From a virus, in the IMG/VR virus record IMGVR_UViG_3300008108_000243, positions 14,958 through 62,860 of that record: DNA of 47,903 nucleotides, one strand, 5' to 3'. A program made the position numbers and the translations under genes. The notes beneath the pieces were generated by a model. It was not told the origin of the DNA. It was given only the letters and a program-made list of their open reading frames with translations, and did not search any database. Below, one piece after another: positions 1 to 47,903 of the stretch (the first letter of the stretch is position 1; every line of letters begins with the position of its first letter).

Positions 1-81
1 GTTCTTTTGAGCCCCAGTAAGAGTTAAAGCAATGCCGTACTTGCGGTCTGGGTATTTGGCGAGCTTGCGTTTACGCGCCAT
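1..81 (-). CDS. hypothetical protein, N-terminal fragment at window edge
   Basis: The ATG is at 81-79 and the frame stays open to base 1, so only about 27 residues are seen. They are basic (starts MARKRKLAKYPDRKYG). The start overlaps the end of the upstream ribbon-helix-helix gene by 11 bases, which suggests one operon. No function can be given from this fragment. Confidence 0.5.
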   Translation of the reverse strand, partial: MARKRKLAKYPDRKYGIALTLTGAQKN

Positions 82-241
82 CTCGTAGCACTAATGACTT
101 GATGTAGTCAGTCAGGGTTAGGTCAACTGCATCGGCCTGAACTATGAGGCGCTCTTTAAACTCTCTTGACACCTTGAGAGTGATGGTGGTGGTCTCAGAA
201 GTCGGGTGGACAACTGGACGGCCTGGATTTCTTTTCATCAT
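71..241 (-). CDS. small ribbon-helix-helix DNA-binding protein
   Basis: A 56-residue protein. After a basic N-terminus (MMKRNPGRPV) it has a TTTITLKVS strand and then a helical segment (KERLIVQADAVDLTLTDYIKSLVL). This is the arrangement of CopG/Arc-type ribbon-helix-helix repressors, which bind DNA as dimers through the paired strand. The start is placed at the ATG ATG at 241/238 behind TTGGGGATA rather than at the longer open frame to 328. Its target is unknown; it could regulate the replication genes just upstream. The family call rests on pattern only. Confidence 0.65.
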   Translation of the reverse strand: MMKRNPGRPVVHPTSETTTITLKVSREFKERLIVQADAVDLTLTDYIKSLVLRDGA

Positions 242-368
242 TATCCCCAAACTAAGCGGTAGGAGGTTACGAGAGATACAACCACTGCGACCCGAACCAT
301 AAAGGGAAGGCTGGAAAACGATGCCCACCAGATGGCTACAACGGTCAGAAGGATTGCGAGGAATGGGC

Positions 369-605
369 TCATAAAGGGAAACCTAGCACGAAGATAATGC
401 GCAAAAAGTGCAGAAAATTGACCAAAACGAGGATTCCTGAGAGTGCCATCAAAAACAGTGCAAAAAAGACGAAAAAGTTTGGACTCAGTCCAGATGTTGG
501 CTGTGCCAGGGCTCCCGGAAGAAAAGGGCGAAAAAAGGCTGAAAAGCTTGCGCCCGCCCCTGTTTTTAGTTTTTTAAAAAATTTTGTTGTTGTTGTGCGG
601 TTCAT
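369..605 (-). CDS. possible small membrane protein
   Basis: The ATG overlaps the stop of the preceding loader-like gene as TGATG, the usual mark of translational coupling. The N-terminus is Thr/Lys-rich. The second half (about residues 42-76) is a long hydrophobic stretch rich in Phe, Leu and Val that could cross the membrane. The DNA is low in complexity, with A-runs resembling the intergenic repeats near 4.1-4.3 kb, so it may be non-coding. The coupling is the main argument for it. Confidence 0.35.
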   Translation of the reverse strand: MNRTTTTKFFKKLKTGAGASFSAFFRPFLPGALAQPTSGLSPNFFVFFALFLMALSGILVLVNFLHFLRIIFVLGFPL

Positions 606-1096
606 CAGGCCGGCGTCTCTTCGGTTGGTGCGTTCTCTACAATCACGTACTTCTCGCGCTCGAGCCGCTCTACGTTCTTCTCGTATACGCGCACGAAGAC
701 TTCTCTGTCTCCGTTCGTGTGCATGTTGTATGCCGATTCCCCTAATTCTTTAAGGGTATTTCTTAATGCCTCATCGAATGGGGGTCTTTCTGTTTGGGCA
801 CCAGAATTTACCTCTCTTATTACGGACGTAAAAATACCCCAAGCGGAATACCCATCTAAAAATGGGGGTATTTTTGTTTGCATATCTATTGTGGCGCGTC
901 GTACGTCGCCCGGCCTGGGCATGAACTTCTCGTGTGTGGCGAGTCGGATAAACCCGCGCTTTGCGTCCTCGTACTCCAGGTCGTGCAGGAGTTCGAACCA
1001 GGCGCGGTAGACCGTCTGCTCGTCGATGATTAACAGTTTCTGGTTATATGTTGCATATACCTGTTGGACGAGTTCTATGAGTTCGGTCTTTTTCAA
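605..1096 (-). CDS. probable replisome organizer / helicase-loader-like protein
   Basis: A 163-residue protein with a helical N-terminal domain: a conserved Trp in VYRAWFELLHDLEYEDAKRG, then RLATHEKFMPRPGDVRRAT. This layout (helix, W..L, A..A, then F.P.P.DVR) is typical of phage replisome organisers and helicase loaders of the G39P type, which bring the replicative helicase to the origin. The C-terminus is acidic and probably flexible. It overlaps the upstream replication-type gene by 4 bases. The assignment is by pattern, not search. Confidence 0.6.
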   Translation of the reverse strand: MKKTELIELVQQVYATYNQKLLIIDEQTVYRAWFELLHDLEYEDAKRGFIRLATHEKFMPRPGDVRRATIDMQTKIPPFLDGYSAWGIFTSVIREVNSGAQTERPPFDEALRNTLKELGESAYNMHTNGDREVFVRVYEKNVERLEREKYVIVENAPTEETPA

Positions 1097-1497
1097 AAGG
1101 GGTCTGCTCCAGATTCTTTATTGAAACGTTCGTGTAATTCTAGAAATCTATCAATTTGTTTGGGTCCTCTGAGGATGAGCTCGATGTCGTCGTAGATGCG
1201 GTTCTGGGGGTTCCTGCCCATATGCCACTCTGAGAACTTACATCCCTCTATTGCGCGCTTGCAGTCTTCTACCCCATAGTCGAATATGGCAGCACCTATG
1301 GCTACGGTGCGGATGTGATTAAGCACGGAGTTCTTGCGTTTCCCCATTGTTTGTACCCAGTGGTCGAAGACAATCTGAATAGCGTCTTTTGAGACCTTTT
1401 TATATTTGGCTGATTTTTGTTGGGTCTCTATACGTGGGCGTTTTTGTGGGCCGTTTTTCTTTGGGGTATTAAAATCGGGGAATAATTCTTCGGACAT
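1093..1497 (-). CDS. probable phage replication protein (loader/initiator C-terminal domain)
   Basis: 134 residues. The segment IQIVFDHWVQTMGK...RTVAIGAAIFDYGVEDCKRAIEGCKFSEWHMGRNPQNRIYDDIELIL resembles the conserved tail found in phage replication initiator and helicase-loader proteins (VFDHW, then A...YG.ED...AI.G...S.WHMG.N). The start chosen is the ATG at 1497, 5 bases after GGAAAGGA; the longer frame would include that ribosome site. The GGTGGTGGAAAGG motif seen elsewhere in the window forms the leader here. With the next gene it makes a two-gene replication unit. Confidence 0.6.
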   Translation of the reverse strand: MSEELFPDFNTPKKNGPQKRPRIETQQKSAKYKKVSKDAIQIVFDHWVQTMGKRKNSVLNHIRTVAIGAAIFDYGVEDCKRAIEGCKFSEWHMGRNPQNRIYDDIELILRGPKQIDRFLELHERFNKESGADPF

Positions 1498-2036
1498 AGT
1501 ATTCCTTTCCACCACCGAATTGTAGACAGAGTTATCCTTAAGCCTCTGTCGTATCTCGACGTTTTCTCATTTCCGTTTTTGTTTATCTTGGAAGGAAGAT
1601 GCGGCCCGTGTTTGAGTGGAGACATTCTTCAGGTCAAACCCTTACCCCTCCTTTGGAGGGGGGTCTGGGGGGAACCTTTAGCTTAAATCCCATTTTGGGC
1701 ATGCCAAAGAGAACCCTCGGACTCCCCGAGCGTTGCAAAAGATGCAGTTAGTTGTAGGGCCTACATATACATCGGTAGCGAACCGACGGGTGAGAAGTTA
1801 GCACGTCCTTTCCACCACCGTCAAACACAGAAGCAGAAATTTTCAATATTTTTTTGGCAGCTTGCCGGCCAGGAAAAGTGGGTTCCCCGGCGGGGCTTTA
1901 GGGGCGTGATATATTCTATGCTCACGGATGCGAGGTGGGTTTCCCCCTTCTTGTCTCACTAAGTATCCGGCCCCAGGGTTGAAGGTAGTTCGTGTTTGTA
2001 GGTGGCGCGACTAACTCCCCTGGGGCACTTTCGCTT
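1498..2036. other. non-coding region with hairpins
   Basis: I see no convincing gene in these 539 bases. They hold several inverted repeats: CCCCTCC/GGAGGGG near 1640-1660, CTCGG/CCGAG near 1715-1732, TCGGT/ACCGA near 1779-1793, and CCCCAGGG/CCCTGGGG (about 1973-2026) with a loop near 40 bases. One copy of the CTTTCCRCCACCGTCA motif lies at 1807-1823. It could carry a structured RNA, but no known class is recognised. Confidence 0.4.
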
Positions 2037-2408
2037 TTAGCCCTGGTCTGGCTTCTTCCACCACCGACGCTTGGTTAGTTCGTCGAATAGGTCTTGCATT
2101 GCCTGTTGATTAACTGGTCCGTCTTTAGGAATGTCGAGATTAAACAAACTTGATTTAATAAACATCTGGCTATTCTTTAGACCCTGGGACGTTCTGGCCG
2201 GCTGCGAATAATTCTGTTTTTTTCCGATTTTTTCTTCGAGCTCGTCGATGCGAAATTCTGCAGAAATCAAGTCATTTCCAACTTCGAAGATGTCACGGTT
2301 CAAAATGTAGTGAGAATCTTTAATTTCTTTAAGCCGAAGATGCACGTATATCAAATCCAGCAAGTTCAAGATTCCCAGGCCGGCCACAAAAATCATCAAA
2401 AAATTCAT
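2037..2408 (-). CDS. membrane-anchored coiled-coil protein, unknown function
   Basis: 123 residues. The first 20 (MNFLMIFVAGLGILNLLDLI) form a membrane anchor, followed by a charged helical region (about 25-65, LKEIKDSHYILNRDIFEV...DELEEKIGKK) likely to be a coiled coil, then a polar tail. The start is set at 2408 because AAAGGA lies 8 bases before it. The upstream open frame contains a copy of the GACGGTGGTGGAAG motif and is probably untranslated leader. Function unknown. Confidence 0.6.
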   Translation of the reverse strand: MNFLMIFVAGLGILNLLDLIYVHLRLKEIKDSHYILNRDIFEVGNDLISAEFRIDELEEKIGKKQNYSQPARTSQGLKNSQMFIKSSLFNLDIPKDGPVNQQAMQDLFDELTKRRWWKKPDQG

Positions 2409-2626
2409 CTTTTTATCCTTTTCTATTCCGGCATTCCGGAGCTCAGAACTGTATGCGGAACGGGTTCTTCCACCACCGTCAATAAAAACTGATGCTGCCA
2501 TGGTTCAAAAATCCGATTTTTTTGAACTAAGCATCCGGTTGATGCTGCGGTAATAATTTCTCCTATTGCCATAGTGTTAATAGTCCAAATCTGCTGGGGA
2601 TATCCCTCAGCTCGACATCAAAATGT

Positions 2627-3220
2627 TTACTTTTTCTCAGTTTCTGCCGCCGGCAAATCAAGCAAGAACCATTGTCTTTCCCACATCATTCCGATGGCAG
2701 AGTACCCAATCACATCGATGAAGTTATCCACCACCGATTCGTTCTCTGGGACTCGACCTGACGTCAGGAGGTTCTCTAAACGCGCGACTTTATCGTGACT
2801 CCTCACGAGGAGGCCAGCACGGCCGAATCTTGCAATATTCTCATGGCCGTAATCGCGCTGCTTTCTTACAAGAATGTCAGTTATTTGATTAACTAGCTCG
2901 AGGAGCTCAGGACCTTCATCCGGGAAATCTTTAAAAATATTGTTCTTTTTGCCGGCCCTGGCCGCCAGGCTGCCGAACGTTCTCCAGAATTCTGCAGCTT
3001 TTACAGTTCCGACGAAGCTCTTCGAGCCAGGTCCCATTTGGTCGATGACGTAGTCGATGTATCCGCGGAGGTCTTTAATCTCTCCGGTGCCGCCATCTTT
3101 AAAATAAGCCAGAATTTGGTAGACACACGTGCGCGCAGCATCAGCCCAATCTTTTGGAACTTCAGCTGATGTCCTTTCCGCCACCGTCGAAAAACTAGTG
3201 ATGTTTTCTGTATTGCTCAT
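2627..3220 (-). CDS. MazG-like / nucleotide-modification-associated (DUF1599-type) protein
   Basis: 197 residues. The C-terminal half has VRKQRDYGHENIARFGRAGL, RSHDKVARLENLL, ESVVDNFIDVIGYSAIG. This is the K..DYG..N, KV.RL.NL, ES..D...D...YA layout of DUF1599 (nucleotide modification associated domain 1), a relative of the MazG nucleotide pyrophosphohydrolases. Such proteins act on or bind nucleotides, and in phages they often accompany base modification. The N-terminal ~90 residues are unassigned. The ATG overlaps the previous stop (ATGA). Whether this one is catalytic is not clear. Confidence 0.65.
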   Translation of the reverse strand: MSNTENITSFSTVAERTSAEVPKDWADAARTCVYQILAYFKDGGTGEIKDLRGYIDYVIDQMGPGSKSFVGTVKAAEFWRTFGSLAARAGKKNNIFKDFPDEGPELLELVNQITDILVRKQRDYGHENIARFGRAGLLVRSHDKVARLENLLTSGRVPENESVVDNFIDVIGYSAIGMMWERQWFLLDLPAAETEKK

Positions 3221-3651
3221 TCGAATTCTCCCCACGTAGATGGACGGTCATGATAACAGCTTGCGACCTCATCGACAAGTTCGCCGACACGTTGCTCCCA
3301 GAGTTCATCACGGAGCCCCGCATCCTCCTCTTCCGTTTCTTGGACAATCTGGTCAATGAAGTCCCTGTTGTATACAGCAATGACAACGTCATCCGTCGCG
3401 CCAGGAAATATCTCTGGACCGCGCTTTCCATTAAGTGCTGATGGAGGCGCCCAAATAGCTTTGTATACGACATCTCCATCTGAAGAAACAAAGATGACAT
3501 TCGAGTCTTTATCATCTGTTTCATCGAGTTCTGAGCTGATTGTGTTTTCTAAGTCACGTGAAATTCCTGCGCGCCGCACGGCCGCAAGGAGCTCATCTTT
3601 TGACTCGAATGTTGTAGAGAATTCGAATCTCTCGTCCTCAGGGTCATTCAT
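3217..3651 (-). CDS. acidic hypothetical protein
   Basis: 144 residues, strongly acidic, with a possible compact core (SNVIFVSSDGDVVYKAIWAPP, DDVVIAVYNRDFIDQIVQE). The start at 3651 follows GAGGT at a normal distance. Its stop overlaps the ATG of the DUF1599-like gene, so the two are probably made together. No family recognised. Confidence 0.6.
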   Translation of the reverse strand: MNDPEDERFEFSTTFESKDELLAAVRRAGISRDLENTISSELDETDDKDSNVIFVSSDGDVVYKAIWAPPSALNGKRGPEIFPGATDDVVIAVYNRDFIDQIVQETEEEDAGLRDELWEQRVGELVDEVASCYHDRPSTWGEFE

Positions 3652-3737
3652 CTGGTTACCTCTGTCAAGTGTTGTGGGATAATAAAAAATAACGCGTCAT
3701 CCACATGGCCCATGGGCCCACGAATAATATCTTGTCT

Positions 3738-4109
3738 ATGGATAACACTACACGCTTCAATGCATACATCAAAGCCCTGCAGCAATTTTCTACTCGTGAA
3801 GGACATTGCAATGTTCCTGCTGTTCATGTAGAAACCGTTGATGGAAACGACATCACTCTGGGAGCATGGGTTGGCTATGTGCGTCAGCGTCGTAGAAAAA
3901 ACCAACTTTCTGATGACAGAGCTGCGGCCATCCAGGCTGTTTCTGGTTGGCAGTGGGGACCGCTGAAGCCTGGTCCGGCCACAGATTCCTCCAGAAATAC
4001 CGAAATTTTGCAAATGCGCGCTGCGGGTTCTTCGCTCCGCCAGATTGCAGATAAGTTTGACCTCAGCCGCCAGAGAGTCCATCAAATTGTAAAAAACGTG
4101 CAATTTTGA
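3738..4109 (+). CDS. helicase-associated domain fused to a sigma-region-4-like helix-turn-helix
   Basis: 123 residues on the strand opposite its neighbours. Residues ~6-75 match the helicase-associated domain (PF03457 type): FNAYIKALQQF...EGHCNVP, LGAWVGYVRQRRRKNQLSDDRAAAIQAV..WQWG. The tail (MRAAGSSLRQIADKFDLSRQRVHQIVK) is a helix-turn-helix like sigma factor region 4. Both parts suggest DNA binding. TAATAT ends 7 bases before the ATG at 3738, and no Shine-Dalgarno site is present, so the message is predicted leaderless; this decides the start over an upstream ATG at 3705. Confidence 0.7.
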   Translation: MDNTTRFNAYIKALQQFSTREGHCNVPAVHVETVDGNDITLGAWVGYVRQRRRKNQLSDDRAAAIQAVSGWQWGPLKPGPATDSSRNTEILQMRAAGSSLRQIADKFDLSRQRVHQIVKNVQF

Positions 4110-4362
4110 TACCTGGCAGCCGGCAGCTTTGACATCAAAAAGATGAACTTTTTGCAGAAAAGTGCAGCTGAACTTCGACGGAGATTTAGTTAAAAAAGTT
4201 GATTTTTTCTTCGCCGCAGCATCCCGGGGGGTGGAGAGAAAAACTGCAAAAAAGTTTGGTTTTTGTCCTGCGCCGGCAGCTGCTCGAACGTTCGCAAAAT
4301 CTTCAAAAAGTTCACTTTCTTGAAGGGTGTAACAGAGTTTAGATGCTGAGTAGACTCTCATC
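4110..4362. repeat. array of four A/T-rich hairpin repeats
   Basis: Four similar units lie at about 4133-4156, 4192-4209, 4247-4265 and 4301-4325, spaced 55-60 bases. Each has an A-run, a short G/T loop and a T-run (for example AAAAAG..CTTTTT, CTTCAA..TTGAAG), several followed by a GC-rich GCCGGCAGC-like patch. A related unit occurs near 2616-2640. No gene is seen here, but the right end holds the leaderless promoter of the next gene. Confidence 0.5.
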
Positions 4363-4623
4363 ATGGAAATAAACAATCCCTTTCCCCCACCGTCAATAAA
4401 AGAAGAGGTAGTCACAGTGTCAACTGCGAAAATCCTTGGCGGCCTTGCAATGTTCGTTATTGTTGCTGGCCTGTACGCCGTCATCTTGAACGGCTTGCTG
4501 TTCATCGTCGAGCGCGGCGGCGTAATCGACTGGGACTTTAGTCTCTTTGATATTTTTCTTGGCGTACTTTTCGTACAATTCATTCGTGTTCTGGATGCTG
4601 TCTGGCGGCGTCGCCTTCAATAA
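4363..4623 (+). CDS. small two-helix membrane protein
   Basis: 86 residues: a short soluble N-terminus, a hydrophobic helix at about 25-47 (ILGGLAMFVIVAGLYAVILNGLLF), and a second at about 61-78 (IFLGVLFVQFIRVL) ending in RRRLQ. This fits a small inner-membrane protein. TAGACT lies 6 bases before the ATG and TGTAAC 17 bases further up, so the transcript is predicted leaderless. The 3' end overlaps the convergent minus gene by 44 bases. Function unknown; a holin-like role is only a guess. Confidence 0.6.
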   Translation: MEINNPFPPPSIKEEVVTVSTAKILGGLAMFVIVAGLYAVILNGLLFIVERGGVIDWDFSLFDIFLGVLFVQFIRVLDAVWRRRLQ

Positions 4624-4915
4624 CCCTGAGTTCCGGAGCAGGCCTGTAGGTAGTTGGATGGTTTGATTTACACATCTCTAGATGCTCAATCTGCTGAGTT
4701 AAATTAATCCATTGCCCATCGAGTGGCTTGCGTAAATTCGTAGATTCCTCTTTACTGAAGCGCGTCGCGCCAGCGAGGGTGACCCAGCCCATCTCATTCG
4801 ACCAATACAAATCCCCCTCCTCATCATCTAGATGTGGGGACATGCATAGAAGTACATACTCATCCTCTTTGTGGATGGCTTTATTCTCTACCGCGGTTAA
4901 ATGCGCGCGTCTCAC
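4580..4915 (-). CDS. hypothetical protein
   Basis: 111 residues. The middle (EEGDLYWSNEMGWVTLAGATRFSKEE) looks like a short beta domain seen in several phage hypotheticals (WSN..GWV..A..FS.EE). The start is the GTG at 4915, behind GAGGAG with 5 bases of spacing, and it overlaps the stop of the previous gene (GTGTGA). Last gene of a three-gene operon. Function unknown. Confidence 0.55.
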   Translation of the reverse strand: MRRAHLTAVENKAIHKEDEYVLLCMSPHLDDEEGDLYWSNEMGWVTLAGATRFSKEESTNLRKPLDGQWINLTQQIEHLEMCKSNHPTTYRPAPELRVIEGDAARQHPEHE

Positions 4916-5079
4916 ACGGGCTCCTCTTGTTTGGTGAGTTCTTCAATTGCGTCAGCAGACAACAATATGCGAATGTCGAGCAAGATGTCCATCATTTCAG
5001 AAGCCGCAACTATTTGCTTGCCGGCACAAAGCGTCAATGCCTTATCGATGAGCCCCGCTACTTCCCGGTCCAATTTCAT
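4912..5079 (-). CDS. small helical hypothetical protein (55 aa)
   Basis: A 55-residue frame (MKLDREVAGLIDKALTLCAG...) of mostly helical, amphipathic character. Its ATG shares one base with the previous stop (TAATG) and its own stop overlaps the next start, so it is a coupled middle gene. The coupling on both sides and a protein-like composition are the evidence. Confidence 0.6.
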   Translation of the reverse strand: MKLDREVAGLIDKALTLCAGKQIVAASEMMDILLDIRILLSADAIEELTKQEEPV

Positions 5080-5300
5080 TAGTATCTCCCAATATTCGCT
5101 AGGTCGCCGACAATCGACATGAAGTCAATCCCGTCGTTGAACATCATCAACTCGTAATCAATCTGTGCTTTTTCTTGGGTGTAGTCACCCTTGTTCACAT
5201 CTTCAAGAATCCCCGATAGAACGTGGATTGAATGCTCAAGAGAAGCCTTGAGTTCAGCAACGAGTTCTGTGACTCGCTCTTGGTACTGCTGTTCGTCCAT
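5079..5300 (-). CDS. helical hypothetical protein
   Basis: 73 residues, predicted to be almost all alpha-helix (ERVTELVAELKASLEHSIHVLSGILEDV...). The start follows AAAGGA, and the leader contains TACTACTAAC, the same leader signature used across the cassette array. The usual promoter motif is not clearly present upstream; a TAAAAT box lies near 5326-5331. First gene of the operon ending at 4580. Confidence 0.6.
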   Translation of the reverse strand: MDEQQYQERVTELVAELKASLEHSIHVLSGILEDVNKGDYTQEKAQIDYELMMFNDGIDFMSIVGDLANIGRY

Positions 5301-5344
5301 AAATATTCCTTTGTTAGTAGTACTTCAATTTTACTAGTAGTTCG

Positions 5345-5402
5345 GTGTATCCCACCGAGCGCGTTGAAAGGAGGTAAAGAGCGCGAATCGGTGGGCATAC
5401 AC
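5345..5402. repeat. long inverted repeat between operons
   Basis: GTGTATCCCACCGA (5345-5358) pairs with TCGGTGGGCATACAC (5388-5402), a 14-base stem with one bulge, and GCGCG/CGCGC adds inner pairing. It lies after the stop of the VWA gene and before the 5300 operon. It is likely a transcript-end structure or processing site. Confidence 0.6.
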
Positions 5403-5475
5403 CCAGCCCGTGGCACGAAGCCACTGGCTTGAGGTGACTGGTCGCAACCACACGGCCAGCCACCACACCGCCAGT

Positions 5476-7017
5476 CTAGTCCAGCCGACTCCCGACCACC
5501 TTCTTGTAAGTGGTCTTCATCATGTCGGGATAGATAGACACTGCCTTGTCACCTTTTTGCAATTTCTTGAGTTGGGCGATTGCGTCGTCAACATGGGGAA
5601 CAACCACGATGTTGTTCTTGCGCACGAAGTCAATGCACTGCATAGCAAGTTGGTCAAAGTAGTTTTGTCGCGGACCGCAGACTCCACCATCAGTCACCCA
5701 AATCATCGGAGTACGAGAGTTCTTGCGCTGTCTGTGACCCCACTCAATCGCAGGGAAGTCAACACCGTTACCCCAACCGACTGCTGGAAGTTCTGCAACC
5801 ATCTTTCCCTTTTCAGCAACAATCCACATATTCGGTACTTGTGTACCACGATTGCGGTCTGAATAGACAGCGACAGTTGCTCCAGGAGCGTTTTCAATAA
5901 TCTGCTTTAGTTGCTCTTTTCGGAACGACATAGAACCACTTCCGTCAATGATTACGACTCCACCAGTACCTTTAATGGTTTTGTCAAAGATTCTCATCTG
6001 TGGGTCGGTGACGAGTCGGTGCATACGGCGTGGGCGAAGTCCAACATTGGAAGCAATCTTTTTCTTTCCAAGTGAACCTTTGCTCATCACTGGCATTGGG
6101 CATTTCTCAATTACGAGTTCGCCCCAGTGTGGTACGACTCCGTGAGTTGGCGATGAAGGTGTAATTCCCGAATAAGGATTACCGTCCATCTTGCCTTCCT
6201 CTGAACCAACGATTCCCTTGGACGAGTGCTTGCCCTCTCCACTTGAAGTGGACTCGCCTTCCTCGCCCTCGGCAGGTTCATCTTGACCAGCACCCTTTGC
6301 TTTCTTTGCACGCTCGGCTTCACGCTTGGCACGCTCTGCTTCTTTTTCTTTTGCAATCTGTTCAGGTGACTTTTCCGCGAGACGGTCAACCCAAGTGGCG
6401 ATTCGTTCAGTGTGCGCGAAGCCCATTGGTGAAAGTCCGCTATTAGGGTCCACATCAGTAGAAGCCAAGTCGCCGTACTTCTTCTTAGCCTTCTGCATTT
6501 CCTTCACTGCACGCTTGGAGATATCCAGCAGGATTACTCCCCACTCGCGATTATGACGACGAACGCCAGTCAGGAACGCTTTGTTGGACGCAGTGCCAGC
6601 AGTAGCGATTGCCATACGGACGCACGCGCCCCAGTCTTTTAGTGCAGTCAAGCGTTCACCATCGGCAGTTTCGCCACCATCGGCGAGTACGTTTTTCATG
6701 TCAAAGCCGACTTGTTGGCACAAGAAGTTCACGCGCAATTCCTCAACAACAGTGAGAGAGTCGTGACTTGCAATCTTGCGATTCACCCATGCTCGCCAGT
6801 CACCAGCAGGTGAGACTTTGGCGTGCATGAGTTCGTGCGCTCGGATACAACGCGAGAGTTCGTCCTTGTGAGTCGGAACACTCATCTCACGGTCCACGAT
6901 GTTCGTGGAAGGTTCACCGCGCACTGGTCGGCACTCATCTACCGACCAGCGACCGTTCTTGGTGTCCTTGCGCGAAAGCAGTTCAGGCTCTGCGAAGAGT
7001 TTGGTTCGGTGCGTCAT
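5476..7017 (-). CDS. VWA-domain metallopeptidase-like protein, partner of the MoxR ATPase
   Basis: 513 residues. The N-terminal part holds a zinc-peptidase motif H61-E-L-M-H65, with glutamates at 92-93 as possible third ligand. A charged Lys/Glu-rich linker covers about 215-275. The C-terminal VWA domain starts near 350 with the metal-binding MIDAS sequence D358-G-S-G-S362, and a WVTDGGVCG segment near 450. Such proteins work with a MoxR-type AAA+ ATPase as a metal-insertion or remodelling chaperone pair; several phages carry this pair with unknown substrate. Its ATG overlaps the ATPase stop, so the two are translated together. Confidence 0.8.
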   Translation of the reverse strand: MTHRTKLFAEPELLSRKDTKNGRWSVDECRPVRGEPSTNIVDREMSVPTHKDELSRCIRAHELMHAKVSPAGDWRAWVNRKIASHDSLTVVEELRVNFLCQQVGFDMKNVLADGGETADGERLTALKDWGACVRMAIATAGTASNKAFLTGVRRHNREWGVILLDISKRAVKEMQKAKKKYGDLASTDVDPNSGLSPMGFAHTERIATWVDRLAEKSPEQIAKEKEAERAKREAERAKKAKGAGQDEPAEGEEGESTSSGEGKHSSKGIVGSEEGKMDGNPYSGITPSSPTHGVVPHWGELVIEKCPMPVMSKGSLGKKKIASNVGLRPRRMHRLVTDPQMRIFDKTIKGTGGVVIIDGSGSMSFRKEQLKQIIENAPGATVAVYSDRNRGTQVPNMWIVAEKGKMVAELPAVGWGNGVDFPAIEWGHRQRKNSRTPMIWVTDGGVCGPRQNYFDQLAMQCIDFVRKNNIVVVPHVDDAIAQLKKLQKGDKAVSIYPDMMKTTYKKVVGSRLD

Positions 7018-7736
7018 TAGCGCGACACTCCGTTCACTGCAAGCGCGTCAAGGATTGACTCGGCACGCTCACCGAAAGTGAGTTGTGCTGAACGCTCTGC
7101 ACCCAGTGACTTGCGAAGTTTGTCAAACTCCAAGAAAGCACGCAGTGAGATTCGTCGTTCGCCAGCGTCAGCCATAGCGACTGCATAACCACGAAGGTCA
7201 GGTGAAAGACGCAAGAGAGCGTTCGGGTGAGGTTCGTTGATACGAATCTTGATTGGGAAGCGGTCAGTGAGTGCCGTTGGCAATTCACCCATCTGCTCAA
7301 CATTGGTGGTCATAATTGCACTGAATCCAGCAAGCGGACGATAGGTAGCACCAGTGTCAGGGTGTTCCCACGAAGCCGATTCAGGTGAGTCAAGCATGGC
7401 GAGCAACTGTGCGTACACATCGCCCGAAGCCTTGTCAATTTCGTCCACGATGAGACGACCACCGCTCGTTCCGTCACCTTGCCACGCTTTGAGGGCAGAA
7501 CCGTCCACCCACTTGACTCCACCCTTGCCATCAGGCATGAATGAGCCAGTCACATCAAGGTTGGTCATGTCTTCTGTGCAGACGAGACGGAACGCGCCCG
7601 AAGCGACATTTCCGATGGTCAGACCTGCGAAGGTCTTGCCGATTCCCGATGGACCGTACAGAATCACACGGTCTGTGCCGTTGTTCAGTACATCTTCTAG
7701 GTCCTGCCAGCACTGGGGCAGTTTGTTGGTTTCCAT
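7017..7736 (-). CDS. MoxR-type AAA+ ATPase
   Basis: 239 residues. Walker A is G28-P-S-G-I-G-K-T35, Walker B is L-I-V-D-E-I-D around 95-101, and sensor-1 lies in SAIMTTNVEQ (near 140). LPTALTDRF and an arginine-bearing helix follow. This is a compact AAA+ module like those that unfold or activate a VWA partner using ATP. The Shine-Dalgarno AAGGAG precedes the ATG by a rather long 13 bases. Two tandem copies of the array promoter lie upstream, suggesting strong expression. Confidence 0.85.
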   Translation of the reverse strand: METNKLPQCWQDLEDVLNNGTDRVILYGPSGIGKTFAGLTIGNVASGAFRLVCTEDMTNLDVTGSFMPDGKGGVKWVDGSALKAWQGDGTSGGRLIVDEIDKASGDVYAQLLAMLDSPESASWEHPDTGATYRPLAGFSAIMTTNVEQMGELPTALTDRFPIKIRINEPHPNALLRLSPDLRGYAVAMADAGERRISLRAFLEFDKLRKSLGAERSAQLTFGERAESILDALAVNGVSR

Positions 7737-7786
7737 ATTGGTATTGCTCCTTTACCGAATCTCGGTAGTAGTTGGTTGTTGGTATC

Positions 7787-7816
7787 ACCGTAACGAACAC
7801 GCAGGACAGATACAAA
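7787..7816 (-). promoter_or_regulatory. array promoter (proximal) of MoxR-VWA operon
   Basis: TTTGTATCTGTCCTG with -10 TACGGT at positions 25-30. First of two tandem copies. Confidence 0.75.
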
Positions 7817-7854
7817 ATTGCTCTGACTCGCTCGCCCGTCTTGGCTTGAGAAGG

Positions 7855-7884
7855 ACACTAACCAACACGCAGGACAGATACCAA
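7855..7884 (-). promoter_or_regulatory. array promoter (distal) of MoxR-VWA operon
   Basis: TTGGTATCTGTCCTG with -10 TAGTGT, 68 bases upstream of the proximal copy. Confidence 0.75.
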
Positions 7885-7973
7885 GGTTTTTTAAGGGCCG
7901 TGTTAGGCCGACCTAACATCGAAGGCCGGGGCTATGAGGCCGGCAGGGGCGCGAGCTGGAGCCCCGGGGTTGA

Positions 7974-8156
7974 TTAGTTACAACCGCAACAGTCGGAACA
8001 GAAAACTACTTCGCCGTGTTCCGGACAACTAGCACGACGCGCTTCACAAATAATGCAATTTTCTCGAGATTCGGCCGCCGATGCTGCGCGGGCAGCCTTC
8101 TTTTCTCCGCGATTTTTTCCGACTTTATAGACGACGTATGCGCCGAAGAGTCCCAT
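7974..8156 (-). CDS. small protein with C-terminal cysteine cluster
   Basis: 60 residues. A short glycine/valine-rich N-terminus (MGLFGAYVVYKVGKNRG) is followed by a basic-Ala segment and then CIIC, C..H, FCSDCCGC, which probably binds one zinc. The ATG shares a base with the preceding stop (TAATG), making it the second gene of a two-gene unit. Function unknown; a nucleic-acid or protein-binding zinc ribbon is possible. Confidence 0.6.
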   Translation of the reverse strand: MGLFGAYVVYKVGKNRGEKKAARAASAAESRENCIICEARRASCPEHGEVVFCSDCCGCN

Positions 8157-8665
8157 TAGATTCCTGCTTCTCGGTCTGCTTTCGCGTCGCGTACTTCCCA
8201 CAGCCCTTTTTTTATCTTGCGAAAAGTTGGACTTTCTTGCAGATATTTAAGTGTCGTCTGGTACGAGAACCCAGATTGCTCAGCAAGTTGCTCAGTAGTG
8301 AACTGCTCAAAATGGTGCTGGGTTGACCACTTCAGGAACGCGTCCCATTTATCTGCGCGCTTCTCTACGCGCACCTCTTCCGCCACCGAAGTTTCTTCAT
8401 CAAAACTCACACCACAATAAACTGGCGCGACTTCAGTAATGATTGATTCGGGTATGCCGTATGAAATCAGTTGGCGAACTGGGTTTCCTTTCCCAGCGTC
8501 GCGATTCCAAACATAGAGCACATGCAGTGCACGGGTGTAATCGCTGATTTTTTGCGACACTTCTCGTGGAACGCTGAACTTATCTCCGTATTCGGCGACA
8601 GCCTCGTCCCACATCTTCTTATGTATTGAATCCACATGAGATTCACTGATTGATTTTTTGAGCAT
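8156..8665 (-). CDS. hypothetical protein with C-terminal helix-turn-helix
   Basis: 169 residues. The C-terminal region (FTTEQLAEQSGFSYQTTLKYLQESPTFRKIKKGLWEVR) reads as a winged helix-turn-helix, which suggests DNA binding; the N-terminal 100 residues are unassigned. The start at 8665 is preceded by AAGGAGG with 5 bases of spacing, better than the upstream ATG at 8686. A copy of the GGTGGCGGAAG motif falls inside the coding sequence. Confidence 0.6.
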   Translation of the reverse strand: MLKKSISESHVDSIHKKMWDEAVAEYGDKFSVPREVSQKISDYTRALHVLYVWNRDAGKGNPVRQLISYGIPESIITEVAPVYCGVSFDEETSVAEEVRVEKRADKWDAFLKWSTQHHFEQFTTEQLAEQSGFSYQTTLKYLQESPTFRKIKKGLWEVRDAKADREAGI

Positions 8666-8685
8666 TATGCCCTCCTTTGAATTCA

Positions 8686-8715
8686 AGGTTACTCAACGCG
8701 CAGGACAGATACAAA
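8686..8715 (-). promoter_or_regulatory. array promoter of the 8665 gene
   Basis: TTTGTATCTGTCCTG, -10 TAACCT at offset 25-30. A GACGGTGGTGGAAAG copy (8721-8737) lies just upstream. Confidence 0.75.
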
Positions 8716-8720
8716 GAATG

Positions 8721-8737
8721 CTTTCCACCACCGTCAT
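8721..8737 (-). repeat. GACGGTGGYGGAAAG motif directly upstream of promoter
   Basis: Reads ATGACGGTGGTGGAAAG on the minus strand, ending 5 bases from the promoter motif. Confidence 0.6.
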
Positions 8738-8753
8738 AGTAAATCGCGTGCAT

Positions 8754-8779
8754 GCCGGGTGCTACTACCCACCCGGCCG
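8754..8779 (-). terminator. GC-rich hairpin after the 8791 gene
   Basis: GCCGGGTG and CACCCGGC pair perfectly around an 8-base loop shortly after the stop codon. No clear T-run follows. Confidence 0.5.
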
Positions 8780-8790
8780 CACGGCGGGCA

Positions 8791-9045
8791 TCAGACCTTC
8801 AGCGCGTAGTACGCGTACGCCTGCACCCCTAGTTTCCCTTCGACATGAAACTTAATGCGGAGGTAATCGATAGCGCGTTGGACGTCTTCTCGAGTGTATT
8901 TAAACTCCGGGTCATTCCAATACCGGTCGAGGGCTAGGTCCTCGAGGGCCGCTTCGATTACTTCATTGCCGGTTACCGAATGCGTATATCCATGCTCTTC
9001 GATGAGCCCCGCTATCTCCGCGTACAAATCCATTTCATTACTCAT
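8791..9045 (-). CDS. hypothetical protein
   Basis: 84 residues, mixed helix/strand, acidic N-terminal half and a tail with several tyrosines (VQAYAYYALKV). It overlaps the end of the preceding gene by 8 bases and is the last of four genes transcribed from the promoter at 10109-10138. No family recognised. Confidence 0.6.
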   Translation of the reverse strand: MSNEMDLYAEIAGLIEEHGYTHSVTGNEVIEAALEDLALDRYWNDPEFKYTREDVQRAIDYLRIKFHVEGKLGVQAYAYYALKV

Positions 9046-9448
9046 TGTCTGACCTCAACATTTCATACAGCCCATCAACTACAGAGTCGATATTCTCTTC
9101 GGCAACCTTGGTGTTGTGGCTTTCAATCTTTTCCTCAACCGCTCCCATCCCCTCAAGGAACATCTCGTGGAGGTTGTCAATGATTTGGTTGTCTTCTTCA
9201 GAGAACTTGGGCCCGATTGGCACCCACTTTATTTGCGCTTCTCCGTTACCGAGCATGTCAAATAAGTCTTGAGTGCCCTTGAGTTCCGCCAAGCGCTTCT
9301 TGGAGAACATGCGATTTTTTGAATCAAATAATGCAGTTCTTCCGCGCCGTCCAAAGTCTGAGTAGATAGAGACTGCTTCAAGAAGTAACTCAAGTTGGGC
9401 AAGTGTGAACTTATGTGAAGTACTTACTGTGATGTCGTTTTCGCTCAT
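9038..9448 (-). CDS. hypothetical protein
   Basis: 136 residues, largely helical, with a basic patch (SDFGRRGRTALFDSKNRMFSKKRLAELKG) and an acidic C-terminus. One base separates it from the upstream gene (9449). Third in a four-gene operon whose first gene is a DUF4314-type protein. Function unknown. Confidence 0.6.
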   Translation of the reverse strand: MSENDITVSTSHKFTLAQLELLLEAVSIYSDFGRRGRTALFDSKNRMFSKKRLAELKGTQDLFDMLGNGEAQIKWVPIGPKFSEEDNQIIDNLHEMFLEGMGAVEEKIESHNTKVAEENIDSVVDGLYEMLRSDNE

Positions 9449-9667
9449 TTATATAATCCTTTGCGAGAATTGAAACCATTCTTCGTATGTCATTCCGATT
9501 GTACCGACGAACTCCGCGTTGTCGTAGAAGTCAATGATGATTCCCTCAACTGTGAACTTCACTTGTAGCAATCGCGGTGATGGGTCGTCATGTGTACTGG
9601 TGTAGACGGTCACCGTCTTGTCAGCATGCAGATTCACATCGTGTGTGATTTCAGTGTCGTGACTCAT
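9449..9667 (-). CDS. small beta-rich hypothetical protein
   Basis: 72 residues with alternating polar and hydrophobic strands (KTVTVYTSTHDDP, LLQVKFTVEGIIIDFYDNAEFVGTIGM) and a Trp-containing tail. It overlaps the upstream gene by 4 bases. No family recognised. Confidence 0.6.
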   Translation of the reverse strand: MSHDTEITHDVNLHADKTVTVYTSTHDDPSPRLLQVKFTVEGIIIDFYDNAEFVGTIGMTYEEWFQFSQRII

Positions 9668-10071
9668 CGGTCGTCAACTTTACCGTGGATTTTCCCGTAA
9701 ATGTCAACGAGTTCGCACATTACTTCATCAAGCGACATTGTGAACGGCCAAGAGTGTGAATTGAGTTCGTTCTCAAACTCATCAGAAGACTGTGGCCACA
9801 TGTCAATAAGTTTGACTCCTTCAACGATGAATTTCTTGAATTGTTCTAAGAACGCATCGCGCTCTGGAAGAATCTCAAAGATGTCAACACTGCTCAAGAG
9901 TGACAGGTTGCTCCCATCGTCCCACTTGACATGTGTCGTCGTGTCTCCAAAGAAAGTGTCTATCGCGAAGCCCGTGACGGTCCCCATGGAACCAGTCTTG
10001 AGTTTGGTGTATCGGTCGTCGGTCTGAATCAACCGAACGCGTCGGCCGACGATGTTGTCGGTGGTGGTCAT
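9664..10071 (-). CDS. DUF4314-type (SH3-like) domain protein
   Basis: 135 residues. The N-terminus (VGRRVRLIQTDDRYTKLKTGSMGTV...HVKWDDGSNLSLLSSVDIFEIL) matches the DUF4314 pattern: VG.RV.L......T.L..G..GTV......V.WD.GS.L.L...D. This small SH3-like barrel is common in phages and of unknown role. The remainder is helical and acidic. The start at 10071 follows AAGGAG; the leader carries three CTAC repeats. First gene of the operon. Confidence 0.7.
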   Translation of the reverse strand: MTTTDNIVGRRVRLIQTDDRYTKLKTGSMGTVTGFAIDTFFGDTTTHVKWDDGSNLSLLSSVDIFEILPERDAFLEQFKKFIVEGVKLIDMWPQSSDEFENELNSHSWPFTMSLDEVMCELVDIYGKIHGKVDDR

Positions 10072-10108
10072 AATTGCTCCTTGTAGTAGTAGTGACCCGT
10101 GCCTTAGC

Positions 10109-10138
10109 ATTTTAGCCAAGGCACAGGTCAGATACCAA
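10109..10138 (-). promoter_or_regulatory. array promoter of the 10071 operon
   Basis: TTGGTATCTGACCTG, -10 TAAAAT. Leader contains CTACTACTAC before AAGGAG. Confidence 0.75.
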
Positions 10139-10140
10139 AA

Positions 10141-10359
10141 TCAGATTCCCTCAAGAACCTCTGAAGGCTTGACCTTGAGTGCCTTGCAGACACGAATGAG
10201 TGTGGACAGGTTCGGTGAGAAGTGTCCGTTCTCAATGCGGTTCACTGTCTTGCGCTCAATTCCTGCCTTCTGTGCCAGCATGTCTTGGGAAAGTTCTCGG
10301 TCAAGACGAAGAGCCTTGAGGCGAGCGCTAACACGAAGTTCTTTCTTGTCGGTATTCAT
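10141..10359 (-). CDS. Cro/CI-type helix-turn-helix regulator
   Basis: 72 residues, essentially one XRE helix-turn-helix domain: LKALRLDRELSQDMLAQKAGIERKTVNRIENGHFSPNLSTLIRVCKALKVKPSEVLE. Such small proteins bind operators as dimers and act as repressors or antirepressors. The ATG follows AAGGAG. No array promoter lies directly upstream, so it is probably read with the Api92-like gene before it. It is one of few regulator candidates in the window and could act on the shared promoters. Confidence 0.8.
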   Translation of the reverse strand: MNTDKKELRVSARLKALRLDRELSQDMLAQKAGIERKTVNRIENGHFSPNLSTLIRVCKALKVKPSEVLEGI

Positions 10360-10396
10360 GATTGCTCCTTGGTTGTTGTTGGTGTTATCCCCAGCC

Positions 10397-11080
10397 CTAA
10401 GACTGGGAAATCTCTGCTTCGTTCATATCCTCGGTCATGGCTTCAGCCAACTCAAAGATGATTCCGTCTTTCCACTCGCTGTACTTCTCGTCCCAGTTCT
10501 CGTCATCGTCGTCGTATTCAGGCTGACCTTGCATGTCATGTTCGCCTTCGCCAATGATTTCTCCGTTGCGAATGACCATGTATCCAGCAAAGAAGTCTGC
10601 TTCCTCGGTCATGTGGAATCCGAAGAGAAGTTCCGGAAATTGTGTGGAGATGTTCTTGATAAGACCGACACACGGCCCCCATGCACTCTCCCAGTTGACA
10701 AGGATTGCCTTGCTGTTTTCGTCAAATGTGTCCTCGTCAAAGTCCACTCGGCAAGCACCCCACTTGGAGTCCCAGTTCTCTAATGCCCAGTCGTACCAGT
10801 CCTTATGACCGTACTTGGCGATGTTCTTTGCTTGCTGTTCTTCCAGCGCAATCTGTTCAGGCTTCTTCGTTCCGTCCTCATTCATTCCGTAGCCACCCGA
10901 AATGGTTTCGTGGAGTTCGGTTGGAATCGGGAAGAGTTGGTTCATGTCCCAGTAGTTCCTGTTGTAACTAGGCAGGGCTTCCCATTCGGCGGTTCGCTCA
11001 ACACGCATAGCGTCAATGAATCGCTTTAGTTCTTTGTTGCTTCCACGGACCTCGCCGTATTGTGAGCACCAGTTTGGCAT
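10397..11080 (-). CDS. Api92-like protein
   Basis: 227 residues. Begins MPNWCSQYGEVRGSNKELKRFI, later LFPIPTEL, WDSKWGACRVDF, VNWESAWGPCVGLIKNISTQFPELLFGFHMTEEADFFAGYMV. This is the arrangement of the Api92-like family, which has a ferredoxin-like fold and is found in phages and plasmids. The role is unknown. The C-terminus is very acidic. AAGGAG and a CTACTACTAC leader precede the start. Confidence 0.7.
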   Translation of the reverse strand: MPNWCSQYGEVRGSNKELKRFIDAMRVERTAEWEALPSYNRNYWDMNQLFPIPTELHETISGGYGMNEDGTKKPEQIALEEQQAKNIAKYGHKDWYDWALENWDSKWGACRVDFDEDTFDENSKAILVNWESAWGPCVGLIKNISTQFPELLFGFHMTEEADFFAGYMVIRNGEIIGEGEHDMQGQPEYDDDDENWDEKYSEWKDGIIFELAEAMTEDMNEAEISQS

Positions 11081-11113
11081 TTCATTCTCCTTGTGTAGTA
11101 GTAGGTGTTAGTA

Positions 11114-11143
11114 ATGGTATCGGGCGCACAGGTCAGATACCAA
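11114..11143 (-). promoter_or_regulatory. array promoter of the Api92-like gene
   Basis: TTGGTATCTGACCTG, -10 TACCAT; leader ACCTACTACTAC. Confidence 0.75.
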
Positions 11144-11145
11144 CC

Positions 11146-11646
11146 TTAGTACCACGCGTCCAGCCCACCACATTCATCTGCCGACCAGCGGAGATACCAA
11201 ATGGCGTACTTGACTTCAGTGGTGACATCTTCTTTCTGAAGCATGATAGGCAAGCCCATCTTGTTCATCTGCTCTTCCATCACGGTAGCAAGTGCTCGGC
11301 AACTGTCAGGAGACTTGAAAGTTCCTTCCTCATTGTCGCCGTAGAAGTTGTGCTCGTTGTCGTCAATTTCCAATGCTTCCAAGAGATAGTTTCCATACTT
11401 GCCTCTGTACCAGCAGTGAGTTCCAAACATTCCAGTTACAGAACCGCCAGCCAAACCCGACTTCTCAAAGGCAATTGTGTATGGACAAAGTTTCTGCCCA
11501 ATGGTTTGTTCACAGTTGGTTTGCTTTATTGGCAGACCAGTTGTGTCGTCAAGGATTTCGTTCCCGTCCTTGTCGTGAAGCGATACCTTGACAGCAGTGC
11601 CAAGTCGCTCACATGGATATCGGTGTGGGATATTGTCTAAGCCCAT
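11146..11646 (-). CDS. conserved phage hypothetical protein (MGLDNIP type)
   Basis: 166 residues starting MGLDNIPHRYPCERLGTAV, a beginning I recognise from many phage hypotheticals. Six cysteines are spread through it (for example CEQTIGQKLCPY, GTHCWY, CRAL, DECGG), so metal binding or disulfides are possible. The start at 11646 follows AAGGAG. Function unknown. Confidence 0.65.
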   Translation of the reverse strand: MGLDNIPHRYPCERLGTAVKVSLHDKDGNEILDDTTGLPIKQTNCEQTIGQKLCPYTIAFEKSGLAGGSVTGMFGTHCWYRGKYGNYLLEALEIDDNEHNFYGDNEEGTFKSPDSCRALATVMEEQMNKMGLPIMLQKEDVTTEVKYAIWYLRWSADECGGLDAWY

Positions 11647-11675
11647 TAGTAACTCCTTAGTAGTAGGTACTATGA

Positions 11676-11705
11676 AGCGTACACATGGCACAGGTCAGAT
11701 ACCAA
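11676..11705 (-). promoter_or_regulatory. array promoter of the 11646 gene
   Basis: TTGGTATCTGACCTG, -10 TACGCT; leader GTACCTACTACT then AAGGAG. Confidence 0.75.
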
Positions 11706-11711
11706 CTCCTG

Positions 11712-11728
11712 CTTTCCGCCACCGTCAT
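11712..11728 (-). repeat. GACGGTGGYGGAAAG motif upstream of promoter
   Basis: ATGACGGTGGCGGAAAGC on the minus strand, about 6 bases from the promoter motif. Confidence 0.6.
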
Positions 11729-11813
11729 AATAAACAGAAAGATTTATCCAGTCCCCGCCGCCGATGGTGACTGCAGACGACTGCTAACTCCTGCTAGCAC
11801 CGGTGGCCGGCAA

Positions 11814-11829
11814 GCGAACATACGTTCGC
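11814..11829. promoter_or_regulatory. LexA/SOS-box-like palindrome
   Basis: GCGAACATACGTTCGC, matching GAAC-N4-GTTC; abuts the AGCCCCG hairpin. Confidence 0.55.
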
Positions 11830-11830
11830 A

Positions 11831-11861
11831 AGCCCCGCGAGTCTGCCATGGGCCCGGGGCT
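11831..11861. repeat. AGCCCCG/CGGGGCT hairpin
   Basis: 7-base arms, 17-base loop; follows the 11876 gene on the minus strand. Confidence 0.65.
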
Positions 11862-11875
11862 TCAGCTTGAAAAAA

Positions 11876-12208
11876 CTAGTTGTCGATGTACACAAGCCAA
11901 GCGTGGGTAATGCGCCAGCCGTCGTGGCTCTCGGTCAGGATGAACCGAATCAACTCCCAGAAGCCGTCGAGATAGTAGAAGATGTCGCTGTCTTCAACTC
12001 CGAATGCGTCGAAGTATGCGGCTTCATCACTGATTCCTTCGATGGTGTACGGGTCAATCGAGAATGACATATACCGAATGAGACGTCTGTCGGTATCCCA
12101 GTCAATCAGCGTGTCTGCTCCAATGAGCGTTGCTCCCTTGACGCGGACATTCAGCCAATACTGATACATCAGATAGATGATTCTGCTCAGTGCTCTAATT
12201 ATGGTCAT
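11876..12208 (-). CDS. hypothetical protein
   Basis: 110 residues with many aromatic and hydrophobic residues (IIYLMYQYWLNV, IFYYLDGFWELIRFI) but regularly spaced charges, so probably a folded soluble or membrane-associated protein. It overlaps the end of the preceding gene by 4 bases and closes a three-gene operon from the promoter at 12987. No family recognised. Confidence 0.6.
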   Translation of the reverse strand: MTIIRALSRIIYLMYQYWLNVRVKGATLIGADTLIDWDTDRRLIRYMSFSIDPYTIEGISDEAAYFDAFGVEDSDIFYYLDGFWELIRFILTESHDGWRITHAWLVYIDN

Positions 12209-12438
12209 AGGTCAATCTGCTTTGCGAAGGATATGAGAGTTTCTACTAACTCTACACACTCCCAGTCGTTTGCGTCTTCGCCGTCTATGTCTTTGACTGT
12301 GAGAATGCCATCGAGAATGAATCCAGCGAATCCATCAAGCATGTCTTGAGTTGGCTCTGACACTCCCTGTACTACGCCAATGACTGGTACGAGATATTTC
12401 TCGCACCAGCCATCAACGGTAAGTTTCTCGGAACTCAT
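12205..12438 (-). CDS. hypothetical protein
   Basis: 77 residues, acidic, mostly helical (TQDMLDGFAGFILDGILTVKDIDGEDANDWECVELVETLISFAKQIDL). The ATG shares one base with the stop of the zinc-cluster gene (TGATG), so translation is coupled. Function unknown. Confidence 0.6.
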   Translation of the reverse strand: MSSEKLTVDGWCEKYLVPVIGVVQGVSEPTQDMLDGFAGFILDGILTVKDIDGEDANDWECVELVETLISFAKQIDL

Positions 12439-12956
12439 CAGCAAATTTGGAATCCACCGCAGTCCATCAAGAACTCGGCGAACTCCTTCACATTCTCTTG
12501 GCTGAACGGATAACCCGCCATAAACGATTCCTGCGTGCCTACACCGTGACAAGCATTGCAAGTGCCGTGCGTGCGTCCAGTAAGAATCTGAATCTCTGGA
12601 GAGAGTTCAGCCTCTGGCATTCCCATTTCCACGCCGATTTTGTCAGTGCGGATTCCAGTGCAGTCGCAGATGTTGCAAGCCTCACGGGGAAGCGAAGCAC
12701 GCCACTCGTTGTAGTTGCGCTCGTACTCGGCGACTTTGCCCTCGTTGATGTCGTCCAAGAGAGCGATAGCCAGCAAGAGTGACTGCTCTTCATCAAGCCC
12801 GTCGCCGTCGTTGGAATCCCAGTACTCGCAGTGCTCTGCGATATGTGGGTGATTCTCTTGGACATAGCCCGAAAGCGGACGCCAGTACCACACATTGTTG
12901 CGGAAGTAACTGCCCTTCTCGCTCTTTGGATTTACTCCGATTACATCCATTCCCAT
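12438..12956 (-). CDS. phage protein with DnaJ-type zinc-finger repeats
   Basis: 172 residues. The N-terminus (MGMDVIGVNP...GSYFRNNVWYWRPLSGYV) is a recognisable phage hypothetical. Two CxxCxGxG-like elements, CNICDCTG (near 95) and CNACHGVG (near 134), resemble half of the DnaJ cysteine-rich zinc domain and probably hold one zinc. It may bind unfolded protein or RNA; this is inference. First gene of a three-gene operon, with a CTACTAC leader and AAGGAG. Confidence 0.7.
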   Translation of the reverse strand: MGMDVIGVNPKSEKGSYFRNNVWYWRPLSGYVQENHPHIAEHCEYWDSNDGDGLDEEQSLLLAIALLDDINEGKVAEYERNYNEWRASLPREACNICDCTGIRTDKIGVEMGMPEAELSPEIQILTGRTHGTCNACHGVGTQESFMAGYPFSQENVKEFAEFLMDCGGFQIC

Positions 12957-12986
12957 TGCATTTCTCCTTTGTAGTAGGTGCTAATC

Positions 12987-13016
12987 ACTTTACTTGACAC
13001 GCAGGACAGATACCAA
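12987..13016 (-). promoter_or_regulatory. array promoter of the 12956 operon
   Basis: TTGGTATCTGTCCTG, -10 TAAAGT; leader ACCTACTAC. Confidence 0.75.
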
Positions 13017-13085
13017 GCCTCGAGGCGAAGCCCCGCGCGGACCCGCGACAAGGCGACTGGGGTTGCCAGCCGCCCTGCCAGTAGG

Positions 13086-13511
13086 TCAGGACAATTCTTC
13101 AATGCTGATGAATGGGCTGACATACCCACTCGTTGGGTTCAGCATGGCGTGGTGCATGTTGATGAACGTTTCAAACCCGTACTCCACGAGTTCAGTTCCA
13201 TTCTCCGATTCACCTATGACGGTGCGCTCATCCCAATTCACTACGAGTAGGTCGCCATACTCATTGTCGCCCTTGTAGTCCTTGCCTGCGAATAGACCAA
13301 ACCCGTACTCCGAGTTCCAGTCGTTGCCGACAATCTGCGAGATGGCAATGCGTGTCGCATATGACGAGTCGTTCCAGCGTGGCTGTGCTTTGACGATTGC
13401 GCTCGCCAAGGCTTCCAAACGGGATGAACCACCCCAATGTGAATAGAGCCAAATTGTCTCTTCCTTGCGTTCCGATGTTTCACGGAATCCAAACACACAA
13501 CGGTCGCCCAT
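13086..13511 (-). CDS. hypothetical protein
   Basis: 141 residues. Starts MGDRCVFGFRETSERKEETIWLYSHWGGSSRLEALASAIV and continues with WDERTVIGESENG and ISIEELS near the end. The opening (GDR.VFGF...I.LYSHWGG) looks like a small beta domain found in several actinophage hypotheticals. The ATG at 13511 follows AAAGGA; an upstream open frame is just the promoter region. Function unknown. Confidence 0.65.
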   Translation of the reverse strand: MGDRCVFGFRETSERKEETIWLYSHWGGSSRLEALASAIVKAQPRWNDSSYATRIAISQIVGNDWNSEYGFGLFAGKDYKGDNEYGDLLVVNWDERTVIGESENGTELVEYGFETFINMHHAMLNPTSGYVSPFISIEELS

Positions 13512-13549
13512 GTGAGTTCCTTTCAGTAGTAGGTGTACTTGCCCTATTG

Positions 13550-13579
13550 ACATTAGCCATGACGCAGGACAGATACCAA
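13550..13579 (-). promoter_or_regulatory. array promoter of the 13511 gene
   Basis: TTGGTATCTGTCCTG, -10 TAATGT; leader ACCTACTACT. Confidence 0.75.
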
Positions 13580-13590
13580 ACGACAGATTC

Positions 13591-13628
13591 AGCCCCGCGG
13601 CCGGATTGTCGCGGCCAATACCGGGGCT
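13591..13628. repeat. AGCCCCG/CGGGGCT hairpin
   Basis: The arms enclose a second GCGGCC/GGCCGC pairing. Confidence 0.65.
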
Positions 13629-13641
13629 CGAGCCGAGACGC

Positions 13642-13683
13642 GAGAGAACCCCACCAGCCGAAGGGTGGCTGATGGGGTCTCTC
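13642..13683 (-). terminator. terminator hairpin of the 13699 gene
   Basis: GAGAGAACCCC/GGGGTCTCTC with inner AGCC/GGCT pairing, right after the stop. Confidence 0.55.
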
Positions 13684-13698
13684 TTGGGGTGGGTGTCG

Positions 13699-14136
13699 TC
13701 AGAAGAACAACGACTGGACTGCTTCGGCAAGCGAACCCCGAGCCTCACCCTCATCGGTGATGGTGTCGTCGGGTGTGTCTTGGAAGCGAAGCACGCTCGC
13801 CATACCGTCACGGCTGGCACATACGACCAGTCGCACACGGCGACGCTGTGGGTGTTGCGATGGTGCTACTTCATCGTCATCGTCATCGCCTGAGAGCGGT
13901 GAAGCCCAACCGCAGGTGACGACCACAATGAAGTCGCTCACGCGTGCCACATCTTTGCTGTCGCTTTCGTTCAGCAAGTCGTACACATCTCCGTGTTCGC
14001 TTGCCAGCGTCAGGGTGTATCCCTGCTCGCCGTTGATAAGCGAGTAGAGCCGTGACTTGTCCAATGAGAAGGTCTGTCCCAACTCATCTGCGACCAGCCT
14101 CTCAGCCAGTTCGGCAGTTTCCAGTATTGCGCCCAT
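13699..14136 (-). CDS. hypothetical protein
   Basis: 145 residues, with a very acidic run (GDDDDDEV, near 83-89) followed by a basic patch (HPQRRRVRLVVCASRDG) that suggests a two-part or nucleic-acid-mimicking surface. AAAGGA precedes the start; the leader has CACTACTACC. Single-gene cassette. Function unknown. Confidence 0.6.
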   Translation of the reverse strand: MGAILETAELAERLVADELGQTFSLDKSRLYSLINGEQGYTLTLASEHGDVYDLLNESDSKDVARVSDFIVVVTCGWASPLSGDDDDDEVAPSQHPQRRRVRLVVCASRDGMASVLRFQDTPDDTITDEGEARGSLAEAVQSLFF

Positions 14137-14172
14137 TTGGTGTCCTTTCGGTAGTAGTGGTAGGCAGTATCT

Positions 14173-14202
14173 AGATTAGGGGACACGCAGGACAGATACC
14201 AA
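14173..14202 (-). promoter_or_regulatory. array promoter of the 14136 gene
   Basis: TTGGTATCTGTCCTG, -10 TAATCT. Confidence 0.75.
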
Positions 14203-14206
14203 GTCG

Positions 14207-14223
14207 CTTTCCGCCACCGTCAT
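14207..14223 (-). repeat. GACGGTGGYGGAAAG motif upstream of promoter
   Basis: ATGACGGTGGCGGAAAGC on the minus strand, about 4 bases from the promoter motif. Confidence 0.6.
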
Positions 14224-14299
14224 AGTTATGGGGCAGGTCTCAGGGCAGGGCTTCAGGGCAGGGGTGAAGGGGGTCGAATGGTGGCCGTGTCGCCGCGAC

Positions 14300-14313
14300 C
14301 GAACATACGTTCG
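14300..14313. promoter_or_regulatory. LexA/SOS-box-like palindrome
   Basis: CGAACATACGTTCG, next to the AGCCCCG hairpin. Confidence 0.55.
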
Positions 14314-14315
14314 CT

Positions 14316-14346
14316 AGCCCCGCGGCCGGACGTGTAGGCCGGGGCT
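14316..14346. repeat. AGCCCCG/CGGGGCT hairpin
   Basis: 7-base arms; 3' of the 14391 gene. Confidence 0.65.
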
Positions 14347-14390
14347 CCTGGCACGCAATCAGCTAGTACTGAATGCGGCTCTCGAGTTTG

Positions 14391-14771
14391 TCACTCATCG
14401 GGATTCTCCGTCTTCGTCACGGTCATCGTTCCGCTTGCGTCGTGGTGCGAGAGGTGAACGGTCAGCACATCACCATCAAGGCTGAGTCGCATAGTCCACA
14501 CGCTATTCACACCAATTGAGTCAATCAGTGATTCCACAGTGTCGGCGTGGAATACTCCACTCACACGGCGATTCCACAGTGGCAGACCATCACAGCGCCA
14601 CCATCCATCAGGATTGTTTTCCATGAAGTCAGCGAGTTCATAAGAGAGGTTGGTCATCTCATCATCCCAACAACCGTAGCAATATTCCGATGGTGAAGAT
14701 TCTTGCGTTTCTTCGTCAAAGTTTTCACAGATACAGGTGTTGGTTAGTTCGTAGGTAAAGGTAGTAGTCAT
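14391..14771 (-). CDS. hypothetical protein with N-terminal cysteine cluster, leaderless
   Basis: 126 residues. The N-terminus has C-I-C and, after an acidic loop, C-Y-G-C, which could bind a metal; then MENNPDGWWRCDGLPLWNR and a beta-rich tail (WTMRLSLDGDVLTVHLSHHDASGTMTV). TACGTT ends 6 bases before the ATG and there is no ribosome site, so the transcript is predicted to start at the codon. Function unknown. Confidence 0.65.
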   Translation of the reverse strand: MTTTFTYELTNTCICENFDEETQESSPSEYCYGCWDDEMTNLSYELADFMENNPDGWWRCDGLPLWNRRVSGVFHADTVESLIDSIGVNSVWTMRLSLDGDVLTVHLSHHDASGTMTVTKTENPDE

Positions 14772-14777
14772 GCCACA

Positions 14778-14807
14778 AACGTACAGACCACGCAGGGCAG
14801 ATACCAA
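14778..14807 (-). promoter_or_regulatory. array promoter, leaderless class
   Basis: TTGGTATCTGCCCTG, -10 TACGTT, ATG 6 bases further on. Confidence 0.75.
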
Positions 14808-14829
14808 ACCACCAAGTCATCCATTGGGG

Positions 14830-14890
14830 AGCCCCGCATTGGCATATTCTTTACTTGTGGATGAACTCAGAGAGCGGCGAGCGCGGGGCT
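14830..14890. repeat. AGCCCCG/CGGGGCT inverted repeat with long loop
   Basis: 47-base loop, the longest of the family; the loop holds the start of a possible plus-strand gene. Confidence 0.5.
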
Positions 14891-15030
14891 TACAGAAAAA
14901 AATAGACGCACTTTCTATTGTTATTGCCAACCTAATCGTGGCAGTGGAGAAAGTGGAGAGAGACAATGCCGACCTCTCGGCGAGCCTCACACGCTCTCGG
15001 TGGAGAGTGGTGAAAGGTCGGGGAGACTAG
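14857..15030 (+). CDS. possible small coiled-coil protein
   Basis: 57 residues from a GTG start, with heptad-like hydrophobic spacing (KKIDALSIVIANLIVAVEKVERDNADLSASL). TATTCT lies 6 bases before the GTG, the same geometry as the leaderless genes, though the shared promoter motif is absent. It runs against the surrounding minus genes and ends inside a hairpin (GGTCGGGG/CCCCGACC, 15016-15040). It may be chance, as the region is otherwise 3' untranslated sequence. Confidence 0.4.
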   Translation: MDELRERRARGLQKKIDALSIVIANLIVAVEKVERDNADLSASLTRSRWRVVKGRGD

Positions 15031-15052
15031 CCCCCCGACCCATCACAGCCGA

Positions 15053-15442
15053 CTAGACGGCGACGCTTGTGGAGACAGCCACAGCCTCTCGTACATCAAT
15101 TCTGACATACGGAGTTGGGCGCACGCACGCTTCCTCAATGGTTGCGCTAATGCTTCCTGCCTCTCTCGCCTTGTCAAACTCCTTCGGCTCAACGACAGTC
15201 TTAGTGACTTCGCCGAACACTTTGGCATTGACAAGACCTTCCAGCGTTGCCACATCAAAGTTGCGACGGACAGCCTCAACAAGGCTCACGACCTTGCCGT
15301 CTGCTTCCACAGTCGTTTCGCCACACTCGGCTGACGCTTGGATAAGCAGTTCCTTCGCAACAGCGACGGCTTGCTCGGCGGTTTTCAGGACTGCGATAGC
15401 CTGAACATACTGCCGACCTGCGGTAGAAAGTTGCTTGGACAT
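15053..15442 (-). CDS. hypothetical helical protein
   Basis: 129 residues with a long Ala/Val/Glu-rich helical N-terminal half (YVQAIAVLKTAEQAVAVAKELLIQASAE) and a beta-type C-terminus (TPYVRIDVREAVAVSTSVAV). The start follows GAAGGGGGTGA, an extended Shine-Dalgarno used by several cassettes. Single-gene unit. Function unknown. Confidence 0.6.
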   Translation of the reverse strand: MSKQLSTAGRQYVQAIAVLKTAEQAVAVAKELLIQASAECGETTVEADGKVVSLVEAVRRNFDVATLEGLVNAKVFGEVTKTVVEPKEFDKAREAGSISATIEEACVRPTPYVRIDVREAVAVSTSVAV

Positions 15443-15482
15443 AATTTTTCACCCCCTTCGGTGTCTGTAGTAGGTACTCATC

Positions 15483-15512
15483 ACATTATCGGACACACAG
15501 GACAGATACCAA
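15483..15512 (-). promoter_or_regulatory. array promoter of the 15442 gene
   Basis: TTGGTATCTGTCCTG, -10 TAATGT; leader GTACCTACTAC. Confidence 0.75.
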
Positions 15513-15529
15513 CATCACTTGACACTGGG

Positions 15530-15543
15530 CGAACAGGCGTTCG
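15530..15543. promoter_or_regulatory. LexA/SOS-box-like palindrome
   Basis: CGAACAGGCGTTCG, 17 bases upstream of the promoter motif. Confidence 0.5.
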
Positions 15544-15545
15544 GT

Positions 15546-15586
15546 AGCCCCGCGCCCTCGACCTACTGGGTAATCCAGCCGGGGCT
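15546..15586. repeat. AGCCCCG/CGGGGCT hairpin
   Basis: 7-base arms; between the SOS-like box and the terminator. Confidence 0.65.
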
Positions 15587-15595
15587 TCGCAGCAA

Positions 15596-15631
15596 GAAAG
15601 GCTGGAGTAGGTTTCCCCACCCCAGCCTTTC
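15596..15631 (-). terminator. terminator hairpin of the 15650 gene
   Basis: GAAAGGCTGG and CCAGCCTTTC pair perfectly over 10 bases, 16-base loop. Confidence 0.65.
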
Positions 15632-15649
15632 GCGTTCCCGTTGGAAGGG

Positions 15650-16078
15650 TTACAGGAACTTGCTCACGCTCGCCATTGTGGAGGCATTGACGAACTCTTG
15701 GTCGGTGAGTTTCAGAACGCGAATGGCGTTGCTGATTTCCTCAATGTCGCGCTCATAAGTCCACTTTGCGTAGGCTTCTGGTTGCTTTGGCTCGTCTGGA
15801 AGTGAGCCTGATGGCAGTAGCAAGGTGACGCTGAACGCGGTCTTACCCTTGGTCTTGTTGTGGCGTTCGTGCCACTCGTTGCGAGAGGCTTCCTCCACAG
15901 TCCCTTTGCCAGCCTTGATGAGTTTCAGGACTGCGAGGTTGTAAGCCTCCACAGCCTTCTCGTACTTGGCTTGTTCCTGCTCTTGACTGGCGTAACGCTT
16001 GTCGCGTGTTGCCTTGGCTTCCTCAAGTGCCTTGACGAGAACACCCGTCTTGACCTTGACTTGTAATGACTTGCCCAT
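15650..16078 (-). CDS. hypothetical coiled-coil protein
   Basis: 142 residues. The N-terminal ~60 are a charged coiled coil (ALEEAKATRDKRYASQEQEQAKYEKAVEAYNLAVLKLIKAG), followed by a short beta region and a helical tail with DIEEISNAIRVLKLTDQEFVNA. AAGGAG precedes the ATG. Transcribed alone. Likely a self-associating small protein; role unknown. Confidence 0.65.
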   Translation of the reverse strand: MGKSLQVKVKTGVLVKALEEAKATRDKRYASQEQEQAKYEKAVEAYNLAVLKLIKAGKGTVEEASRNEWHERHNKTKGKTAFSVTLLLPSGSLPDEPKQPEAYAKWTYERDIEEISNAIRVLKLTDQEFVNASTMASVSKFL

Positions 16079-16117
16079 AGGTCATCTCCTTTGTGTAGTA
16101 GTTGGTAGGCACAGACG

Positions 16118-16147
16118 AGACTACGGTACGCACAGGACAGATACCAA
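16118..16147 (-). promoter_or_regulatory. array promoter of the 16078 gene
   Basis: TTGGTATCTGTCCTG, -10 TAGTCT; leader has AACTACTACAC. Confidence 0.75.
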
Positions 16148-16151
16148 AGGG

Positions 16152-16168
16152 CTTTCCGCCACCGTCAA
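16152..16168 (-). repeat. GACGGTGGYGGAAAG motif upstream of promoter
   Basis: TTGACGGTGGCGGAAAGC on the minus strand, 4 bases from the promoter motif. Confidence 0.6.
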
Positions 16169-16213
16169 TGATAAAGGCGACCTTTGAGCGACCCTGCCAG
16201 CGACAGCAAGCAC

Positions 16214-16227
16214 CGAACACTTGTTCG
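16214..16227. promoter_or_regulatory. LexA/SOS-box-like palindrome 1 of 3
   Basis: CGAACACTTGTTCG; first of a cluster of three. Confidence 0.55.
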
Positions 16228-16240
16228 CCCTGCCGACAAG

Positions 16241-16254
16241 CGAACACTTGTTCG
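16241..16254. promoter_or_regulatory. LexA/SOS-box-like palindrome 2 of 3
   Basis: CGAACACTTGTTCG, 27 bases from the first. Confidence 0.55.
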
Positions 16255-16255
16255 C

Positions 16256-16269
16256 CGAACATACGTTCG
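16256..16269. promoter_or_regulatory. LexA/SOS-box-like palindrome 3 of 3
   Basis: CGAACATACGTTCG, 15 bases from the second; abuts the hairpin. Confidence 0.55.
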
Positions 16270-16272
16270 CCC

Positions 16273-16310
16273 AGCCCCGCTTCCCCAGTTCGCCCGAGTG
16301 GGGCGGGGCT
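16273..16310. repeat. AGCCCCG/CGGGGCT hairpin
   Basis: Arms are extended by GC pairing (AGCCCCGC/GCGGGGCT). Confidence 0.65.
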
Positions 16311-16359
16311 CTAACTGAAGAATGACCCGGTGGGGGACCGGGCCATCCTTCGCCTACGC

Positions 16360-16833
16360 CTACTGGGCGATTTGTTCGGGCAACGTTCCGTCAGTGAACC
16401 ACTGGTCCATCTGTTCGTCGGTCATGCCGATTACTGTCGGAGCGAAATCCATGTTCGCAATCTGTTCCGAGAGAATGTTCCTCATCTCTTCGTTCGTGTT
16501 CATTGCCTTGACGAGGTCAGCAAACTCTTCCGAGATGAATCGGTCGGGAGCGTTGTAATCTTCGCCATCACTCTCGCCGTCTTCGTTCAACGTGCCAACG
16601 AGTACAAGCGGTCCAACTAGTGGACGATTGAATGCGTACGAGGCGTAGACGTTCGGCTCGAGCCCGATGAGTAGACCTTCGTCGTGAACGTAACCGATTA
16701 CGTCTTCCCATTGACGCGTTGACACGCTGTCGATGTAACCGCCGATTACTTCGACGATTCGCTTATATGAATCATCGCCAAGTTCGAACGTGAATGCATT
16801 CCCATCAGGGAGCACCGCCACTGCTATTGACAT
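16360..16833 (-). CDS. DUF3846-type protein
   Basis: 157 residues. The first 80 residues (MSIAVAVLPDGNAFTFELG, IVEVIGGYIDSVSTRQWEDVIGYVHDEGLLIGLEPNVYASYAFNRPLVGPLVLVG) match the DUF3846 layout: value.........GGYI......... DEEG...GL..N..A.......L.G..V. The family is common in phages and plasmids and has no known function. The C-terminal half is acidic and helical. GGAAGGA precedes the start. Confidence 0.7.
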   Translation of the reverse strand: MSIAVAVLPDGNAFTFELGDDSYKRIVEVIGGYIDSVSTRQWEDVIGYVHDEGLLIGLEPNVYASYAFNRPLVGPLVLVGTLNEDGESDGEDYNAPDRFISEEFADLVKAMNTNEEMRNILSEQIANMDFAPTVIGMTDEQMDQWFTDGTLPEQIAQ

Positions 16834-16863
16834 TTCATTTCCTTCCGTGTAGTAGTTGATTTA

Positions 16864-16893
16864 AATCTATCGCCTGCGCAGGACAGATACAAA
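16864..16893 (-). promoter_or_regulatory. array promoter of the DUF3846 gene
   Basis: TTTGTATCTGTCCTG, -10 TAGATT; leader CAACTACTACAC. Confidence 0.75.
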
Positions 16894-16917
16894 GGCAGCT
16901 CTCTGCAGCCCCGGCTC

Positions 16918-17109
16918 TCACTCCGACAACTCTCCGCCGATACTGGCCTGACAGTTTCCGCAAGTGATGAGCCCGTAGTCGGTTGATACCACGTGACAGC
17001 CATTCCAGCCAGCGTATGAAAAGTCAGCGCGAGCGCAAGTGTCCGAGCAATACCAGCGAGCGTCAATGACATTCCCGTCGGCGTCGTCAATGGTGACTAG
17101 GTGAGCCAT
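16918..17109 (-). CDS. small cysteine-cluster protein
   Basis: 63 residues with CSDTC near 21-25 and CGNC near 50-53, a pair of CxxC-like knuckles that likely bind one zinc; a conserved WYCSDTCARADFSYAGW segment looks structural. The ATG shares a base with the previous stop (TAATG). Third gene of a leaderless operon. Function unknown. Confidence 0.6.
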   Translation of the reverse strand: MAHLVTIDDADGNVIDARWYCSDTCARADFSYAGWNGCHVVSTDYGLITCGNCQASIGGELSE

Positions 17110-17405
17110 TAGCGTCCACCTAGTTCCTGATATTTAGCCTCTGCCTCATCATAGGTTCGGCAGTAGTGACCGTGATACGCCTCAAATCCATTCGGGCGAG
17201 CCACGACAGTCCAAATGACGTACGGGTGTGGCGTGTTGTCGTACTGTCTCGCACACAATGCAAGCCAACTTGCGTAAGTGTCGTTCGGTACTCTCTCGCC
17301 TGTCTTGTTGCAAGCCAGCACTGTCGCGCCGTTCGGCAAGATAGTGTCCACCGTGAGAATACGGTAGGTGGCGTCAATAGGTGCAATGGTCACGAAATCC
17401 CCCAT
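17109..17405 (-). CDS. hypothetical protein
   Basis: 98 residues, beta-rich N-terminus (FVTIAPIDATYRILTVDTILPNGATVLACNKTGERVP) and a C-terminal YHGHYCRTYDEAEAKYQEL segment like those used to pad small phage proteins. It begins 16 bases inside the end of the leaderless zinc-knuckle gene. Function unknown. Confidence 0.6.
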   Translation of the reverse strand: MGDFVTIAPIDATYRILTVDTILPNGATVLACNKTGERVPNDTYASWLALCARQYDNTPHPYVIWTVVARPNGFEAYHGHYCRTYDEAEAKYQELGGR

Positions 17406-17530
17406 TCGTTGTTGTCGTTGCTGTCCTCGCAGTCGTGACCATAGTGCCAGTCACGAGCGTCGTTGTTATCAGTGAGGTCAAAAATCCGACCGCACTCACC
17501 GCACTTGCCTTGTAGTCCAAGTTGTTTCAT
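17390..17530 (-). CDS. 46-residue zinc-knuckle protein, leaderless
   Basis: Short frame: MKQLGLQGKCGECGRIFDL then, after an Asn/Asp-rich loop, DWHYGHDCEDSN. C-x2-C and H-x3-H-x-C give a likely zinc site. TACGCT of the array promoter ends 7 bases before the ATG and no ribosome site is present, so the message is predicted leaderless. It opens a three-gene operon. Confidence 0.65.
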   Translation of the reverse strand: MKQLGLQGKCGECGRIFDLTDNNDARDWHYGHDCEDSNDNNEWGIS

Positions 17531-17537
17531 ACCACTA

Positions 17538-17567
17538 AGCGTATCCATCACACAGGTCAGATACAAA
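17538..17567 (-). promoter_or_regulatory. array promoter, leaderless class
   Basis: TTTGTATCTGACCTG, -10 TACGCT, ATG 7 bases on. Confidence 0.75.
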
Positions 17568-17579
17568 ATCCATTCCGAT

Positions 17580-17610
17580 AGCCCCGTGAGGCAAGTCGCG
17601 TCGCGGGGCT
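17580..17610. repeat. AGCCCCG/CGGGGCT hairpin
   Basis: 7-base arms, 17-base loop. Confidence 0.65.
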
Positions 17611-17650
17611 TATGGTTTGGGGAAAGTGTCTGGCTCTCCCCGGTTGAGTT

Positions 17651-17944
17651 CTAGAAGTGAACGACTGTGGCCTTTGACCACTTGACGAACAAGTGCCTGC
17701 CGGGGACACCGTCAATGGTGAGCCACAGATACTTGCCGCCCTGAAAGACGTTGTCCGACTTGCGGACTTTCTCAATTTTCCTGATAGTTCCCGCTGCGTA
17801 CCCGTAGGCGCTGCGCTCTGCGGCCGTCGTCTTGAGGCCGAACAGGTGAGCCTCGTGACGCTGCTTATACGTGTCGTATGAGTAGCCGACAAGAATAATC
17901 TCGCCTGCTTGCAAGTCTTCAATTTTTTCTCGTGTCTTTTCCAT
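17651..17944 (-). CDS. small beta-barrel-like hypothetical, leaderless
   Basis: 97 residues: DLQAGEIILVGYSYDTYKQRHEAHLFG, GTIRKIEKV, YLWLTIDGVPGRHLFVKWSKATVVHF. The alternating pattern suggests a small SH3/OB-like barrel. The ATG at 17944 lies 7 bases after TACGCT with no ribosome site; the longer frame upstream contains the promoter and is rejected. Single-gene cassette. Confidence 0.65.
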   Translation of the reverse strand: MEKTREKIEDLQAGEIILVGYSYDTYKQRHEAHLFGLKTTAAERSAYGYAAGTIRKIEKVRKSDNVFQGGKYLWLTIDGVPGRHLFVKWSKATVVHF

Positions 17945-17951
17945 ACCACTA

Positions 17952-17981
17952 AGCGTATAGGCCGCACAGGACAGGTACAAA
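17952..17981 (-). promoter_or_regulatory. array promoter, leaderless class
   Basis: TTTGTACCTGTCCTG, -10 TACGCT, ATG 7 bases on. Confidence 0.75.
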
Positions 17982-17992
17982 GGCCAACGTTG

Positions 17993-18023
17993 AGCCCCGT
18001 CACCCAAGTCGCGGGGCGGGGCT
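17993..18023. repeat. AGCCCCG/CGGGGCT hairpin
   Basis: Followed on the minus-upstream side by GCAGAAAAAG, giving a T-run for the terminator of the next gene. Confidence 0.65.
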
Positions 18024-18070
18024 CGCAGAAAAAGAGCAGGTGCTTTCGCACCCACTCCCTTGCTGGTTGG

Positions 18071-18259
18071 TTAGGCGTTGATGGCTTTGCGGAGTTTCTT
18101 GGTCAAGTCCTTGACCGAGTTCTCCAAGTCCATCTCTACCGTGATGAGGTAAAGGTTCCCCGTGGTGTCCTTGTTCAGACGCTCACGCACGAGGTCTCGT
18201 GCCGTGATGAGTGAAAGGATTTCATTGACTGTTTCTGTGATTGTAAGTGTGTCTTCCAT
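18071..18259 (-). CDS. small helical protein, leaderless
   Basis: 62 residues, nearly all helix (ETVNEILSLITARDLVRERLNKD, MDLENSVKDLTKKLRKAINA), probably a helical hairpin or dimer. The ATG is 7 bases after TACGAT with no ribosome site. Single-gene cassette; function unknown. Confidence 0.65.
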   Translation of the reverse strand: MEDTLTITETVNEILSLITARDLVRERLNKDTTGNLYLITVEMDLENSVKDLTKKLRKAINA

Positions 18260-18266
18260 ACCAACA

Positions 18267-18296
18267 ATCGTACAGAACGCACAGGTCAGATACCAA
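18267..18296 (-). promoter_or_regulatory. array promoter, leaderless class
   Basis: TTGGTATCTGACCTG, -10 TACGAT, ATG 7 bases on. Confidence 0.75.
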
Positions 18297-18308
18297 AGTC
18301 ATTCCGCT

Positions 18309-18340
18309 AGCCCCGCTATGTCGAGTTGTGTGCCGGGGCT
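18309..18340. repeat. AGCCCCG/CGGGGCT hairpin
   Basis: 7-base arms, 18-base loop. Confidence 0.65.
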
Positions 18341-18352
18341 CCTGGAAATAAA

Positions 18353-18376
18353 TACCTGGCCCTCGCGAGCCAGGTA
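18353..18376 (-). terminator. terminator hairpin of the 18387 gene
   Basis: TACCTGG/CCAGGTA with inner CTCGCGAG, then a T-containing run on the minus strand. Confidence 0.6.
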
Positions 18377-18386
18377 CTCATTCGGA

Positions 18387-18557
18387 TTAGAACTCTATGC
18401 CCTCGTAATCCGTTTCCTCGGTGGCCGCGTCATCCTCGGCTGCCTCACCCTCTGCTGCTGCTTCAAGCCACAAGTCCTCGTAGACCTGATTGGTTTCCCA
18501 AGTTTCAAGGTCGTTCTCGTACTGGCCGTATTCATCGTTGTCGTAGTAGTCATCCAT
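18387..18557 (-). CDS. very acidic 56-residue protein, leaderless
   Basis: Starts MDDYYDNDEYGQYENDLETW and continues with many Glu, Asp and Ala; about 22 of 56 residues are acidic and almost none basic. Such proteins can mimic DNA and bind host nucleic-acid-binding enzymes; that is inference only. The ATG is 7 bases after TAATGT of a full array promoter, and a terminator follows, so the short frame sits in a complete cassette. Confidence 0.65.
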   Translation of the reverse strand: MDDYYDNDEYGQYENDLETWETNQVYEDLWLEAAAEGEAAEDDAATEETDYEGIEF

Positions 18558-18564
18558 AACTAAG

Positions 18565-18594
18565 ACATTACGGGCCGCGCAGGGCAGATACTAA
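18565..18594 (-). promoter_or_regulatory. array promoter, leaderless class
   Basis: GTATCTGCCCTGCG core, -10 TAATGT, ATG 7 bases on. Confidence 0.7.
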
Positions 18595-18616
18595 ACGTGG
18601 AGATGGGTGTGCACGC

Positions 18617-18657
18617 AGCCCCGGTTCCGCGGTTGACCGGGTCGCAATGACGGGGCT
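18617..18657. repeat. AGCCCCG/CGGGGCT hairpin
   Basis: 7-base arms, 27-base loop. Confidence 0.6.
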
Positions 18658-18714
18658 CACGAGATGAAGAATAATTTGGAACGCGCTGCCGATTTCTATT
18701 TGAGCAGATACGCG

Positions 18715-18747
18715 AAAAAGCCCACCACACACTCGGTGCGGTGGGCT
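18715..18747 (-). terminator. intrinsic terminator of the 18764 gene
   Basis: AGCCCACC/GGTGGGCT stem followed by a T-run on the minus strand. Confidence 0.7.
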
Positions 18748-18763
18748 CTCGCTGTGGACTCTG

Positions 18764-19033
18764 TTATGGCCACACGACCGTGAAGCCATCTGCTACCTCG
18801 GTAATGTCGTACCCCGGCGACTGCCAGCCGAAGTCGTACCCAAGGTAGCTGTAGTACTCGGCCTGCAAGCGAGCGTGTAGGCAAGCAATTTCTGCTTCCT
18901 GACGCGTTGCGTATGTGTACCACGCAACCTTACAGCCTGACTCTGTCTTGATGGGCTTTGGACACGGTGGCAACTCTGCCTTGACACGCTCGTACTCTGT
19001 GCGAACGGCCTTGTCCTGTGCATCTATAGTCAT
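18764..19033 (-). CDS. hypothetical protein
   Basis: 89 residues. CKVAWYTYATRQEAEIACLHARLQAEYYSYLGYDFGWQSPG is a pattern met in small phage proteins in which a helix with EAE..A... follows a YTYAT strand. The start at 19033 is preceded by GAGGGGGTGA. The 19229 gene product has a similar length and a matching EFAS..AA...A helix, so they may be distant relatives. Function unknown. Confidence 0.6.
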   Translation of the reverse strand: MTIDAQDKAVRTEYERVKAELPPCPKPIKTESGCKVAWYTYATRQEAEIACLHARLQAEYYSYLGYDFGWQSPGYDITEVADGFTVVWP

Positions 19034-19065
19034 ATAATTCACCCCCTCTCCCTTCCTCACTTGTA

Positions 19066-19095
19066 ACACTACAGAACCCGCAAGTCAGATACAAA
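19066..19095 (-). promoter_or_regulatory. array promoter of the 19033 gene
   Basis: TTTGTATCTGACTTG, -10 TAGTGT. Confidence 0.7.
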
Positions 19096-19228
19096 ATCAG
19101 TTTCTATAGCCCCGTTGCTGCAAATCAATTTCGCTGCCGATTGTTTTTTGTTTGTAGTAGTACTTCAGTTTGCTGGCCGTGGATTCTGTTGCCAAGCCCC
19201 ACGCGGCTCCGTTTGTTAGACAGTATGG

Positions 19229-19429
19229 CTATGAGTCCGAACACATCCCGTCCCCATCAATCGCCCAAGCGTCGATGAGTCGAGCACCGTTCTCACGGGC
19301 GACTTCGCGTCCGAATGCCTTCGCTGCCTTTGTGGCAGCAGCATCGCTTGCGAACTCGTCACCGTAGGACTCTGTCCACTCAGCGCCTTTCGGGCCGTTG
19401 AGCAGAGCACAAACCGTGTATTCCTTCAC
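19229..19429 (-). CDS. hypothetical protein
   Basis: 66 residues: MKEYTVCALLNGPKGAEWTESYGDEFASDAAATKAAKAFGREVA, then DAWAIDGDG. Starts with GTG, after GGAAGGGGGTGAATAA. Its leader and its 3' region both match those of the next cassette, which points to a local duplication. Function unknown. Confidence 0.6.
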   Translation of the reverse strand: MKEYTVCALLNGPKGAEWTESYGDEFASDAAATKAAKAFGREVARENGARLIDAWAIDGDGMCSDS

Positions 19430-19482
19430 TTATTCACCCCCTTCCAAGAAGTGTGGTTCGAGCGGTTCTCGAACGCATTTAC

Positions 19483-19512
19483 ATCTTACGAAACGCACAG
19501 GCCAGATACAAA
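19483..19512 (-). promoter_or_regulatory. array promoter of the 19429 gene
   Basis: TTTGTATCTGGCCTG, -10 TAAGAT; leader has a GTTCGAG/CTCGAAC hairpin. Confidence 0.7.
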
Positions 19513-19552
19513 GTGGTGGTTTCTGTTGCCAAGTACCACCCAACTCCGTTTG

Positions 19553-19777
19553 TTAGACGGTTTGGTTCTCCCACAGACCTCGCGTCTTGTGTCCCACCAA
19601 TGGATACTCATGATTGAGGTATCCGATTGGGTAGTCCGCAGCGTAGCGATTGGTAGCAATGAAGGTTGCCATATCAATGCCGCAACGCTTGAGGTCACGC
19701 ATGACAGAAGTCAGCAGGTGTGGCTTTATCACACGCTGACGAATCATCTGTCCATCGTGGAACTGAATAATCATCAT
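19553..19777 (-). CDS. hypothetical protein
   Basis: 74 residues starting MMIIQFHDGQMIRQRVIKPHLLTSVMRDLKRCG, with a mixed alpha/beta pattern. The start is set at the ATG after GAAGGGGGTGAAAAAT. The flanking sequences duplicate those of the 19429 cassette but the proteins are not clearly alike. Function unknown. Confidence 0.6.
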   Translation of the reverse strand: MMIIQFHDGQMIRQRVIKPHLLTSVMRDLKRCGIDMATFIATNRYAADYPIGYLNHEYPLVGHKTRGLWENQTV

Positions 19778-19832
19778 ATTTTTCACCCCCTTCCCAAGAA
19801 GTGTGTTTCAGGAACGGTTCCCGAACGCAGTA

Positions 19833-19862
19833 TCACCTTATGAAACACGCAGGCCAGATACC
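19833..19862 (-). promoter_or_regulatory. array promoter of the 19777 gene
   Basis: TTGGTATCTGGCCTG, -10 TAAGGT; leader hairpin TTCGGGAA/TTCCTGAA. Confidence 0.7.
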
Positions 19863-19896
19863 AATACCAAAAGAGCTGCGGCCGCATCAACAGCGA

Positions 19897-19927
19897 AGCC
19901 CCGATACTCCGCTCATGACGCGGGGCT
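19897..19927. repeat. AGCCCCG/CGGGGCT hairpin
   Basis: 7-base arms, 17-base loop. Confidence 0.65.
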
Positions 19928-19932
19928 CCTGG

Positions 19933-19976
19933 AAAAAATTAGGGGGTGTAACAAGGTTTCCCCTGCTACACCCCCT
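19933..19976 (-). terminator. intrinsic terminator of the 19983 gene
   Basis: AGGGGGTGTA/TACACCCCCT, perfect 10-base stem, followed by TTTTTT on the minus strand. Confidence 0.8.
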
Positions 19977-19982
19977 CGGGGG

Positions 19983-20282
19983 TTACTTGGCGAGAGCCCG
20001 CTCCATTACTGAAGTCATTGGCACTGGTTCGCCGTAGGTCTGTTCGTAAATTGCCATCAGAGCCTTCATTGCGCCCTTCTTGCTTCGGACAGTCACTCCG
20101 TACTGCTCTGCTACTCGCGAGAGTGGGTAGCGCAACGTACGGCAGTTGTGGACAATTTCCATTGAGTATGACGAGATGAGCAAGTGAAGCCTGTATCGCT
20201 CAATTGCTTCGCCCTCAAGGCAAATCATTCCTGTCTCTGTTACTTCGGTTCCGTTGATTACTTCTTGCATTTTTGGGTTCAT
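19983..20282 (-). CDS. hypothetical protein
   Basis: 99 residues. The middle (YRLHLLISSYSMEIVHNCRTLRYPLSRVAEQYGVTVRSKKGAMKALMAIYEQTYG) looks helical and could include a helix-turn-helix (LSRVAEQYGVTVRSKKGAMKAL). The ATG at 20282 follows GAAGGAGGGG. Single-gene cassette with a strong terminator. DNA binding is possible but not shown. Confidence 0.6.
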   Translation of the reverse strand: MNPKMQEVINGTEVTETGMICLEGEAIERYRLHLLISSYSMEIVHNCRTLRYPLSRVAEQYGVTVRSKKGAMKALMAIYEQTYGEPVPMTSVMERALAK

Positions 20283-20305
20283 TGGTGTCCCCTCCTTCAC
20301 TTACT

Positions 20306-20335
20306 ACGTTACGGCACGCACAGGACAGATACAAA
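20306..20335 (-). promoter_or_regulatory. array promoter of the 20282 gene
   Basis: TTTGTATCTGTCCTG, -10 TAACGT. Confidence 0.75.
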
Positions 20336-20341
20336 GGTGAC

Positions 20342-20355
20342 CGAACGTGTGTTCG
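20342..20355. promoter_or_regulatory. LexA/SOS-box-like palindrome
   Basis: CGAACGTGTGTTCG, 6 bases upstream of the promoter motif, the closest of the set. Confidence 0.55.
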
Positions 20356-20358
20356 CAT

Positions 20359-20389
20359 AGCCCCGGGTCTCAAGAGGTACAGCGGGGCT
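20359..20389. repeat. AGCCCCG/CGGGGCT hairpin
   Basis: 7-base arms, 17-base loop. Confidence 0.65.
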
Positions 20390-20401
20390 TGGCCGCGAAA
20401 G

Positions 20402-20472
20402 AGCCCGTACCCTATCTCAACGTCGGCAGTGAAGGAAGGGAAGGGGTTGCCAACGGAGACTGGATACGGGCT
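20402..20472 (-). terminator. long-loop inverted repeat after the 20484 gene
   Basis: AGCCCGTACC pairs with GGATACGGGCT across about 50 bases. Confidence 0.45.
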
Positions 20473-20483
20473 ATCGCCGTGGA

Positions 20484-20750
20484 CTACTCGTAATCTGAAT
20501 AATCCTCGTTCTCGTCTAGGAATGACGACAGATGAAGGCCGTCAATAATCCCAGAGACTGTCTTAGTAATTCCGTTCGGCATAACAATTTCAGTGTGCCA
20601 GTCTCCCTGATTAGCAAGCGAGATGGCCTGACGTGCTATCGGCAGGAATACTGGGTGAACTGCTGGATAGTGATTAGTTGCCAAGTGCCAACGGAGTGCT
20701 ACGTCCGTATCGGCATTGGCCACCATTTCTTCTGCGCTCATTCTGCCCAT
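20484..20750 (-). CDS. hypothetical protein
   Basis: 88 residues: MGRMSAEEMVANADTDVALRWHLATNHYPAVHPVFLPIARQAISLANQ, then a strand pair (WHTEIVMPNGITKTVSGIIDGLHL) and an acidic tail. The pattern 'LRWHL..NHYP.V' is typical of short actinophage proteins of unknown role. The ATG overlaps the previous stop (TAATG). Confidence 0.65.
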   Translation of the reverse strand: MGRMSAEEMVANADTDVALRWHLATNHYPAVHPVFLPIARQAISLANQGDWHTEIVMPNGITKTVSGIIDGLHLSSFLDENEDYSDYE

Positions 20751-21016
20751 TAGATTGCTCCCTCGTTCGCCATCATTTCTGCGAAGTGTCCAACAAACGT
20801 TGGCGCACTTACTGCGTTGTAATGGTCTGCGATAGCGCAAGCCTGACTGAATGAGAGACAGGGCAGGTCAAACGTCAAACTGTCTGAACTGTCTCCAGTT
20901 GGTGAACTGAAGTACAGACGTACTGACCATTCCGTGTTCACTCCGTAGAGCGACATTGATAATTTCTGAACTTGTGCGACTAGCACAGTTCCCTTTATTG
21001 CGACTTGGGTAGTCAT
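20750..21016 (-). CDS. hypothetical protein behind a long structured leader
   Basis: 88 residues, beta-rich (VAIKGTVLVAQVQKLSMSLYGVNTEWSVRLYFSSPTG) then a helix (SFSQACAIADHYNAV). First gene of a two-gene unit. The leader between the promoter and the ATG is about 120 bases, far longer than the 20-40 bases of the other cassettes, and is full of GGGAGA/TCTCCC repeats. Function unknown. Confidence 0.6.
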   Translation of the reverse strand: MTTQVAIKGTVLVAQVQKLSMSLYGVNTEWSVRLYFSSPTGDSSDSLTFDLPCLSFSQACAIADHYNAVSAPTFVGHFAEMMANEGAI

Positions 21017-21136
21017 TTCATTCCCTTCGTGTAGTTGAGTAGTTGTTCTTGGAGTTCAGATGGGAGAGCCTGTCGGGAGACTTTGGTAATCTCCCAATTA
21101 GCGTTATGGGACACTCTTCAGTCTCCCACCTGAACG
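21017..21136 (-). promoter_or_regulatory. structured 5' leader with alternative hairpins
   Basis: In the transcript, GGGAGACT comes first, then GGGAGATT, then AGTCTCCC and GCTCTCCCAT. The first two can pair with either of the last two, giving mutually exclusive folds before the ribosome site (GAAGGGA). This is the layout of an attenuator or riboregulator; no known riboswitch class is recognised. Confidence 0.5.
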
Positions 21137-21142
21137 ATTATT

Positions 21143-21172
21143 ACTTTACAGTTTGCACAGGACAGATACTAA
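21143..21172 (-). promoter_or_regulatory. array promoter of the 21016 operon
   Basis: GTATCTGTCCTGTG core, -10 TAAAGT. Confidence 0.75.
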
Positions 21173-21185
21173 GTAACCGCCAGTG

Positions 21186-21467
21186 TTACGCTCCGCTCAT
21201 ATTGCCAAGCGTTCCGCACCTGAATATTTCTTGACGGGTCATTCCTGATATGTCGTTGAGTTCGCCACTCATCAGGTTCTCAATGTGGAGCAACTGCTCT
21301 TCTTCTATGTAGTCGCCCCACTCGTCAAGTCGTGGACGACGACGACCTAAGTTCAGTGGACGACCGACGTCCACAAACTCGTCAAACTCTTCGCTATCGG
21401 AGTAGGCGAGTAGGTACGGCAGTGGCTTGCTCTTTGGCTTGTAGTTCCTTCTTTGCGTAATTCCCAT
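21186..21467 (-). CDS. hypothetical protein, leaderless
   Basis: 93 residues. Basic N-terminus (MGITQRRNYKPKSKPLPY), then an acidic middle (DSEEFDEFVDVG, RLDEWGDYIEEEQLLHIENLMSG). TATTAT ends 6 bases before the ATG and no ribosome site is present. The promoter motif here is the most divergent of the minus-strand set (TGTTTGTCCTG). Function unknown. Confidence 0.6.
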   Translation of the reverse strand: MGITQRRNYKPKSKPLPYLLAYSDSEEFDEFVDVGRPLNLGRRRPRLDEWGDYIEEEQLLHIENLMSGELNDISGMTRQEIFRCGTLGNMSGA

Positions 21468-21473
21468 ATTCCA

Positions 21474-21503
21474 ATAATACTAGACACACAGGACAAACAC
21501 AAA
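21474..21503 (-). promoter_or_regulatory. array promoter, divergent copy, leaderless class
   Basis: GTGTTTGTCCTGTG core, -10 TATTAT, ATG 6 bases on. Confidence 0.65.
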
Positions 21504-21515
21504 CCGCGGTAGTAG

Positions 21516-21558
21516 AGCCCCGCAGCCGAGTTTGTACGGTGGGACGGCTGGCGGGGCT
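21516..21558. repeat. AGCCCCG/CGGGGCT hairpin
   Basis: Arms AGCCCCGC/GCGGGGCT with further inner AGCCG/CGGCT pairing. Confidence 0.65.
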
Positions 21559-21569
21559 TACAAACAAGA

Positions 21570-21594
21570 GAAGCGACCCGAGTTGGGCCGCTTC
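21570..21594 (-). terminator. terminator hairpin of the 21604 gene
   Basis: GAAGCG/CGCTTC with inner CCC/GGG, 7 bases after the stop. Confidence 0.6.
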
Positions 21595-21603
21595 CCGAGT
21601 TGG

Positions 21604-21825
21604 TTAGAACCAGTCGGTTGCTTCGAACGGCTTCTCGTTCGGTTCGCGGAGTGCTTGGCGCCATCCGTCGTGTCCGTTGAAGAAGTACGTCCCTTGGTAA
21701 TCACCGATGAGCGCTCCAAGAGCGTCATCGACTCCATCCGCGTCGGCCGCGTCGAGTGCTTGGAGCACCACGGTGACCGCCTTTCGGATTTCCTCGAGGG
21801 CTTTCTGCCCAGCCGTTATGTTCAT
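21604..21825 (-). CDS. hypothetical protein with parS-like site in its leader
   Basis: 73 residues: MNITAGQKALEEIRKAVTVVLQALDAADADGVDDALGALIGDYQGTYFFNGHDGWRQALREP. Mostly helical with a short beta tail. The start at 21825 follows GGAAGGGA. An in-frame upstream ATG would add MFHVEHSEGKE, which is the translation of the palindrome at 21840-21859, so it is judged to be leader. Function unknown. Confidence 0.6.
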   Translation of the reverse strand: MNITAGQKALEEIRKAVTVVLQALDAADADGVDDALGALIGDYQGTYFFNGHDGWRQALREPNEKPFEATDWF

Positions 21826-21839
21826 TTCTTTCCCTTCCG

Positions 21840-21859
21840 AATGTTCCACGTGGAACATT
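21840..21859. promoter_or_regulatory. 20-bp perfect palindrome resembling parS (ParB site)
   Basis: AATGTTCCACGTGGAACATT. The inner TGTTCCACGTGGAACA fits the chromosomal parS consensus TGTTNCACGTGNAACA. It lies between the -10 box and the ribosome site, so in RNA it would also form a hairpin at the 5' end. Confidence 0.6.
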
Positions 21860-21871
21860 TCCTCACCATCA

Positions 21872-21901
21872 AACTTAGTGTCCCCGCAGGACAGATACCA
21901 A
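21872..21901 (-). promoter_or_regulatory. array promoter of the 21825 gene
   Basis: TTGGTATCTGTCCTG, -10 TAAGTT. Confidence 0.75.
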
Positions 21902-21903
21902 AT

Positions 21904-21945
21904 AGCCCCGCAGCCCGGAATGTCGTCAACACCGGTGGCGGGGCT
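21904..21945. repeat. AGCCCCG/CGGGGCT hairpin
   Basis: 7-base arms; loop contains ACACCGGTG. Confidence 0.65.
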
Positions 21946-21989
21946 CATGAAACAAGCAACCACCCGTGAGTGGTTACCTGTCCGAGTGT

Positions 21990-22208
21990 CTACTCCTCTT
22001 CCGAGAAGAAGACAGCCCGAGCGGTCGGCGAGTACTTCTTGACCATCGTGTCCATGAATTCCATGAACGTGTCGGTCTCTTCAGACCACTCGCAGAAGTC
22101 AATGAGTTGCTCGGGGGTAATCCCGTCCTTCGCGCAGTTGTCAAAGACTTCCATTTGGATAATCTTCATCAACACTGCTTTCATCAGGTCTTCACCGTTG
22201 AATTCCAT
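21990..22208 (-). CDS. acidic hypothetical protein
   Basis: 72 residues, helical and acidic: MEFNGEDLMKAVLMKIIQMEVFDNCAKDGITPEQLIDFCEWSEETDTFMEFMDTMVKKY. The ATG follows GAAGGGAGGG. Single-gene cassette. Function unknown. Confidence 0.6.
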   Translation of the reverse strand: MEFNGEDLMKAVLMKIIQMEVFDNCAKDGITPEQLIDFCEWSEETDTFMEFMDTMVKKYSPTARAVFFSEEE

Positions 22209-22228
22209 ATTCCCTCCCTTCACTATCA

Positions 22229-22258
22229 ATGGTACATACAGCGCAGGACAGATACAAA
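22229..22258 (-). promoter_or_regulatory. array promoter of the 22208 gene
   Basis: TTTGTATCTGTCCTG, -10 TACCAT. Confidence 0.75.
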
Positions 22259-22270
22259 GTCCGCCACGCT

Positions 22271-22301
22271 AGCCCCGCGAGTCAAACCACCCCCCGGGGC
22301 T
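22271..22301. repeat. AGCCCCG/CGGGGCT hairpin
   Basis: 7-base arms, 17-base loop. Confidence 0.65.
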
Positions 22302-22350
22302 TTGCAGAGAAAGAATGCTACCCGAAGGCAGCACTCTCTCTACTTACTGA

Positions 22351-22761
22351 TTAGCAACCAGCAAGACGCTCGTAGTACGAGCACATAGCGTCGTCATACG
22401 CGCTCTGGCGGTAATCGGCGAGATACTCGCGAGCCTCGTCAGTAAGGCAGTCCTCGTCCAACTCGCGCACCTTGCCCGCGCCGTGGCAAACCTCGCAAGG
22501 CTCGTCAAAGCGACCAGAGAGGTAGTCCTCTTGGAACTCCTCGTCCAACTCGTCCCAGCGTTCAGACGAATACGTACCAAAGCGGCGTGAATGACCGCCG
22601 TCGCCGTGGCAGTAGTCGCAGATAGCCCACACGAAGCGCAGAGCGAACGAGGCGATTTGCTCGTCCTTCATCGCGTCCACGAGGACACGAGCCTCCTCAG
22701 CCTCAGCGCACGCGATATCGCTCGCGTAGCGGTCGCGCAACCCGTCATAGTCAATGTTCAT
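22351..22761 (-). CDS. protein with DnaJ-type zinc-finger repeats
   Basis: 136 residues. CDYCHGDG (near 48) and CEVCHGAG (near 88) are two CxxCxGxG elements of the DnaJ cysteine-rich domain, enough for one zinc. The surrounding helices are acidic and aromatic (RWDELDEEFQEDYLSGRFDEP, DEAREYLADYRQSAYDDAMCSYYERL). It resembles the 12438 product in having the zinc pair but not in the rest. AAAGGAGGGG precedes the start. Confidence 0.65.
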   Translation of the reverse strand: MNIDYDGLRDRYASDIACAEAEEARVLVDAMKDEQIASFALRFVWAICDYCHGDGGHSRRFGTYSSERWDELDEEFQEDYLSGRFDEPCEVCHGAGKVRELDEDCLTDEAREYLADYRQSAYDDAMCSYYERLAGC

Positions 22762-22794
22762 AAATACCCCTCCTTTGGGAATATGGTCAAGACC

Positions 22795-22824
22795 AGCCTA
22801 GTAATGGGACAGCACAGATACAAA
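22795..22824 (-). promoter_or_regulatory. array promoter of the 22761 gene
   Basis: TTTGTATCTGTGCTG, -10 TAGGCT (position 12 differ from the consensus). Confidence 0.7.
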
Positions 22825-22890
22825 GCGAAAGACCAGCTCGGAAACAACCTGGCTCTTTGTAAACCTTGTTATACCCCTTTGTTCAGCGCA

Positions 22891-22921
22891 AGCCCCGTTG
22901 GTTGGTCCGCGCAGCGGGGCT
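22891..22921. repeat. AGCCCCG/CGGGGCT hairpin
   Basis: 7-base arms, 17-base loop. Confidence 0.65.
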
Positions 22922-22927
22922 TTCCTA

Positions 22928-22969
22928 AAGAAATAGGCGGTGCGAGTGGAAGGGTTACTCGCACCGCCT
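22928..22969 (-). terminator. intrinsic terminator of the 23010 gene
   Basis: AGGCGGTGCGAGT/ACTCGCACCGCCT, perfect 13-base stem, then ATTTCTTT on the minus strand. Confidence 0.8.
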
Positions 22970-23009
22970 CTTACCGAGCCTAAATGGAGAAAGGCTACAA
23001 GGTAAGTTC

Positions 23010-23321
23010 TTAGCAATCCTCAAACACTTCACCGCCATCAGTAATGCGGAGATTGCAGTCGTTATTTCGTGGCAGGAATACTTGCTGACCGACCACAAGA
23101 TTAGTTCCGTATGTATCTACAGCGTCATCAAGTGCTTCGCCAAGATTGCCATCACAGTTGCGAGTTACGAGGTCAAACAGAGTTATCCCATCACTGACGA
23201 TAATCGGGCGACTATCGCAGATATATGCGTCTATCGCCTTCTCTGTCTGTAGGTAGAACATCGCCGATATTGACAGAGCAATCCCAACGAGAATACCAAG
23301 CAAGATATTTTGAGTTTTCAT
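23010..23321 (-). CDS. membrane-anchored LysM-like protein
   Basis: 103 residues. N-terminal membrane helix (KTQNILLGILVGIALSISAMFYL), then ICDSRPIIVSDGITLFDLVTRNCDGNLGEALDDAVDTYGTNLVVGQQVFLP, a LysM-like fold: V.DG.TL..L...C.GN......V...G..L.VGQ...LP. LysM domains bind peptidoglycan. A second protein of this type is at 31414. The ATG at 23321 follows GAAGGGA; another in-frame ATG lies exactly at the leaderless position (23345), so two starts are possible. Confidence 0.6.
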   Translation of the reverse strand: MKTQNILLGILVGIALSISAMFYLQTEKAIDAYICDSRPIIVSDGITLFDLVTRNCDGNLGEALDDAVDTYGTNLVVGQQVFLPRNNDCNLRITDGGEVFEDC

Positions 23322-23349
23322 ATTTTCCCTTCGCTTTTCCATACAGATA

Positions 23350-23379
23350 ATCGTATCCGTCACACAGGACGGATACAAA
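23350..23379 (-). promoter_or_regulatory. array promoter of the LysM-like gene
   Basis: TTTGTATCCGTCCTG, -10 TACGAT; an ATG lies 7 bases on and a second one with a ribosome site 24 bases later. Confidence 0.7.
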
Positions 23380-23381
23380 AC

Positions 23382-23474
23382 TTACTTTTTTCGAAGTACA
23401 GAGCGTACGTAGGCGAACACAAGCCCCGCAACGAAACCAATCAACATTCCTTGGTAGTAAGCAATAATGCGCAT
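23382..23474 (-). CDS. 30-residue membrane peptide
   Basis: MRIIAYYQGMLIGFVAGLVFAYVRSVLRKK: one hydrophobic helix with a basic C-terminal anchor, as in small membrane or toxin-like peptides. It lies 38 bases after the preceding stop and ends just before the next promoter. The ribosome site is weak. The composition is the main support. Confidence 0.5.
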   Translation of the reverse strand: MRIIAYYQGMLIGFVAGLVFAYVRSVLRKK

Positions 23475-23512
23475 AATCACAAGATACCAGCCTCGGCCTA
23501 TTTCCGTTCGGA

Positions 23513-24067
23513 CTACTCGCAGTACGAAATATTCCAGTCCACGACTGTCCCGAAGGCCTTGTACGGTTGGAACTGTGCTCGCTGTGAGTCGGACATTTCT
23601 GCGAGTGGCGTGAACTCTGCCCGTGTGAAACGAACCGACTGAAAGCCTTTCGCGTTGCGGTGGCCATTGCGAACTGGAATCGTCACCTCGCGCTCGGGTG
23701 TGAGTACCCCGTATCCCGCGCGACCCATCTCCATACGCGACCAAACTTGCGTGTACGAAGTGAGCGGTGAGTATGAGCAATCGCCGTTCGCGTGTTCCTT
23801 GTAGCCCGCGACCCATTGCCTGTGCTCGCTACGCGCAACCCATACGAAACGCTTCTCGCGCTTACTCCACACGCTCTCCTCGTACTGGAATACGAACAGG
23901 CCAGTCGTGTTTTCGTCGTAGGCCGTGTTAGCCCACACCTCAACTTCGTCAAGCCAAGCGGAATCGTGCTCGCGTCGTGTAGGGCAGTCCGCGTACCACG
24001 GAAGGCCACTCGGGTTCGGGTTGGGTGTACGCGTCGGCATCTCGCCTCGCATCAGGGAATGTGTCAT
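23513..24067 (-). CDS. hypothetical protein, leaderless
   Basis: 184 residues. Opens MTHSLMRGEMPTRTPNPNPSGLPWYADCPTRREHDSAW, followed by beta segments (TGLFVFQYEESVWSKREKRFVWVARSEH) and, near the end, QPYKAFGTVVDWNISYCE. TAATCT ends 7 bases before the ATG at 24067. Two further in-frame methionines are within ten residues. Function unknown. Confidence 0.65.
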   Translation of the reverse strand: MTHSLMRGEMPTRTPNPNPSGLPWYADCPTRREHDSAWLDEVEVWANTAYDENTTGLFVFQYEESVWSKREKRFVWVARSEHRQWVAGYKEHANGDCSYSPLTSYTQVWSRMEMGRAGYGVLTPEREVTIPVRNGHRNAKGFQSVRFTRAEFTPLAEMSDSQRAQFQPYKAFGTVVDWNISYCE

Positions 24068-24074
24068 ACAAACA

Positions 24075-24104
24075 AGATTACAGAGAACACAGGACAGAAA
24101 CAAA
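24075..24104 (-). promoter_or_regulatory. array promoter, leaderless class
   Basis: TTTGTTTCTGTCCTG, -10 TAATCT, ATG 7 bases on. Confidence 0.75.
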
Positions 24105-24134
24105 GGCCGCGCTGTCGCGCGAAGAGGCCGGGGC

Positions 24135-24329
24135 TTAGAACAGACTGTCTTGCTTGGGGGCCGTAGTGCAGAAACTATGTTTGTATTTCCATAGTTCATT
24201 CTCAACAGACACAACTGTCTTGCCACTACTTTTCAGCCACACTTCAGCAAGCCTCATTGACGTACTTGCGCTTGGGTGTATTTCGTTATTACAGATACAA
24301 CACGTGTATAGAGGTGGCATTGATGACAT
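24135..24329 (-). CDS. small cysteine-containing protein
   Basis: 64 residues: MSSMPPLYTCCICNNEIHP then a helical region and HSFCTTAPKQDSLF. CC-I-C with a later H..C may bind a metal. It begins 13 bases after the preceding gene and is the last of a three-gene leaderless unit. Function unknown. Confidence 0.5.
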   Translation of the reverse strand: MSSMPPLYTCCICNNEIHPSASTSMRLAEVWLKSSGKTVVSVENELWKYKHSFCTTAPKQDSLF

Positions 24330-24341
24330 ACTCGAATCGTA

Positions 24342-24581
24342 TCAGCCTGTAAAGTCAGTTCCGTAATCGTCTTTAGATGGATTGTAGAAGTCGTCGTGAG
24401 TGCGCTCAATGTCAGTCCGACGCAGTGGCACTATCCAAAAGTATCCACGAGTTTGTTCGGGTTGTTTGTCTATCCAAGCTTGAGCCCCGGCACCTTTCTC
24501 AAACGGACCATAGAAGCGGGTAGCACCCATTGGTTGAGAGAGCGAGACAACACACGCCCCTATGTCGCCCAGTTCTACCAC
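24342..24581 (-). CDS. hypothetical protein
   Basis: 79 residues: MVELGDIGACVVSLSQPMGATRFYGPFEKGAGAQAWIDKQPEQTRGYFWIVPLRRTD. The central FYGPFEKGAGAQAWIDKQ is the common 'FGPF....A..W' layout of small phage proteins of unknown role. It starts with GTG and overlaps the preceding gene by 7 bases. Confidence 0.6.
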   Translation of the reverse strand: MVELGDIGACVVSLSQPMGATRFYGPFEKGAGAQAWIDKQPEQTRGYFWIVPLRRTDIERTHDDFYNPSKDDYGTDFTG

Positions 24582-24733
24582 AGCGACATTGACGCATCTA
24601 CCATCTCGTAGAAGTGAGCGTCACAGATGGTTGTGTGAGTTCCGTTCACTCGGCGTACTTCATTGTTGCCACCACACTCAACGCCGTGAGCGTGAGTGAA
24701 CTGGCAAGTTTCGGTGTTCGTGGTGTTCTCCAT
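24575..24733 (-). CDS. small Cys/His protein, leaderless
   Basis: 52 residues: MENTTNTETCQFTHAHGVECGGNNEVRRVNG, then TICDAHFYEMVDA. The C-x3-H-x-H-x3-EC and C-x2-H residues make a probable zinc site. TACTCT ends 6 bases before the ATG. First gene of a three-gene unit. Confidence 0.6.
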   Translation of the reverse strand: MENTTNTETCQFTHAHGVECGGNNEVRRVNGTHTTICDAHFYEMVDASMSLW

Positions 24734-24739
24734 AAGGTA

Positions 24740-24769
24740 AGAGTACAGGTCACGCAAGTCAGATACCAA
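24740..24769 (-). promoter_or_regulatory. array promoter, leaderless class
   Basis: TTGGTATCTGACTTG, -10 TACTCT, ATG 6 bases on. Confidence 0.75.
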
Positions 24770-24777
24770 CTTGCTTA

Positions 24778-25119
24778 TTAGTACCACTCACTCCATTCGT
24801 CTTCCTCTTCGTCTTCATCTTGCTCTTCACCTGCGCCCTGCGGAATCAGCGTGGTGAATCCTTCGTTCGGGTCTTCGTTGTTTGTCTCAACTGCCGAGAT
24901 GAATCGCAAGCCACACGACTCGTGCCACCAAGCGTGAAGTTTCGCCAACATCTCTTCAGGCGTTCCCGTGAAGATGTCAGGTGCGTAGTTCTCCCTGAAC
25001 CAACGCTCTTGACCTGCGTCCATCGCAAGGTAAATCTTGTGGCACGTGTCCCAAGCGATAAGGCGAGCGTCTTTGACTGCCACCTCAACATTGTTCCAGT
25101 ATTTCTCCATTGTGTCCAT
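24778..25119 (-). CDS. conserved phage-type hypothetical protein
   Basis: 113 residues. DARLIAWDTCHKIYLAMDAGQERWFRENY...TPEEMLAKLHAWWHESCGLRFISAVETNNEDPNEGFTTLIPQG reads like a conserved phage protein met in many actinophages; the C-terminus is a run of Glu and Asp. The ATG at 25119 follows GGAGGAG; an in-frame ATG at 25134 sits at the leaderless position, so two starts may be used. Function unknown. Confidence 0.65.
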   Translation of the reverse strand: MDTMEKYWNNVEVAVKDARLIAWDTCHKIYLAMDAGQERWFRENYAPDIFTGTPEEMLAKLHAWWHESCGLRFISAVETNNEDPNEGFTTLIPQGAGEEQDEDEEEDEWSEWY

Positions 25120-25141
25120 TTTGTTCTCCTCCATATCTAAG

Positions 25142-25171
25142 AGGTTACTTGGCGCACAGGTCAGATACAAA
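25142..25171 (-). promoter_or_regulatory. array promoter of the 25119 gene
   Basis: TTTGTATCTGACCTG, -10 TAACCT. Confidence 0.75.
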
Positions 25172-25282
25172 GACCCGTGCCGGGGCTTATGGGTTACTAT
25201 TTATGGGTGGCTGACGAAAAGAAAAAGAAAAAAGACAAACCAGCAAAGGTCAAGCGCAAAGAGCGTAGACCGAGTTGCTGTC

Positions 25283-25498
25283 CTATTCGTTAGACCAGCG
25301 AGCCTCTACCCATTCGTGAAGTTTCGGCGGGCAATTGTCTCTATGAAAAGGGTCAAGCATTGTTCCGTTCAGTGCTCTCGCAATAGACGGCTTCACTTCA
25401 TCTAAATAGTTGTAATAAATCTGCCCGTATCTCATTGTTTCGTCGTGGCGAAGTTCGTACTTCAGCGCAACATCAGCAAGAAACTCTAGGTAATTCAT
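25283..25498 (-). CDS. hypothetical protein
   Basis: 71 residues: MNYLEFLADVALKYELRHDETMRYGQIYYNYLDEVKPSIARALNGTMLDPFHRDNCPPKLHEWVEARW. The pattern (E.RYGQ..FN.L......A....GT..DPF..D........) is familiar from many actinophage genomes as a conserved protein of unknown function. Overlaps the WhiB gene by 4 bases and ends the five-gene operon. Downstream DNA is a long T/C tract on the minus strand, a likely transcript end. Confidence 0.7.
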   Translation of the reverse strand: MNYLEFLADVALKYELRHDETMRYGQIYYNYLDEVKPSIARALNGTMLDPFHRDNCPPKLHEWVEARWSNE

Positions 25499-25776
25499 AC
25501 CGCAACTTTATCTCGCTCACCACGAAGTAAGTACGAAGGCAATACGGCGTATCCAGCCATATGACGTTCTCTCTCCGTCTCTCCGCCCCACACTCCGTAT
25601 TGTTCTTTATTCTTGCGTGCTATATCACGACACTGAATTGCTACTGGGCAAGTGCTACAAACTTTCTTGGCAAGTGCTTCACGCTTGTCTCGCCGTTCAG
25701 GTCGTTCGGCACTCTTCCCGTAAAAGATATAAGCCTTGCCGTGACAAGGTCGTGGTGTATCAAAGACGATGCTCAT
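25495..25776 (-). CDS. WhiB-family iron-sulfur transcription factor
   Basis: 93 residues with the four WhiB cysteines C11, C40, C43 and C49 (C-x28-C-x2-C-x5-C) and the turn Y-G-V-W-G-G near 60-65, then a basic tail (GERDKVAV). WhiB proteins bind a 4Fe-4S cluster and modulate the main sigma factor. They are limited to actinobacteria and their phages; phage WhiB of mycobacteriophage TM4 blocks host cell division and superinfection. Overlaps its neighbours by 4 bases on both sides. A natural candidate for acting on the TANNNT promoters of this genome. Confidence 0.9.
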   Translation of the reverse strand: MSIVFDTPRPCHGKAYIFYGKSAERPERRDKREALAKKVCSTCPVAIQCRDIARKNKEQYGVWGGETERERHMAGYAVLPSYLLRGERDKVAV

Positions 25777-26141
25777 AGTGAGTACTCTACTAACGGCATA
25801 ACAATAATCGGTGTTTGTTCACCAACCCACGCACCGACAACATTGAAGTCCACATACTCCATTGCTTCTTCATATTCCATTCCGTCACGCTCCATACAAA
25901 CATTTATCAGTTTGTCGTAAGAATAGACAGCGAGTATTGGTTCGTTTATTCGTTGAGAGAAACCGATAAAGGCTTCATCAAACCCGTCCATCAGCAATGC
26001 GCTTTCACCCATTTCTTGTAATGCTTCATCTATTTGCGAGCGTGAAGGTTTTGTAGACATTTCTGTCCAACCATTCTTGTCGCCTATTTCTTTCCAATGT
26101 TCGTAGGTGTTACCAACGAATATGTCTTTCGCTTCGCCCAT
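25773..26141 (-). CDS. hypothetical protein
   Basis: 122 residues: MGEAKDIFVGNTYEHWKEIGDKNGW...SRSQIDEALQEMGESALLMDGFDEAFIGFSQRINEPILAVYSYDKLINVCMERDGMEYEEAMEYVDFNVVGAWVGEQTPIIV. The second half, with YD...I......GM..EEA.E....N..GA..GE.TP, is a well-known phage hypothetical family. It shares one base with the preceding stop (TAATG). Function unknown. Confidence 0.7.
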   Translation of the reverse strand: MGEAKDIFVGNTYEHWKEIGDKNGWTEMSTKPSRSQIDEALQEMGESALLMDGFDEAFIGFSQRINEPILAVYSYDKLINVCMERDGMEYEEAMEYVDFNVVGAWVGEQTPIIVMPLVEYSL

Positions 26142-26323
26142 TATGCCCTCTCTTGCGTAGTACTGATGAAGTAGTCCACGATAGCCTCTATTTCGCCACA
26201 AGCGGAACATATTTCAGTTTCGTTGTCACGTCGTGAGAGAGCCCCGGGGTAAGCCCCTGGCATTTCATTGTTTGGAATAAACCCATTGCAATTTGGGCAG
26301 ATGTGGTCAATGCTCTTTTTCAT
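26141..26323 (-). CDS. zinc-ribbon protein
   Basis: 60 residues: ICPNCNGFIPNN at the start and ICSACGEIEAIVDYF in the second half form two CxxC knuckles, as in small zinc ribbons encoded by many actinophages. The middle (PGAYPGALSRRDN) matches the same group. It overlaps its upstream neighbour by 4 bases. Function unknown. Confidence 0.7.
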   Translation of the reverse strand: MKKSIDHICPNCNGFIPNNEMPGAYPGALSRRDNETEICSACGEIEAIVDYFISTTQERA

Positions 26324-26577
26324 TTGTCCTCGCAGTAGTAGAAGCGAATATCTCTGTAGAAGTCTTGAGAGATGTTGGTGATGTCATACACAGCGTCACA
26401 CCTTGCGCACCAGTAATGCGCCCGTGTCCACTCTGATGCGACTGGCTCACACTCTGTCCATTTTCCATTTACGTTTTTACACGGATAGAAACCGTCGTAA
26501 TGCGGTGCGTTGCCACACGAACATTCCAACCAGTCCTCGCTAGCGAGTATCGCCGTGCTTCGTTCTTGTGTTTTCAT
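26320..26577 (-). CDS. cysteine-rich protein, leaderless
   Basis: 85 residues. Cysteines come as ECSCGN, PCKN, ECEP, WCARCDAVYDI and YYCED; CSC and CARC may share a zinc. TACTGT ends 7 bases before the ATG and there is no ribosome site. Leads the WhiB operon of five coupled genes. Function unknown. Confidence 0.65.
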   Translation of the reverse strand: MKTQERSTAILASEDWLECSCGNAPHYDGFYPCKNVNGKWTECEPVASEWTRAHYWCARCDAVYDITNISQDFYRDIRFYYCEDK

Positions 26578-26584
26578 ACCCACG

Positions 26585-26614
26585 ACAGTACAGATAACGC
26601 AGGTCAGATACAAC
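26585..26614 (-). promoter_or_regulatory. array promoter of the WhiB operon, leaderless class
   Basis: TTGTATCTGACCTG core, -10 TACTGT, ATG 7 bases on. Confidence 0.75.
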
Positions 26615-26644
26615 GCTACGCCGAGCGGGGCTCTTGTACGGGCT

Positions 26645-26674
26645 TTAGTATCTGTCCTGTGCCCCCTGTATCGT
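26645..26674 (+). promoter_or_regulatory. array promoter on the plus strand
   Basis: GTATCTGTCCTGTG core, -10 TATCGT. Faces the candidate RNA unit; back-to-back with the WhiB operon promoter. Confidence 0.7.
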
Positions 26675-26681
26675 TTGATGT

Positions 26682-26900
26682 GTGGCAGGGAAGCCTGTCG
26701 CCTCGGCTCTCAGACAGTTGGAGAAACGAGACATACCAGCAAGCCTCTCTAACGCTAAGGCTCTGTCGGGATGGTGTACTAGTCACCTAGCCCGTCATCC
26801 GTCCGCCTCTTACGAAGCAACCGCTACAGGTAGTCTCGCCAACGGGCAAGGCCAGCCCAGTCTGGGAGTTGGGGCGAGAGGTTTCTCTGTTTTTTTATTT
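26682..26900 (+). ncRNA. candidate non-coding RNA or leaderless small-ORF transcript
   Basis: An array promoter at 26645-26674 points here and a T-run with a short GAGA/TCTC hairpin ends the stretch at about 26897, giving a unit near 215 bases. It holds several possible hairpins (AGCCT/AGGCT, GGTG/CACC, GGATG/CATCC, CCCAG/CTGGG) and no clear ribosome site. A GTG 7 bases after the -10 box opens a 36-residue frame of ordinary composition, so a leaderless peptide is also possible. No known RNA family recognised. Confidence 0.45.
26876..26897 (+). terminator. weak hairpin with strong T-run
   Basis: GAGA/TCTC around GGTT followed shortly by eight T; a CCCAG/CTGGG hairpin lies just before. Confidence 0.45.
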
Positions 26901-26912
26901 CGCGAGCCCCGG

Positions 26913-27077
26913 CTACCCGAGACGCATTGCGCCGAGTGACTGGTTTGTTTCACCCAGTGAGTTCTTGGTAGGGGTGGAGACATCAAGTTGGATACGTTGG
27001 AGTATCACTTCGAGTTCATCCAGTTTCTTATTCATTGCGGTTACTTTGTTGAGAATATCCACGATGTGCTGTTCCAT
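26913..27077 (-). CDS. small coiled-coil protein, leaderless
   Basis: 54 residues: MEQHIVDILNKVTAMNKKLDELEVILQRIQLDVSTP, a coiled coil with regular heptads. TAGGGT ends 7 bases before the ATG. It is divergent from the helicase gene, with 29 bases between the two starts, so the promoters overlap. Function unknown. Confidence 0.55.
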   Translation of the reverse strand: MEQHIVDILNKVTAMNKKLDELEVILQRIQLDVSTPTKNSLGETNQSLGAMRLG

Positions 27078-27106
27078 TCCATAGACCCTAGCAGTATTAT
27101 CTACCC

Positions 27107-29026
27107 GTGCGCCTATTTCTTGACCACGACTTACTGGCACTGGACTTCCCCTATGACGCCGACCAAGTTGCTGAAATCAAGGCAGTACCCGGGGCTAAGT
27201 GGGACAAGGTGGACAAGTTATGGAAAGTGCCTATTAGTTCCATAGATGAAGCCCGTGGTTTCGCACAGAAACATAAGTTTCAGATATCTGATGAAGTTCT
27301 GCGGTTTACTATCCCGGGAAGGAAAGCAAAGCGTGGGGCATATCTCAAAGGTGACTGGGTATTCATACAAATCCCGTATGACAAAGTAGTAATCAACGCC
27401 GTGAAGCGGATACCAGGGATAACTTGGGATAAAGGTGAAGTGGCGTGGAGAGCACCCGTAACCTCGGCACAAGACACTATTGACTGGGCTAACTCATTCG
27501 CCGTATCAGTAGATGAGACAGTATTCCGTGTGGCAGATGAGACAAAGGCAAAGTTAGAGCGATTACAACAAGCCTCACGCTCAACAGATGCGGAGATAGA
27601 AGTGCCGGGATTACAAGGAACGCTATTGCCTTATCAAAGAGCAGGCGTGGAGTACGCCACCCGTGCGAAGCGAACGTTCATAGCAGACGAGATGGGTTTG
27701 GGAAAAACATTACAAGCGATAGCAACACTGGAGTATTCCTCGCAGACAGATGAGGTGTATCCAGCAGTAGTCGTATGCCCACCAACTCTCGCACTCAACT
27801 GGAAAGCAGAGTGGAACAGATGGTTGCCTCACAGACGAGTTTCCGTTGTAAGTAATCGCAAAGAGTTTCCTGAAAGTGGAACTTATGATGTCGTGGTAGT
27901 CGGTTACTCAAACATTCAGCATTGGGAAAAGCAACTAACTGGGCATAACTCATACGTATTTGATGAAAGTCATTACACAAAGACACCAACGGCGCAACGA
28001 ACTAAGTCGGCTATAAAGATGGCAAAGAGCGCACCCAAACACGGCATTGTGTTGTGTCTTACTGGAACACCCGTAACCAACAGACCAGCAGAGTACGCAA
28101 GTCAGTTAGACATAATCGGAAAACTCAAAGAGTTTGGTGGCTTGTGGGGTTTCTATCGGCGTTACTGTAACGCATTCCAAGACAGGTTTGGTCAGTGGAA
28201 TATCAGTGGAAACTCACACCTTGACGAACTCAATGACAGACTTCGTGGTACTTGCTACATACGCCGTACCAAGTCACAAGTGCTATCCGAACTGCCACCC
28301 GTAGTACATAACCCAGTTCTCGTGGAAGGAACAGAGGCGGGGCTCAAGGAGTACGTGAAGGCAGAGCGAGACATCATCAAGTACATAACGGACAGAGCCC
28401 GTGAAATCGCATTGGAACTCGGAGAAAGCCCGTACTCGGCAGCGGTGGTGGCAAGAATAAAGGCAGAAAGTAACGAACACCTAGTCCGACTATCAGTTCT
28501 TAGACGACTATCAGCGAAAGCGAAAATGCCGTTGGTAGAGGAGTGGGTAAACGAGCGCATAAATGACGGGAAAAAGGTGGTTATCGCTGCGCACCACAGA
28601 GACGTTGTAGATGAACTCGCAAGAAAGTTCGGAAATCTACGGATACAAGGCGATATGAAAGTCGCCGACATTGAGGAACAAAAGCATAAGTTTCAGACGC
28701 TACCCGTAGAGGAAGCACCCGTAATCGTTCTAAGTATTCAGGCAGCCAAGACTGGACACACGCTTACCGCAGCGCAAGACATTGTATTTGTGGAGTTACC
28801 GTGGACACCCGCAGACCTTGACCAAACTTATTCACGACTTCACCGCATTGGACAGCAAGGAAGCGTGACGGCGACTTATCTACTGATGGAAGGAACCATT
28901 GACGAGGAAATCTATTCGCTTATTGAGAGAAAGCGGAAGGTTGTCAATGCGTCAGTAGAAGGTGGAGAGTTCGTTCAGTCGTCAGCGTCGCAGTTGGTAC
29001 TGAACTTCATAGACCGACACCGCTAA
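27107..29026 (+). CDS. SNF2-family helicase with two N-terminal HARP-like repeats
   Basis: 639 residues. Residues ~13-50 and ~87-128 are two related repeats (FPYDADQVAEIKAVPGAKWD..LWKVP; IPYDKVVINAVKRIPGITWD...WRAP) like the HARP domains of SMARCAL1-type annealing helicases. The motor has D-E-M-G-L-G-K-T (194-201), a DESH box (near 289), LCLTGTPVTNRP, and the C-terminal RLHRIGQ motif. The family uses ATP to rewind or remodel DNA at forks. TATTAT ends 6 bases before the GTG start, so the message is probably leaderless. On the plus strand amid minus genes. Confidence 0.85.
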   Translation: MRLFLDHDLLALDFPYDADQVAEIKAVPGAKWDKVDKLWKVPISSIDEARGFAQKHKFQISDEVLRFTIPGRKAKRGAYLKGDWVFIQIPYDKVVINAVKRIPGITWDKGEVAWRAPVTSAQDTIDWANSFAVSVDETVFRVADETKAKLERLQQASRSTDAEIEVPGLQGTLLPYQRAGVEYATRAKRTFIADEMGLGKTLQAIATLEYSSQTDEVYPAVVVCPPTLALNWKAEWNRWLPHRRVSVVSNRKEFPESGTYDVVVVGYSNIQHWEKQLTGHNSYVFDESHYTKTPTAQRTKSAIKMAKSAPKHGIVLCLTGTPVTNRPAEYASQLDIIGKLKEFGGLWGFYRRYCNAFQDRFGQWNISGNSHLDELNDRLRGTCYIRRTKSQVLSELPPVVHNPVLVEGTEAGLKEYVKAERDIIKYITDRAREIALELGESPYSAAVVARIKAESNEHLVRLSVLRRLSAKAKMPLVEEWVNERINDGKKVVIAAHHRDVVDELARKFGNLRIQGDMKVADIEEQKHKFQTLPVEEAPVIVLSIQAAKTGHTLTAAQDIVFVELPWTPADLDQTYSRLHRIGQQGSVTATYLLMEGTIDEEIYSLIERKRKVVNASVEGGEFVQSSASQLVLNFIDRHR

Positions 29027-29057
29027 CTGCCAGCTCGAGCCCCGCTCGCCCCCGCAG

Positions 29058-29087
29058 TTAGTTTCTGTCCTGCGTGCTTATTAGGCT
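29058..29087 (+). promoter_or_regulatory. array promoter on the plus strand
   Basis: GTTTCTGTCCTGCG core, -10 TAGGCT, followed by a TTACG/CGTAA leader hairpin. Confidence 0.7.
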
Positions 29088-29131
29088 TACGTTGCCGTAA
29101 GGCAAACGAGCCCAAGGAAGGGGGTGAACAA

Positions 29132-29353
29132 GTGAAAAGAGAAATCGTGTGGCGTCTCACCGAAACGCAGAAGCAACTCATTCTGCGTGCGGTACTCCAC
29201 TGCCCTTGCGAAATCGGCGAGGGCGCAACCGAGCACGAGGAACACCACGCTCTGCTTCGCAAGAGCGAGGAAGAACTCGCAAAACTCGGGTGGGGTGGCG
29301 AGGGGTTGTGGCATTTTCTCAACCACAACACCAAGCGCCTCGCAAGGCGTTAG
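29132..29353 (+). CDS. small His/Cys-containing protein
   Basis: 73 residues: MKREIVWRLTETQKQLILRAVLHCPCEIGEGATEHEEHHALLRKSEEELAKLGWGGEGLWHFLNHNTKR. C-P-C with EHEEHH could bind a metal. The GTG start follows AAGGAAGGGGGTGAACAA, the extended ribosome site of the array genes. The only clearly protein-coding plus-strand gene that uses the array promoter. Confidence 0.6.
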   Translation: MKREIVWRLTETQKQLILRAVLHCPCEIGEGATEHEEHHALLRKSEEELAKLGWGGEGLWHFLNHNTKRLARR

Positions 29354-29431
29354 TGCGTAGGGGCAGGGGCAGGCAACCCTTGTCCCTCGCTCGCCCGTGT
29401 GCCGGGGCTTACTTGGCCTTGGGCTCGGGGG

Positions 29432-29797
29432 CTACACCCATAATCTCATCTGGTTCATTTCTGCCATTGCGTCTGTCTCACGGGCTTTGCGTATTGCTTC
29501 TTTGTCGTAAACGCCAAACTTCTTGAACAATATGTCATCAATGTCATTGTTCTCAAGGATTATGTCGGTAATCCAACCAGCCTGCTTGTCAATGCTCATC
29601 AAAAGTTCGCACATACCTTCGTAGCCAAACTCGGTGAATACTCGGTTCACCAAAAGTGAACAAAAGTGAGAGCGATACAGTACTTCTGCGTCAGCGCTCT
29701 TGTTCATAAACTCGCTCAACCAAACGGCAAGTTCTTCACGGGTCGGCTCACCATCAAACGAACTGTCGTCAGGGTCAAAATCAGGTTCATTATCCAT
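29432..29797 (-). CDS. acidic helical hypothetical protein
   Basis: 121 residues, N-terminal acidic stretch (MDNEPDFDPDDSSFDGEPTREELAVWL) then helices (NRVFTEFGYEGMCELLMSIDKQAGWITDIILENNDIDDILFKKFGVYDKEAIRKARE). No clear promoter; it may be read from upstream of the DUF932 gene. Function unknown. Confidence 0.6.
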   Translation of the reverse strand: MDNEPDFDPDDSSFDGEPTREELAVWLSEFMNKSADAEVLYRSHFCSLLVNRVFTEFGYEGMCELLMSIDKQAGWITDIILENNDIDDILFKKFGVYDKEAIRKARETDAMAEMNQMRLWV

Positions 29798-29852
29798 TTA
29801 GCCAGCCTTACTCGCCGCGGGGCTTACAGCTCAATGGTATCGCTAATACTTG

Positions 29853-30878
29853 TCAAGCCAGTGACAGGATTATCTCTTGCGCTGTGATTTTCTTTTGTGT
29901 CACCCACGAGTTATTGCTCATTGACGCGAGTGCTTTTTCGTCCGCTTTTGCGTCTCGGTAGTGGTCAAGGTACTCAACTATTGCGTTGTAAGCACTCCAC
30001 CCGTTGTACCCGTAGCCACCTGCGTTCTTTTCATTGTCATACACACCACGAACGAGTGCGACAACTCCGTCACGATTTCGTTTCTGTCTTTCGGTATCTG
30101 TTGCTTTCGCTGGGAATACTCCGTCAAGTATCTTCGTGAGTTGTGTGCTTGCCTGCGGAACGCTAATCGTCAATAGTTTCTCGGCGGTCTTTTGGAACTG
30201 TGTAGCCCACGCTGTTGAGATTTCTAATACTTTTTGTGCTTCCTCAATGGCGTGTTCAGCGTTACGAGTATGTCGTGCTGTGAACACCCGTGGTGCTTGT
30301 CCGATACCTGCGATTACCGTGTTCTTACACACCGCACGAATAGAAGTGTTAGCGAACGTAATCGGGGTCTTTCCGTCGTGTCCGTTACGAACGAGTAAGT
30401 AGCGTTCTATTTTGTCGTTTATTCCCGTCGGGTCAATGACTAGCCCACCCAAGTCAAGTGAACTAAAGAACTCACGCCCACCGTCTAGCACTCCGCAAGT
30501 GTCCACTACTGCGTCACCCTTGCTTGCGCCGACAATGGCGAGTGCGTAGTCCAAGCACTCACGGTTCTGCTGTACGACATAGCGTGTGCCGACTGTTGCT
30601 AGTCCATCAAACGAGCCATCAGGGTTCACCCGTACCGTTGCCCGACTATCCTCAATGACTATTGACGAGCCATCAGGGTTCGTAATCAGGTTTCCTTCCG
30701 TGTCCACGACTGCGACTTTCGTGGTGACGACATCATAATCAGCCTGTGCCGTTGCCAACATTTCCTCGGCTGTCTGTAGTCCCTTCATAGCCACGCCAAG
30801 TCTGTGCCACGGGATTTCTCTCTCGGCATACGCCATTTTCGCTACACCCTTAGCGTCTATCTCTAGCCCGTGTGCCAT
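29853..30878 (-). CDS. DUF932 (phage/plasmid-like) protein
   Basis: 341 residues. Starts MAHGLEIDAKGVAKMAYAEREIPWHRLGVAMKGLQTAEEMLATA, then RYVVQQNRECLDYALAIVG, GREFFSSLDLGG, YLLVRNGHDGKTPITFANTSIRAVCKNT, and a helical C-terminus. This is the DUF932 family (phage/plasmid-like protein TIGR03299), widespread on phages and plasmids; its role is unknown, possibly DNA maintenance. The ribosome site is weak. Confidence 0.85.
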   Translation of the reverse strand: MAHGLEIDAKGVAKMAYAEREIPWHRLGVAMKGLQTAEEMLATAQADYDVVTTKVAVVDTEGNLITNPDGSSIVIEDSRATVRVNPDGSFDGLATVGTRYVVQQNRECLDYALAIVGASKGDAVVDTCGVLDGGREFFSSLDLGGLVIDPTGINDKIERYLLVRNGHDGKTPITFANTSIRAVCKNTVIAGIGQAPRVFTARHTRNAEHAIEEAQKVLEISTAWATQFQKTAEKLLTISVPQASTQLTKILDGVFPAKATDTERQKRNRDGVVALVRGVYDNEKNAGGYGYNGWSAYNAIVEYLDHYRDAKADEKALASMSNNSWVTQKKITAQEIILSLA

Positions 30879-30966
30879 TTCGTGTGTCTTTCTCTATGTC
30901 TCAGTTAGATTTATCTGAAACATACCACACGCTTACTGCGTTACAGGGTAGGTGTAGCCCCGGCTT

Positions 30967-31110
30967 CTACCGTCTGAACTCCGCCCACGGGTCACGCCCT
31001 GCGTTCACTTCCTCTTGTTCCCAGTCAAGTAGGTCGTTCGCCCACTTCTCGCACTCGTCGCAAGCGCACTTGGGTTCGTGCCATTTGGGTTGCTGTGGTC
31101 GTGGTCGCAT
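30967..31110 (-). CDS. small protein with CxCxxC
   Basis: 47 residues: MRPRPQQPKWHEPKCACDECEKWANDLLDWEQEEVNAGRDPWAEFRR. The HEPKCACDEC segment is a likely metal-binding knuckle. The ATG shares a base with the previous stop (TAATG). Function unknown. Confidence 0.55.
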   Translation of the reverse strand: MRPRPQQPKWHEPKCACDECEKWANDLLDWEQEEVNAGRDPWAEFRR

Positions 31111-31358
31111 TACTCGTCGTCCTCGTCGTCGTCGTATATTCCGAACAACTCTGTCCAACACTTCGGGTGAGTTCCTGAGATAAGTTGCTCTCGCAAGTCT
31201 GCCGAGAGAAACGGGAATGCGTCTTGTATGTACGCACCTGCGTTACGCAACTCAATACCGCGCAAGCCTTCCTCGCGTGGCATAGTGAGTTCTCCAAACT
31301 CGCCACAGTGGTAGCAACGCTTCGTCTCAATGGTGATGGTGTCGGTGGTGGTGTTCAT
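31110..31358 (-). CDS. small CxxC protein
   Basis: 82 residues. KRCYHCGEFGELTMPREEGLRGI...GAYIQDAFPFLSADLREQLISGTHPKCWTELFG reads as a well-known actinophage hypothetical (CYHCG....E...........QDAFP.L....RE.L..G.H..CW...FG). The ATG at 31358 follows GGGAG. It has an acidic tail of Asp and Glu. Function unknown. Confidence 0.7.
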   Translation of the reverse strand: MNTTTDTITIETKRCYHCGEFGELTMPREEGLRGIELRNAGAYIQDAFPFLSADLREQLISGTHPKCWTELFGIYDDDEDDE

Positions 31359-31379
31359 AATCATCTCCCTTCGTATCCA

Positions 31380-31409
31380 ATAGTAGTGACAACACAGGAC
31401 AGATACTAA
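31380..31409 (-). promoter_or_regulatory. array promoter of the 31358 operon
   Basis: GTATCTGTCCTGTG core, -10 TACTAT. Confidence 0.75.
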
Positions 31410-31413
31410 GCGA

Positions 31414-31665
31414 TTACTCGCCTAGCACTATCCTCTGTGTCGGGTGAATGAGTGTGCCGTACTTCTTGACCATCTCGTAGTCGGCTTGCTGTAAGTTGCC
31501 ACGACAATACTTACGAACGATACCGCTGATGGTGTCGCCATACTCAACCTTGTGCGATACCTTCTCACAGGTGTATGGTGCGTGTATTGACTGCCACGCT
31601 GAATAGGTAACTGTGGCGAATGCGACTACTGCGATTACTACTTGGGCTATCTGCTTTGTTCTCAT
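31414..31665 (-). CDS. membrane-anchored LysM-like protein, leaderless
   Basis: 83 residues. N-terminal helix (TKQIAQVVIAVVAFATVTYSAWQ), then CEKVSHKVEYGDTISGIVRKYCRGNLQQADYEMVKKYGTLIHPTQRIVLGE, a LysM domain (V..GDTIS.I....C.GN......). Paralogous in design to the 23010 protein. A good promoter, TTGACT-17 bases-TACCGT, has the ATG 7 bases after the -10 box, so it is leaderless without the array motif. Confidence 0.7.
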   Translation of the reverse strand: MRTKQIAQVVIAVVAFATVTYSAWQSIHAPYTCEKVSHKVEYGDTISGIVRKYCRGNLQQADYEMVKKYGTLIHPTQRIVLGE

Positions 31666-31700
31666 ATCATCTACGGTAGGGAATACTGAAACACAAGTCA
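31642..31700 (-). promoter_or_regulatory. sigma-A-like promoter of the LysM gene
   Basis: TTGACT, 17-base spacer, TACCGT, then ATG after 7 bases. It lacks the array motif. Confidence 0.65.
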
Positions 31701-31844
31701 AGGATTTGTGAGCCTTATGGGATAAGGGTTATACCCGTAGCACTACCCGTAGGCACTTGCGACACTCCACCTATAAGCGCACTGTGTCGGTGGCTATGTC
31801 GGTGCGTAGTGCGCCTGCCTTGTGTACCGGGGCTTCGAGCTGGC

Positions 31845-31913
31845 CTACAGTTTGTCTTTGACTAGGTAAGTGAATGCGAGCAACATTGCGCTCAATATGA
31901 CCAACTGGTTCAC
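31845..31913 (-). CDS. 22-residue membrane peptide coupled to the secreted protein
   Basis: MNQLVILSAMLLAFTYLVKDKL: one hydrophobic helix and a short basic tail. The GTG start overlaps the stop of the upstream gene as GTGA, so ribosomes could re-initiate. Too short to judge by homology; the overlap and composition are the only support. Confidence 0.4.
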   Translation of the reverse strand: MNQLVILSAMLLAFTYLVKDKL

Positions 31914-32689
31914 TTCTTGACTGTCGCCTTCTTGCTCTTGACGACTGGCTTCTTGCTCTTGACGACTGGCTTCTTGACGAATGGCTTGCGGGTCGTCGTT
32001 ACTGATGGGGTGAATACAGTGCTCTCAACTCCTGCTACTGCGCTAGCGACTAGCGGTGTCGTAGTCGTTGTCGTAGTCGGTGTCGGTGCTTCGTATGCCA
32101 CTGGCGTCGGCTCATCTACTGGTTCGCTCGCTGGTTCGTTCATTGGTGCTGGTGCTTGCGTCGTCGTCGTCACTGCGACAGTGGTAGTCGTAATCACTGC
32201 GACAGTCGTCGTCGTGGTCGGTGTGACAGTGGTGGTCGTCGGTGCTACTCCATCTATTGTGCCGTCACACGATACGGCACAGTCTCCGTTCGTCACGACT
32301 GGGGTGGTGCTTGCGCCTATCAACTGATACACGACACTACGTGCGAGTGCGACATCTATTCCACTTCGCCACAGTGCGAGTGTAAAGTTCGGGCGATAAC
32401 CATTGCCACCTGAACCATTACCAATACCTACGCCGACATACTCACACACGCCGAACCAACCGTGCGCCTGTGCTATCGCCTTGCCTAGTGCGGTGTGTCC
32501 ACCATTGGAATAAGTCACTAGGCGTTCGTATGCTGTCGTGCCTACCTCGGTGTCAATGATGGTGAACACTGTAGGCACTGCTGATGATGGTGCTTGCGTC
32601 GGCTCTAGGCATTCATCTGCTCTCGCTTCACTGACTGGGGTGAACGACAGTGCGACTGCGACTGCGAGTGTGGTGGTTAGTAACTTCAC
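31910..32689 (-). CDS. secreted protein with Thr-rich linker and basic C-terminal repeats
   Basis: 259 residues. Signal peptide MKLLTTTLAVAVALSFTPVSEARA, then a domain of about 110 residues with TYSNGGHTALGKAIAQAHGWFGVCEYVGVGIGNGSGGN and four cysteines. Residues ~150-215 are a TTTT/Val/Pro linker; the end is KKPVVKSKK repeated. Thr-rich linkers are typical of secreted actinobacterial proteins; the Lys-rich tail suggests binding to an acidic surface. The start is a GTG behind AAGGAG with a CTACTAC leader. The role is unknown. Confidence 0.7.
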   Translation of the reverse strand: MKLLTTTLAVAVALSFTPVSEARADECLEPTQAPSSAVPTVFTIIDTEVGTTAYERLVTYSNGGHTALGKAIAQAHGWFGVCEYVGVGIGNGSGGNGYRPNFTLALWRSGIDVALARSVVYQLIGASTTPVVTNGDCAVSCDGTIDGVAPTTTTVTPTTTTTVAVITTTTVAVTTTTQAPAPMNEPASEPVDEPTPVAYEAPTPTTTTTTTPLVASAVAGVESTVFTPSVTTTRKPFVKKPVVKSKKPVVKSKKATVKK

Positions 32690-32743
32690 TATGTCTCCTT
32701 GTAGTAGGGATACCCGTAGGCTACCCGTGGCACTTGCGACTTG

Positions 32744-33124
32744 CTACTTCGTGTTCTCGTCGTCGGCTTCTTGCCAACCTTGACCGTCGTCGGTTGCGAC
32801 AAGGGTGGTGAGTGAACCGTCGTCGTTCGTGCGGAATATCCAACACCAACGACAACACGGCTTATCACCTTTGCGACTTGGGTGCTGTCCTTTACCTAGT
32901 CGTTCACCTAGTCGGGGTAGGGCTGTGAGTAGGGTGACGATACAGTCGTGACACAACTTCCACGGGTGGTCTTCATCTTCGTCTGCGAGACTGTCACTGA
33001 AACCGCTGTAGTAACCAAACTGATTTGCGTCTAACAACCAACCGTCGTCTATCAGTTCGTTATGAATGTGCGCTTCATACGACTTCTCACAAGCGTCGCA
33101 TACGACAATGTGACCATCTCTCAC
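32744..33124 (-). CDS. zinc-cluster hypothetical protein
   Basis: 126 residues. CDACEKSYEAHIHNELIDDGW, LCHDCIVTLL and PCCRWCWIF give three cysteine pairs. The opening 'DGHIVCDACE....H.H.....GW' is typical of small phage proteins with a zinc ribbon. The tail is Asp-rich. It overlaps the upstream gene by 4 bases. Function unknown. Confidence 0.65.
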   Translation of the reverse strand: MRDGHIVVCDACEKSYEAHIHNELIDDGWLLDANQFGYYSGFSDSLADEDEDHPWKLCHDCIVTLLTALPRLGERLGKGQHPSRKGDKPCCRWCWIFRTNDDGSLTTLVATDDGQGWQEADDENTK

Positions 33125-33516
33125 ACGACACCTGCGAATACTTGTGGTGTGAAACTGCTAACCAATGTCGGTGACTGCCAACCTTCTATGACTGTCTCAA
33201 GTGTGCGTCGCACCTGTCGTGCGTCTGCCTCTCTACCTTGTCGCACCATCTTGCCTGTCTTGGTGTTAGGTGCTGTCTCTGCGTCGGTGAGTAGGCACTG
33301 CTCAAGTTCGTATAGTGACAGGGTGAGTAGCAACACCTCGTCGCTAGTCAAGTATGCGCCTTTCGTCTTGACCTTACGAAACAACTTCACGACACGCTCT
33401 GACGCTGATGGGTCGGTGTCTGCGAGGTCGTCTGTGTATCGGTAGTCAAGTGTGCCTAGTACCTCAAGTGCTTCACGCTCTGCGTCGGTGAGTAGGTAGT
33501 GAGTAAGTGTCTCCAT
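33121..33516 (-). CDS. hypothetical protein, leaderless
   Basis: 131 residues, helical: METLTHYLLTDAEREALEVLGTLDYRYTDDLADTDPSASERVVKLFRKVKTKGAYLTSDEVLLLTLSLYELEQ. TATCCT ends 7 bases before the ATG. First gene of a two-gene unit; a G-run cluster lies upstream of its promoter. Function unknown. Confidence 0.6.
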   Translation of the reverse strand: METLTHYLLTDAEREALEVLGTLDYRYTDDLADTDPSASERVVKLFRKVKTKGAYLTSDEVLLLTLSLYELEQCLLTDAETAPNTKTGKMVRQGREADARQVRRTLETVIEGWQSPTLVSSFTPQVFAGVV

Positions 33517-33523
33517 ACCTCAC

Positions 33524-33553
33524 AGGATAGTCACGACACTGGACAGATACCAA
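33524..33553 (-). promoter_or_regulatory. array promoter, leaderless class
   Basis: TTGGTATCTGTCCAG (T14 changed to A), -10 TATCCT, ATG 7 bases on. Confidence 0.7.
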
Positions 33554-33555
33554 AC

Positions 33556-33605
33556 GGGTATCGGGTGGGGTATAGGGTATGGGGAATGGGGTATGGGGTG
33601 TGGGG
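33556..33605 (+). repeat. GGGGTAT-type repeat, G-quadruplex candidate
   Basis: Eight runs of three or four G in 50 bases, separated by 1-4 bases (TATC, T, TATA, TAT, AAT, TAT, TGT). Confidence 0.65.
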
Positions 33606-33788
33606 TATGTACCTACTACCCGTGTGTCACCCGTAGCGTGTGCGCCACTCCTCTTAGGGCGAGTTGGTCTGCGACTGCTCACGGCTTCCCTCTCTCTCCT
33701 ACCAACCTTCCACGCCTCTCCCTAGTCACTAGCCCTCTGCGTGTAGGGATACTTGCTCTGCCCTTGCCTAGCGACTACCTTAGACACT

Positions 33789-33983
33789 ATGACTAAGCAA
33801 CACGCTGATAGCACCTCACTTATCGGACTAACCATTGTCGTCTCACCTACTGATGACAGACACGGTGGTCGTGTGGGTGTAGTCGTTGCCTCACCTCTGC
33901 CTGACTATGCGACAGTCAAGTTCGCTGACGGTGGTGACACTGCGACGCTTCACACGAAACTGCTAGCGACGACACGACACTGA
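33789..33983 (+). CDS. small SH3/KOW-like protein, leaderless
   Basis: 64 residues: ADSTSLIGLTIVVSPTDDRHGGRVGVVVASPLPDYATVKFADGGDTATLHTKLL, the pattern of a small beta-barrel (GRVG.VV......A.VKF.DG....L). TTGCTC, 17 bases, TACCTT, 7 bases and then ATG give a leaderless promoter without the array motif. Lies alone on the plus strand. Confidence 0.55.
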   Translation: MTKQHADSTSLIGLTIVVSPTDDRHGGRVGVVVASPLPDYATVKFADGGDTATLHTKLLATTRH

Positions 33984-34278
33984 CGCTTCGTGCTTCGTCT
34001 GCGTTGCGACGACACACTCACACGCTTGGTGCGAACCCACGAACCCACAAACCCATCTTGCGACTTCGTGTGCTGACTACACGACACGAATGATGATGGC
34101 GTAGCACACACTGCTACACGACGACAGTGTGACAATGTAGGTACACACTTCGTGTGTTGCGAATATGGTACACGACTTCGGGTGTCCACAGGGGTCTGCG
34201 GGGCTGCGTACATGCACTCGTAGGGGGTGTGGGGGCACCAATGCGCCAAATTTTATGACGCAGAGTTTTTATTGTAAT
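33984..34278. other. non-coding, repeat-rich stretch
   Basis: I see no convincing gene. The DNA is rich in ACGAC/CACAC triplet-like runs and has several short repeats: CACACTTCGTGTG and related CACACGAA elements near 34072, 34145 and 34170, and AACCCACGAACCCACAAACCCA near 34034-34055. A minus-strand open frame covers it but has a repetitive, cysteine-heavy composition not like a protein. Confidence 0.4.
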
Positions 34279-34905
34279 TTATCTAAACCGGCTCTTGAGA
34301 ACTCGCTTGCCGCGTAGGTCGTATTCTGCTCGGTCTTCGATGACGGTCACCAGCTCGGGCACTCGTTTGTAGTTTCCGGTTACATCAAGGTGCATGATGC
34401 ATGTTTCTAGTTCGCGTCGTATGTCTGAATCGGTGTGGTAGTTGGCAATAGTGACATGTATTCGATTCAGGTCGATAGTTAGCATCGGTGAAGAGTTGTC
34501 GTATTCGTAGTGTGTTTTGAGTTTCTCGCTCAGTTCTTCCCAGCTATTTGGTGCAAGCAATCTTCTCATTGGCTGATTTGTATCAATTGCTACATAACCG
34601 TACGGATGCACAAGTATGTCACTGACTGTTTTAGCGCTTTCTCGTATTTTTTGCGTCCCAAAGCCTGCGTCTTGCAAGATACTCAGCAGCTCTGCCAGAA
34701 ATGTACCTAAATAGGTGAATTGGCGATGATGTGCCGATTTGCCAGTGTGTATGTAGGTGGCAGGGATGAATCCTTCTTTTATCCAGCCATCGATTGTCTT
34801 GTATGGCTTGTCGATATAGGCAGCTAACTCTTGCAGTGACAGTGGTTCTTTTTGTTCTGTCTTTTGCGCTAGTTCGATAGTGAGTTCTGTGCTATATAGC
34901 GTCAT
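34279..34905 (-). CDS. MerR-like helix-turn-helix regulator, leaderless
   Basis: 208 residues. LSLQELAAYIDKPYKTIDGWIKEGFIPATYIHTG...HRQFTYLGTFLAELLSILQDAGFGTQKI is a MerR-type DNA-binding domain with a following helix; the remainder is an unassigned effector or dimer domain. A TATAAT box ends 10 bases before the ATG with no ribosome site, so the leader is 0-4 bases. An operator palindrome overlaps the -35 region, and a second lies 82 bases upstream: probable autoregulation. Confidence 0.7.
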   Translation of the reverse strand: MTLYSTELTIELAQKTEQKEPLSLQELAAYIDKPYKTIDGWIKEGFIPATYIHTGKSAHHRQFTYLGTFLAELLSILQDAGFGTQKIRESAKTVSDILVHPYGYVAIDTNQPMRRLLAPNSWEELSEKLKTHYEYDNSSPMLTIDLNRIHVTIANYHTDSDIRRELETCIMHLDVTGNYKRVPELVTVIEDRAEYDLRGKRVLKSRFR

Positions 34906-34915
34906 AGGGATACAT

Positions 34916-34921
34916 ATTATA
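34916..34921 (-). promoter_or_regulatory. -10 box of the MerR-like gene
   Basis: TATAAT on the minus strand; the -35 region overlaps the operator at 34936-34955. Confidence 0.65.
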
Positions 34922-34935
34922 TGCGTGGAAGCATA

Positions 34936-34955
34936 GGATAAATTTATCTAGAAGG
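34936..34955. promoter_or_regulatory. operator-like repeat, copy 1
   Basis: GGATAAATTTATCTAGAAGG, with the palindrome GATAAATTTATC; overlaps the -35 region. Confidence 0.65.
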
Positions 34956-35017
34956 CGGCCGTTTTTCTTTTGTCCGGTTGGTGACGTACATAAAATATGC
35001 AGAGCTGTGTGAGTGTC

Positions 35018-35037
35018 GGATAAATTTATCTAGAAGG
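35018..35037. promoter_or_regulatory. operator-like repeat, copy 2
   Basis: Identical 20 bases (GGATAAATTTATCTAGAAGG), 82 bases from copy 1. A related AAATTTATCTGA lies at 35104-35115. Confidence 0.65.
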
Positions 35038-35078
35038 GGCCTCAAAATAAAAAAATCGCGGAAAAGGCTTCAGCCGGA

Positions 35079-35459
35079 TTAATTTGAAGTTAGCGGCGTT
35101 TCGCTTAAATTTATCTGATTCTTCTTACTGCGACCGAAATTGCTTTGCACTCCGTTTTCACGAAGCATGTCGGCTAAATCGTCTTTGCGTTTTTGTCCCA
35201 ATACTCTGAGGCAAGTATCGCCATCGGCGGTGATTCTGTAGGTCGTTTTGTTATTTGCTTCATGTTTGGCTATATAGCCGAATTTAGAAAGCGTGTCGAA
35301 GCTTCTTGAGATGTCTTTGACGAATTCCGCTCGATTTAACTGGAATTGTCTGTAGTTATCCTCGGTGAACCAGTTTCGCTTGCTTTTTGCGTAACAGAGG
35401 ACAACGTATGACTTGCTGTCCAATTTGATTTGTGGTTTGAATTTTCCTTTGGTGTACAT
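35079..35459 (-). CDS. winged-helix-like hypothetical protein
   Basis: 126 residues: MYTKGKFKPQIKLDSKSYVVLCYAKSKRNWFTEDNYRQFQLNRAEFVKDISRSFDTLSKFGYIAKHEANNKTTYRITADGDTCL. The LSKFGYI....NNKTTYRIT.DG segment is the wing of a winged helix. A promoter TTGTTA-16 bases-TACACT precedes the start. The 3' end contains part of the operator-like sequence of the MerR region. Function unknown. Confidence 0.6.
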   Translation of the reverse strand: MYTKGKFKPQIKLDSKSYVVLCYAKSKRNWFTEDNYRQFQLNRAEFVKDISRSFDTLSKFGYIAKHEANNKTTYRITADGDTCLRVLGQKRKDDLADMLRENGVQSNFGRSKKNQINLSETPLTSN

Positions 35460-35517
35460 GTTGCTTGGAGTGTACCTATTTGACGTTAAATAACAACTTG
35501 CCTGGCGTCACAAGGCG

Positions 35518-35590
35518 TGCGCCCTCTGGGGCTCGAACCCAGGACCAACGGATTAAAAGTCCGGTGCTCTACCGACTGAGCTAAAGGCGC
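35518..35590 (-). tRNA. tRNA-Lys (anticodon TTT)
   Basis: Minus-strand cloverleaf: acceptor GCGCCTT/AGGGCGC, D arm AGCTC AGTCGGTA GAGC, anticodon arm CCGGA CTTTTAA TCCG, T arm CTGGG TTCGAGC CCCAG, discriminator A. The genomic 3' end continues CGC, so no CCA is encoded. Confidence 0.95.
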
Positions 35591-35595
35591 GCTAT

Positions 35596-35874
35596 TTAGA
35601 AGAAAAAGTCGTCGTCTGACTCTGACTGGTCATCGTAATAGTCTGCGACGATATTTATCCAGTCCCACATCTCTGGCCATTCTCTTCTTTGTTTGACCAT
35701 CATCTTCATGTGCTTTTTTTGGTCTGGATGTTCTGCTCTGAGAGCCTGAACCATTTTGCCAACAGCCGTGTGCAACTGTTCATATTTTCTCTCGATTTTA
35801 GAATGCTCCACATCCAATATGGTGATTCTTTTTTGGAGGTCTTTTATGTCGCGCCTTAGGTGTTTCTTCTTCAT
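35596..35874 (-). CDS. coiled-coil protein
   Basis: 92 residues: MKKKHLRRDIKDLQKRITILDVEHSKIERKYEQLHTAVGKMVQALRAEHPDQKKHMKMMVKQRREWPEMWDWINIV, a basic coiled coil ending in an acidic SESDDDFFF tail. Overlaps the upstream zinc-knuckle gene by 4 bases and lies between the two tRNAs. Function unknown. Confidence 0.6.
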   Translation of the reverse strand: MKKKHLRRDIKDLQKRITILDVEHSKIERKYEQLHTAVGKMVQALRAEHPDQKKHMKMMVKQRREWPEMWDWINIVADYYDDQSESDDDFFF

Positions 35875-36062
35875 TGTCCTCTTTGCTCCTCTTCAATCTC
35901 AAATGCCGCGTCCCTGAATTCTCTCTCTTCGTCCAATATTTTTGCACAGATAGAACAGAACATAACGCCTGCTTTTTGATTACCTAAAAACTGTTGCCAG
36001 TTCTTGCACTTATGGGGTATTCGCGACTTAATCCAATACCAACGGTATAGAAGAAAATCCAT
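35871..36062 (-). CDS. small CxxC protein
   Basis: 63 residues: MDFLLYRWYWIKSRIPHKCKNWQQFLGNQKAGVMFCSICAKILDEEREFRDAAFE. H-x-C and C-S-I-C may hold one zinc. The ATG follows AGGA. Part of a three-gene run (36533 to 35596). Function unknown. Confidence 0.55.
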   Translation of the reverse strand: MDFLLYRWYWIKSRIPHKCKNWQQFLGNQKAGVMFCSICAKILDEEREFRDAAFEIEEEQRGQ

Positions 36063-36065
36063 GTC

Positions 36066-36533
36066 CTAGATATTTTTAGTGAATATATCGGCGCAACAAT
36101 CAGCACCAAGATTCATCGTCAATGTTCCATGCCCAATCGGGATTGATATTTCTTGGTACATCACCTGCTTGATGCTGCAAAGGTCGCAACCAGACGAGTC
36201 GGCCATAAGTAAGGGCAGAAATCCTGATAAACATTCGAAGCAACAACCAACTCCAATTGATGGACAGAGGAAGTGTCTGAAGGTTGGCATTGTGGTGCTG
36301 AAATGTGGGCAAAACTTATCAATCTTTCCAAGCAACCTCTGAAGAGCCTCTGTTCTTTTTTCAGAAGACTTTTCATGAGTGATTCCCGTGAAGTTTTTCC
36401 CCTTGAGTTGCTTTTTCATCTCGGTGAAAAATTCGCTCTCGGCCTCAACAAAGTTGCGCATGAATTCTTTCAGTTCATCTTCGTTTGCGAACTTCTTTAT
36501 CTCAGGTGCTGACTTTCTGTATCTTGGTTGCAT
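36066..36533 (-). CDS. cysteine-rich hypothetical protein
   Basis: 155 residues. The N-terminal half is charged and helical; the C-terminal half holds FCPHFSTTMPTFRHFLCPSIGVGCCFECLSGFLP and CDLCSIKQ, LGADCCADIF, ten cysteines in all, suggesting one or two metal sites. The ATG at 36533 lies 13 bases after the 3' end of tRNA-Met and is preceded by GGAGAAA. No family recognised. Confidence 0.6.
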   Translation of the reverse strand: MQPRYRKSAPEIKKFANEDELKEFMRNFVEAESEFFTEMKKQLKGKNFTGITHEKSSEKRTEALQRLLGKIDKFCPHFSTTMPTFRHFLCPSIGVGCCFECLSGFLPLLMADSSGCDLCSIKQVMYQEISIPIGHGTLTMNLGADCCADIFTKNI

Positions 36534-36544
36534 ATTTTCTCCTT

Positions 36545-36618
<74 letters not shown>

Positions 36619-36623
36619 TTTAT

Positions 36624-37280
36624 TTACGGGATTTTTATTGTAATAATCTTCGAGAGTGCAGTGTAACCAGGGTTTTCGTATGAATCAACTTCAGATATCT
36701 CAATTATCTCGATTAATTCGCTATCTACAAGCCGTTCCAGTTGCCCCATGAATCCAGAATCCTGAAAGTGGTCGCTTTTAACACTAAATACAGCATAGGA
36801 ATCAGCCTGCATCATTCTGATTATGTTCAATAAATGACCAGCATCTAAATGCCCAGTTGTAAAAGTTCCAGAGCTCACCATAAAGCTATAAGTATTTTTC
36901 TGGATTTGATTTTGGTTTGATATATCACCGATATAGATTTTCCGGTAGCACATACGGCCATTTTGCTTCTTTTTGTTATAGGCATAAAAAACCATTTCGG
37001 GTGAAATGTCTATTCCGTCAATACGTATGTTTTGGGGATTTGAACCAAGTTCCAATCCAAGAAGACCAGTTCCGCAACCGATATCAATAATCTCTTCAGT
37101 GCGCCTCAAGGTATTGAGCAAATGTGATGCCTTTTCCGCCACGCGTTTGTGAAGCACGTAACCAACAGATTCTGTAAATCTGTCATAATCTTTAGCCGAG
37201 TCATCATAATACTTTGATAGCTCTTCGCTATTTTTGTATGAGTAGGCCAGATTTATTGAAAAATCGTCTGGTGATTTCAT
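36624..37280 (-). CDS. class I SAM-dependent methyltransferase
   Basis: 218 residues. Motif I is I65-D-I-G-C-G-T-G72, then GIDISPEMVFYA (motif II, ~94-105), and a motif IV region at YSFMVSSGTFTTGH. This is a small-molecule type SAM methyltransferase of the ubiE/Methyltransf_25 kind. It sits immediately after the di-iron oxygenase gene (one base apart) and closes the five-gene operon, so it probably methylates the product of the oxygenases. Substrate unknown. Confidence 0.8.
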   Translation of the reverse strand: MKSPDDFSINLAYSYKNSEELSKYYDDSAKDYDRFTESVGYVLHKRVAEKASHLLNTLRRTEEIIDIGCGTGLLGLELGSNPQNIRIDGIDISPEMVFYAYNKKKQNGRMCYRKIYIGDISNQNQIQKNTYSFMVSSGTFTTGHLDAGHLLNIIRMMQADSYAVFSVKSDHFQDSGFMGQLERLVDSELIEIIEISEVDSYENPGYTALSKIITIKIP

Positions 37281-38390
37281 CTAATAGCTGTGAACGAAAG
37301 CCGCAAACTCTTCTTCTGAATCACCGAGATTCTCGAACTCAATGGTTCCCATTTCTTCAAATTTCCTACGCAACCAAGCCCCATTTCTATCGAGTAGCCC
37401 AAGCTTACTGACATTTGGAACAATTTTGGCAGCCAACATTTTTCGAATCCAGGCCTGTGCTGGGTCTTTCAATAGGTACGGTGCGATGTCTTTGGTCTTT
37501 ACGCCCATCTTTTCATAAACTTCCTGCTGAAGCATTCTTTCACCGAGCTTGACGCTGGCTTCATAAGCGAACTGCTGACGCTCCATTATTTCGGAGTCGC
37601 TCATCTCCGCATAAATCTCTTTGAGAGAAAGAACCCCGAACGATATGTGCCTCGCCTCATCGGCCATGACGTTTCTGAGCAATTGCTTGAGTAGTGGTTC
37701 GTTTGTAAGTTCACGCATGTACGCCATGGAGGCAAGGCCTAAACCTTCGACCATTATTTGCATACCAAGGTATGTCATATCCCAACGATTGTCTGCAATT
37801 GTGTCGTCAACGAGGCTTTGAATGTGCCAGTTAAAAGGAAGAGTGCCACCGAGTTTTTCCTTGGCATACTTTGCAAATACCTCAACATGGCGAGCTTCGT
37901 CCATGACTTGCGTAGAGGCATACAACTTGCCGTCATACCACGGACATGTTTGCGTCAATTTTGCTGAGCACATCAACGCGGCCTGCTCTCCATGAATGAA
38001 TTGGGAAATAAGCCAACGGCGACTATTTACGCCAAATTCAAGCCATTCTTTATCGCCCCAGTGCTCAACAGGGCTGCCGTCATACACCGACATCTCACGA
38101 CTTGAGCCGAAGTTGGCATAATCCTCTATTACTGAGCGTTCTACGTCTACTTCGGTTGACCAGTCAAGGGCTGTTTCACCGTTCCACTGATTATTTTTCG
38201 CCTTTTCGTAAAGCTTGCGGAGCTGTGGTCTTGCAAGACTGTAATCCCAGGTGAAGATGACATCACTATCGTTTTTTACAACTCGGTCAACTGCTTCGAA
38301 ATCCACATCTGGCGCGGAAATAATTGGCTCAATATCGCCATAGCTGACGCGGCCAATAAATTCCTTGTAGGTTTCACGCGTGACCGTCAT
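37281..38390 (-). CDS. ferritin-like di-iron oxygenase (AurF/R2-like)
   Basis: 369 residues. The iron ligands are visible: E135 (HGEQ), then D164-E165-A-R-H168, E215 (MVEG), and D244-E245-A-R-H248. Two DEARH motifs in a four-helix bundle are typical of AurF-type N-oxygenases and related carboxylate-bridged di-iron enzymes, which use O2 to oxidise amines or C-H bonds. The N-terminal ~110 residues are unassigned. Located in an operon with two 2-oxoglutarate oxygenases and two methyltransferases. It is not a standard ribonucleotide reductase R2, because no radical Tyr context is clear. Confidence 0.8.
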   Translation of the reverse strand: MTVTRETYKEFIGRVSYGDIEPIISAPDVDFEAVDRVVKNDSDVIFTWDYSLARPQLRKLYEKAKNNQWNGETALDWSTEVDVERSVIEDYANFGSSREMSVYDGSPVEHWGDKEWLEFGVNSRRWLISQFIHGEQAALMCSAKLTQTCPWYDGKLYASTQVMDEARHVEVFAKYAKEKLGGTLPFNWHIQSLVDDTIADNRWDMTYLGMQIMVEGLGLASMAYMRELTNEPLLKQLLRNVMADEARHISFGVLSLKEIYAEMSDSEIMERQQFAYEASVKLGERMLQQEVYEKMGVKTKDIAPYLLKDPAQAWIRKMLAAKIVPNVSKLGLLDRNGAWLRRKFEEMGTIEFENLGDSEEEFAAFVHSY

Positions 38391-38420
38391 AGTCCAACAA
38401 TATTAGCAGTTTGTCTTATT

Positions 38421-39047
38421 TTAAAGGCTGTAGAAATTGGTGCTGGCGAATTTGTGGCCACTCTTTACAGGTGCCGAAGCGTGCCACTGGAGGGCATCAA
38501 AAAACACAATCGTTCCGGCTTGTGGCTTCAGCGACATTATGTCGTGCTGATACTCGGTCTGCCTTTTAGTGGAAAAAAGCAATTCGCCGCCCTCGTAGTT
38601 ATCGTTGATGTAGAAAACGGACGAAAGGTGAACGACTGGAAAGCCGTTTTTTATTACATATTCAGATATCGACCAATCTTGGTGATATGGGAGAGATTGA
38701 CCTTGGGCATACCGAACGATTGATTCGCCTTGTAGGCGAGTTGTTTGCTTTCCGTATTGCTCGAGGATTATATCTTTGCATATTTTATTCAATTTCAACG
38801 TAATCTCTTTAAGGACTCTGTTCATGTCCTGAAATCGATGAGAACGCAAAACTTCGTCTGGTGCTGGTGGTGCACCGAATTCTTTTAGTTTTTCATCAGT
38901 TATTCCAGTTTGCTGTTGAGCTAACAACTTATCTGGTATTCCACCATACGACTCGTTGATATAGAAGTCAACGCTTTCACAGTACTCATGCATCGTTTCC
39001 AGCGTTTGACTATCAACTACATCTGTTCTTATGAGTGTGTCAAACAC
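38421..39047 (-). CDS. 2-oxoglutarate/Fe(II)-dependent oxygenase (prolyl-hydroxylase-like)
   Basis: 208 residues. The iron triad is H122-x-D124 (YHQDW) with distal H189 (LQWHASAP) and K199 or the nearby basic residue to hold 2-oxoglutarate. The core strand N-Y-E-G-G-E-L-L-F is the classical double-stranded beta-helix signature of P4H-type hydroxylases. Acts on a protein side chain or small molecule; substrate unknown. Overlaps the FkbM gene by 8 bases. Confidence 0.85.
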   Translation of the reverse strand: MFDTLIRTDVVDSQTLETMHEYCESVDFYINESYGGIPDKLLAQQQTGITDEKLKEFGAPPAPDEVLRSHRFQDMNRVLKEITLKLNKICKDIILEQYGKQTTRLQGESIVRYAQGQSLPYHQDWSISEYVIKNGFPVVHLSSVFYINDNYEGGELLFSTKRQTEYQHDIMSLKPQAGTIVFFDALQWHASAPVKSGHKFASTNFYSL

Positions 39048-39630
39048 TTAATGGGTCTCCGTAAAAGTATTGCCTAGCAAGCTGGTGGTCAATCACGTTG
39101 CAGTCAATCCACCAATCTTCGTGGACATCCCTCCAAATCAGCGTGTACCCGAGGGCGTCAAGTATCTCCCTCTGCGCATCTCTTACTGTGTTTAGTCTCC
39201 AATACATATTCTCATCATGCTCAAATACAATCACATTGAATCTGTACTGAGTTAGGGGAAGCGTAATTAGGCCCAATAGAGTTGTGTATGGGGTAATTGG
39301 CCTTATGTTTGTGTCATACCCAGCATCAATATCTACCTGTAAGTAGTCAATTTGTTTCGGGAAGAAGTTGTCATTAAAATATGCCAAGTAGTCAAACTTC
39401 AAGGCATCACCAAAGCATGGATTTGTTCTGTTGCTAATGAACTCTTCCCTTTTTTCATCAACTATCTCAAAAGAAACACCTGACCAGTTGTAGTCACGTT
39501 CGAGATGAAACGTGTTGCTTCCATTCACTGAATGGAACGCTCCAAGCTCAACATAAAAACCATCTTTTTTGTACCCACTCATCGCGAGGGCAAATTTTTC
39601 TTGCGCGCTTACGCCTAAATATTCTGTCAT
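39040..39630 (-). CDS. FkbM-like methyltransferase
   Basis: 196 residues. GFYVELGAFHSVNGSNTFHLERDYNWSGVSFEI (24-56) matches the SAM-binding region of FkbM-type methyltransferases (G..V..GA..G...N...LE...W.G...E). YLQVDIDAG and LPLTQYRFNVIVFEHDE follow. The family methylates sugars or lipid-linked glycans. It overlaps both neighbours, so it is made in step with them. Confidence 0.75.
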   Translation of the reverse strand: MTEYLGVSAQEKFALAMSGYKKDGFYVELGAFHSVNGSNTFHLERDYNWSGVSFEIVDEKREEFISNRTNPCFGDALKFDYLAYFNDNFFPKQIDYLQVDIDAGYDTNIRPITPYTTLLGLITLPLTQYRFNVIVFEHDENMYWRLNTVRDAQREILDALGYTLIWRDVHEDWWIDCNVIDHQLARQYFYGDPLSV

Positions 39631-40532
39631 CGGTCTTCCCTGACTCCGTATCCTTTAACTAGGTTTCCTTTATAAGCTCTTACTAATTCTTTTGAAATTG
39701 TTGGTATCCCGTTTTCAAACATCATTAAAGCAGGTCCTGCCTTGGCGTAAACGCTCTTCTTTTCATCATCGGTTCCGCAGACTTGTTGTTTCCAGGCCTC
39801 TTCGCCATACTTCTCTACACCAGCCTCCCATTCAGGCGTGACGGGGTCAACATACTTGCCAAAAGAACGGAATAGCCACTTCTCTCCCTGACCAGTCGGG
39901 CATACGGAGTGAAAATATGGGCGACCATCTCCGGGGAACAATGGATTGCCTGATGGAAAGACGAGAATTTCACCCGCTTTTGGCTTGTACCTTATTGCCT
40001 TCCCATCAGCCCAAAACTCGATTTCTCCACCCTCGTAATCATCGTTTGGGTATGTGCAGGATGTAATCATGAACTTTTCACCAGGAAAGTCGACGGTCTC
40101 CGGAATGAAATCAACATGAAAGCTCATCGCTTTTGGGTCTATTTTGTCATGGTCGGATGAATTCTCTTTGTATGAGCATGGTCCTGGACTTGTCAGTATT
40201 GGTAATTCATTGCCCGTATTTGGGTCGACAATTCCGTTTACCTTCTGATAGTGAATCATTGCCGCATGTATCGCCGCTGTTGCACGTCGGTAGCATCCAC
40301 GTTCGAAATTGGCAATCTCTGGTTCGCCGTTTCCCTCGTTTATGAGAGCCATATGGCCAAATGTGTACCAAGGCGTCCATTTACCGTAGAAATTATTATC
40401 GGCGTTCCGCTCTTTGCTTTCTCTCAGCGATTTGTAAATCTCCTCGTGGTCTGGGAGGAGCTTTTTGTAGACAAATATGTAGTCGTGAATCTCTTCGTAT
40501 TCAAAGTCCATCGCAAATGTCTGCATTTCCAT
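39627..40532 (-). CDS. 2-oxoglutarate/Fe(II)-dependent oxygenase
   Basis: 301 residues. Iron triad H139-x-D141 (FHVDF) and distal H208 (YFHSVCP), with R222 (LFRSFGK) for the 2-oxoglutarate. Y-E-G-G-E-I-E-F and the loop GEILVFPSGNPLFPGDGRPYFHSV are typical of phage-borne prolyl-hydroxylase-like proteins. The first of the five-gene operon; TAATTT lies 6 bases before the ATG at 40532, with no ribosome site, which suggests a leaderless start. Confidence 0.85.
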   Translation of the reverse strand: MEMQTFAMDFEYEEIHDYIFVYKKLLPDHEEIYKSLRESKERNADNNFYGKWTPWYTFGHMALINEGNGEPEIANFERGCYRRATAAIHAAMIHYQKVNGIVDPNTGNELPILTSPGPCSYKENSSDHDKIDPKAMSFHVDFIPETVDFPGEKFMITSCTYPNDDYEGGEIEFWADGKAIRYKPKAGEILVFPSGNPLFPGDGRPYFHSVCPTGQGEKWLFRSFGKYVDPVTPEWEAGVEKYGEEAWKQQVCGTDDEKKSVYAKAGPALMMFENGIPTISKELVRAYKGNLVKGYGVREDR

Positions 40533-40582
40533 GTTAAAAAATTAGCATGTCTGACAGTTTTTAGTGGGAATAGCTTTACCTA

Positions 40583-40864
40583 TTAGATATCCCTCGGTGG
40601 GATTGGTACCCCTCCGCCAGCCATTTTATGGAATGTTTTATCATCCAGAACCTCAAAAGACCACGCATCTTGAGTGAATCCATTGTTTATTTCATGCGGT
40701 CTTCTGTCGATTAGCGATATGAGCCTGCAGCGTGAAAACTTCCCATCAATATCCGTGGTTACATACCATGTTTTAACTGGGTCTTTAGTTTGCCAAATCA
40801 CATAGATACAGTCGTCTGTTTTCCCGGCTTTTGTTATCTGTCCGATTGTCCCTTTTTGTGGCAT
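40583..40864 (-). CDS. hypothetical protein
   Basis: 93 residues, mostly beta (GTIGQITKAGKTDDCIYVIWQTKDPVKTWYVTTDIDGKFSRCRLISLIDR). AAGGAG precedes the ATG. It lies one base after the next upstream gene. Function unknown. Confidence 0.6.
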   Translation of the reverse strand: MPQKGTIGQITKAGKTDDCIYVIWQTKDPVKTWYVTTDIDGKFSRCRLISLIDRRPHEINNGFTQDAWSFEVLDDKTFHKMAGGGVPIPPRDI

Positions 40865-40865
40865 T

Positions 40866-41264
40866 TCACTCCTTCGTTTTCTTATCTACTTCTGAGTACT
40901 TTGCATATGTCAGATTGCTCGCAGCAAATTCTGGGTTCAGCGTTTTGTACCAGTTTCCAATTGACTTCATCAACACACCTGAACCACCGGTAGCTTCGCA
41001 TGTTCTGCCGGCGATTTCTTCGTACTTTGCAACAACTGCATCCATTTCATTGCGAAGAGATGGGTCGGATGGCTGGAAGTAGAATCTCAAGCCACCAAAT
41101 TTTTCTTTGATTTGTTGCAGGTCGTACTTGGGGTCAATTTCTGAAAGTTCCTTGTCGCAATCAAGCACAAGCTGGTACCAGCCCTCGTCGACATCGATAT
41201 ACGGCAAATATGGTGGCTTAATTTTTAATTTCAACAAGGTGATTTTTCGATTAAGTTCGTCCAT
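40866..41264 (-). CDS. conserved hypothetical (KEKFG-LRFY type)
   Basis: 132 residues. GWYQLVLDCDKELSEIDPKYDLQQIKEKFGGLRFYFQPSDPSLRNEMDAVVAKYEEIAGRTCEATGGSGVLMKSIGNWYKTLNP is a widespread small family (GW...V.......L..I.P.Y...QIKEKFG.LRFY...........A...S..TCE.TG..G.....G.W..TL). In many relatives two CxxC pairs bind a metal; here only one cysteine remains, so that site is lost. Function unknown. Confidence 0.7.
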   Translation of the reverse strand: MDELNRKITLLKLKIKPPYLPYIDVDEGWYQLVLDCDKELSEIDPKYDLQQIKEKFGGLRFYFQPSDPSLRNEMDAVVAKYEEIAGRTCEATGGSGVLMKSIGNWYKTLNPEFAASNLTYAKYSEVDKKTKE

Positions 41265-41276
41265 ATTCGCTCTTCC

Positions 41277-41948
41277 TTACAGGTCTATCGCTGGTGGCTC
41301 AGAGGGTCCGCCATCGAATGCGTTATTAATCCAAGTCCACACCACGAAGCCGGATTCGTTTATCACATCAGTGCAACCATTACCTCGGAAAATGAGGTTA
41401 ATCATTTGAGTATTGTCTTCTAGGTTATTCATCTCTTCAATTACCTTAAATTTAAAGCCAGCTTCAGTTAACCTGCTGGTCGCAATATCTAGGCCGTCGT
41501 TTTGAATATCAAGCAAAACATTATCTTGAACGCAATCCCAGTTAATAGCCCACGACATCCCGGTATTGAGATGGTCCCAATAGTCCATGTCTCCCTCGTA
41601 ATGGGTAATCATTGGCTGCTCCAGTGTCGGCAGATTGCACCAGTAGTCTACGTAGCCATTTCCTTTAATATTCCATCTCGCGAACGCCCCATCAGAACGC
41701 ATCTTCGTAAATGCTGAAAACAAACGATAGTAATCAGAATTTTTTGGCGGCGACATTGGTTCTTCGTTACGTTTGCGCGTAGTTCTGACTACGCCATCAC
41801 AACCAATAACCCTGCTACGGGGAACCCACATTCGGTGATATCTATCGTACTCTGTTTCGCGACTATTTGTGAGACGCAACGATTTAAGACGTTGAGTCTC
41901 ATCATTTTGACGACGTTGCAATTCATTGAGTGTAAGTGTGTTTGTCAT
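41277..41948 (-). CDS. hypothetical protein
   Basis: 223 residues: MTNTLTLNELQRRQNDETQRLKSLRLTNSRETEYDRYHRMWVPRSRVIGCDGVVRTTRKRNEEP, then a beta-rich part with MSWAINWDCVQDNVLLDIQNDGLDIATSRLTEAGFKFKVIEEMNNLEDNTQMINLIFRG. The ATG at 41948 lies just after the tRNA-like element. Function unknown. Confidence 0.55.
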   Translation of the reverse strand: MTNTLTLNELQRRQNDETQRLKSLRLTNSRETEYDRYHRMWVPRSRVIGCDGVVRTTRKRNEEPMSPPKNSDYYRLFSAFTKMRSDGAFARWNIKGNGYVDYWCNLPTLEQPMITHYEGDMDYWDHLNTGMSWAINWDCVQDNVLLDIQNDGLDIATSRLTEAGFKFKVIEEMNNLEDNTQMINLIFRGNGCTDVINESGFVVWTWINNAFDGGPSEPPAIDL

Positions 41949-41951
41949 TTG

Positions 41952-42026
41952 TGCCCCTGGTTGGAGTTGAACCAACGTGTACCGCTACGGTTTCTACACC
42001 TTATAAGAGTGAGCCGATACAGGGGC
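41952..42026 (-). tRNA. tRNA-like element (74 nt, degenerate D/anticodon region)
   Basis: A perfect acceptor stem GCCCCTG/CAGGGGC and a consensus T arm GTTGG TTCAACT CCAAC stand 74 bases apart, the normal tRNA size, with discriminator A. The middle does not form a standard D arm. The loop CTTATAA flanked by CACT/GGTG would read anticodon TAT (Ile) but sits too close to the 5' end, and GTGT/ACAC with ACCG/CGGT form a bulged hairpin. It may be a decayed or non-canonical tRNA. Confidence 0.5.
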
Positions 42027-42066
42027 GAGCATCACACACATCCCTGTATTCGACCCATAAAAAGCA

Positions 42067-42450
42067 TTAGCTCAGTTGTTCTTTGACGTAGTCGGCCCAT
42101 TCTGGGCAAAGGAAAATTACTGAACCAGCAATGACTGCTGAATATAGTTCGTCATCGTAGTTACCCGAGGAGTTCTCGTTAAATACTTCAATGAGGCCAT
42201 CAATCGTTCCGCCTTGGTCAAACACTTCGCATACGGTTGTGCCAAGTTCGAGCAAATCTGCCTCTGTCCAAGAGCGAGCTTGAGCTGACTCGTTGTAAAG
42301 CATGTCTAGATACTGGTCAAACTTATTCAGTTCTGGAGCTGGTGCCTCTGTTGGCGGAGTTGTTACGAGCACCTCGCGGATGGTTTCTTTTTGACCGCAC
42401 CCAACGAGAATCGATGCAACGATTGCTAAACCAATAATTCGAGTTTTCAT
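42067..42450 (-). CDS. lipoprotein, DUF732-like
   Basis: 127 residues. A signal peptide with lipobox (LAIVASILVGC) ends at Cys18 or so; after a Pro/Thr linker comes a helical domain with DQYLDMLYNESAQARSWTEADLLELGTTVCEVFDQGGTIDGLIEVF...AVIAGSVIFLCPEW, similar to DUF732 (two Cys, C.....G..........AI..LCP), a secreted actinobacterial domain. AAGGAA precedes the start. In a phage it might alter the cell surface; role unknown. Confidence 0.7.
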   Translation of the reverse strand: MKTRIIGLAIVASILVGCGQKETIREVLVTTPPTEAPAPELNKFDQYLDMLYNESAQARSWTEADLLELGTTVCEVFDQGGTIDGLIEVFNENSSGNYDDELYSAVIAGSVIFLCPEWADYVKEQLS

Positions 42451-42492
42451 TTGATTCCTTAATTCAATAATTTGTGGTTTATGACTTTTATC

Positions 42493-42624
42493 TTATTTAT
42501 CAGTTTCTTTTTTGACAACCTCGTCCTGCACGTCCACTTCCTCTTCTTCATACCACTCTATGTGGTTCTGTTCTCCGAGGTCTGTCCGTTCAAGATTTAT
42601 TAGTTTTCGTACTCTCTTTTTCAT
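42493..42624 (-). CDS. 43-residue charged protein
   Basis: Starts MKKRVRKLINLERTDLGEQ and ends in an acidic/basic mix (EWYEEEEVDVQDEVVKKETDK). Its ATG shares one base with the preceding stop (TGATG), so translation is coupled. The strong bipolar charge suggests a small helical protein. Function unknown. Confidence 0.55.
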   Translation of the reverse strand: MKKRVRKLINLERTDLGEQNHIEWYEEEEVDVQDEVVKKETDK

Positions 42625-42968
42625 CAGAGTAGTCCACGTCTTTTGAGTGCATACTCGTATAAAACAACTTCACGTTTTCTTGCTTCTTCTTCGTCCACTG
42701 CGGTTCCATTTTTGTAAGCAGCAAGACAGTCAAAAAGTTGGTCGGAAAGATTTCTTTCGTACTCGTAATCTTTGCGCCAGTTATCTCTATCGAGACGAAG
42801 TAGTACGTATCGAGATTGAAGCGCTTTGATTTCATTAACTACAGTTCTTGCAAAATCGCTTGGGCTTTTTAGAAGTTCATCAATCACTAAAAGCAGTGAT
42901 TCGTTTTCCCCACCATAACCAACAGGCAATTCCTCGGGCAGGAGTTCGGATTCCATATTGTCGTTCAT
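42624..42968 (-). CDS. hypothetical helical protein
   Basis: 114 residues: acidic start, then FARTVVNEIKALQSRYVLLRLDRDNWRKDYEYERNLSDQLFDCLAAYKNGTAVDEEEARKREVVLYEYALKRRGLL, helical and highly charged. Coupled to the nuclease-like gene upstream by a 4-base overlap. Function unknown. Confidence 0.6.
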   Translation of the reverse strand: MNDNMESELLPEELPVGYGGENESLLLVIDELLKSPSDFARTVVNEIKALQSRYVLLRLDRDNWRKDYEYERNLSDQLFDCLAAYKNGTAVDEEEARKREVVLYEYALKRRGLL

Positions 42969-43423
42969 GCCGGTAAATCGTATTCGCTATTCCTCATCAA
43001 ATCAATCACATCTTGCGGCATCAAGAGAAATCCACGGGCCGGGTTATCCTTCCCGCCTAGGTTGATTTTTGTGTTTTCGTTGAATCTTGGCTTGTTAAGC
43101 CTGAGGTACCGCTTTAATCTATCGACGTTGATGATGACGAATGCTTCGTCCATCGAAAAAACGTATACCCACCATTTAGCCGTAGTGACGTTTATTCCGC
43201 TTTTGTGCCAAATTTGGTTCCCATTGTTGTCGCGGATGCCACGTGGGTTTTGGTCGGTCTCGACGACCATCCTCCCATTTCTGTAGCGGTCGCTTTTTAC
43301 TTCGAAAGAGCCACCAGATAATGAGTCAAGAAAACTGGAAACGAGGCTTTCGCCTTTTTGGCCAAACGATAAGTCAGTTTTAAAATCAAACTGCCGAGCT
43401 GGCACATCAAAGGATTCTTGCAT
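42965..43423 (-). CDS. putative PD-(D/E)xK-type nuclease
   Basis: 152 residues. GQKGESLVSSFLDSLSGGSFEVKSDRYRNGRMVVETDQN has the order of a restriction-like nuclease fold: a Glu in the first helix, then F-E-V-K-S-D, then E. The E-x-K motif and downstream V-V-E could bind the metal. Such nucleases cut or resolve branched DNA. The second half is beta-rich with a basic LKRYLRLNKPRFN segment. The start is weakly defined. Not proven catalytic. Confidence 0.55.
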   Translation of the reverse strand: MQESFDVPARQFDFKTDLSFGQKGESLVSSFLDSLSGGSFEVKSDRYRNGRMVVETDQNPRGIRDNNGNQIWHKSGINVTTAKWWVYVFSMDEAFVIINVDRLKRYLRLNKPRFNENTKINLGGKDNPARGFLLMPQDVIDLMRNSEYDLPA

Positions 43424-43467
43424 GGGGCCAAGGTTATCGAGACATTAAAAGTCTGACAACCATAGAC

Positions 43468-43785
43468 CTACATTCTCCAGTTAGACAATCCGCCTTGGCT
43501 ATTGTTCATTATGTAGCGAGCCATCATGAGGTTGCAGTGAATAGTCTTCAGTCCCTGCATCCGATTGTCGACCGCATTCTCCCCGCAGACTTCTTTGACG
43601 GCTGAGTACCATCCAGAATTGATTTGTAGAAGGCCGGTATCGTACGACTTGTCCTTATTTAGGGCGTACGTCATATTCCCGTTGGCATCCCATGTGGCAT
43701 TCTGGGCCTTAGGACGGCACCCAGACTCTCTCCAGGCGATGTAGGACCACGTTTGCACTGGATAGAGCCCATACGCCTCAAACAC
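43468..43785 (-). CDS. lysozyme/transglycosylase-like domain (main part)
   Basis: 105 residues from a GTG with no good ribosome site. TWSYIAWRESGCRPKAQNATWDANGNMTYALNKDKSYDTGLLQINSGW is a transglycosylase SLT/lysozyme core: catalytic Glu in WRES, then the S-x-D-x-GLLQIN motif. It would cut peptidoglycan. In-frame codons continue 5' for 23 more residues (to about 43854) with no start codon but coding-like sequence (EKRCPRLEPVFEAYG), and the signal peptide lies upstream in another frame. See the leader entry and finding. Confidence 0.65.
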   Translation of the reverse strand: MFEAYGLYPVQTWSYIAWRESGCRPKAQNATWDANGNMTYALNKDKSYDTGLLQINSGWYSAVKEVCGENAVDNRMQGLKTIHCNLMMARYIMNNSQGGLSNWRM

Positions 43786-43856
43786 TGGTTCTAGACGCGG
43801 ACAACGCTTTTCTGGGTCTTGTGGAACCTCTTGCCTCTTGCCTCTGTGGTCGCTTT

Positions 43857-43934
43857 TTACTGGGAATTAAGTGGTATTAAGACTCCCGTCATGAAAAAGA
43901 GTAAAGAAATTCCATATCCCAAAACTGCGTTCAA
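43857..43934 (-). pseudogene. signal-peptide segment of the lysozyme in a shifted frame
   Basis: AGGAG precedes a TTG start at 43934, giving MNAVLGYGISLLFFMTGVLIPLNSQ then TAA: a hydrophobic signal or anchor of 25 residues. Continuing one base back (frame -1) the codons read straight into the lysozyme without a stop. The gene is thus broken by a single-base change, or joined by frameshifting, or affected by a sequence error. The intact protein would be about 155 residues. Confidence 0.55.
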
Positions 43935-44076
43935 CTTTTTGTCTCCTGTGGCTAGCGGATAGGACAACAGGTGTTAATAACTAACCTGCCTATGTGTGTC
44001 ACTTTGACACCTCTATATTACCAAATTATTACGTGGGCCCCAACATCTTGCCCAAACCCTTTACAGATAAAGGCCT

Positions 44077-44334
44077 TTATTCTCGGCCGAGTAGGTCTTG
44101 TACAAATTTTTCTCCATCTTTTAGCTTTATTTGGACTAAAGCTACATCGTTTTCGAGCACTTCTGTAACCTCAATTTCGAGTGAAGCCCCAATAACTGCA
44201 GATATATTTAGCATTTCTTCAAATACTGTATCCGCCTCTTCGTCCGTAGATGTGTCATCGGTGTTGATGTATGTAAGGACCCATGCTATCTGTTCAATAA
44301 GGGCAAGTCTCGCTTCATCTTTTGAGTAGCTCAT
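44077..44334 (-). CDS. acidic helical hypothetical protein
   Basis: 85 residues: MSYSKDEARLALIEQIAWVLTYINTDDTSTDEEADTVFEEMLNISAVIGASLEIEVTEVLENDVALVQIKLKDGEKFVQDLLG. Helical first half, beta second half. It is divergent from the ssb gene. A 14-base palindrome ATAAAGGCCTTTAT overlaps its stop codon. Function unknown. Confidence 0.6.
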   Translation of the reverse strand: MSYSKDEARLALIEQIAWVLTYINTDDTSTDEEADTVFEEMLNISAVIGASLEIEVTEVLENDVALVQIKLKDGEKFVQDLLGRE

Positions 44335-44372
44335 GTTCACATACCCTATCAGCGAGGTGGTATGGTATGTGC

Positions 44373-44393
44373 ACCGAGGTCGTCGACCTCGGT
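44373..44393. promoter_or_regulatory. 21-bp perfect inverted repeat in the ssb leader
   Basis: ACCGAGGTCG, T, then CGACCTCGGT. It lies between the likely -10 (TATGGT, 44361-44366) and the ribosome site of ssb. It could be an operator or an RNA hairpin. Confidence 0.65.
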
Positions 44394-44415
44394 AATTAAC
44401 CCACTAGGAGAAGAA

Positions 44416-44880
44416 ATGAACCCAGCACCAGTAGTGATTATCGGGAATGTCACGGCAGACCCGGAACTCACTTTCACCGCAAGCGGCCAGGCTCGCCTGG
44501 CATTTTCAGTAGCGTCAAACTACGTCTGGTACGACCAGGCCGGGGAGAAGCAGGAAAAAGTTTCCTTCTTCAACATCACGGCATGGCGTTATACCGCCGA
44601 GAACGCATCAAAGACCCTCGAAAAGGGGATTGGTGTAATCGTTACGGGACGTCTTGAGCAGCGCACCTGGGATGACAAGGAGACTGGTCAGAAGCGTTCA
44701 ACGGTAGAGGTAATTGCAGATGAAATCGCAATCAACACTCGTGCCATTGAGGCTGTGACTCGTCGCACAAAGCAAGAAGGTGGCCAGGAAGGCTCTGCTG
44801 CACCAGCGGCTCGCCGTCAGAAGCCAGTTACATCGCGTCAGCCAGTGGGCGTGGGCGCAGATGAATCTGAACCATTCTGA
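44416..44880 (+). CDS. ssb: single-stranded DNA-binding protein
   Basis: 154 residues. The OB-fold part runs about 1-110: VVIIGNVTADPELTFTASGQARLAFSVASNYVWYDQAGEKQEKVSFFNITAWRYTAENASKTLEKGIGVIVTGRLEQRTWDDKETGQKRSTVEVIADEI. A Gln/Ala-rich linker follows and the tail is D-E-S-E-P-F, the acidic tip that recruits other replication proteins. It coats single-stranded DNA in replication and repair. The ATG follows AGGAGAA. The long frame upstream is not coding. Confidence 0.95.
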   Translation: MNPAPVVIIGNVTADPELTFTASGQARLAFSVASNYVWYDQAGEKQEKVSFFNITAWRYTAENASKTLEKGIGVIVTGRLEQRTWDDKETGQKRSTVEVIADEIAINTRAIEAVTRRTKQEGGQEGSAAPAARRQKPVTSRQPVGVGADESEPF

Positions 44881-44895
44881 TTTAAAACCACTTAG

Positions 44896-45123
44896 TTAAG
44901 CAAGACCCTCGTTAATTCCGAACCGAGATTCGGAGACGGGGGTCTTTCTTTTTTTGCCAAAATACTTGGTCATTTCATCACCGTCAATAATCACAGACCT
45001 GCTTTCGTCGTCCGTTTTTATGTCCAGAAGTATGTCGATGACCTCTCTGACCCCGAGTACGGTTTTCGGCTCAGCCTTGACTAATTGGGATAGTTCCTTT
45101 AGGTGTTTTTCTAACATGCTCAT
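44896..45123 (-). CDS. small helical hypothetical protein
   Basis: 75 residues: MSMLEKHLKELSQLVKAEPKTVLGVREVIDILLDIKTDDESRSVIIDGDEMTKYFGKKRKTP, helical with a basic tail. It faces away from the plus-strand gene at 45228 and has no strong ribosome site. Function unknown. Confidence 0.5.
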   Translation of the reverse strand: MSMLEKHLKELSQLVKAEPKTVLGVREVIDILLDIKTDDESRSVIIDGDEMTKYFGKKRKTPVSESRFGINEGLA

Positions 45124-45157
45124 AGCCAAAACCCTATCAAATAATTTTTATTAGAGG

Positions 45158-45185
45158 TTGTCACATTTCTAAAAAATCGCTACTA
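45158..45185 (+). promoter_or_regulatory. sigma-A-like promoter of the 45228 gene
   Basis: TTGTCA, 17-base spacer, TACTAT. The leader carries AGGGGG before the ATG. Confidence 0.7.
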
Positions 45186-45227
45186 TCAAATCAACCTACA
45201 AACACTCACCTAATAGGGGGTTATTAA

Positions 45228-45437
45228 ATGTCAGAATATAAAGCTCTTAAAACAAAGGGACTCACTCGTGGTCGCCCACGTCTTAACGACAAAGAGCGTC
45301 AAGAACGAAAGAAAGTTACTGCAATGCGGCAAGAGGCACGTCGTCGTGCGGGGTTGGTTCTTCAGCACCGCCACAATGACGAGTATGAACAACTCGTTCG
45401 GAAGGAAATGGAAAGCCTTAAGCGCGAATCTCGCTAA
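45228..45437 (+). CDS. small basic helical protein
   Basis: 69 residues, Arg/Lys-rich: MSEYKALKTKGLTRGRPRLNDKERQERKKVTAMRQEARRRAGLVLQHRHNDEYEQLVRKEMESLKRES. The GRPR motif resembles an AT-hook, so it may bind DNA or RNA. A good promoter and ribosome site lie upstream. One of few plus-strand genes on the right half. Confidence 0.7.
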   Translation: MSEYKALKTKGLTRGRPRLNDKERQERKKVTAMRQEARRRAGLVLQHRHNDEYEQLVRKEMESLKRESR

Positions 45438-45620
45438 CTAGGTCCAGTTATTCACAGAAGGCGCTGGCGCGGTTGATTCCGTGTCAGCGTCTTTTGCATA
45501 TTCTCCGGTCTTGAATCGGAGTTTAAAACCTAATTCGCTTGCCCCTTCATTGGGCTGCGACCTTTTTTCGATGGCTTCATCACCTTTGACTTGGACTTCC
45601 CATACTCCGTCTCCAGCCAT
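45438..45620 (-). CDS. alternative-frame extension or small overlapping gene
   Basis: Minus frame, offset by -1 from the 45721-45530 gene, reads GFKLRFKTGEYAKDADTESTAPAPSVNNWT to a stop at 45438. It has protein-like composition but no own ribosome site and overlaps its neighbour by about 90 bases. The overlap contains GAAAAAAGG (minus), a possible slippery site. It could be the C-terminus of a frameshift product, or chance. Confidence 0.3.
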   Translation of the reverse strand: MAGDGVWEVQVKGDEAIEKRSQPNEGASELGFKLRFKTGEYAKDADTESTAPAPSVNNWT

Positions 45621-45721
45621 TCGTCAAAATCCTCAATATCCCCGTGGGATGACCTCGCGTACTTTTCGTACTCTCGCATCATGCCAATTAGTTCGTTATC
45701 TTCCTCATCAAACCTAGGCAT
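45530..45721 (-). CDS. small acidic hypothetical protein
   Basis: 63 residues: MPRFDEEDNELIGMMREYEKYARSSHGDIEDFDEWLETEYGKSKSKVMKPSKKGRSP. The ATG is 4 bases after the upstream stop. Acidic N-terminus and basic C-terminus. A -1 slip at GAAAAAAGG would extend it by about 45 residues. Function unknown. Confidence 0.55.
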   Translation of the reverse strand: MPRFDEEDNELIGMMREYEKYARSSHGDIEDFDEWLETEYGKSKSKVMKPSKKGRSPMKGQAN

Positions 45722-45725
45722 TATT

Positions 45726-46235
45726 CTATGACTTTCTCGCGGCCCTTCCCGCACTTGCTGCTCGGTCTGTGTTGGCAACAAACTGTCTGCCACTGCGCGA
45801 GCCGAGAATCTTTTTTCGATTTGTTGCTCTTCTCTGAGCTGGAGTAAGTCTTGCCCACGCCGCTGCTGGAAGATATCTGCGCATTCCGCCCGGCCTGTTG
45901 GCCTTCTTGCCATCGCTGGTCGTCCACTTTTCTCTTGTCCACTCTTTTAAAGAGCGTTGAGCCTTTTTAGGCTTCCCTCTATACCCGCCACCAGCCTTGC
46001 GGTATTCGAGTGCAAGCAGTTGCGCTTTTCTTGCGCTCCACTGACCAGGATTCCCACCCTTGGAGCCAGCCATAATTCTATTTTTGATTCTCTCACGAAG
46101 TTCTGGTTTTGTGTAAGACATTTTTGCCGCTTTGCCCATTACCTCGAAGTCTGGGGCATTTTCGACGAACTCATCGACCACCTGCTGAACCCAGGCGGGA
46201 GAGCTGTCAAGCGATTTAATTTCTCTCTGTATCAT
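45726..46235 (-). CDS. DUF5872-type protein
   Basis: 169 residues. After an N-terminal helix (SSPAWVQQVVDEFV), YTKPELRERIKNRIMAGSKGGNPGQWSARKAQLLALEYRKAGGGYRGKP...LKEWTREKWTTSDGKKANRPGGMRRYLPAAAWARLTPAQR is the DUF5872 pattern: PELRE.IK..I.AG.KGG.PGQWSARK.QLLA.EY...GGGY........L..WT.E.W.T.DG......G...RYLP..AW..L. The family is shared by phages and large eukaryotic viruses; role unknown. TATTAT lies 8 bases before the ATG. Confidence 0.8.
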   Translation of the reverse strand: MIQREIKSLDSSPAWVQQVVDEFVENAPDFEVMGKAAKMSYTKPELRERIKNRIMAGSKGGNPGQWSARKAQLLALEYRKAGGGYRGKPKKAQRSLKEWTREKWTTSDGKKANRPGGMRRYLPAAAWARLTPAQRRATNRKKILGSRSGRQFVANTDRAASAGRAARKS

Positions 46236-46280
46236 TACACCCAATAATACGCCAAAACGAATCCCTGCAGGGGTGCAGTA

Positions 46281-46601
46281 TTACTGAAGTCTCGTGTTGC
46301 ACTGGGTGCAAATCTTTGCCCAGGGGTATATCTTCAACATATATGCCGGGTGCTGGCAGTCGAGCAGCTCTGTTGCCTTGGCGTCAAGAATGTCCCGAAT
46401 CCATGCGGACATGCTCTGACCGGTTACCTCTGCAGCCTTCCTCCAGCGCTCGCGACTTGCCTCCGTGGTGCGAATGAGGACAGATGTTCCGGCTGGGCCA
46501 TCTTCGGTTTTGTCAATTGGCGAAATGGACAATCCAGTCGTTTCGGAAACCTTGTTAACTGCTGCCTCTAAATTGCTATTCGTTGGAATTTTCTTCTGCA
46601 T
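46281..46601 (-). CDS. ribbon-helix-helix-like protein with C-terminal zinc knuckle
   Basis: 106 residues. The middle (GTSVLIRTTEASRERWRKAAEVTGQSMSAWIRDILDAKA) has a strand and two helices as in ribbon-helix-helix proteins (STVLIRTTE..R.RW...A...G.S.S.WIRD.LD). The tail C-x-H...C-x2-C (CQHPAYMLKIYPWAKICTQCNTRL) adds a zinc site. A DNA-binding role near the terminase gene is likely. Overlaps the end of the terminase-like gene. Confidence 0.65.
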   Translation of the reverse strand: MQKKIPTNSNLEAAVNKVSETTGLSISPIDKTEDGPAGTSVLIRTTEASRERWRKAAEVTGQSMSAWIRDILDAKATELLDCQHPAYMLKIYPWAKICTQCNTRLQ

Positions 46602-47253
46602 CTTCATCTTCCTCCATGTCTTCGGGTTCTATCTCAATAAGAGAAGAATCTTCGATAACTTCGGCATCGATGATGTCTTTCTCGCTAAGTATTCTCTGCA
46701 CTGTGCTTTCTGGCAAAACTCCGGAGGAGCCCATGAGTGCAAGCAGTTGTCTGGCTTCTGCTTCTGGGTCGAATTTCGGGCCAACCTGTTTCATTTGTTC
46801 AGAGCCGGCCAGTGTTGCTTTGATTGCATCGTTCTGTTTTGTAGCAACGTCCATTTGCACATTTATGTTTGTCTGGTCCATGCCTAACAATTTTGTTCTT
46901 CTGTCCATAATTGAGAGCACCTGTTGTATTGCTTTGAGGTCTGGCTCCACTTGTACTTCGGTCCCATCAGGGAGGACTTCTCTTCTATGTTGAGTCATTG
47001 GCCAGATTGCTTGTTGAAGGTTGTCCAGTCTTTCGAGTTCAAGCCTCAGTACCTCGGGGTAGGCCATCAAGGTTTCTCTATTCATCTTTTCAAGAGAACG
47101 CTGAATTGATTTTGCTACTGCACCAGTTGAGATGCCGAATCTACGAGCTATTTCGGTGGTTGATGTCCCGGCTTGACGAAGTTTAAAAATTCTTAGGTCG
47201 CGCTCGCCAAGAAATTCACGTGAAGCAATCTTGTTGCTTTTCTCTTCGCTCAT
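46576..47253 (-). CDS. probable terminase small subunit
   Basis: 225 residues. An N-terminal helix-turn-helix (RDLRIFKLRQAGTSTTEIARRFGISTGAVAKSIQRSLEKM) is followed by helices ending in PDLKAIQQVLSIMDRRTKLLGMDQTNINVQM, the DRR.KLLG.D sequence frequent in phage terminase small subunits, then an acidic tail. The small subunit recognises the packaging site and hands DNA to the large subunit, which is not in this window. TAAGAT is 6 bases before the ATG. Confidence 0.6.
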   Translation of the reverse strand: MSEEKSNKIASREFLGERDLRIFKLRQAGTSTTEIARRFGISTGAVAKSIQRSLEKMNRETLMAYPEVLRLELERLDNLQQAIWPMTQHRREVLPDGTEVQVEPDLKAIQQVLSIMDRRTKLLGMDQTNINVQMDVATKQNDAIKATLAGSEQMKQVGPKFDPEAEARQLLALMGSSGVLPESTVQRILSEKDIIDAEVIEDSSLIEIEPEDMEEDEDAEENSNE

Positions 47254-47270
47254 TTAACTATCTTAGTAAA

Positions 47271-47903
47271 CTATTTGCCCACATTCATAAACTCGATTAC
47301 CTGGAACGGGAATGTGGTGCCACGCTTGATTTTGAGTGGCCACTGGCGCTCATCGCGGGCCCCACGGAAGTGACGGACGTCGTAAACATAGGGTTCAGGA
47401 GCGGTCGGGTCGGGTTGTAGAGAAATACCGAATTCCGGCCAGCGCGACCATACAGCGCTACCGAACGGCCGCAATTCTCGTGTAGCAAGAGTAGTGCCTA
47501 GTGGTGCGTGGTGTTCTAGCCACATTGCGCATCCATACCTTGTCCGCAATGAATCAAGATATCGAGCAATTTCAACAACAATTGATTCAGACGTTCTCCC
47601 ACCTGGGTCTACGAAAGATTTGTAAATAGGCCCCATAACTAGAAGCTCTGGTTCTGCTCTTTCTATTGCTTCCTCGAGAATTGCCCTGTCTGGAAGTTTC
47701 ATCAAATCGAGACCTGCTGGTTTTATTAGCAGTTCGCCATATACGCGCTTGACATGTCCATGCTTCATCGCTGAAGACAAAATCTTGGCAGACATTCTTC
47801 TGATGATTCTTTCCGGATTTTCAAGGTCGACAGTAAGTGTTTTGATTGGCCTCATTTGCGAATAAGTAAACGGGTGAATTCCAGCTGCCGAACAAAGCGC
47901 AAT
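47271..47903 (-). CDS. RecA/AAA_25-like ATPase (N-terminus beyond window)
   Basis: At least 210 residues, open to the edge (the frame reads IALCSAAGIHPFTYSQMRPIKTLTVDLENPERIIRRM). The VDLENP segment, then ELLVMGPIYKSF, and TRYGCAMWLEHHAPLG, match RepA/AAA_25-type hexameric ATPases and DnaB-like replication helicases. The Walker A loop lies to the right of 47903. Likely a replicative helicase or recombinase-like motor. Confidence 0.7.
   Translation of the reverse strand: MALCSAAGIHPFTYSQMRPIKTLTVDLENPERIIRRMSAKILSSAMKHGHVKRVYGELLIKPAGLDLMKLPDRAILEEAIERAEPELLVMGPIYKSFVDPGGRTSESIVVEIARYLDSLRTRYGCAMWLEHHAPLGTTLATRELRPFGSAVWSRWPEFGISLQPDPTAPEPYVYDVRHFRGARDERQWPLKIKRGTTFPFQVIEFMNVGK

Follow-up and report, generated by a model that had tools for sequence, protein, structure and literature searches.

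About 35 small genes of an uncultured phage look as if they start from copies of one unusual promoter

Promoter-like copies and the genes behind them

The stretch of DNA analysed here (the window, 47,903 nucleotides) comes from a member of a family of large uncultured phages with records of at most 172 kb. It carries 35 copies of a 30-base element with the pattern TTNGTATCTGNCCTGYG-N7-TANNNT, in which T25, A26 and T30 are positions of the -10 box. Two minus-strand copies are arranged in tandem 5' of the gene for a MoxR-like ATPase (7787-7816 and 7855-7884), and inspection by eye showed such a tandem pair of own-type copies at MoxR in 10/33 relatives. Further minus-strand copies, identified like all others by mismatch search, alignment and ORF scan, are located at 8686-8715, 10109-10138, 11114-11143, 11676-11705, 12987-13016, 13550-13579, 14173-14202, 15483-15512, 16118-16147, 16864-16893, 19066-19095, 19483-19512, 19835-19864, 20306-20335, 21143-21172, 21872-21901, 22229-22258, 22795-22824 (3 mismatches) and 31380-31409. 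Minus-strand copies with a leaderless-type start are found at 14778-14807, 17538-17567, 17952-17981, 18267-18296, 18565-18594, 21474-21503 (3 mismatches), 23350-23379, 24075-24104, 24740-24769, 25142-25171, 26585-26614 and 33524-33553. On the plus strand, the copy at 26645-26674 is followed by a GTG 8 nt after its -10 box and, further downstream, by the gene for an SNF2-type helicase (27107-29026); the other copy occupies 29058-29087. The window also encodes a protein of 122 aa with an HA domain and a sigma-region-4-like HTH (HA/R4-like protein, a candidate cofactor; 3741-4109, plus strand), and an extra element-like site (4256-4272, plus strand) lies in the A/T-rich gap 3' of this gene.

To count the copies, the whole window was searched with TTGGTATCTGNCCTGYG, allowing up to three mismatches and leaving the -10 box out of the pattern. 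This search gave 36 matches, compared to a mean of 0.55 and a maximum of 4 in 100 dinucleotide shuffles. The preliminary description had counted 35 copies, 33 on the minus strand (7787-33553) and two on the plus strand (26645 and 29058), and both the number and the coordinates are borne out by the mismatch search and its shuffle control. The 36th match is the extra site at 4256, which has two mismatches and no -10 box. In all other cases the upstream element starts 24 bp 5' of the TA, and since the -10 box was absent from the search pattern, the occurrence of TANNNT at one distance in 35/36 sites provides separate support.

An alignment of the 35 copies confirmed the strong conservation between -35 and -20 that had been claimed earlier. 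Positions 2, 4, 5, 10 and 15 of the element are fixed in all copies, as are T25, A26 and T30; positions 1, 7, 8, 9, 12, 14 and 17 are the same in 34/35, position 13 in 33/35 and position 6 in 32/35 copies, while positions 3, 11 and 16 are restricted (no base other than C or T at 16). Within the 7-base gap conservation is mostly low, with C or T at position 18 in 33/35 and G at position 19 in 23/35 copies. Hence, 14 near-fixed positions are spread over the 17 bp of the upstream element, which is asymmetric, 17-18 bp long and covers about -37 to -20, where a -35 box would sit. The 35 copies thus look like promoters, in which a host-type (sigma-A type) -10 box is combined with an asymmetric element that replaces the -35 box.

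All 35 copies precede an ORF of at least 40 codons that lies within 140 nt downstream. In 13 of them the ORF starts 7-8 nt after T30 (12 ATG, 1 GTG), and an ATG exactly 8 nt after T30 occurs in 9/35 copies, whereas the ATG frequency predicts about 0.5; starts 7-8 nt after the -10 box resemble leaderless actinobacterial mRNAs. The ORFs behind the other 22 copies start after a Shine-Dalgarno-like word, recognised by a permissive rule. A start codon is thus found behind all window copies, with 13 of the leaderless type; the count in the relative G032 is 38/44. Few copies in other relatives have a leaderless-type start (3/31 in G005, 2/30 in G008 and 3/23 in G015). The median distance between neighbouring copies is 585.5 bp, which fits the earlier reading that each copy drives its own small transcription unit; the following ORF and the spacing agree with that reading, the transcription units themselves being predicted. 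The genes driven by the predicted promoters are small and presumably early, 'early' being judged from gene type only. Altogether, about 35 small genes of this uncultured phage look as if they were started from copies of one unusual promoter.

Elements that differ between relatives

Related genomes were searched for the motif, as had been proposed, and the promoter layout was found to recur while the element sequence does not. The relatives keep layout and genome region and carry other elements in the place of the element, which is private to this species. Consensus sequences for 24 loci yielded about 20 different elements, several of them related to each other. Copies of the respective own element in the corresponding region amount to 31 in G005, 30 in G008, 44 in G032, 23 in G015, 24 in G035, 20 in G081 and 37 in G012, with 0 in the reversed-sequence control. 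Phages of 75% median protein identity have elements as dissimilar as TTGTCGGtt.gGGGTGGG and AACTTGTAAGcCGTCCGTAGG, and the elements of G005 (TTTGGAAATTTGGTAT) and G008 (TTTGTAAATCTGATAT) differ at a median protein identity of 92%.

The latter two genomes allow a comparison of orthologous promoters, which were paired by alignment of their flanks (25 of the 31 G005 copies match a G008 copy). Counted from the T of TA, columns -21, -16 and -13 agree in only 4%, 12% and 0% of the 25 pairs, whereas the remaining columns from -24 to -10 agree in 88-100% and the spacer (-8 to -1) in 48-72%. The switch therefore affects three motif columns in nearly all of the 25 orthologous promoters and spares the columns next to them. 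Mixed genomes exist as well: the 10 copies of G009 comprise six TTTGGTAT, two TCTGATAT, one TCTGGTAT and one other, and in L174 the element types are represented by 4/5 and 1/5 copies. Close relatives thus show apparent switch stages (old, mixed and new) at named columns of orthologous promoters. The literature searched (mostly without subscription papers and without preprints) did not describe promoter elements private to single lineages of this phage family, and these switched, lineage-private elements, as deduced from genome comparison, are the new part of the finding.

That the elements change together in nearly all copies points towards a fast-changing, virus-made reader. We propose, with a probability of roughly two in three, that the 35 copies form one class of phage promoters whose element is read by a phage-coded, co-evolving activator working with host sigma-A. 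This activator would be a DNA-binding protein that recognises the upstream element and holds the host RNA polymerase-sigma-A there, substituting for the contact of sigma region 4 with the -35 box; it would thereby activate a group of small genes that are presumably early. Co-evolution of the reader with its sites would make the regulon private to each lineage. A constant layout with switching elements fits an activator of the kind known from T4 sigma appropriation or PafBC sigma adaptation.

Since many sites depend on a single reader, promoter codes are usually expected to evolve slowly. The joint evolution of a reader with dozens of binding sites is a long-standing question, which becomes directly testable here. 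If the reader is found, some 20 promoter codes would be ready for use in actinobacteria, a few of them perhaps mutually exclusive. Moreover, the predicted regulon of a phage family without known cultured members becomes readable from sequence alone.

Candidates for the reader

The preliminary description had suggested that a phage-coded factor probably reads the element, perhaps together with host sigma-A and the TANNNT box, and had named WhiB, XRE, MerR and ribbon-helix-helix proteins as candidates. The first part is probably right; most of the named candidates did not hold up. We required that the switch from the G005 to the G008 element be accompanied by an altered DNA-touching segment in the reader. 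In the XRE protein, the only class-consistent change between these genomes (K16D) lies away from the recognition helix. The HTH of the MerR-like protein does not differ at all, and the C-termini of three WhiB-like proteins, including that of the window, show no change or a single R to K substitution. Of the ribbon-helix-helix proteins, a further one of which is encoded at 71-238 of the window, this comparison covered the one at G005 114810, which was rejected as well (two changes, N57K and E99D). Unchanged recognition segments, except for T92S in 118945, led to the rejection of the winged-HTH proteins at G005 118945 and 106040, and the small basic protein at 45228-45437 of the window has the same central basic stretch in both genomes. 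The winged-HTH protein at 35079-35459 of the window differs in helix and wing between G005 and G008 (88%), but was rejected since its G009 version is only 39% identical and G015 has no match; G009 carries mostly G005-type copies. A residue scan over 89 families revealed no clear DNA-binding match. In partial Mantel tests, five of 10 families reached p 0.003-0.007 and none stood out; a WhiB-like protein (r 0.39, p 0.003) and a ribbon-helix-helix protein (r 0.28, p 0.007), both encoded outside the window, correlate with motif distance. Sigma70 region 2 (PF04542), as a sign of a phage-coded sigma, was found in 0/10 records, some of them fragments (control positive in 10/14).

The HA/R4-like protein attracts attention by its distribution, with one match each in all 40 records that had been retrieved via MoxR and in 27/39 further records; of the 12 records lacking a match, 11 had been retrieved via DUF932. 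It could read the 5' half of the element by its HTH and the variable 3' half by a predicted beta-hairpin; the structural model (pLDDT 89) places this hairpin at residues 31-38, inside a variable stretch, and the HTH weakly matches late transcriptional activators in PHROGs (E 0.0003 and 0.004). We nevertheless consider this decidedly unlikely. The recognition helix is the same in G005 and G008 and almost invariant in 43 sequences, yet the elements are unrelated, and L166 and L227 have the hairpin HVENVDGTD in common while their elements differ. The whole protein yields a partial r of only 0.08 (p 0.19). Hairpin windows reach 0.25-0.39, but MoxR windows reach 0.56, so that the partial Mantel comparison lends no support to the hairpin as specificity determinant. 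A structure search with the HA protein returned no PDB match at E ≤ 0.001.

The extra site 3' of the HA gene would be expected if a phage-encoded RNA guide set the element and a new guide changed all targets at once. Its score with the matrix of the own element exceeds all 200 shuffles in four of seven loci of clade 1 (the window, L166, L167 and L171; clades 1, 2 and 3 are labels assigned by eye), but the sites of L172, L174 and L176 fail this test. The G005 site (L176) scores 2.3 with its own and 20.8 with the G008 matrix and thus does not follow its own promoters; moreover, G005 lacks any copy without a -10 box in 160 kb at the threshold used. Outside clade 1, 0/7 loci pass downstream of HA, and 0/15 loci pass upstream. 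Folding of the gap 3' of the HA gene gave nothing convincing, and we regard a guide RNA as hardly credible.

For the proposed protein activator, the best single candidate, albeit unproven, is a tandem-HTH module predicted within a virion polyprotein; both its HTHs resemble sigma region 4, and its recognition helices differ between G005 and G008. Sigma-region-4 matches in frames of more than 1,000 aa were obtained in 8/26 records and in none of G032, G033, G035 and G012, so that another protein would have to take its place in these genomes if the module is the reader elsewhere. The candidate is not clean in G009 either, because the first helix of the module is changed from that of G005 despite the mostly G005-type copies; the second HTH is absent from the G009 stretch compared. 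The C-terminal segment of the polyprotein (G005 42433-43494) is closer to G009 (87% identity) than to G008 (62%), against the trend of the genomes, and was not adopted given its lack of a match in G032, G033, G035 and G012 and its poor model (pLDDT 53). A rather doubtful, more far-reaching version would be that this actinophage family packs its early-gene activator in the virion: cleavage of the polyprotein at LSSG[RK]-like sites would free the tandem-HTH module, which would enter the cell with the DNA and recognise, at some 30-45 promoters, a bipartite -37/-20 element private to the lineage. The sites and the two recognition helices of the module would evolve in step, and promoter codes would diverge at the pace of speciation.

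Comparison with known systems

Promoters that change together between relatives are known from T7-type phages, where they follow the phage single-subunit RNA polymerase, as between T7 and T3. The predicted phage promoters studied here share this joint change and differ by their fixed bacterial -10 box. PF00940 (single-subunit RNA polymerase) was found in 0/10 records, with the control also silent. The start-associated sequences of cluster K phages are likewise many short conserved sites near gene starts, located outside the structural region according to an excerpt of PMC12699233. They adjoin start codons, whereas the element covers -37 to -20 of a predicted promoter, and a search of the window for their consensus GGGATAGGAGCCC, allowing up to two mismatches, found 0 matches (0.58 expected), in agreement with the earlier statement that the motif differs from these mycobacteriophage sequences.

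Closer in appearance are the operators and stoperators of Cluster A mycobacteriophages, of which, as excerpts of PMC6550527 and PMC9283540 describe, more than 20 to about 30 copies per phage are read by a monomer that has two domains for DNA binding; these asymmetric 13-bp sites have mostly one orientation relative to transcription and a motif that varies with the repressor. Many asymmetric copies, mostly in one orientation and with a motif varying between relatives, are seen here too. By analogy, a fast-changing phage repressor might bind between -35 and -10 and silence the promoters in the lysogen, each lineage being an immunity group, and the TTG that visual inspection shows at the -35 place of many lineages would suit this idea. 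In this species the third base of that TTG varies freely (15 G, 15 T and 5 A), and the single register to the -10 box in 35/35 copies seems to exceed what a repressor needs; Cluster A sites lie in promoters and short intergenic spaces, whereas 35/36 sites here have a -10 box at fixed distance. Among functions for lysogenic maintenance, the search covered tyrosine integrases (PF00589), which were found in 0/12 records (control positive in 14/14). We thus consider an operator function unlikely.

A host transcription factor or alternative sigma could also read the element, each phage matching its own host, with PafBC as an example. The PafBC promoter consensus, TTGTCRGYG-N8-TANNNT, shows no enrichment in the window: with one mismatch allowed there is a single match, against 0.72 expected. 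WYL matches were found only inside giant virion-type polyproteins (frames of 1982-3567 aa; 3/16 records, control positive in 7/14), not in a PafB- or PafC-like protein. In mycobacteria, PafBC is positioned between sigma-A domain 4 and the DNA and, by this sigma adaptation, lets the housekeeping polymerase use promoters with a -26 motif (excerpt of PMC11804915). The principle resembles the activator proposed here; a host reader as such appears very improbable, as TTGTCGGtt.gGGGTGGG and AACTTGTAAGcCGTCCGTAGG occur in phages that share 75% median protein identity.

The middle promoters of T4, about 58-60 in number, are served by MotA and AsiA, keep the host -10 box and carry an element centred at -30 (excerpts of PMC2988021 and PMC6755090). 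The MotA box comprises 9-10 bp and tolerates changes, in contrast to 14 near-fixed positions over 17 bp in the window. MotA_activ (PF09114) was found in 0/12 records, but its control was also negative (0/14). WhiB-like proteins or the HA/R4-like protein could possibly substitute for a factor of the AsiA type, which remodels sigma region 4. In both systems, here as known from sequence, a host -10 box is joined at fixed or near-fixed spacing to a phage element that replaces the -35 box.

The element and the genes behind it

In the window (bases 14958–62860 of a 62,860-base IMG/VR virus record), TTGGTATCTGNCCTGYG with up to 3 mismatches was found 36 times, whereas 100 shuffles gave 0.55 matches on average. 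T, A and T occupy positions 25, 26 and 30 in 35 of these matches, 33 on the minus and two on the plus strand, and the pattern search thereby reproduced the number of TANNNT-bearing copies given in the preliminary description; the 36th match, at 4256 (+), is without -10 box. Actinobacterial sigma-A recognizes TANNNT as its -10 box. Among the 35 copies, 14 of the first 17 positions are conserved in 32–35, position 3 is G, T or A (15/15/5), position 16 is restricted to C or T (16/19) and the 7-base gap is mostly loose, a distribution of base counts that appears contact-like.

The copies look like promoters. It had been considered earlier that the motif might occur without following genes, and when this was checked a start codon was found downstream of all 35. 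Thirteen of these codons lie 7–8 nt past T30, so that transcription would be expected to begin on their first base, the arrangement of leaderless mRNAs; the remaining 22 are preceded by a Shine-Dalgarno-like word under a permissive rule. ATG exactly 8 nt from T30 occurs nine times (about 0.5 expected). By a slightly different rule, leaderless-type copies make up 13/34 in G001, a longer record of the same species, and 38/44 in the relative G032, and are few in the relatives G005 (3/31), G008 (2/30) and G015 (3/23). TTGACA-17-TANNNT promoters show no enrichment in the window (14 one-mismatch matches, 10.7 expected).

G001 (90,420 bases) extends the window's phage, with 99.2–99.9% identity in the seven longest matches. 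Common to the relatives, whose records reach 172 kb, are a MoxR-type ATPase with a VWA protein, a DUF932 protein and an SNF2-type helicase. Megablast found no close cultured phage among 50,697 records; in these, the MoxR protein gave two weak matches, both in Microbacterium phages, and the helicase 1197 distant ones (28–36% identity among the matches listed). The HA protein (HA domain plus sigma-region-4-like helix-turn-helix (HTH); window 3741–4109, +) matched none of them. It did match ten contigs of cellular genomes, five over nearly full length; all five lie in metagenome bins of mixed labels and are thus perhaps stray phage contigs. WhiB-like proteins suggest actinobacterial hosts; the one phage species encodes three distinct ones (window 25495–25776; 14229–14591 of the window's full record; G001 57483–57917), and the C-terminus of one of them is nearly constant family-wide. 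The left end of that full record (1–9142, outside the window) has no match above 77% in G001, the remainder being >99% identical; its capsid gene resembles the G001 gene at 74–77%, and it also encodes a protein of 865 aa that contains a sigma-factor-like HTH. This end may be recombinant or a chimeric assembly. The window also holds genes for tRNA-Lys (ttt; 35517–35590) and tRNA-Met (cat; 36545–36618).

Private elements and a concerted switch

As the preliminary description had suggested, the motif was sought in related phage genomes: the weight matrix of the window element finds 35 sites in the window, 27 in two G001 loci, none in 151 loci of relatives and none in reversed sequence. Among viral contigs, GTATCTGNCCTGYGN7TA occurs in 69 stretches, five in G001, one in a 4.4-kb same-species fragment (three copies) and 63 with a single match each, which is around chance level by a rough estimate. 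Judged by sequence, the window element is private to its species. Repeated words and motif discovery revealed that relatives carry a different element in the equivalent gene region, again ahead of TANNNT, for example TTTGGAAATTTGGTATC in G005 (31 copies), TTTTGTAAATCTGATATCgg in G008 (30), aAtTTGTCGGtt.gGGGTGGG in G032 (44), TTgGGAAGtCTGTcC in G015 (23), aacTTGTAaGcCgTcCGTAGG in G035 (24), aAcTTGTTAgTCGtcCGTAACg in G081 (20) and aACTTGTtGGGTtGGGTAAG in G012 (37), each with 0 in the reversed-sequence control. Motif discovery in 41 loci yielded a matrix from 26, two of which were set aside because they did not look like promoters; by eye, the remaining 24 comprise about 20 distinct elements, several of which are related. 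The MoxR gene of the window is preceded by two element copies and, judged by eye, 10 of 33 relatives likewise have a pair of their own type there, one relative being without upstream sequence.

Other repeats were noticed in relatives. A second lineage-specific short repeat, e.g. AGTAGATAAGT or ACTTACCTACACC, is present in G015, G016, G018, G019, G025–G031, G038 and G040 (e.g. loci L199, L204), with 15 to 107 occurrences per phage within the 10–42 kb examined each and 0–3 in the reversed control, G018/G019 being the exception with 24; several loci have it directly upstream of the MoxR promoter. The word TCCACCACCGTC / GACGGTGGTGGA is repeated 9 to 14 times per locus in L166, L180, L222, L224 and L244, both within the beginning of a gene for a small membrane protein and in gaps ahead of genes.

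Of the 201 genes called in G005, 142 form reciprocal best protein pairs with G008, at 92% median identity. Through their flanking sequence, 25 of the 31 G005 promoters could be aligned with one of G008; one of these pairs rests on 36 bases and reuses a G008 promoter. With positions given relative to the T of TA, the two phages have the same base at columns -21, -16 and -13 in 4%, 12% and 0% of the pairs, at the remaining columns from -24 to -10 in 88–100% and at spacer columns -8 to -1 in 48–72%. Three bases thus differ in almost every promoter pair, against a background of drift at the free positions. As gene conversion would have taken the spacer along, we infer that selection by a reader, a factor recognizing the element, is the better explanation. 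G009 and locus L174 are mixed genomes, with TTTGGTAT in 6/10 and 4/5 copies and TCTGATAT in 2/10 and 1/5, respectively, the rest being between or otherwise. One gene of G005 (75335–76087; 250 aa), which combines an Endonuclease_7 domain with a weak Arm-binding match and perhaps encodes a homing endonuclease, is also present in G009 and has no match in G008 or G001.

Candidate readers

Which protein, then, would read the element? Sigma region 2 was absent from the 10 records searched. Between G005 and G008, the DNA-facing segments are kept or nearly so in the XRE, MerR-like and WhiB-like proteins, the HA protein, a ribbon-helix-helix protein (G005 114810, distinct from that of window 71–238) and two winged-HTH proteins; a third winged-HTH protein (window 35079–35459) changes, yet conflicts with G009. 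In partial Mantel tests over 24 loci with MoxR and VWA distance controlled, the HA protein reached r 0.08 (p 0.19) and five other families at most 0.13, while r was 0.28–0.43 (p 0.003–0.007) for a MazG-like, an unnamed, a WhiB-like and a ribbon-helix-helix protein and for MoxR itself. Since MoxR belongs to the control, we read these correlations as neighbourhood effects. Of the readers proposed earlier, the XRE and MerR proteins and the window's WhiB protein are not supported as the specific reader; WhiB-like and ribbon-helix-helix proteins may, given their correlations, still be partners.

By eye, the HA gene itself is without the lineage element upstream, so that it may be switched on separately; TANNNT lies seven bases before its ATG (window 3741) in the window and several relatives, and the gene seems leaderless too. 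In the A/T-rich gap behind the gene (window 4110–4331), hairpin-like units (CAAAAAA...TTTTTTG) form an array, one unit of which resembles the promoter element, and such an array is also present in the other phages of clade 1, a group defined by eye (L166, L167, L171, L172, L174 and L176, the latter being G005). In four of the seven loci (window, L166, L167, L171), this gap holds an element-like site without -10 box whose score, taken with the matrix of its own lineage, exceeds those of all 200 shuffles. L172, L174 and L176 have no site scoring so high, and that of L176 agrees more closely with the G008 matrix than with the one of G005. Copies lacking a -10 box elsewhere number two in G032, promoter-like by context, and one in G015 (control 1). 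The extra site does not dictate the promoters.

A lead comes from giant virion-type polyproteins of 2261–3945 aa (G005 33055–43746; G001 82927–89712; G032 55537–67374; G015 23190–32123), which combine ArdC, a metallopeptidase (MPTase-PolyVal) and partly UvrD, WYL and a prohead protease domain (S78 in G005, G032 and G015). LSSG[RK]-like sequences, possibly cut sites, punctuate the G005 polyprotein, and between two of them lies a module with two sigma-region-4-like HTHs: MKREEVRQAEMRHM + MSREDIRTREQKHM in G005, MTREDVRQAEMRHM + LSRETVRRREQKHM in G008, MKRQEVRQAELRHI + MTREQVRRIEQTHL in G010, and VPRQVVRQAEQRHM plus a remote second copy, missed by the profile, in G001, where the module spans residues 740–955 of the minus-strand frame 82930–89916. 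G005 and G008 have different helices here, and a pair of HTHs would be suited to a bipartite site, making the module a candidate reader. Against it, G009, whose copies are mostly of the G005 type, carries IRREEVAQAEKRHM, and its second HTH is absent from the stretch examined; sigma-region-4 matches in frames >1,000 aa were found in 8 of 26 records (G001, G005, G008, G009, G010, G014, G023, G030), with none in G032, G033, G035 and G012.

Proposed activation and known systems

With the layout, the copies, the genes behind them and the concerted change all visible in the sequences, we propose that an activator at -37 to -20 would bring host RNA polymerase and sigma-A to promoters lacking a usable -35 box. 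Such a reader would be phage-coded, act positively and contact sigma region 4, and the genes behind the copies would be early. In the literature searched (most subscription papers and all preprints lay outside), we found no phage family with lineage-private elements of such kind and a switch visible in stages; the principle of a host -10 box plus a phage element is already known. According to the respective papers, T4 MotA/AsiA bring host RNA polymerase-sigma (PMC2988021, PMC6755090) and mycobacterial PafBC brings RNA polymerase-sigma-A (PMC11804915) to promoters in a comparable way, and the proposed activator would likewise recruit host RNA polymerase-sigma-A.
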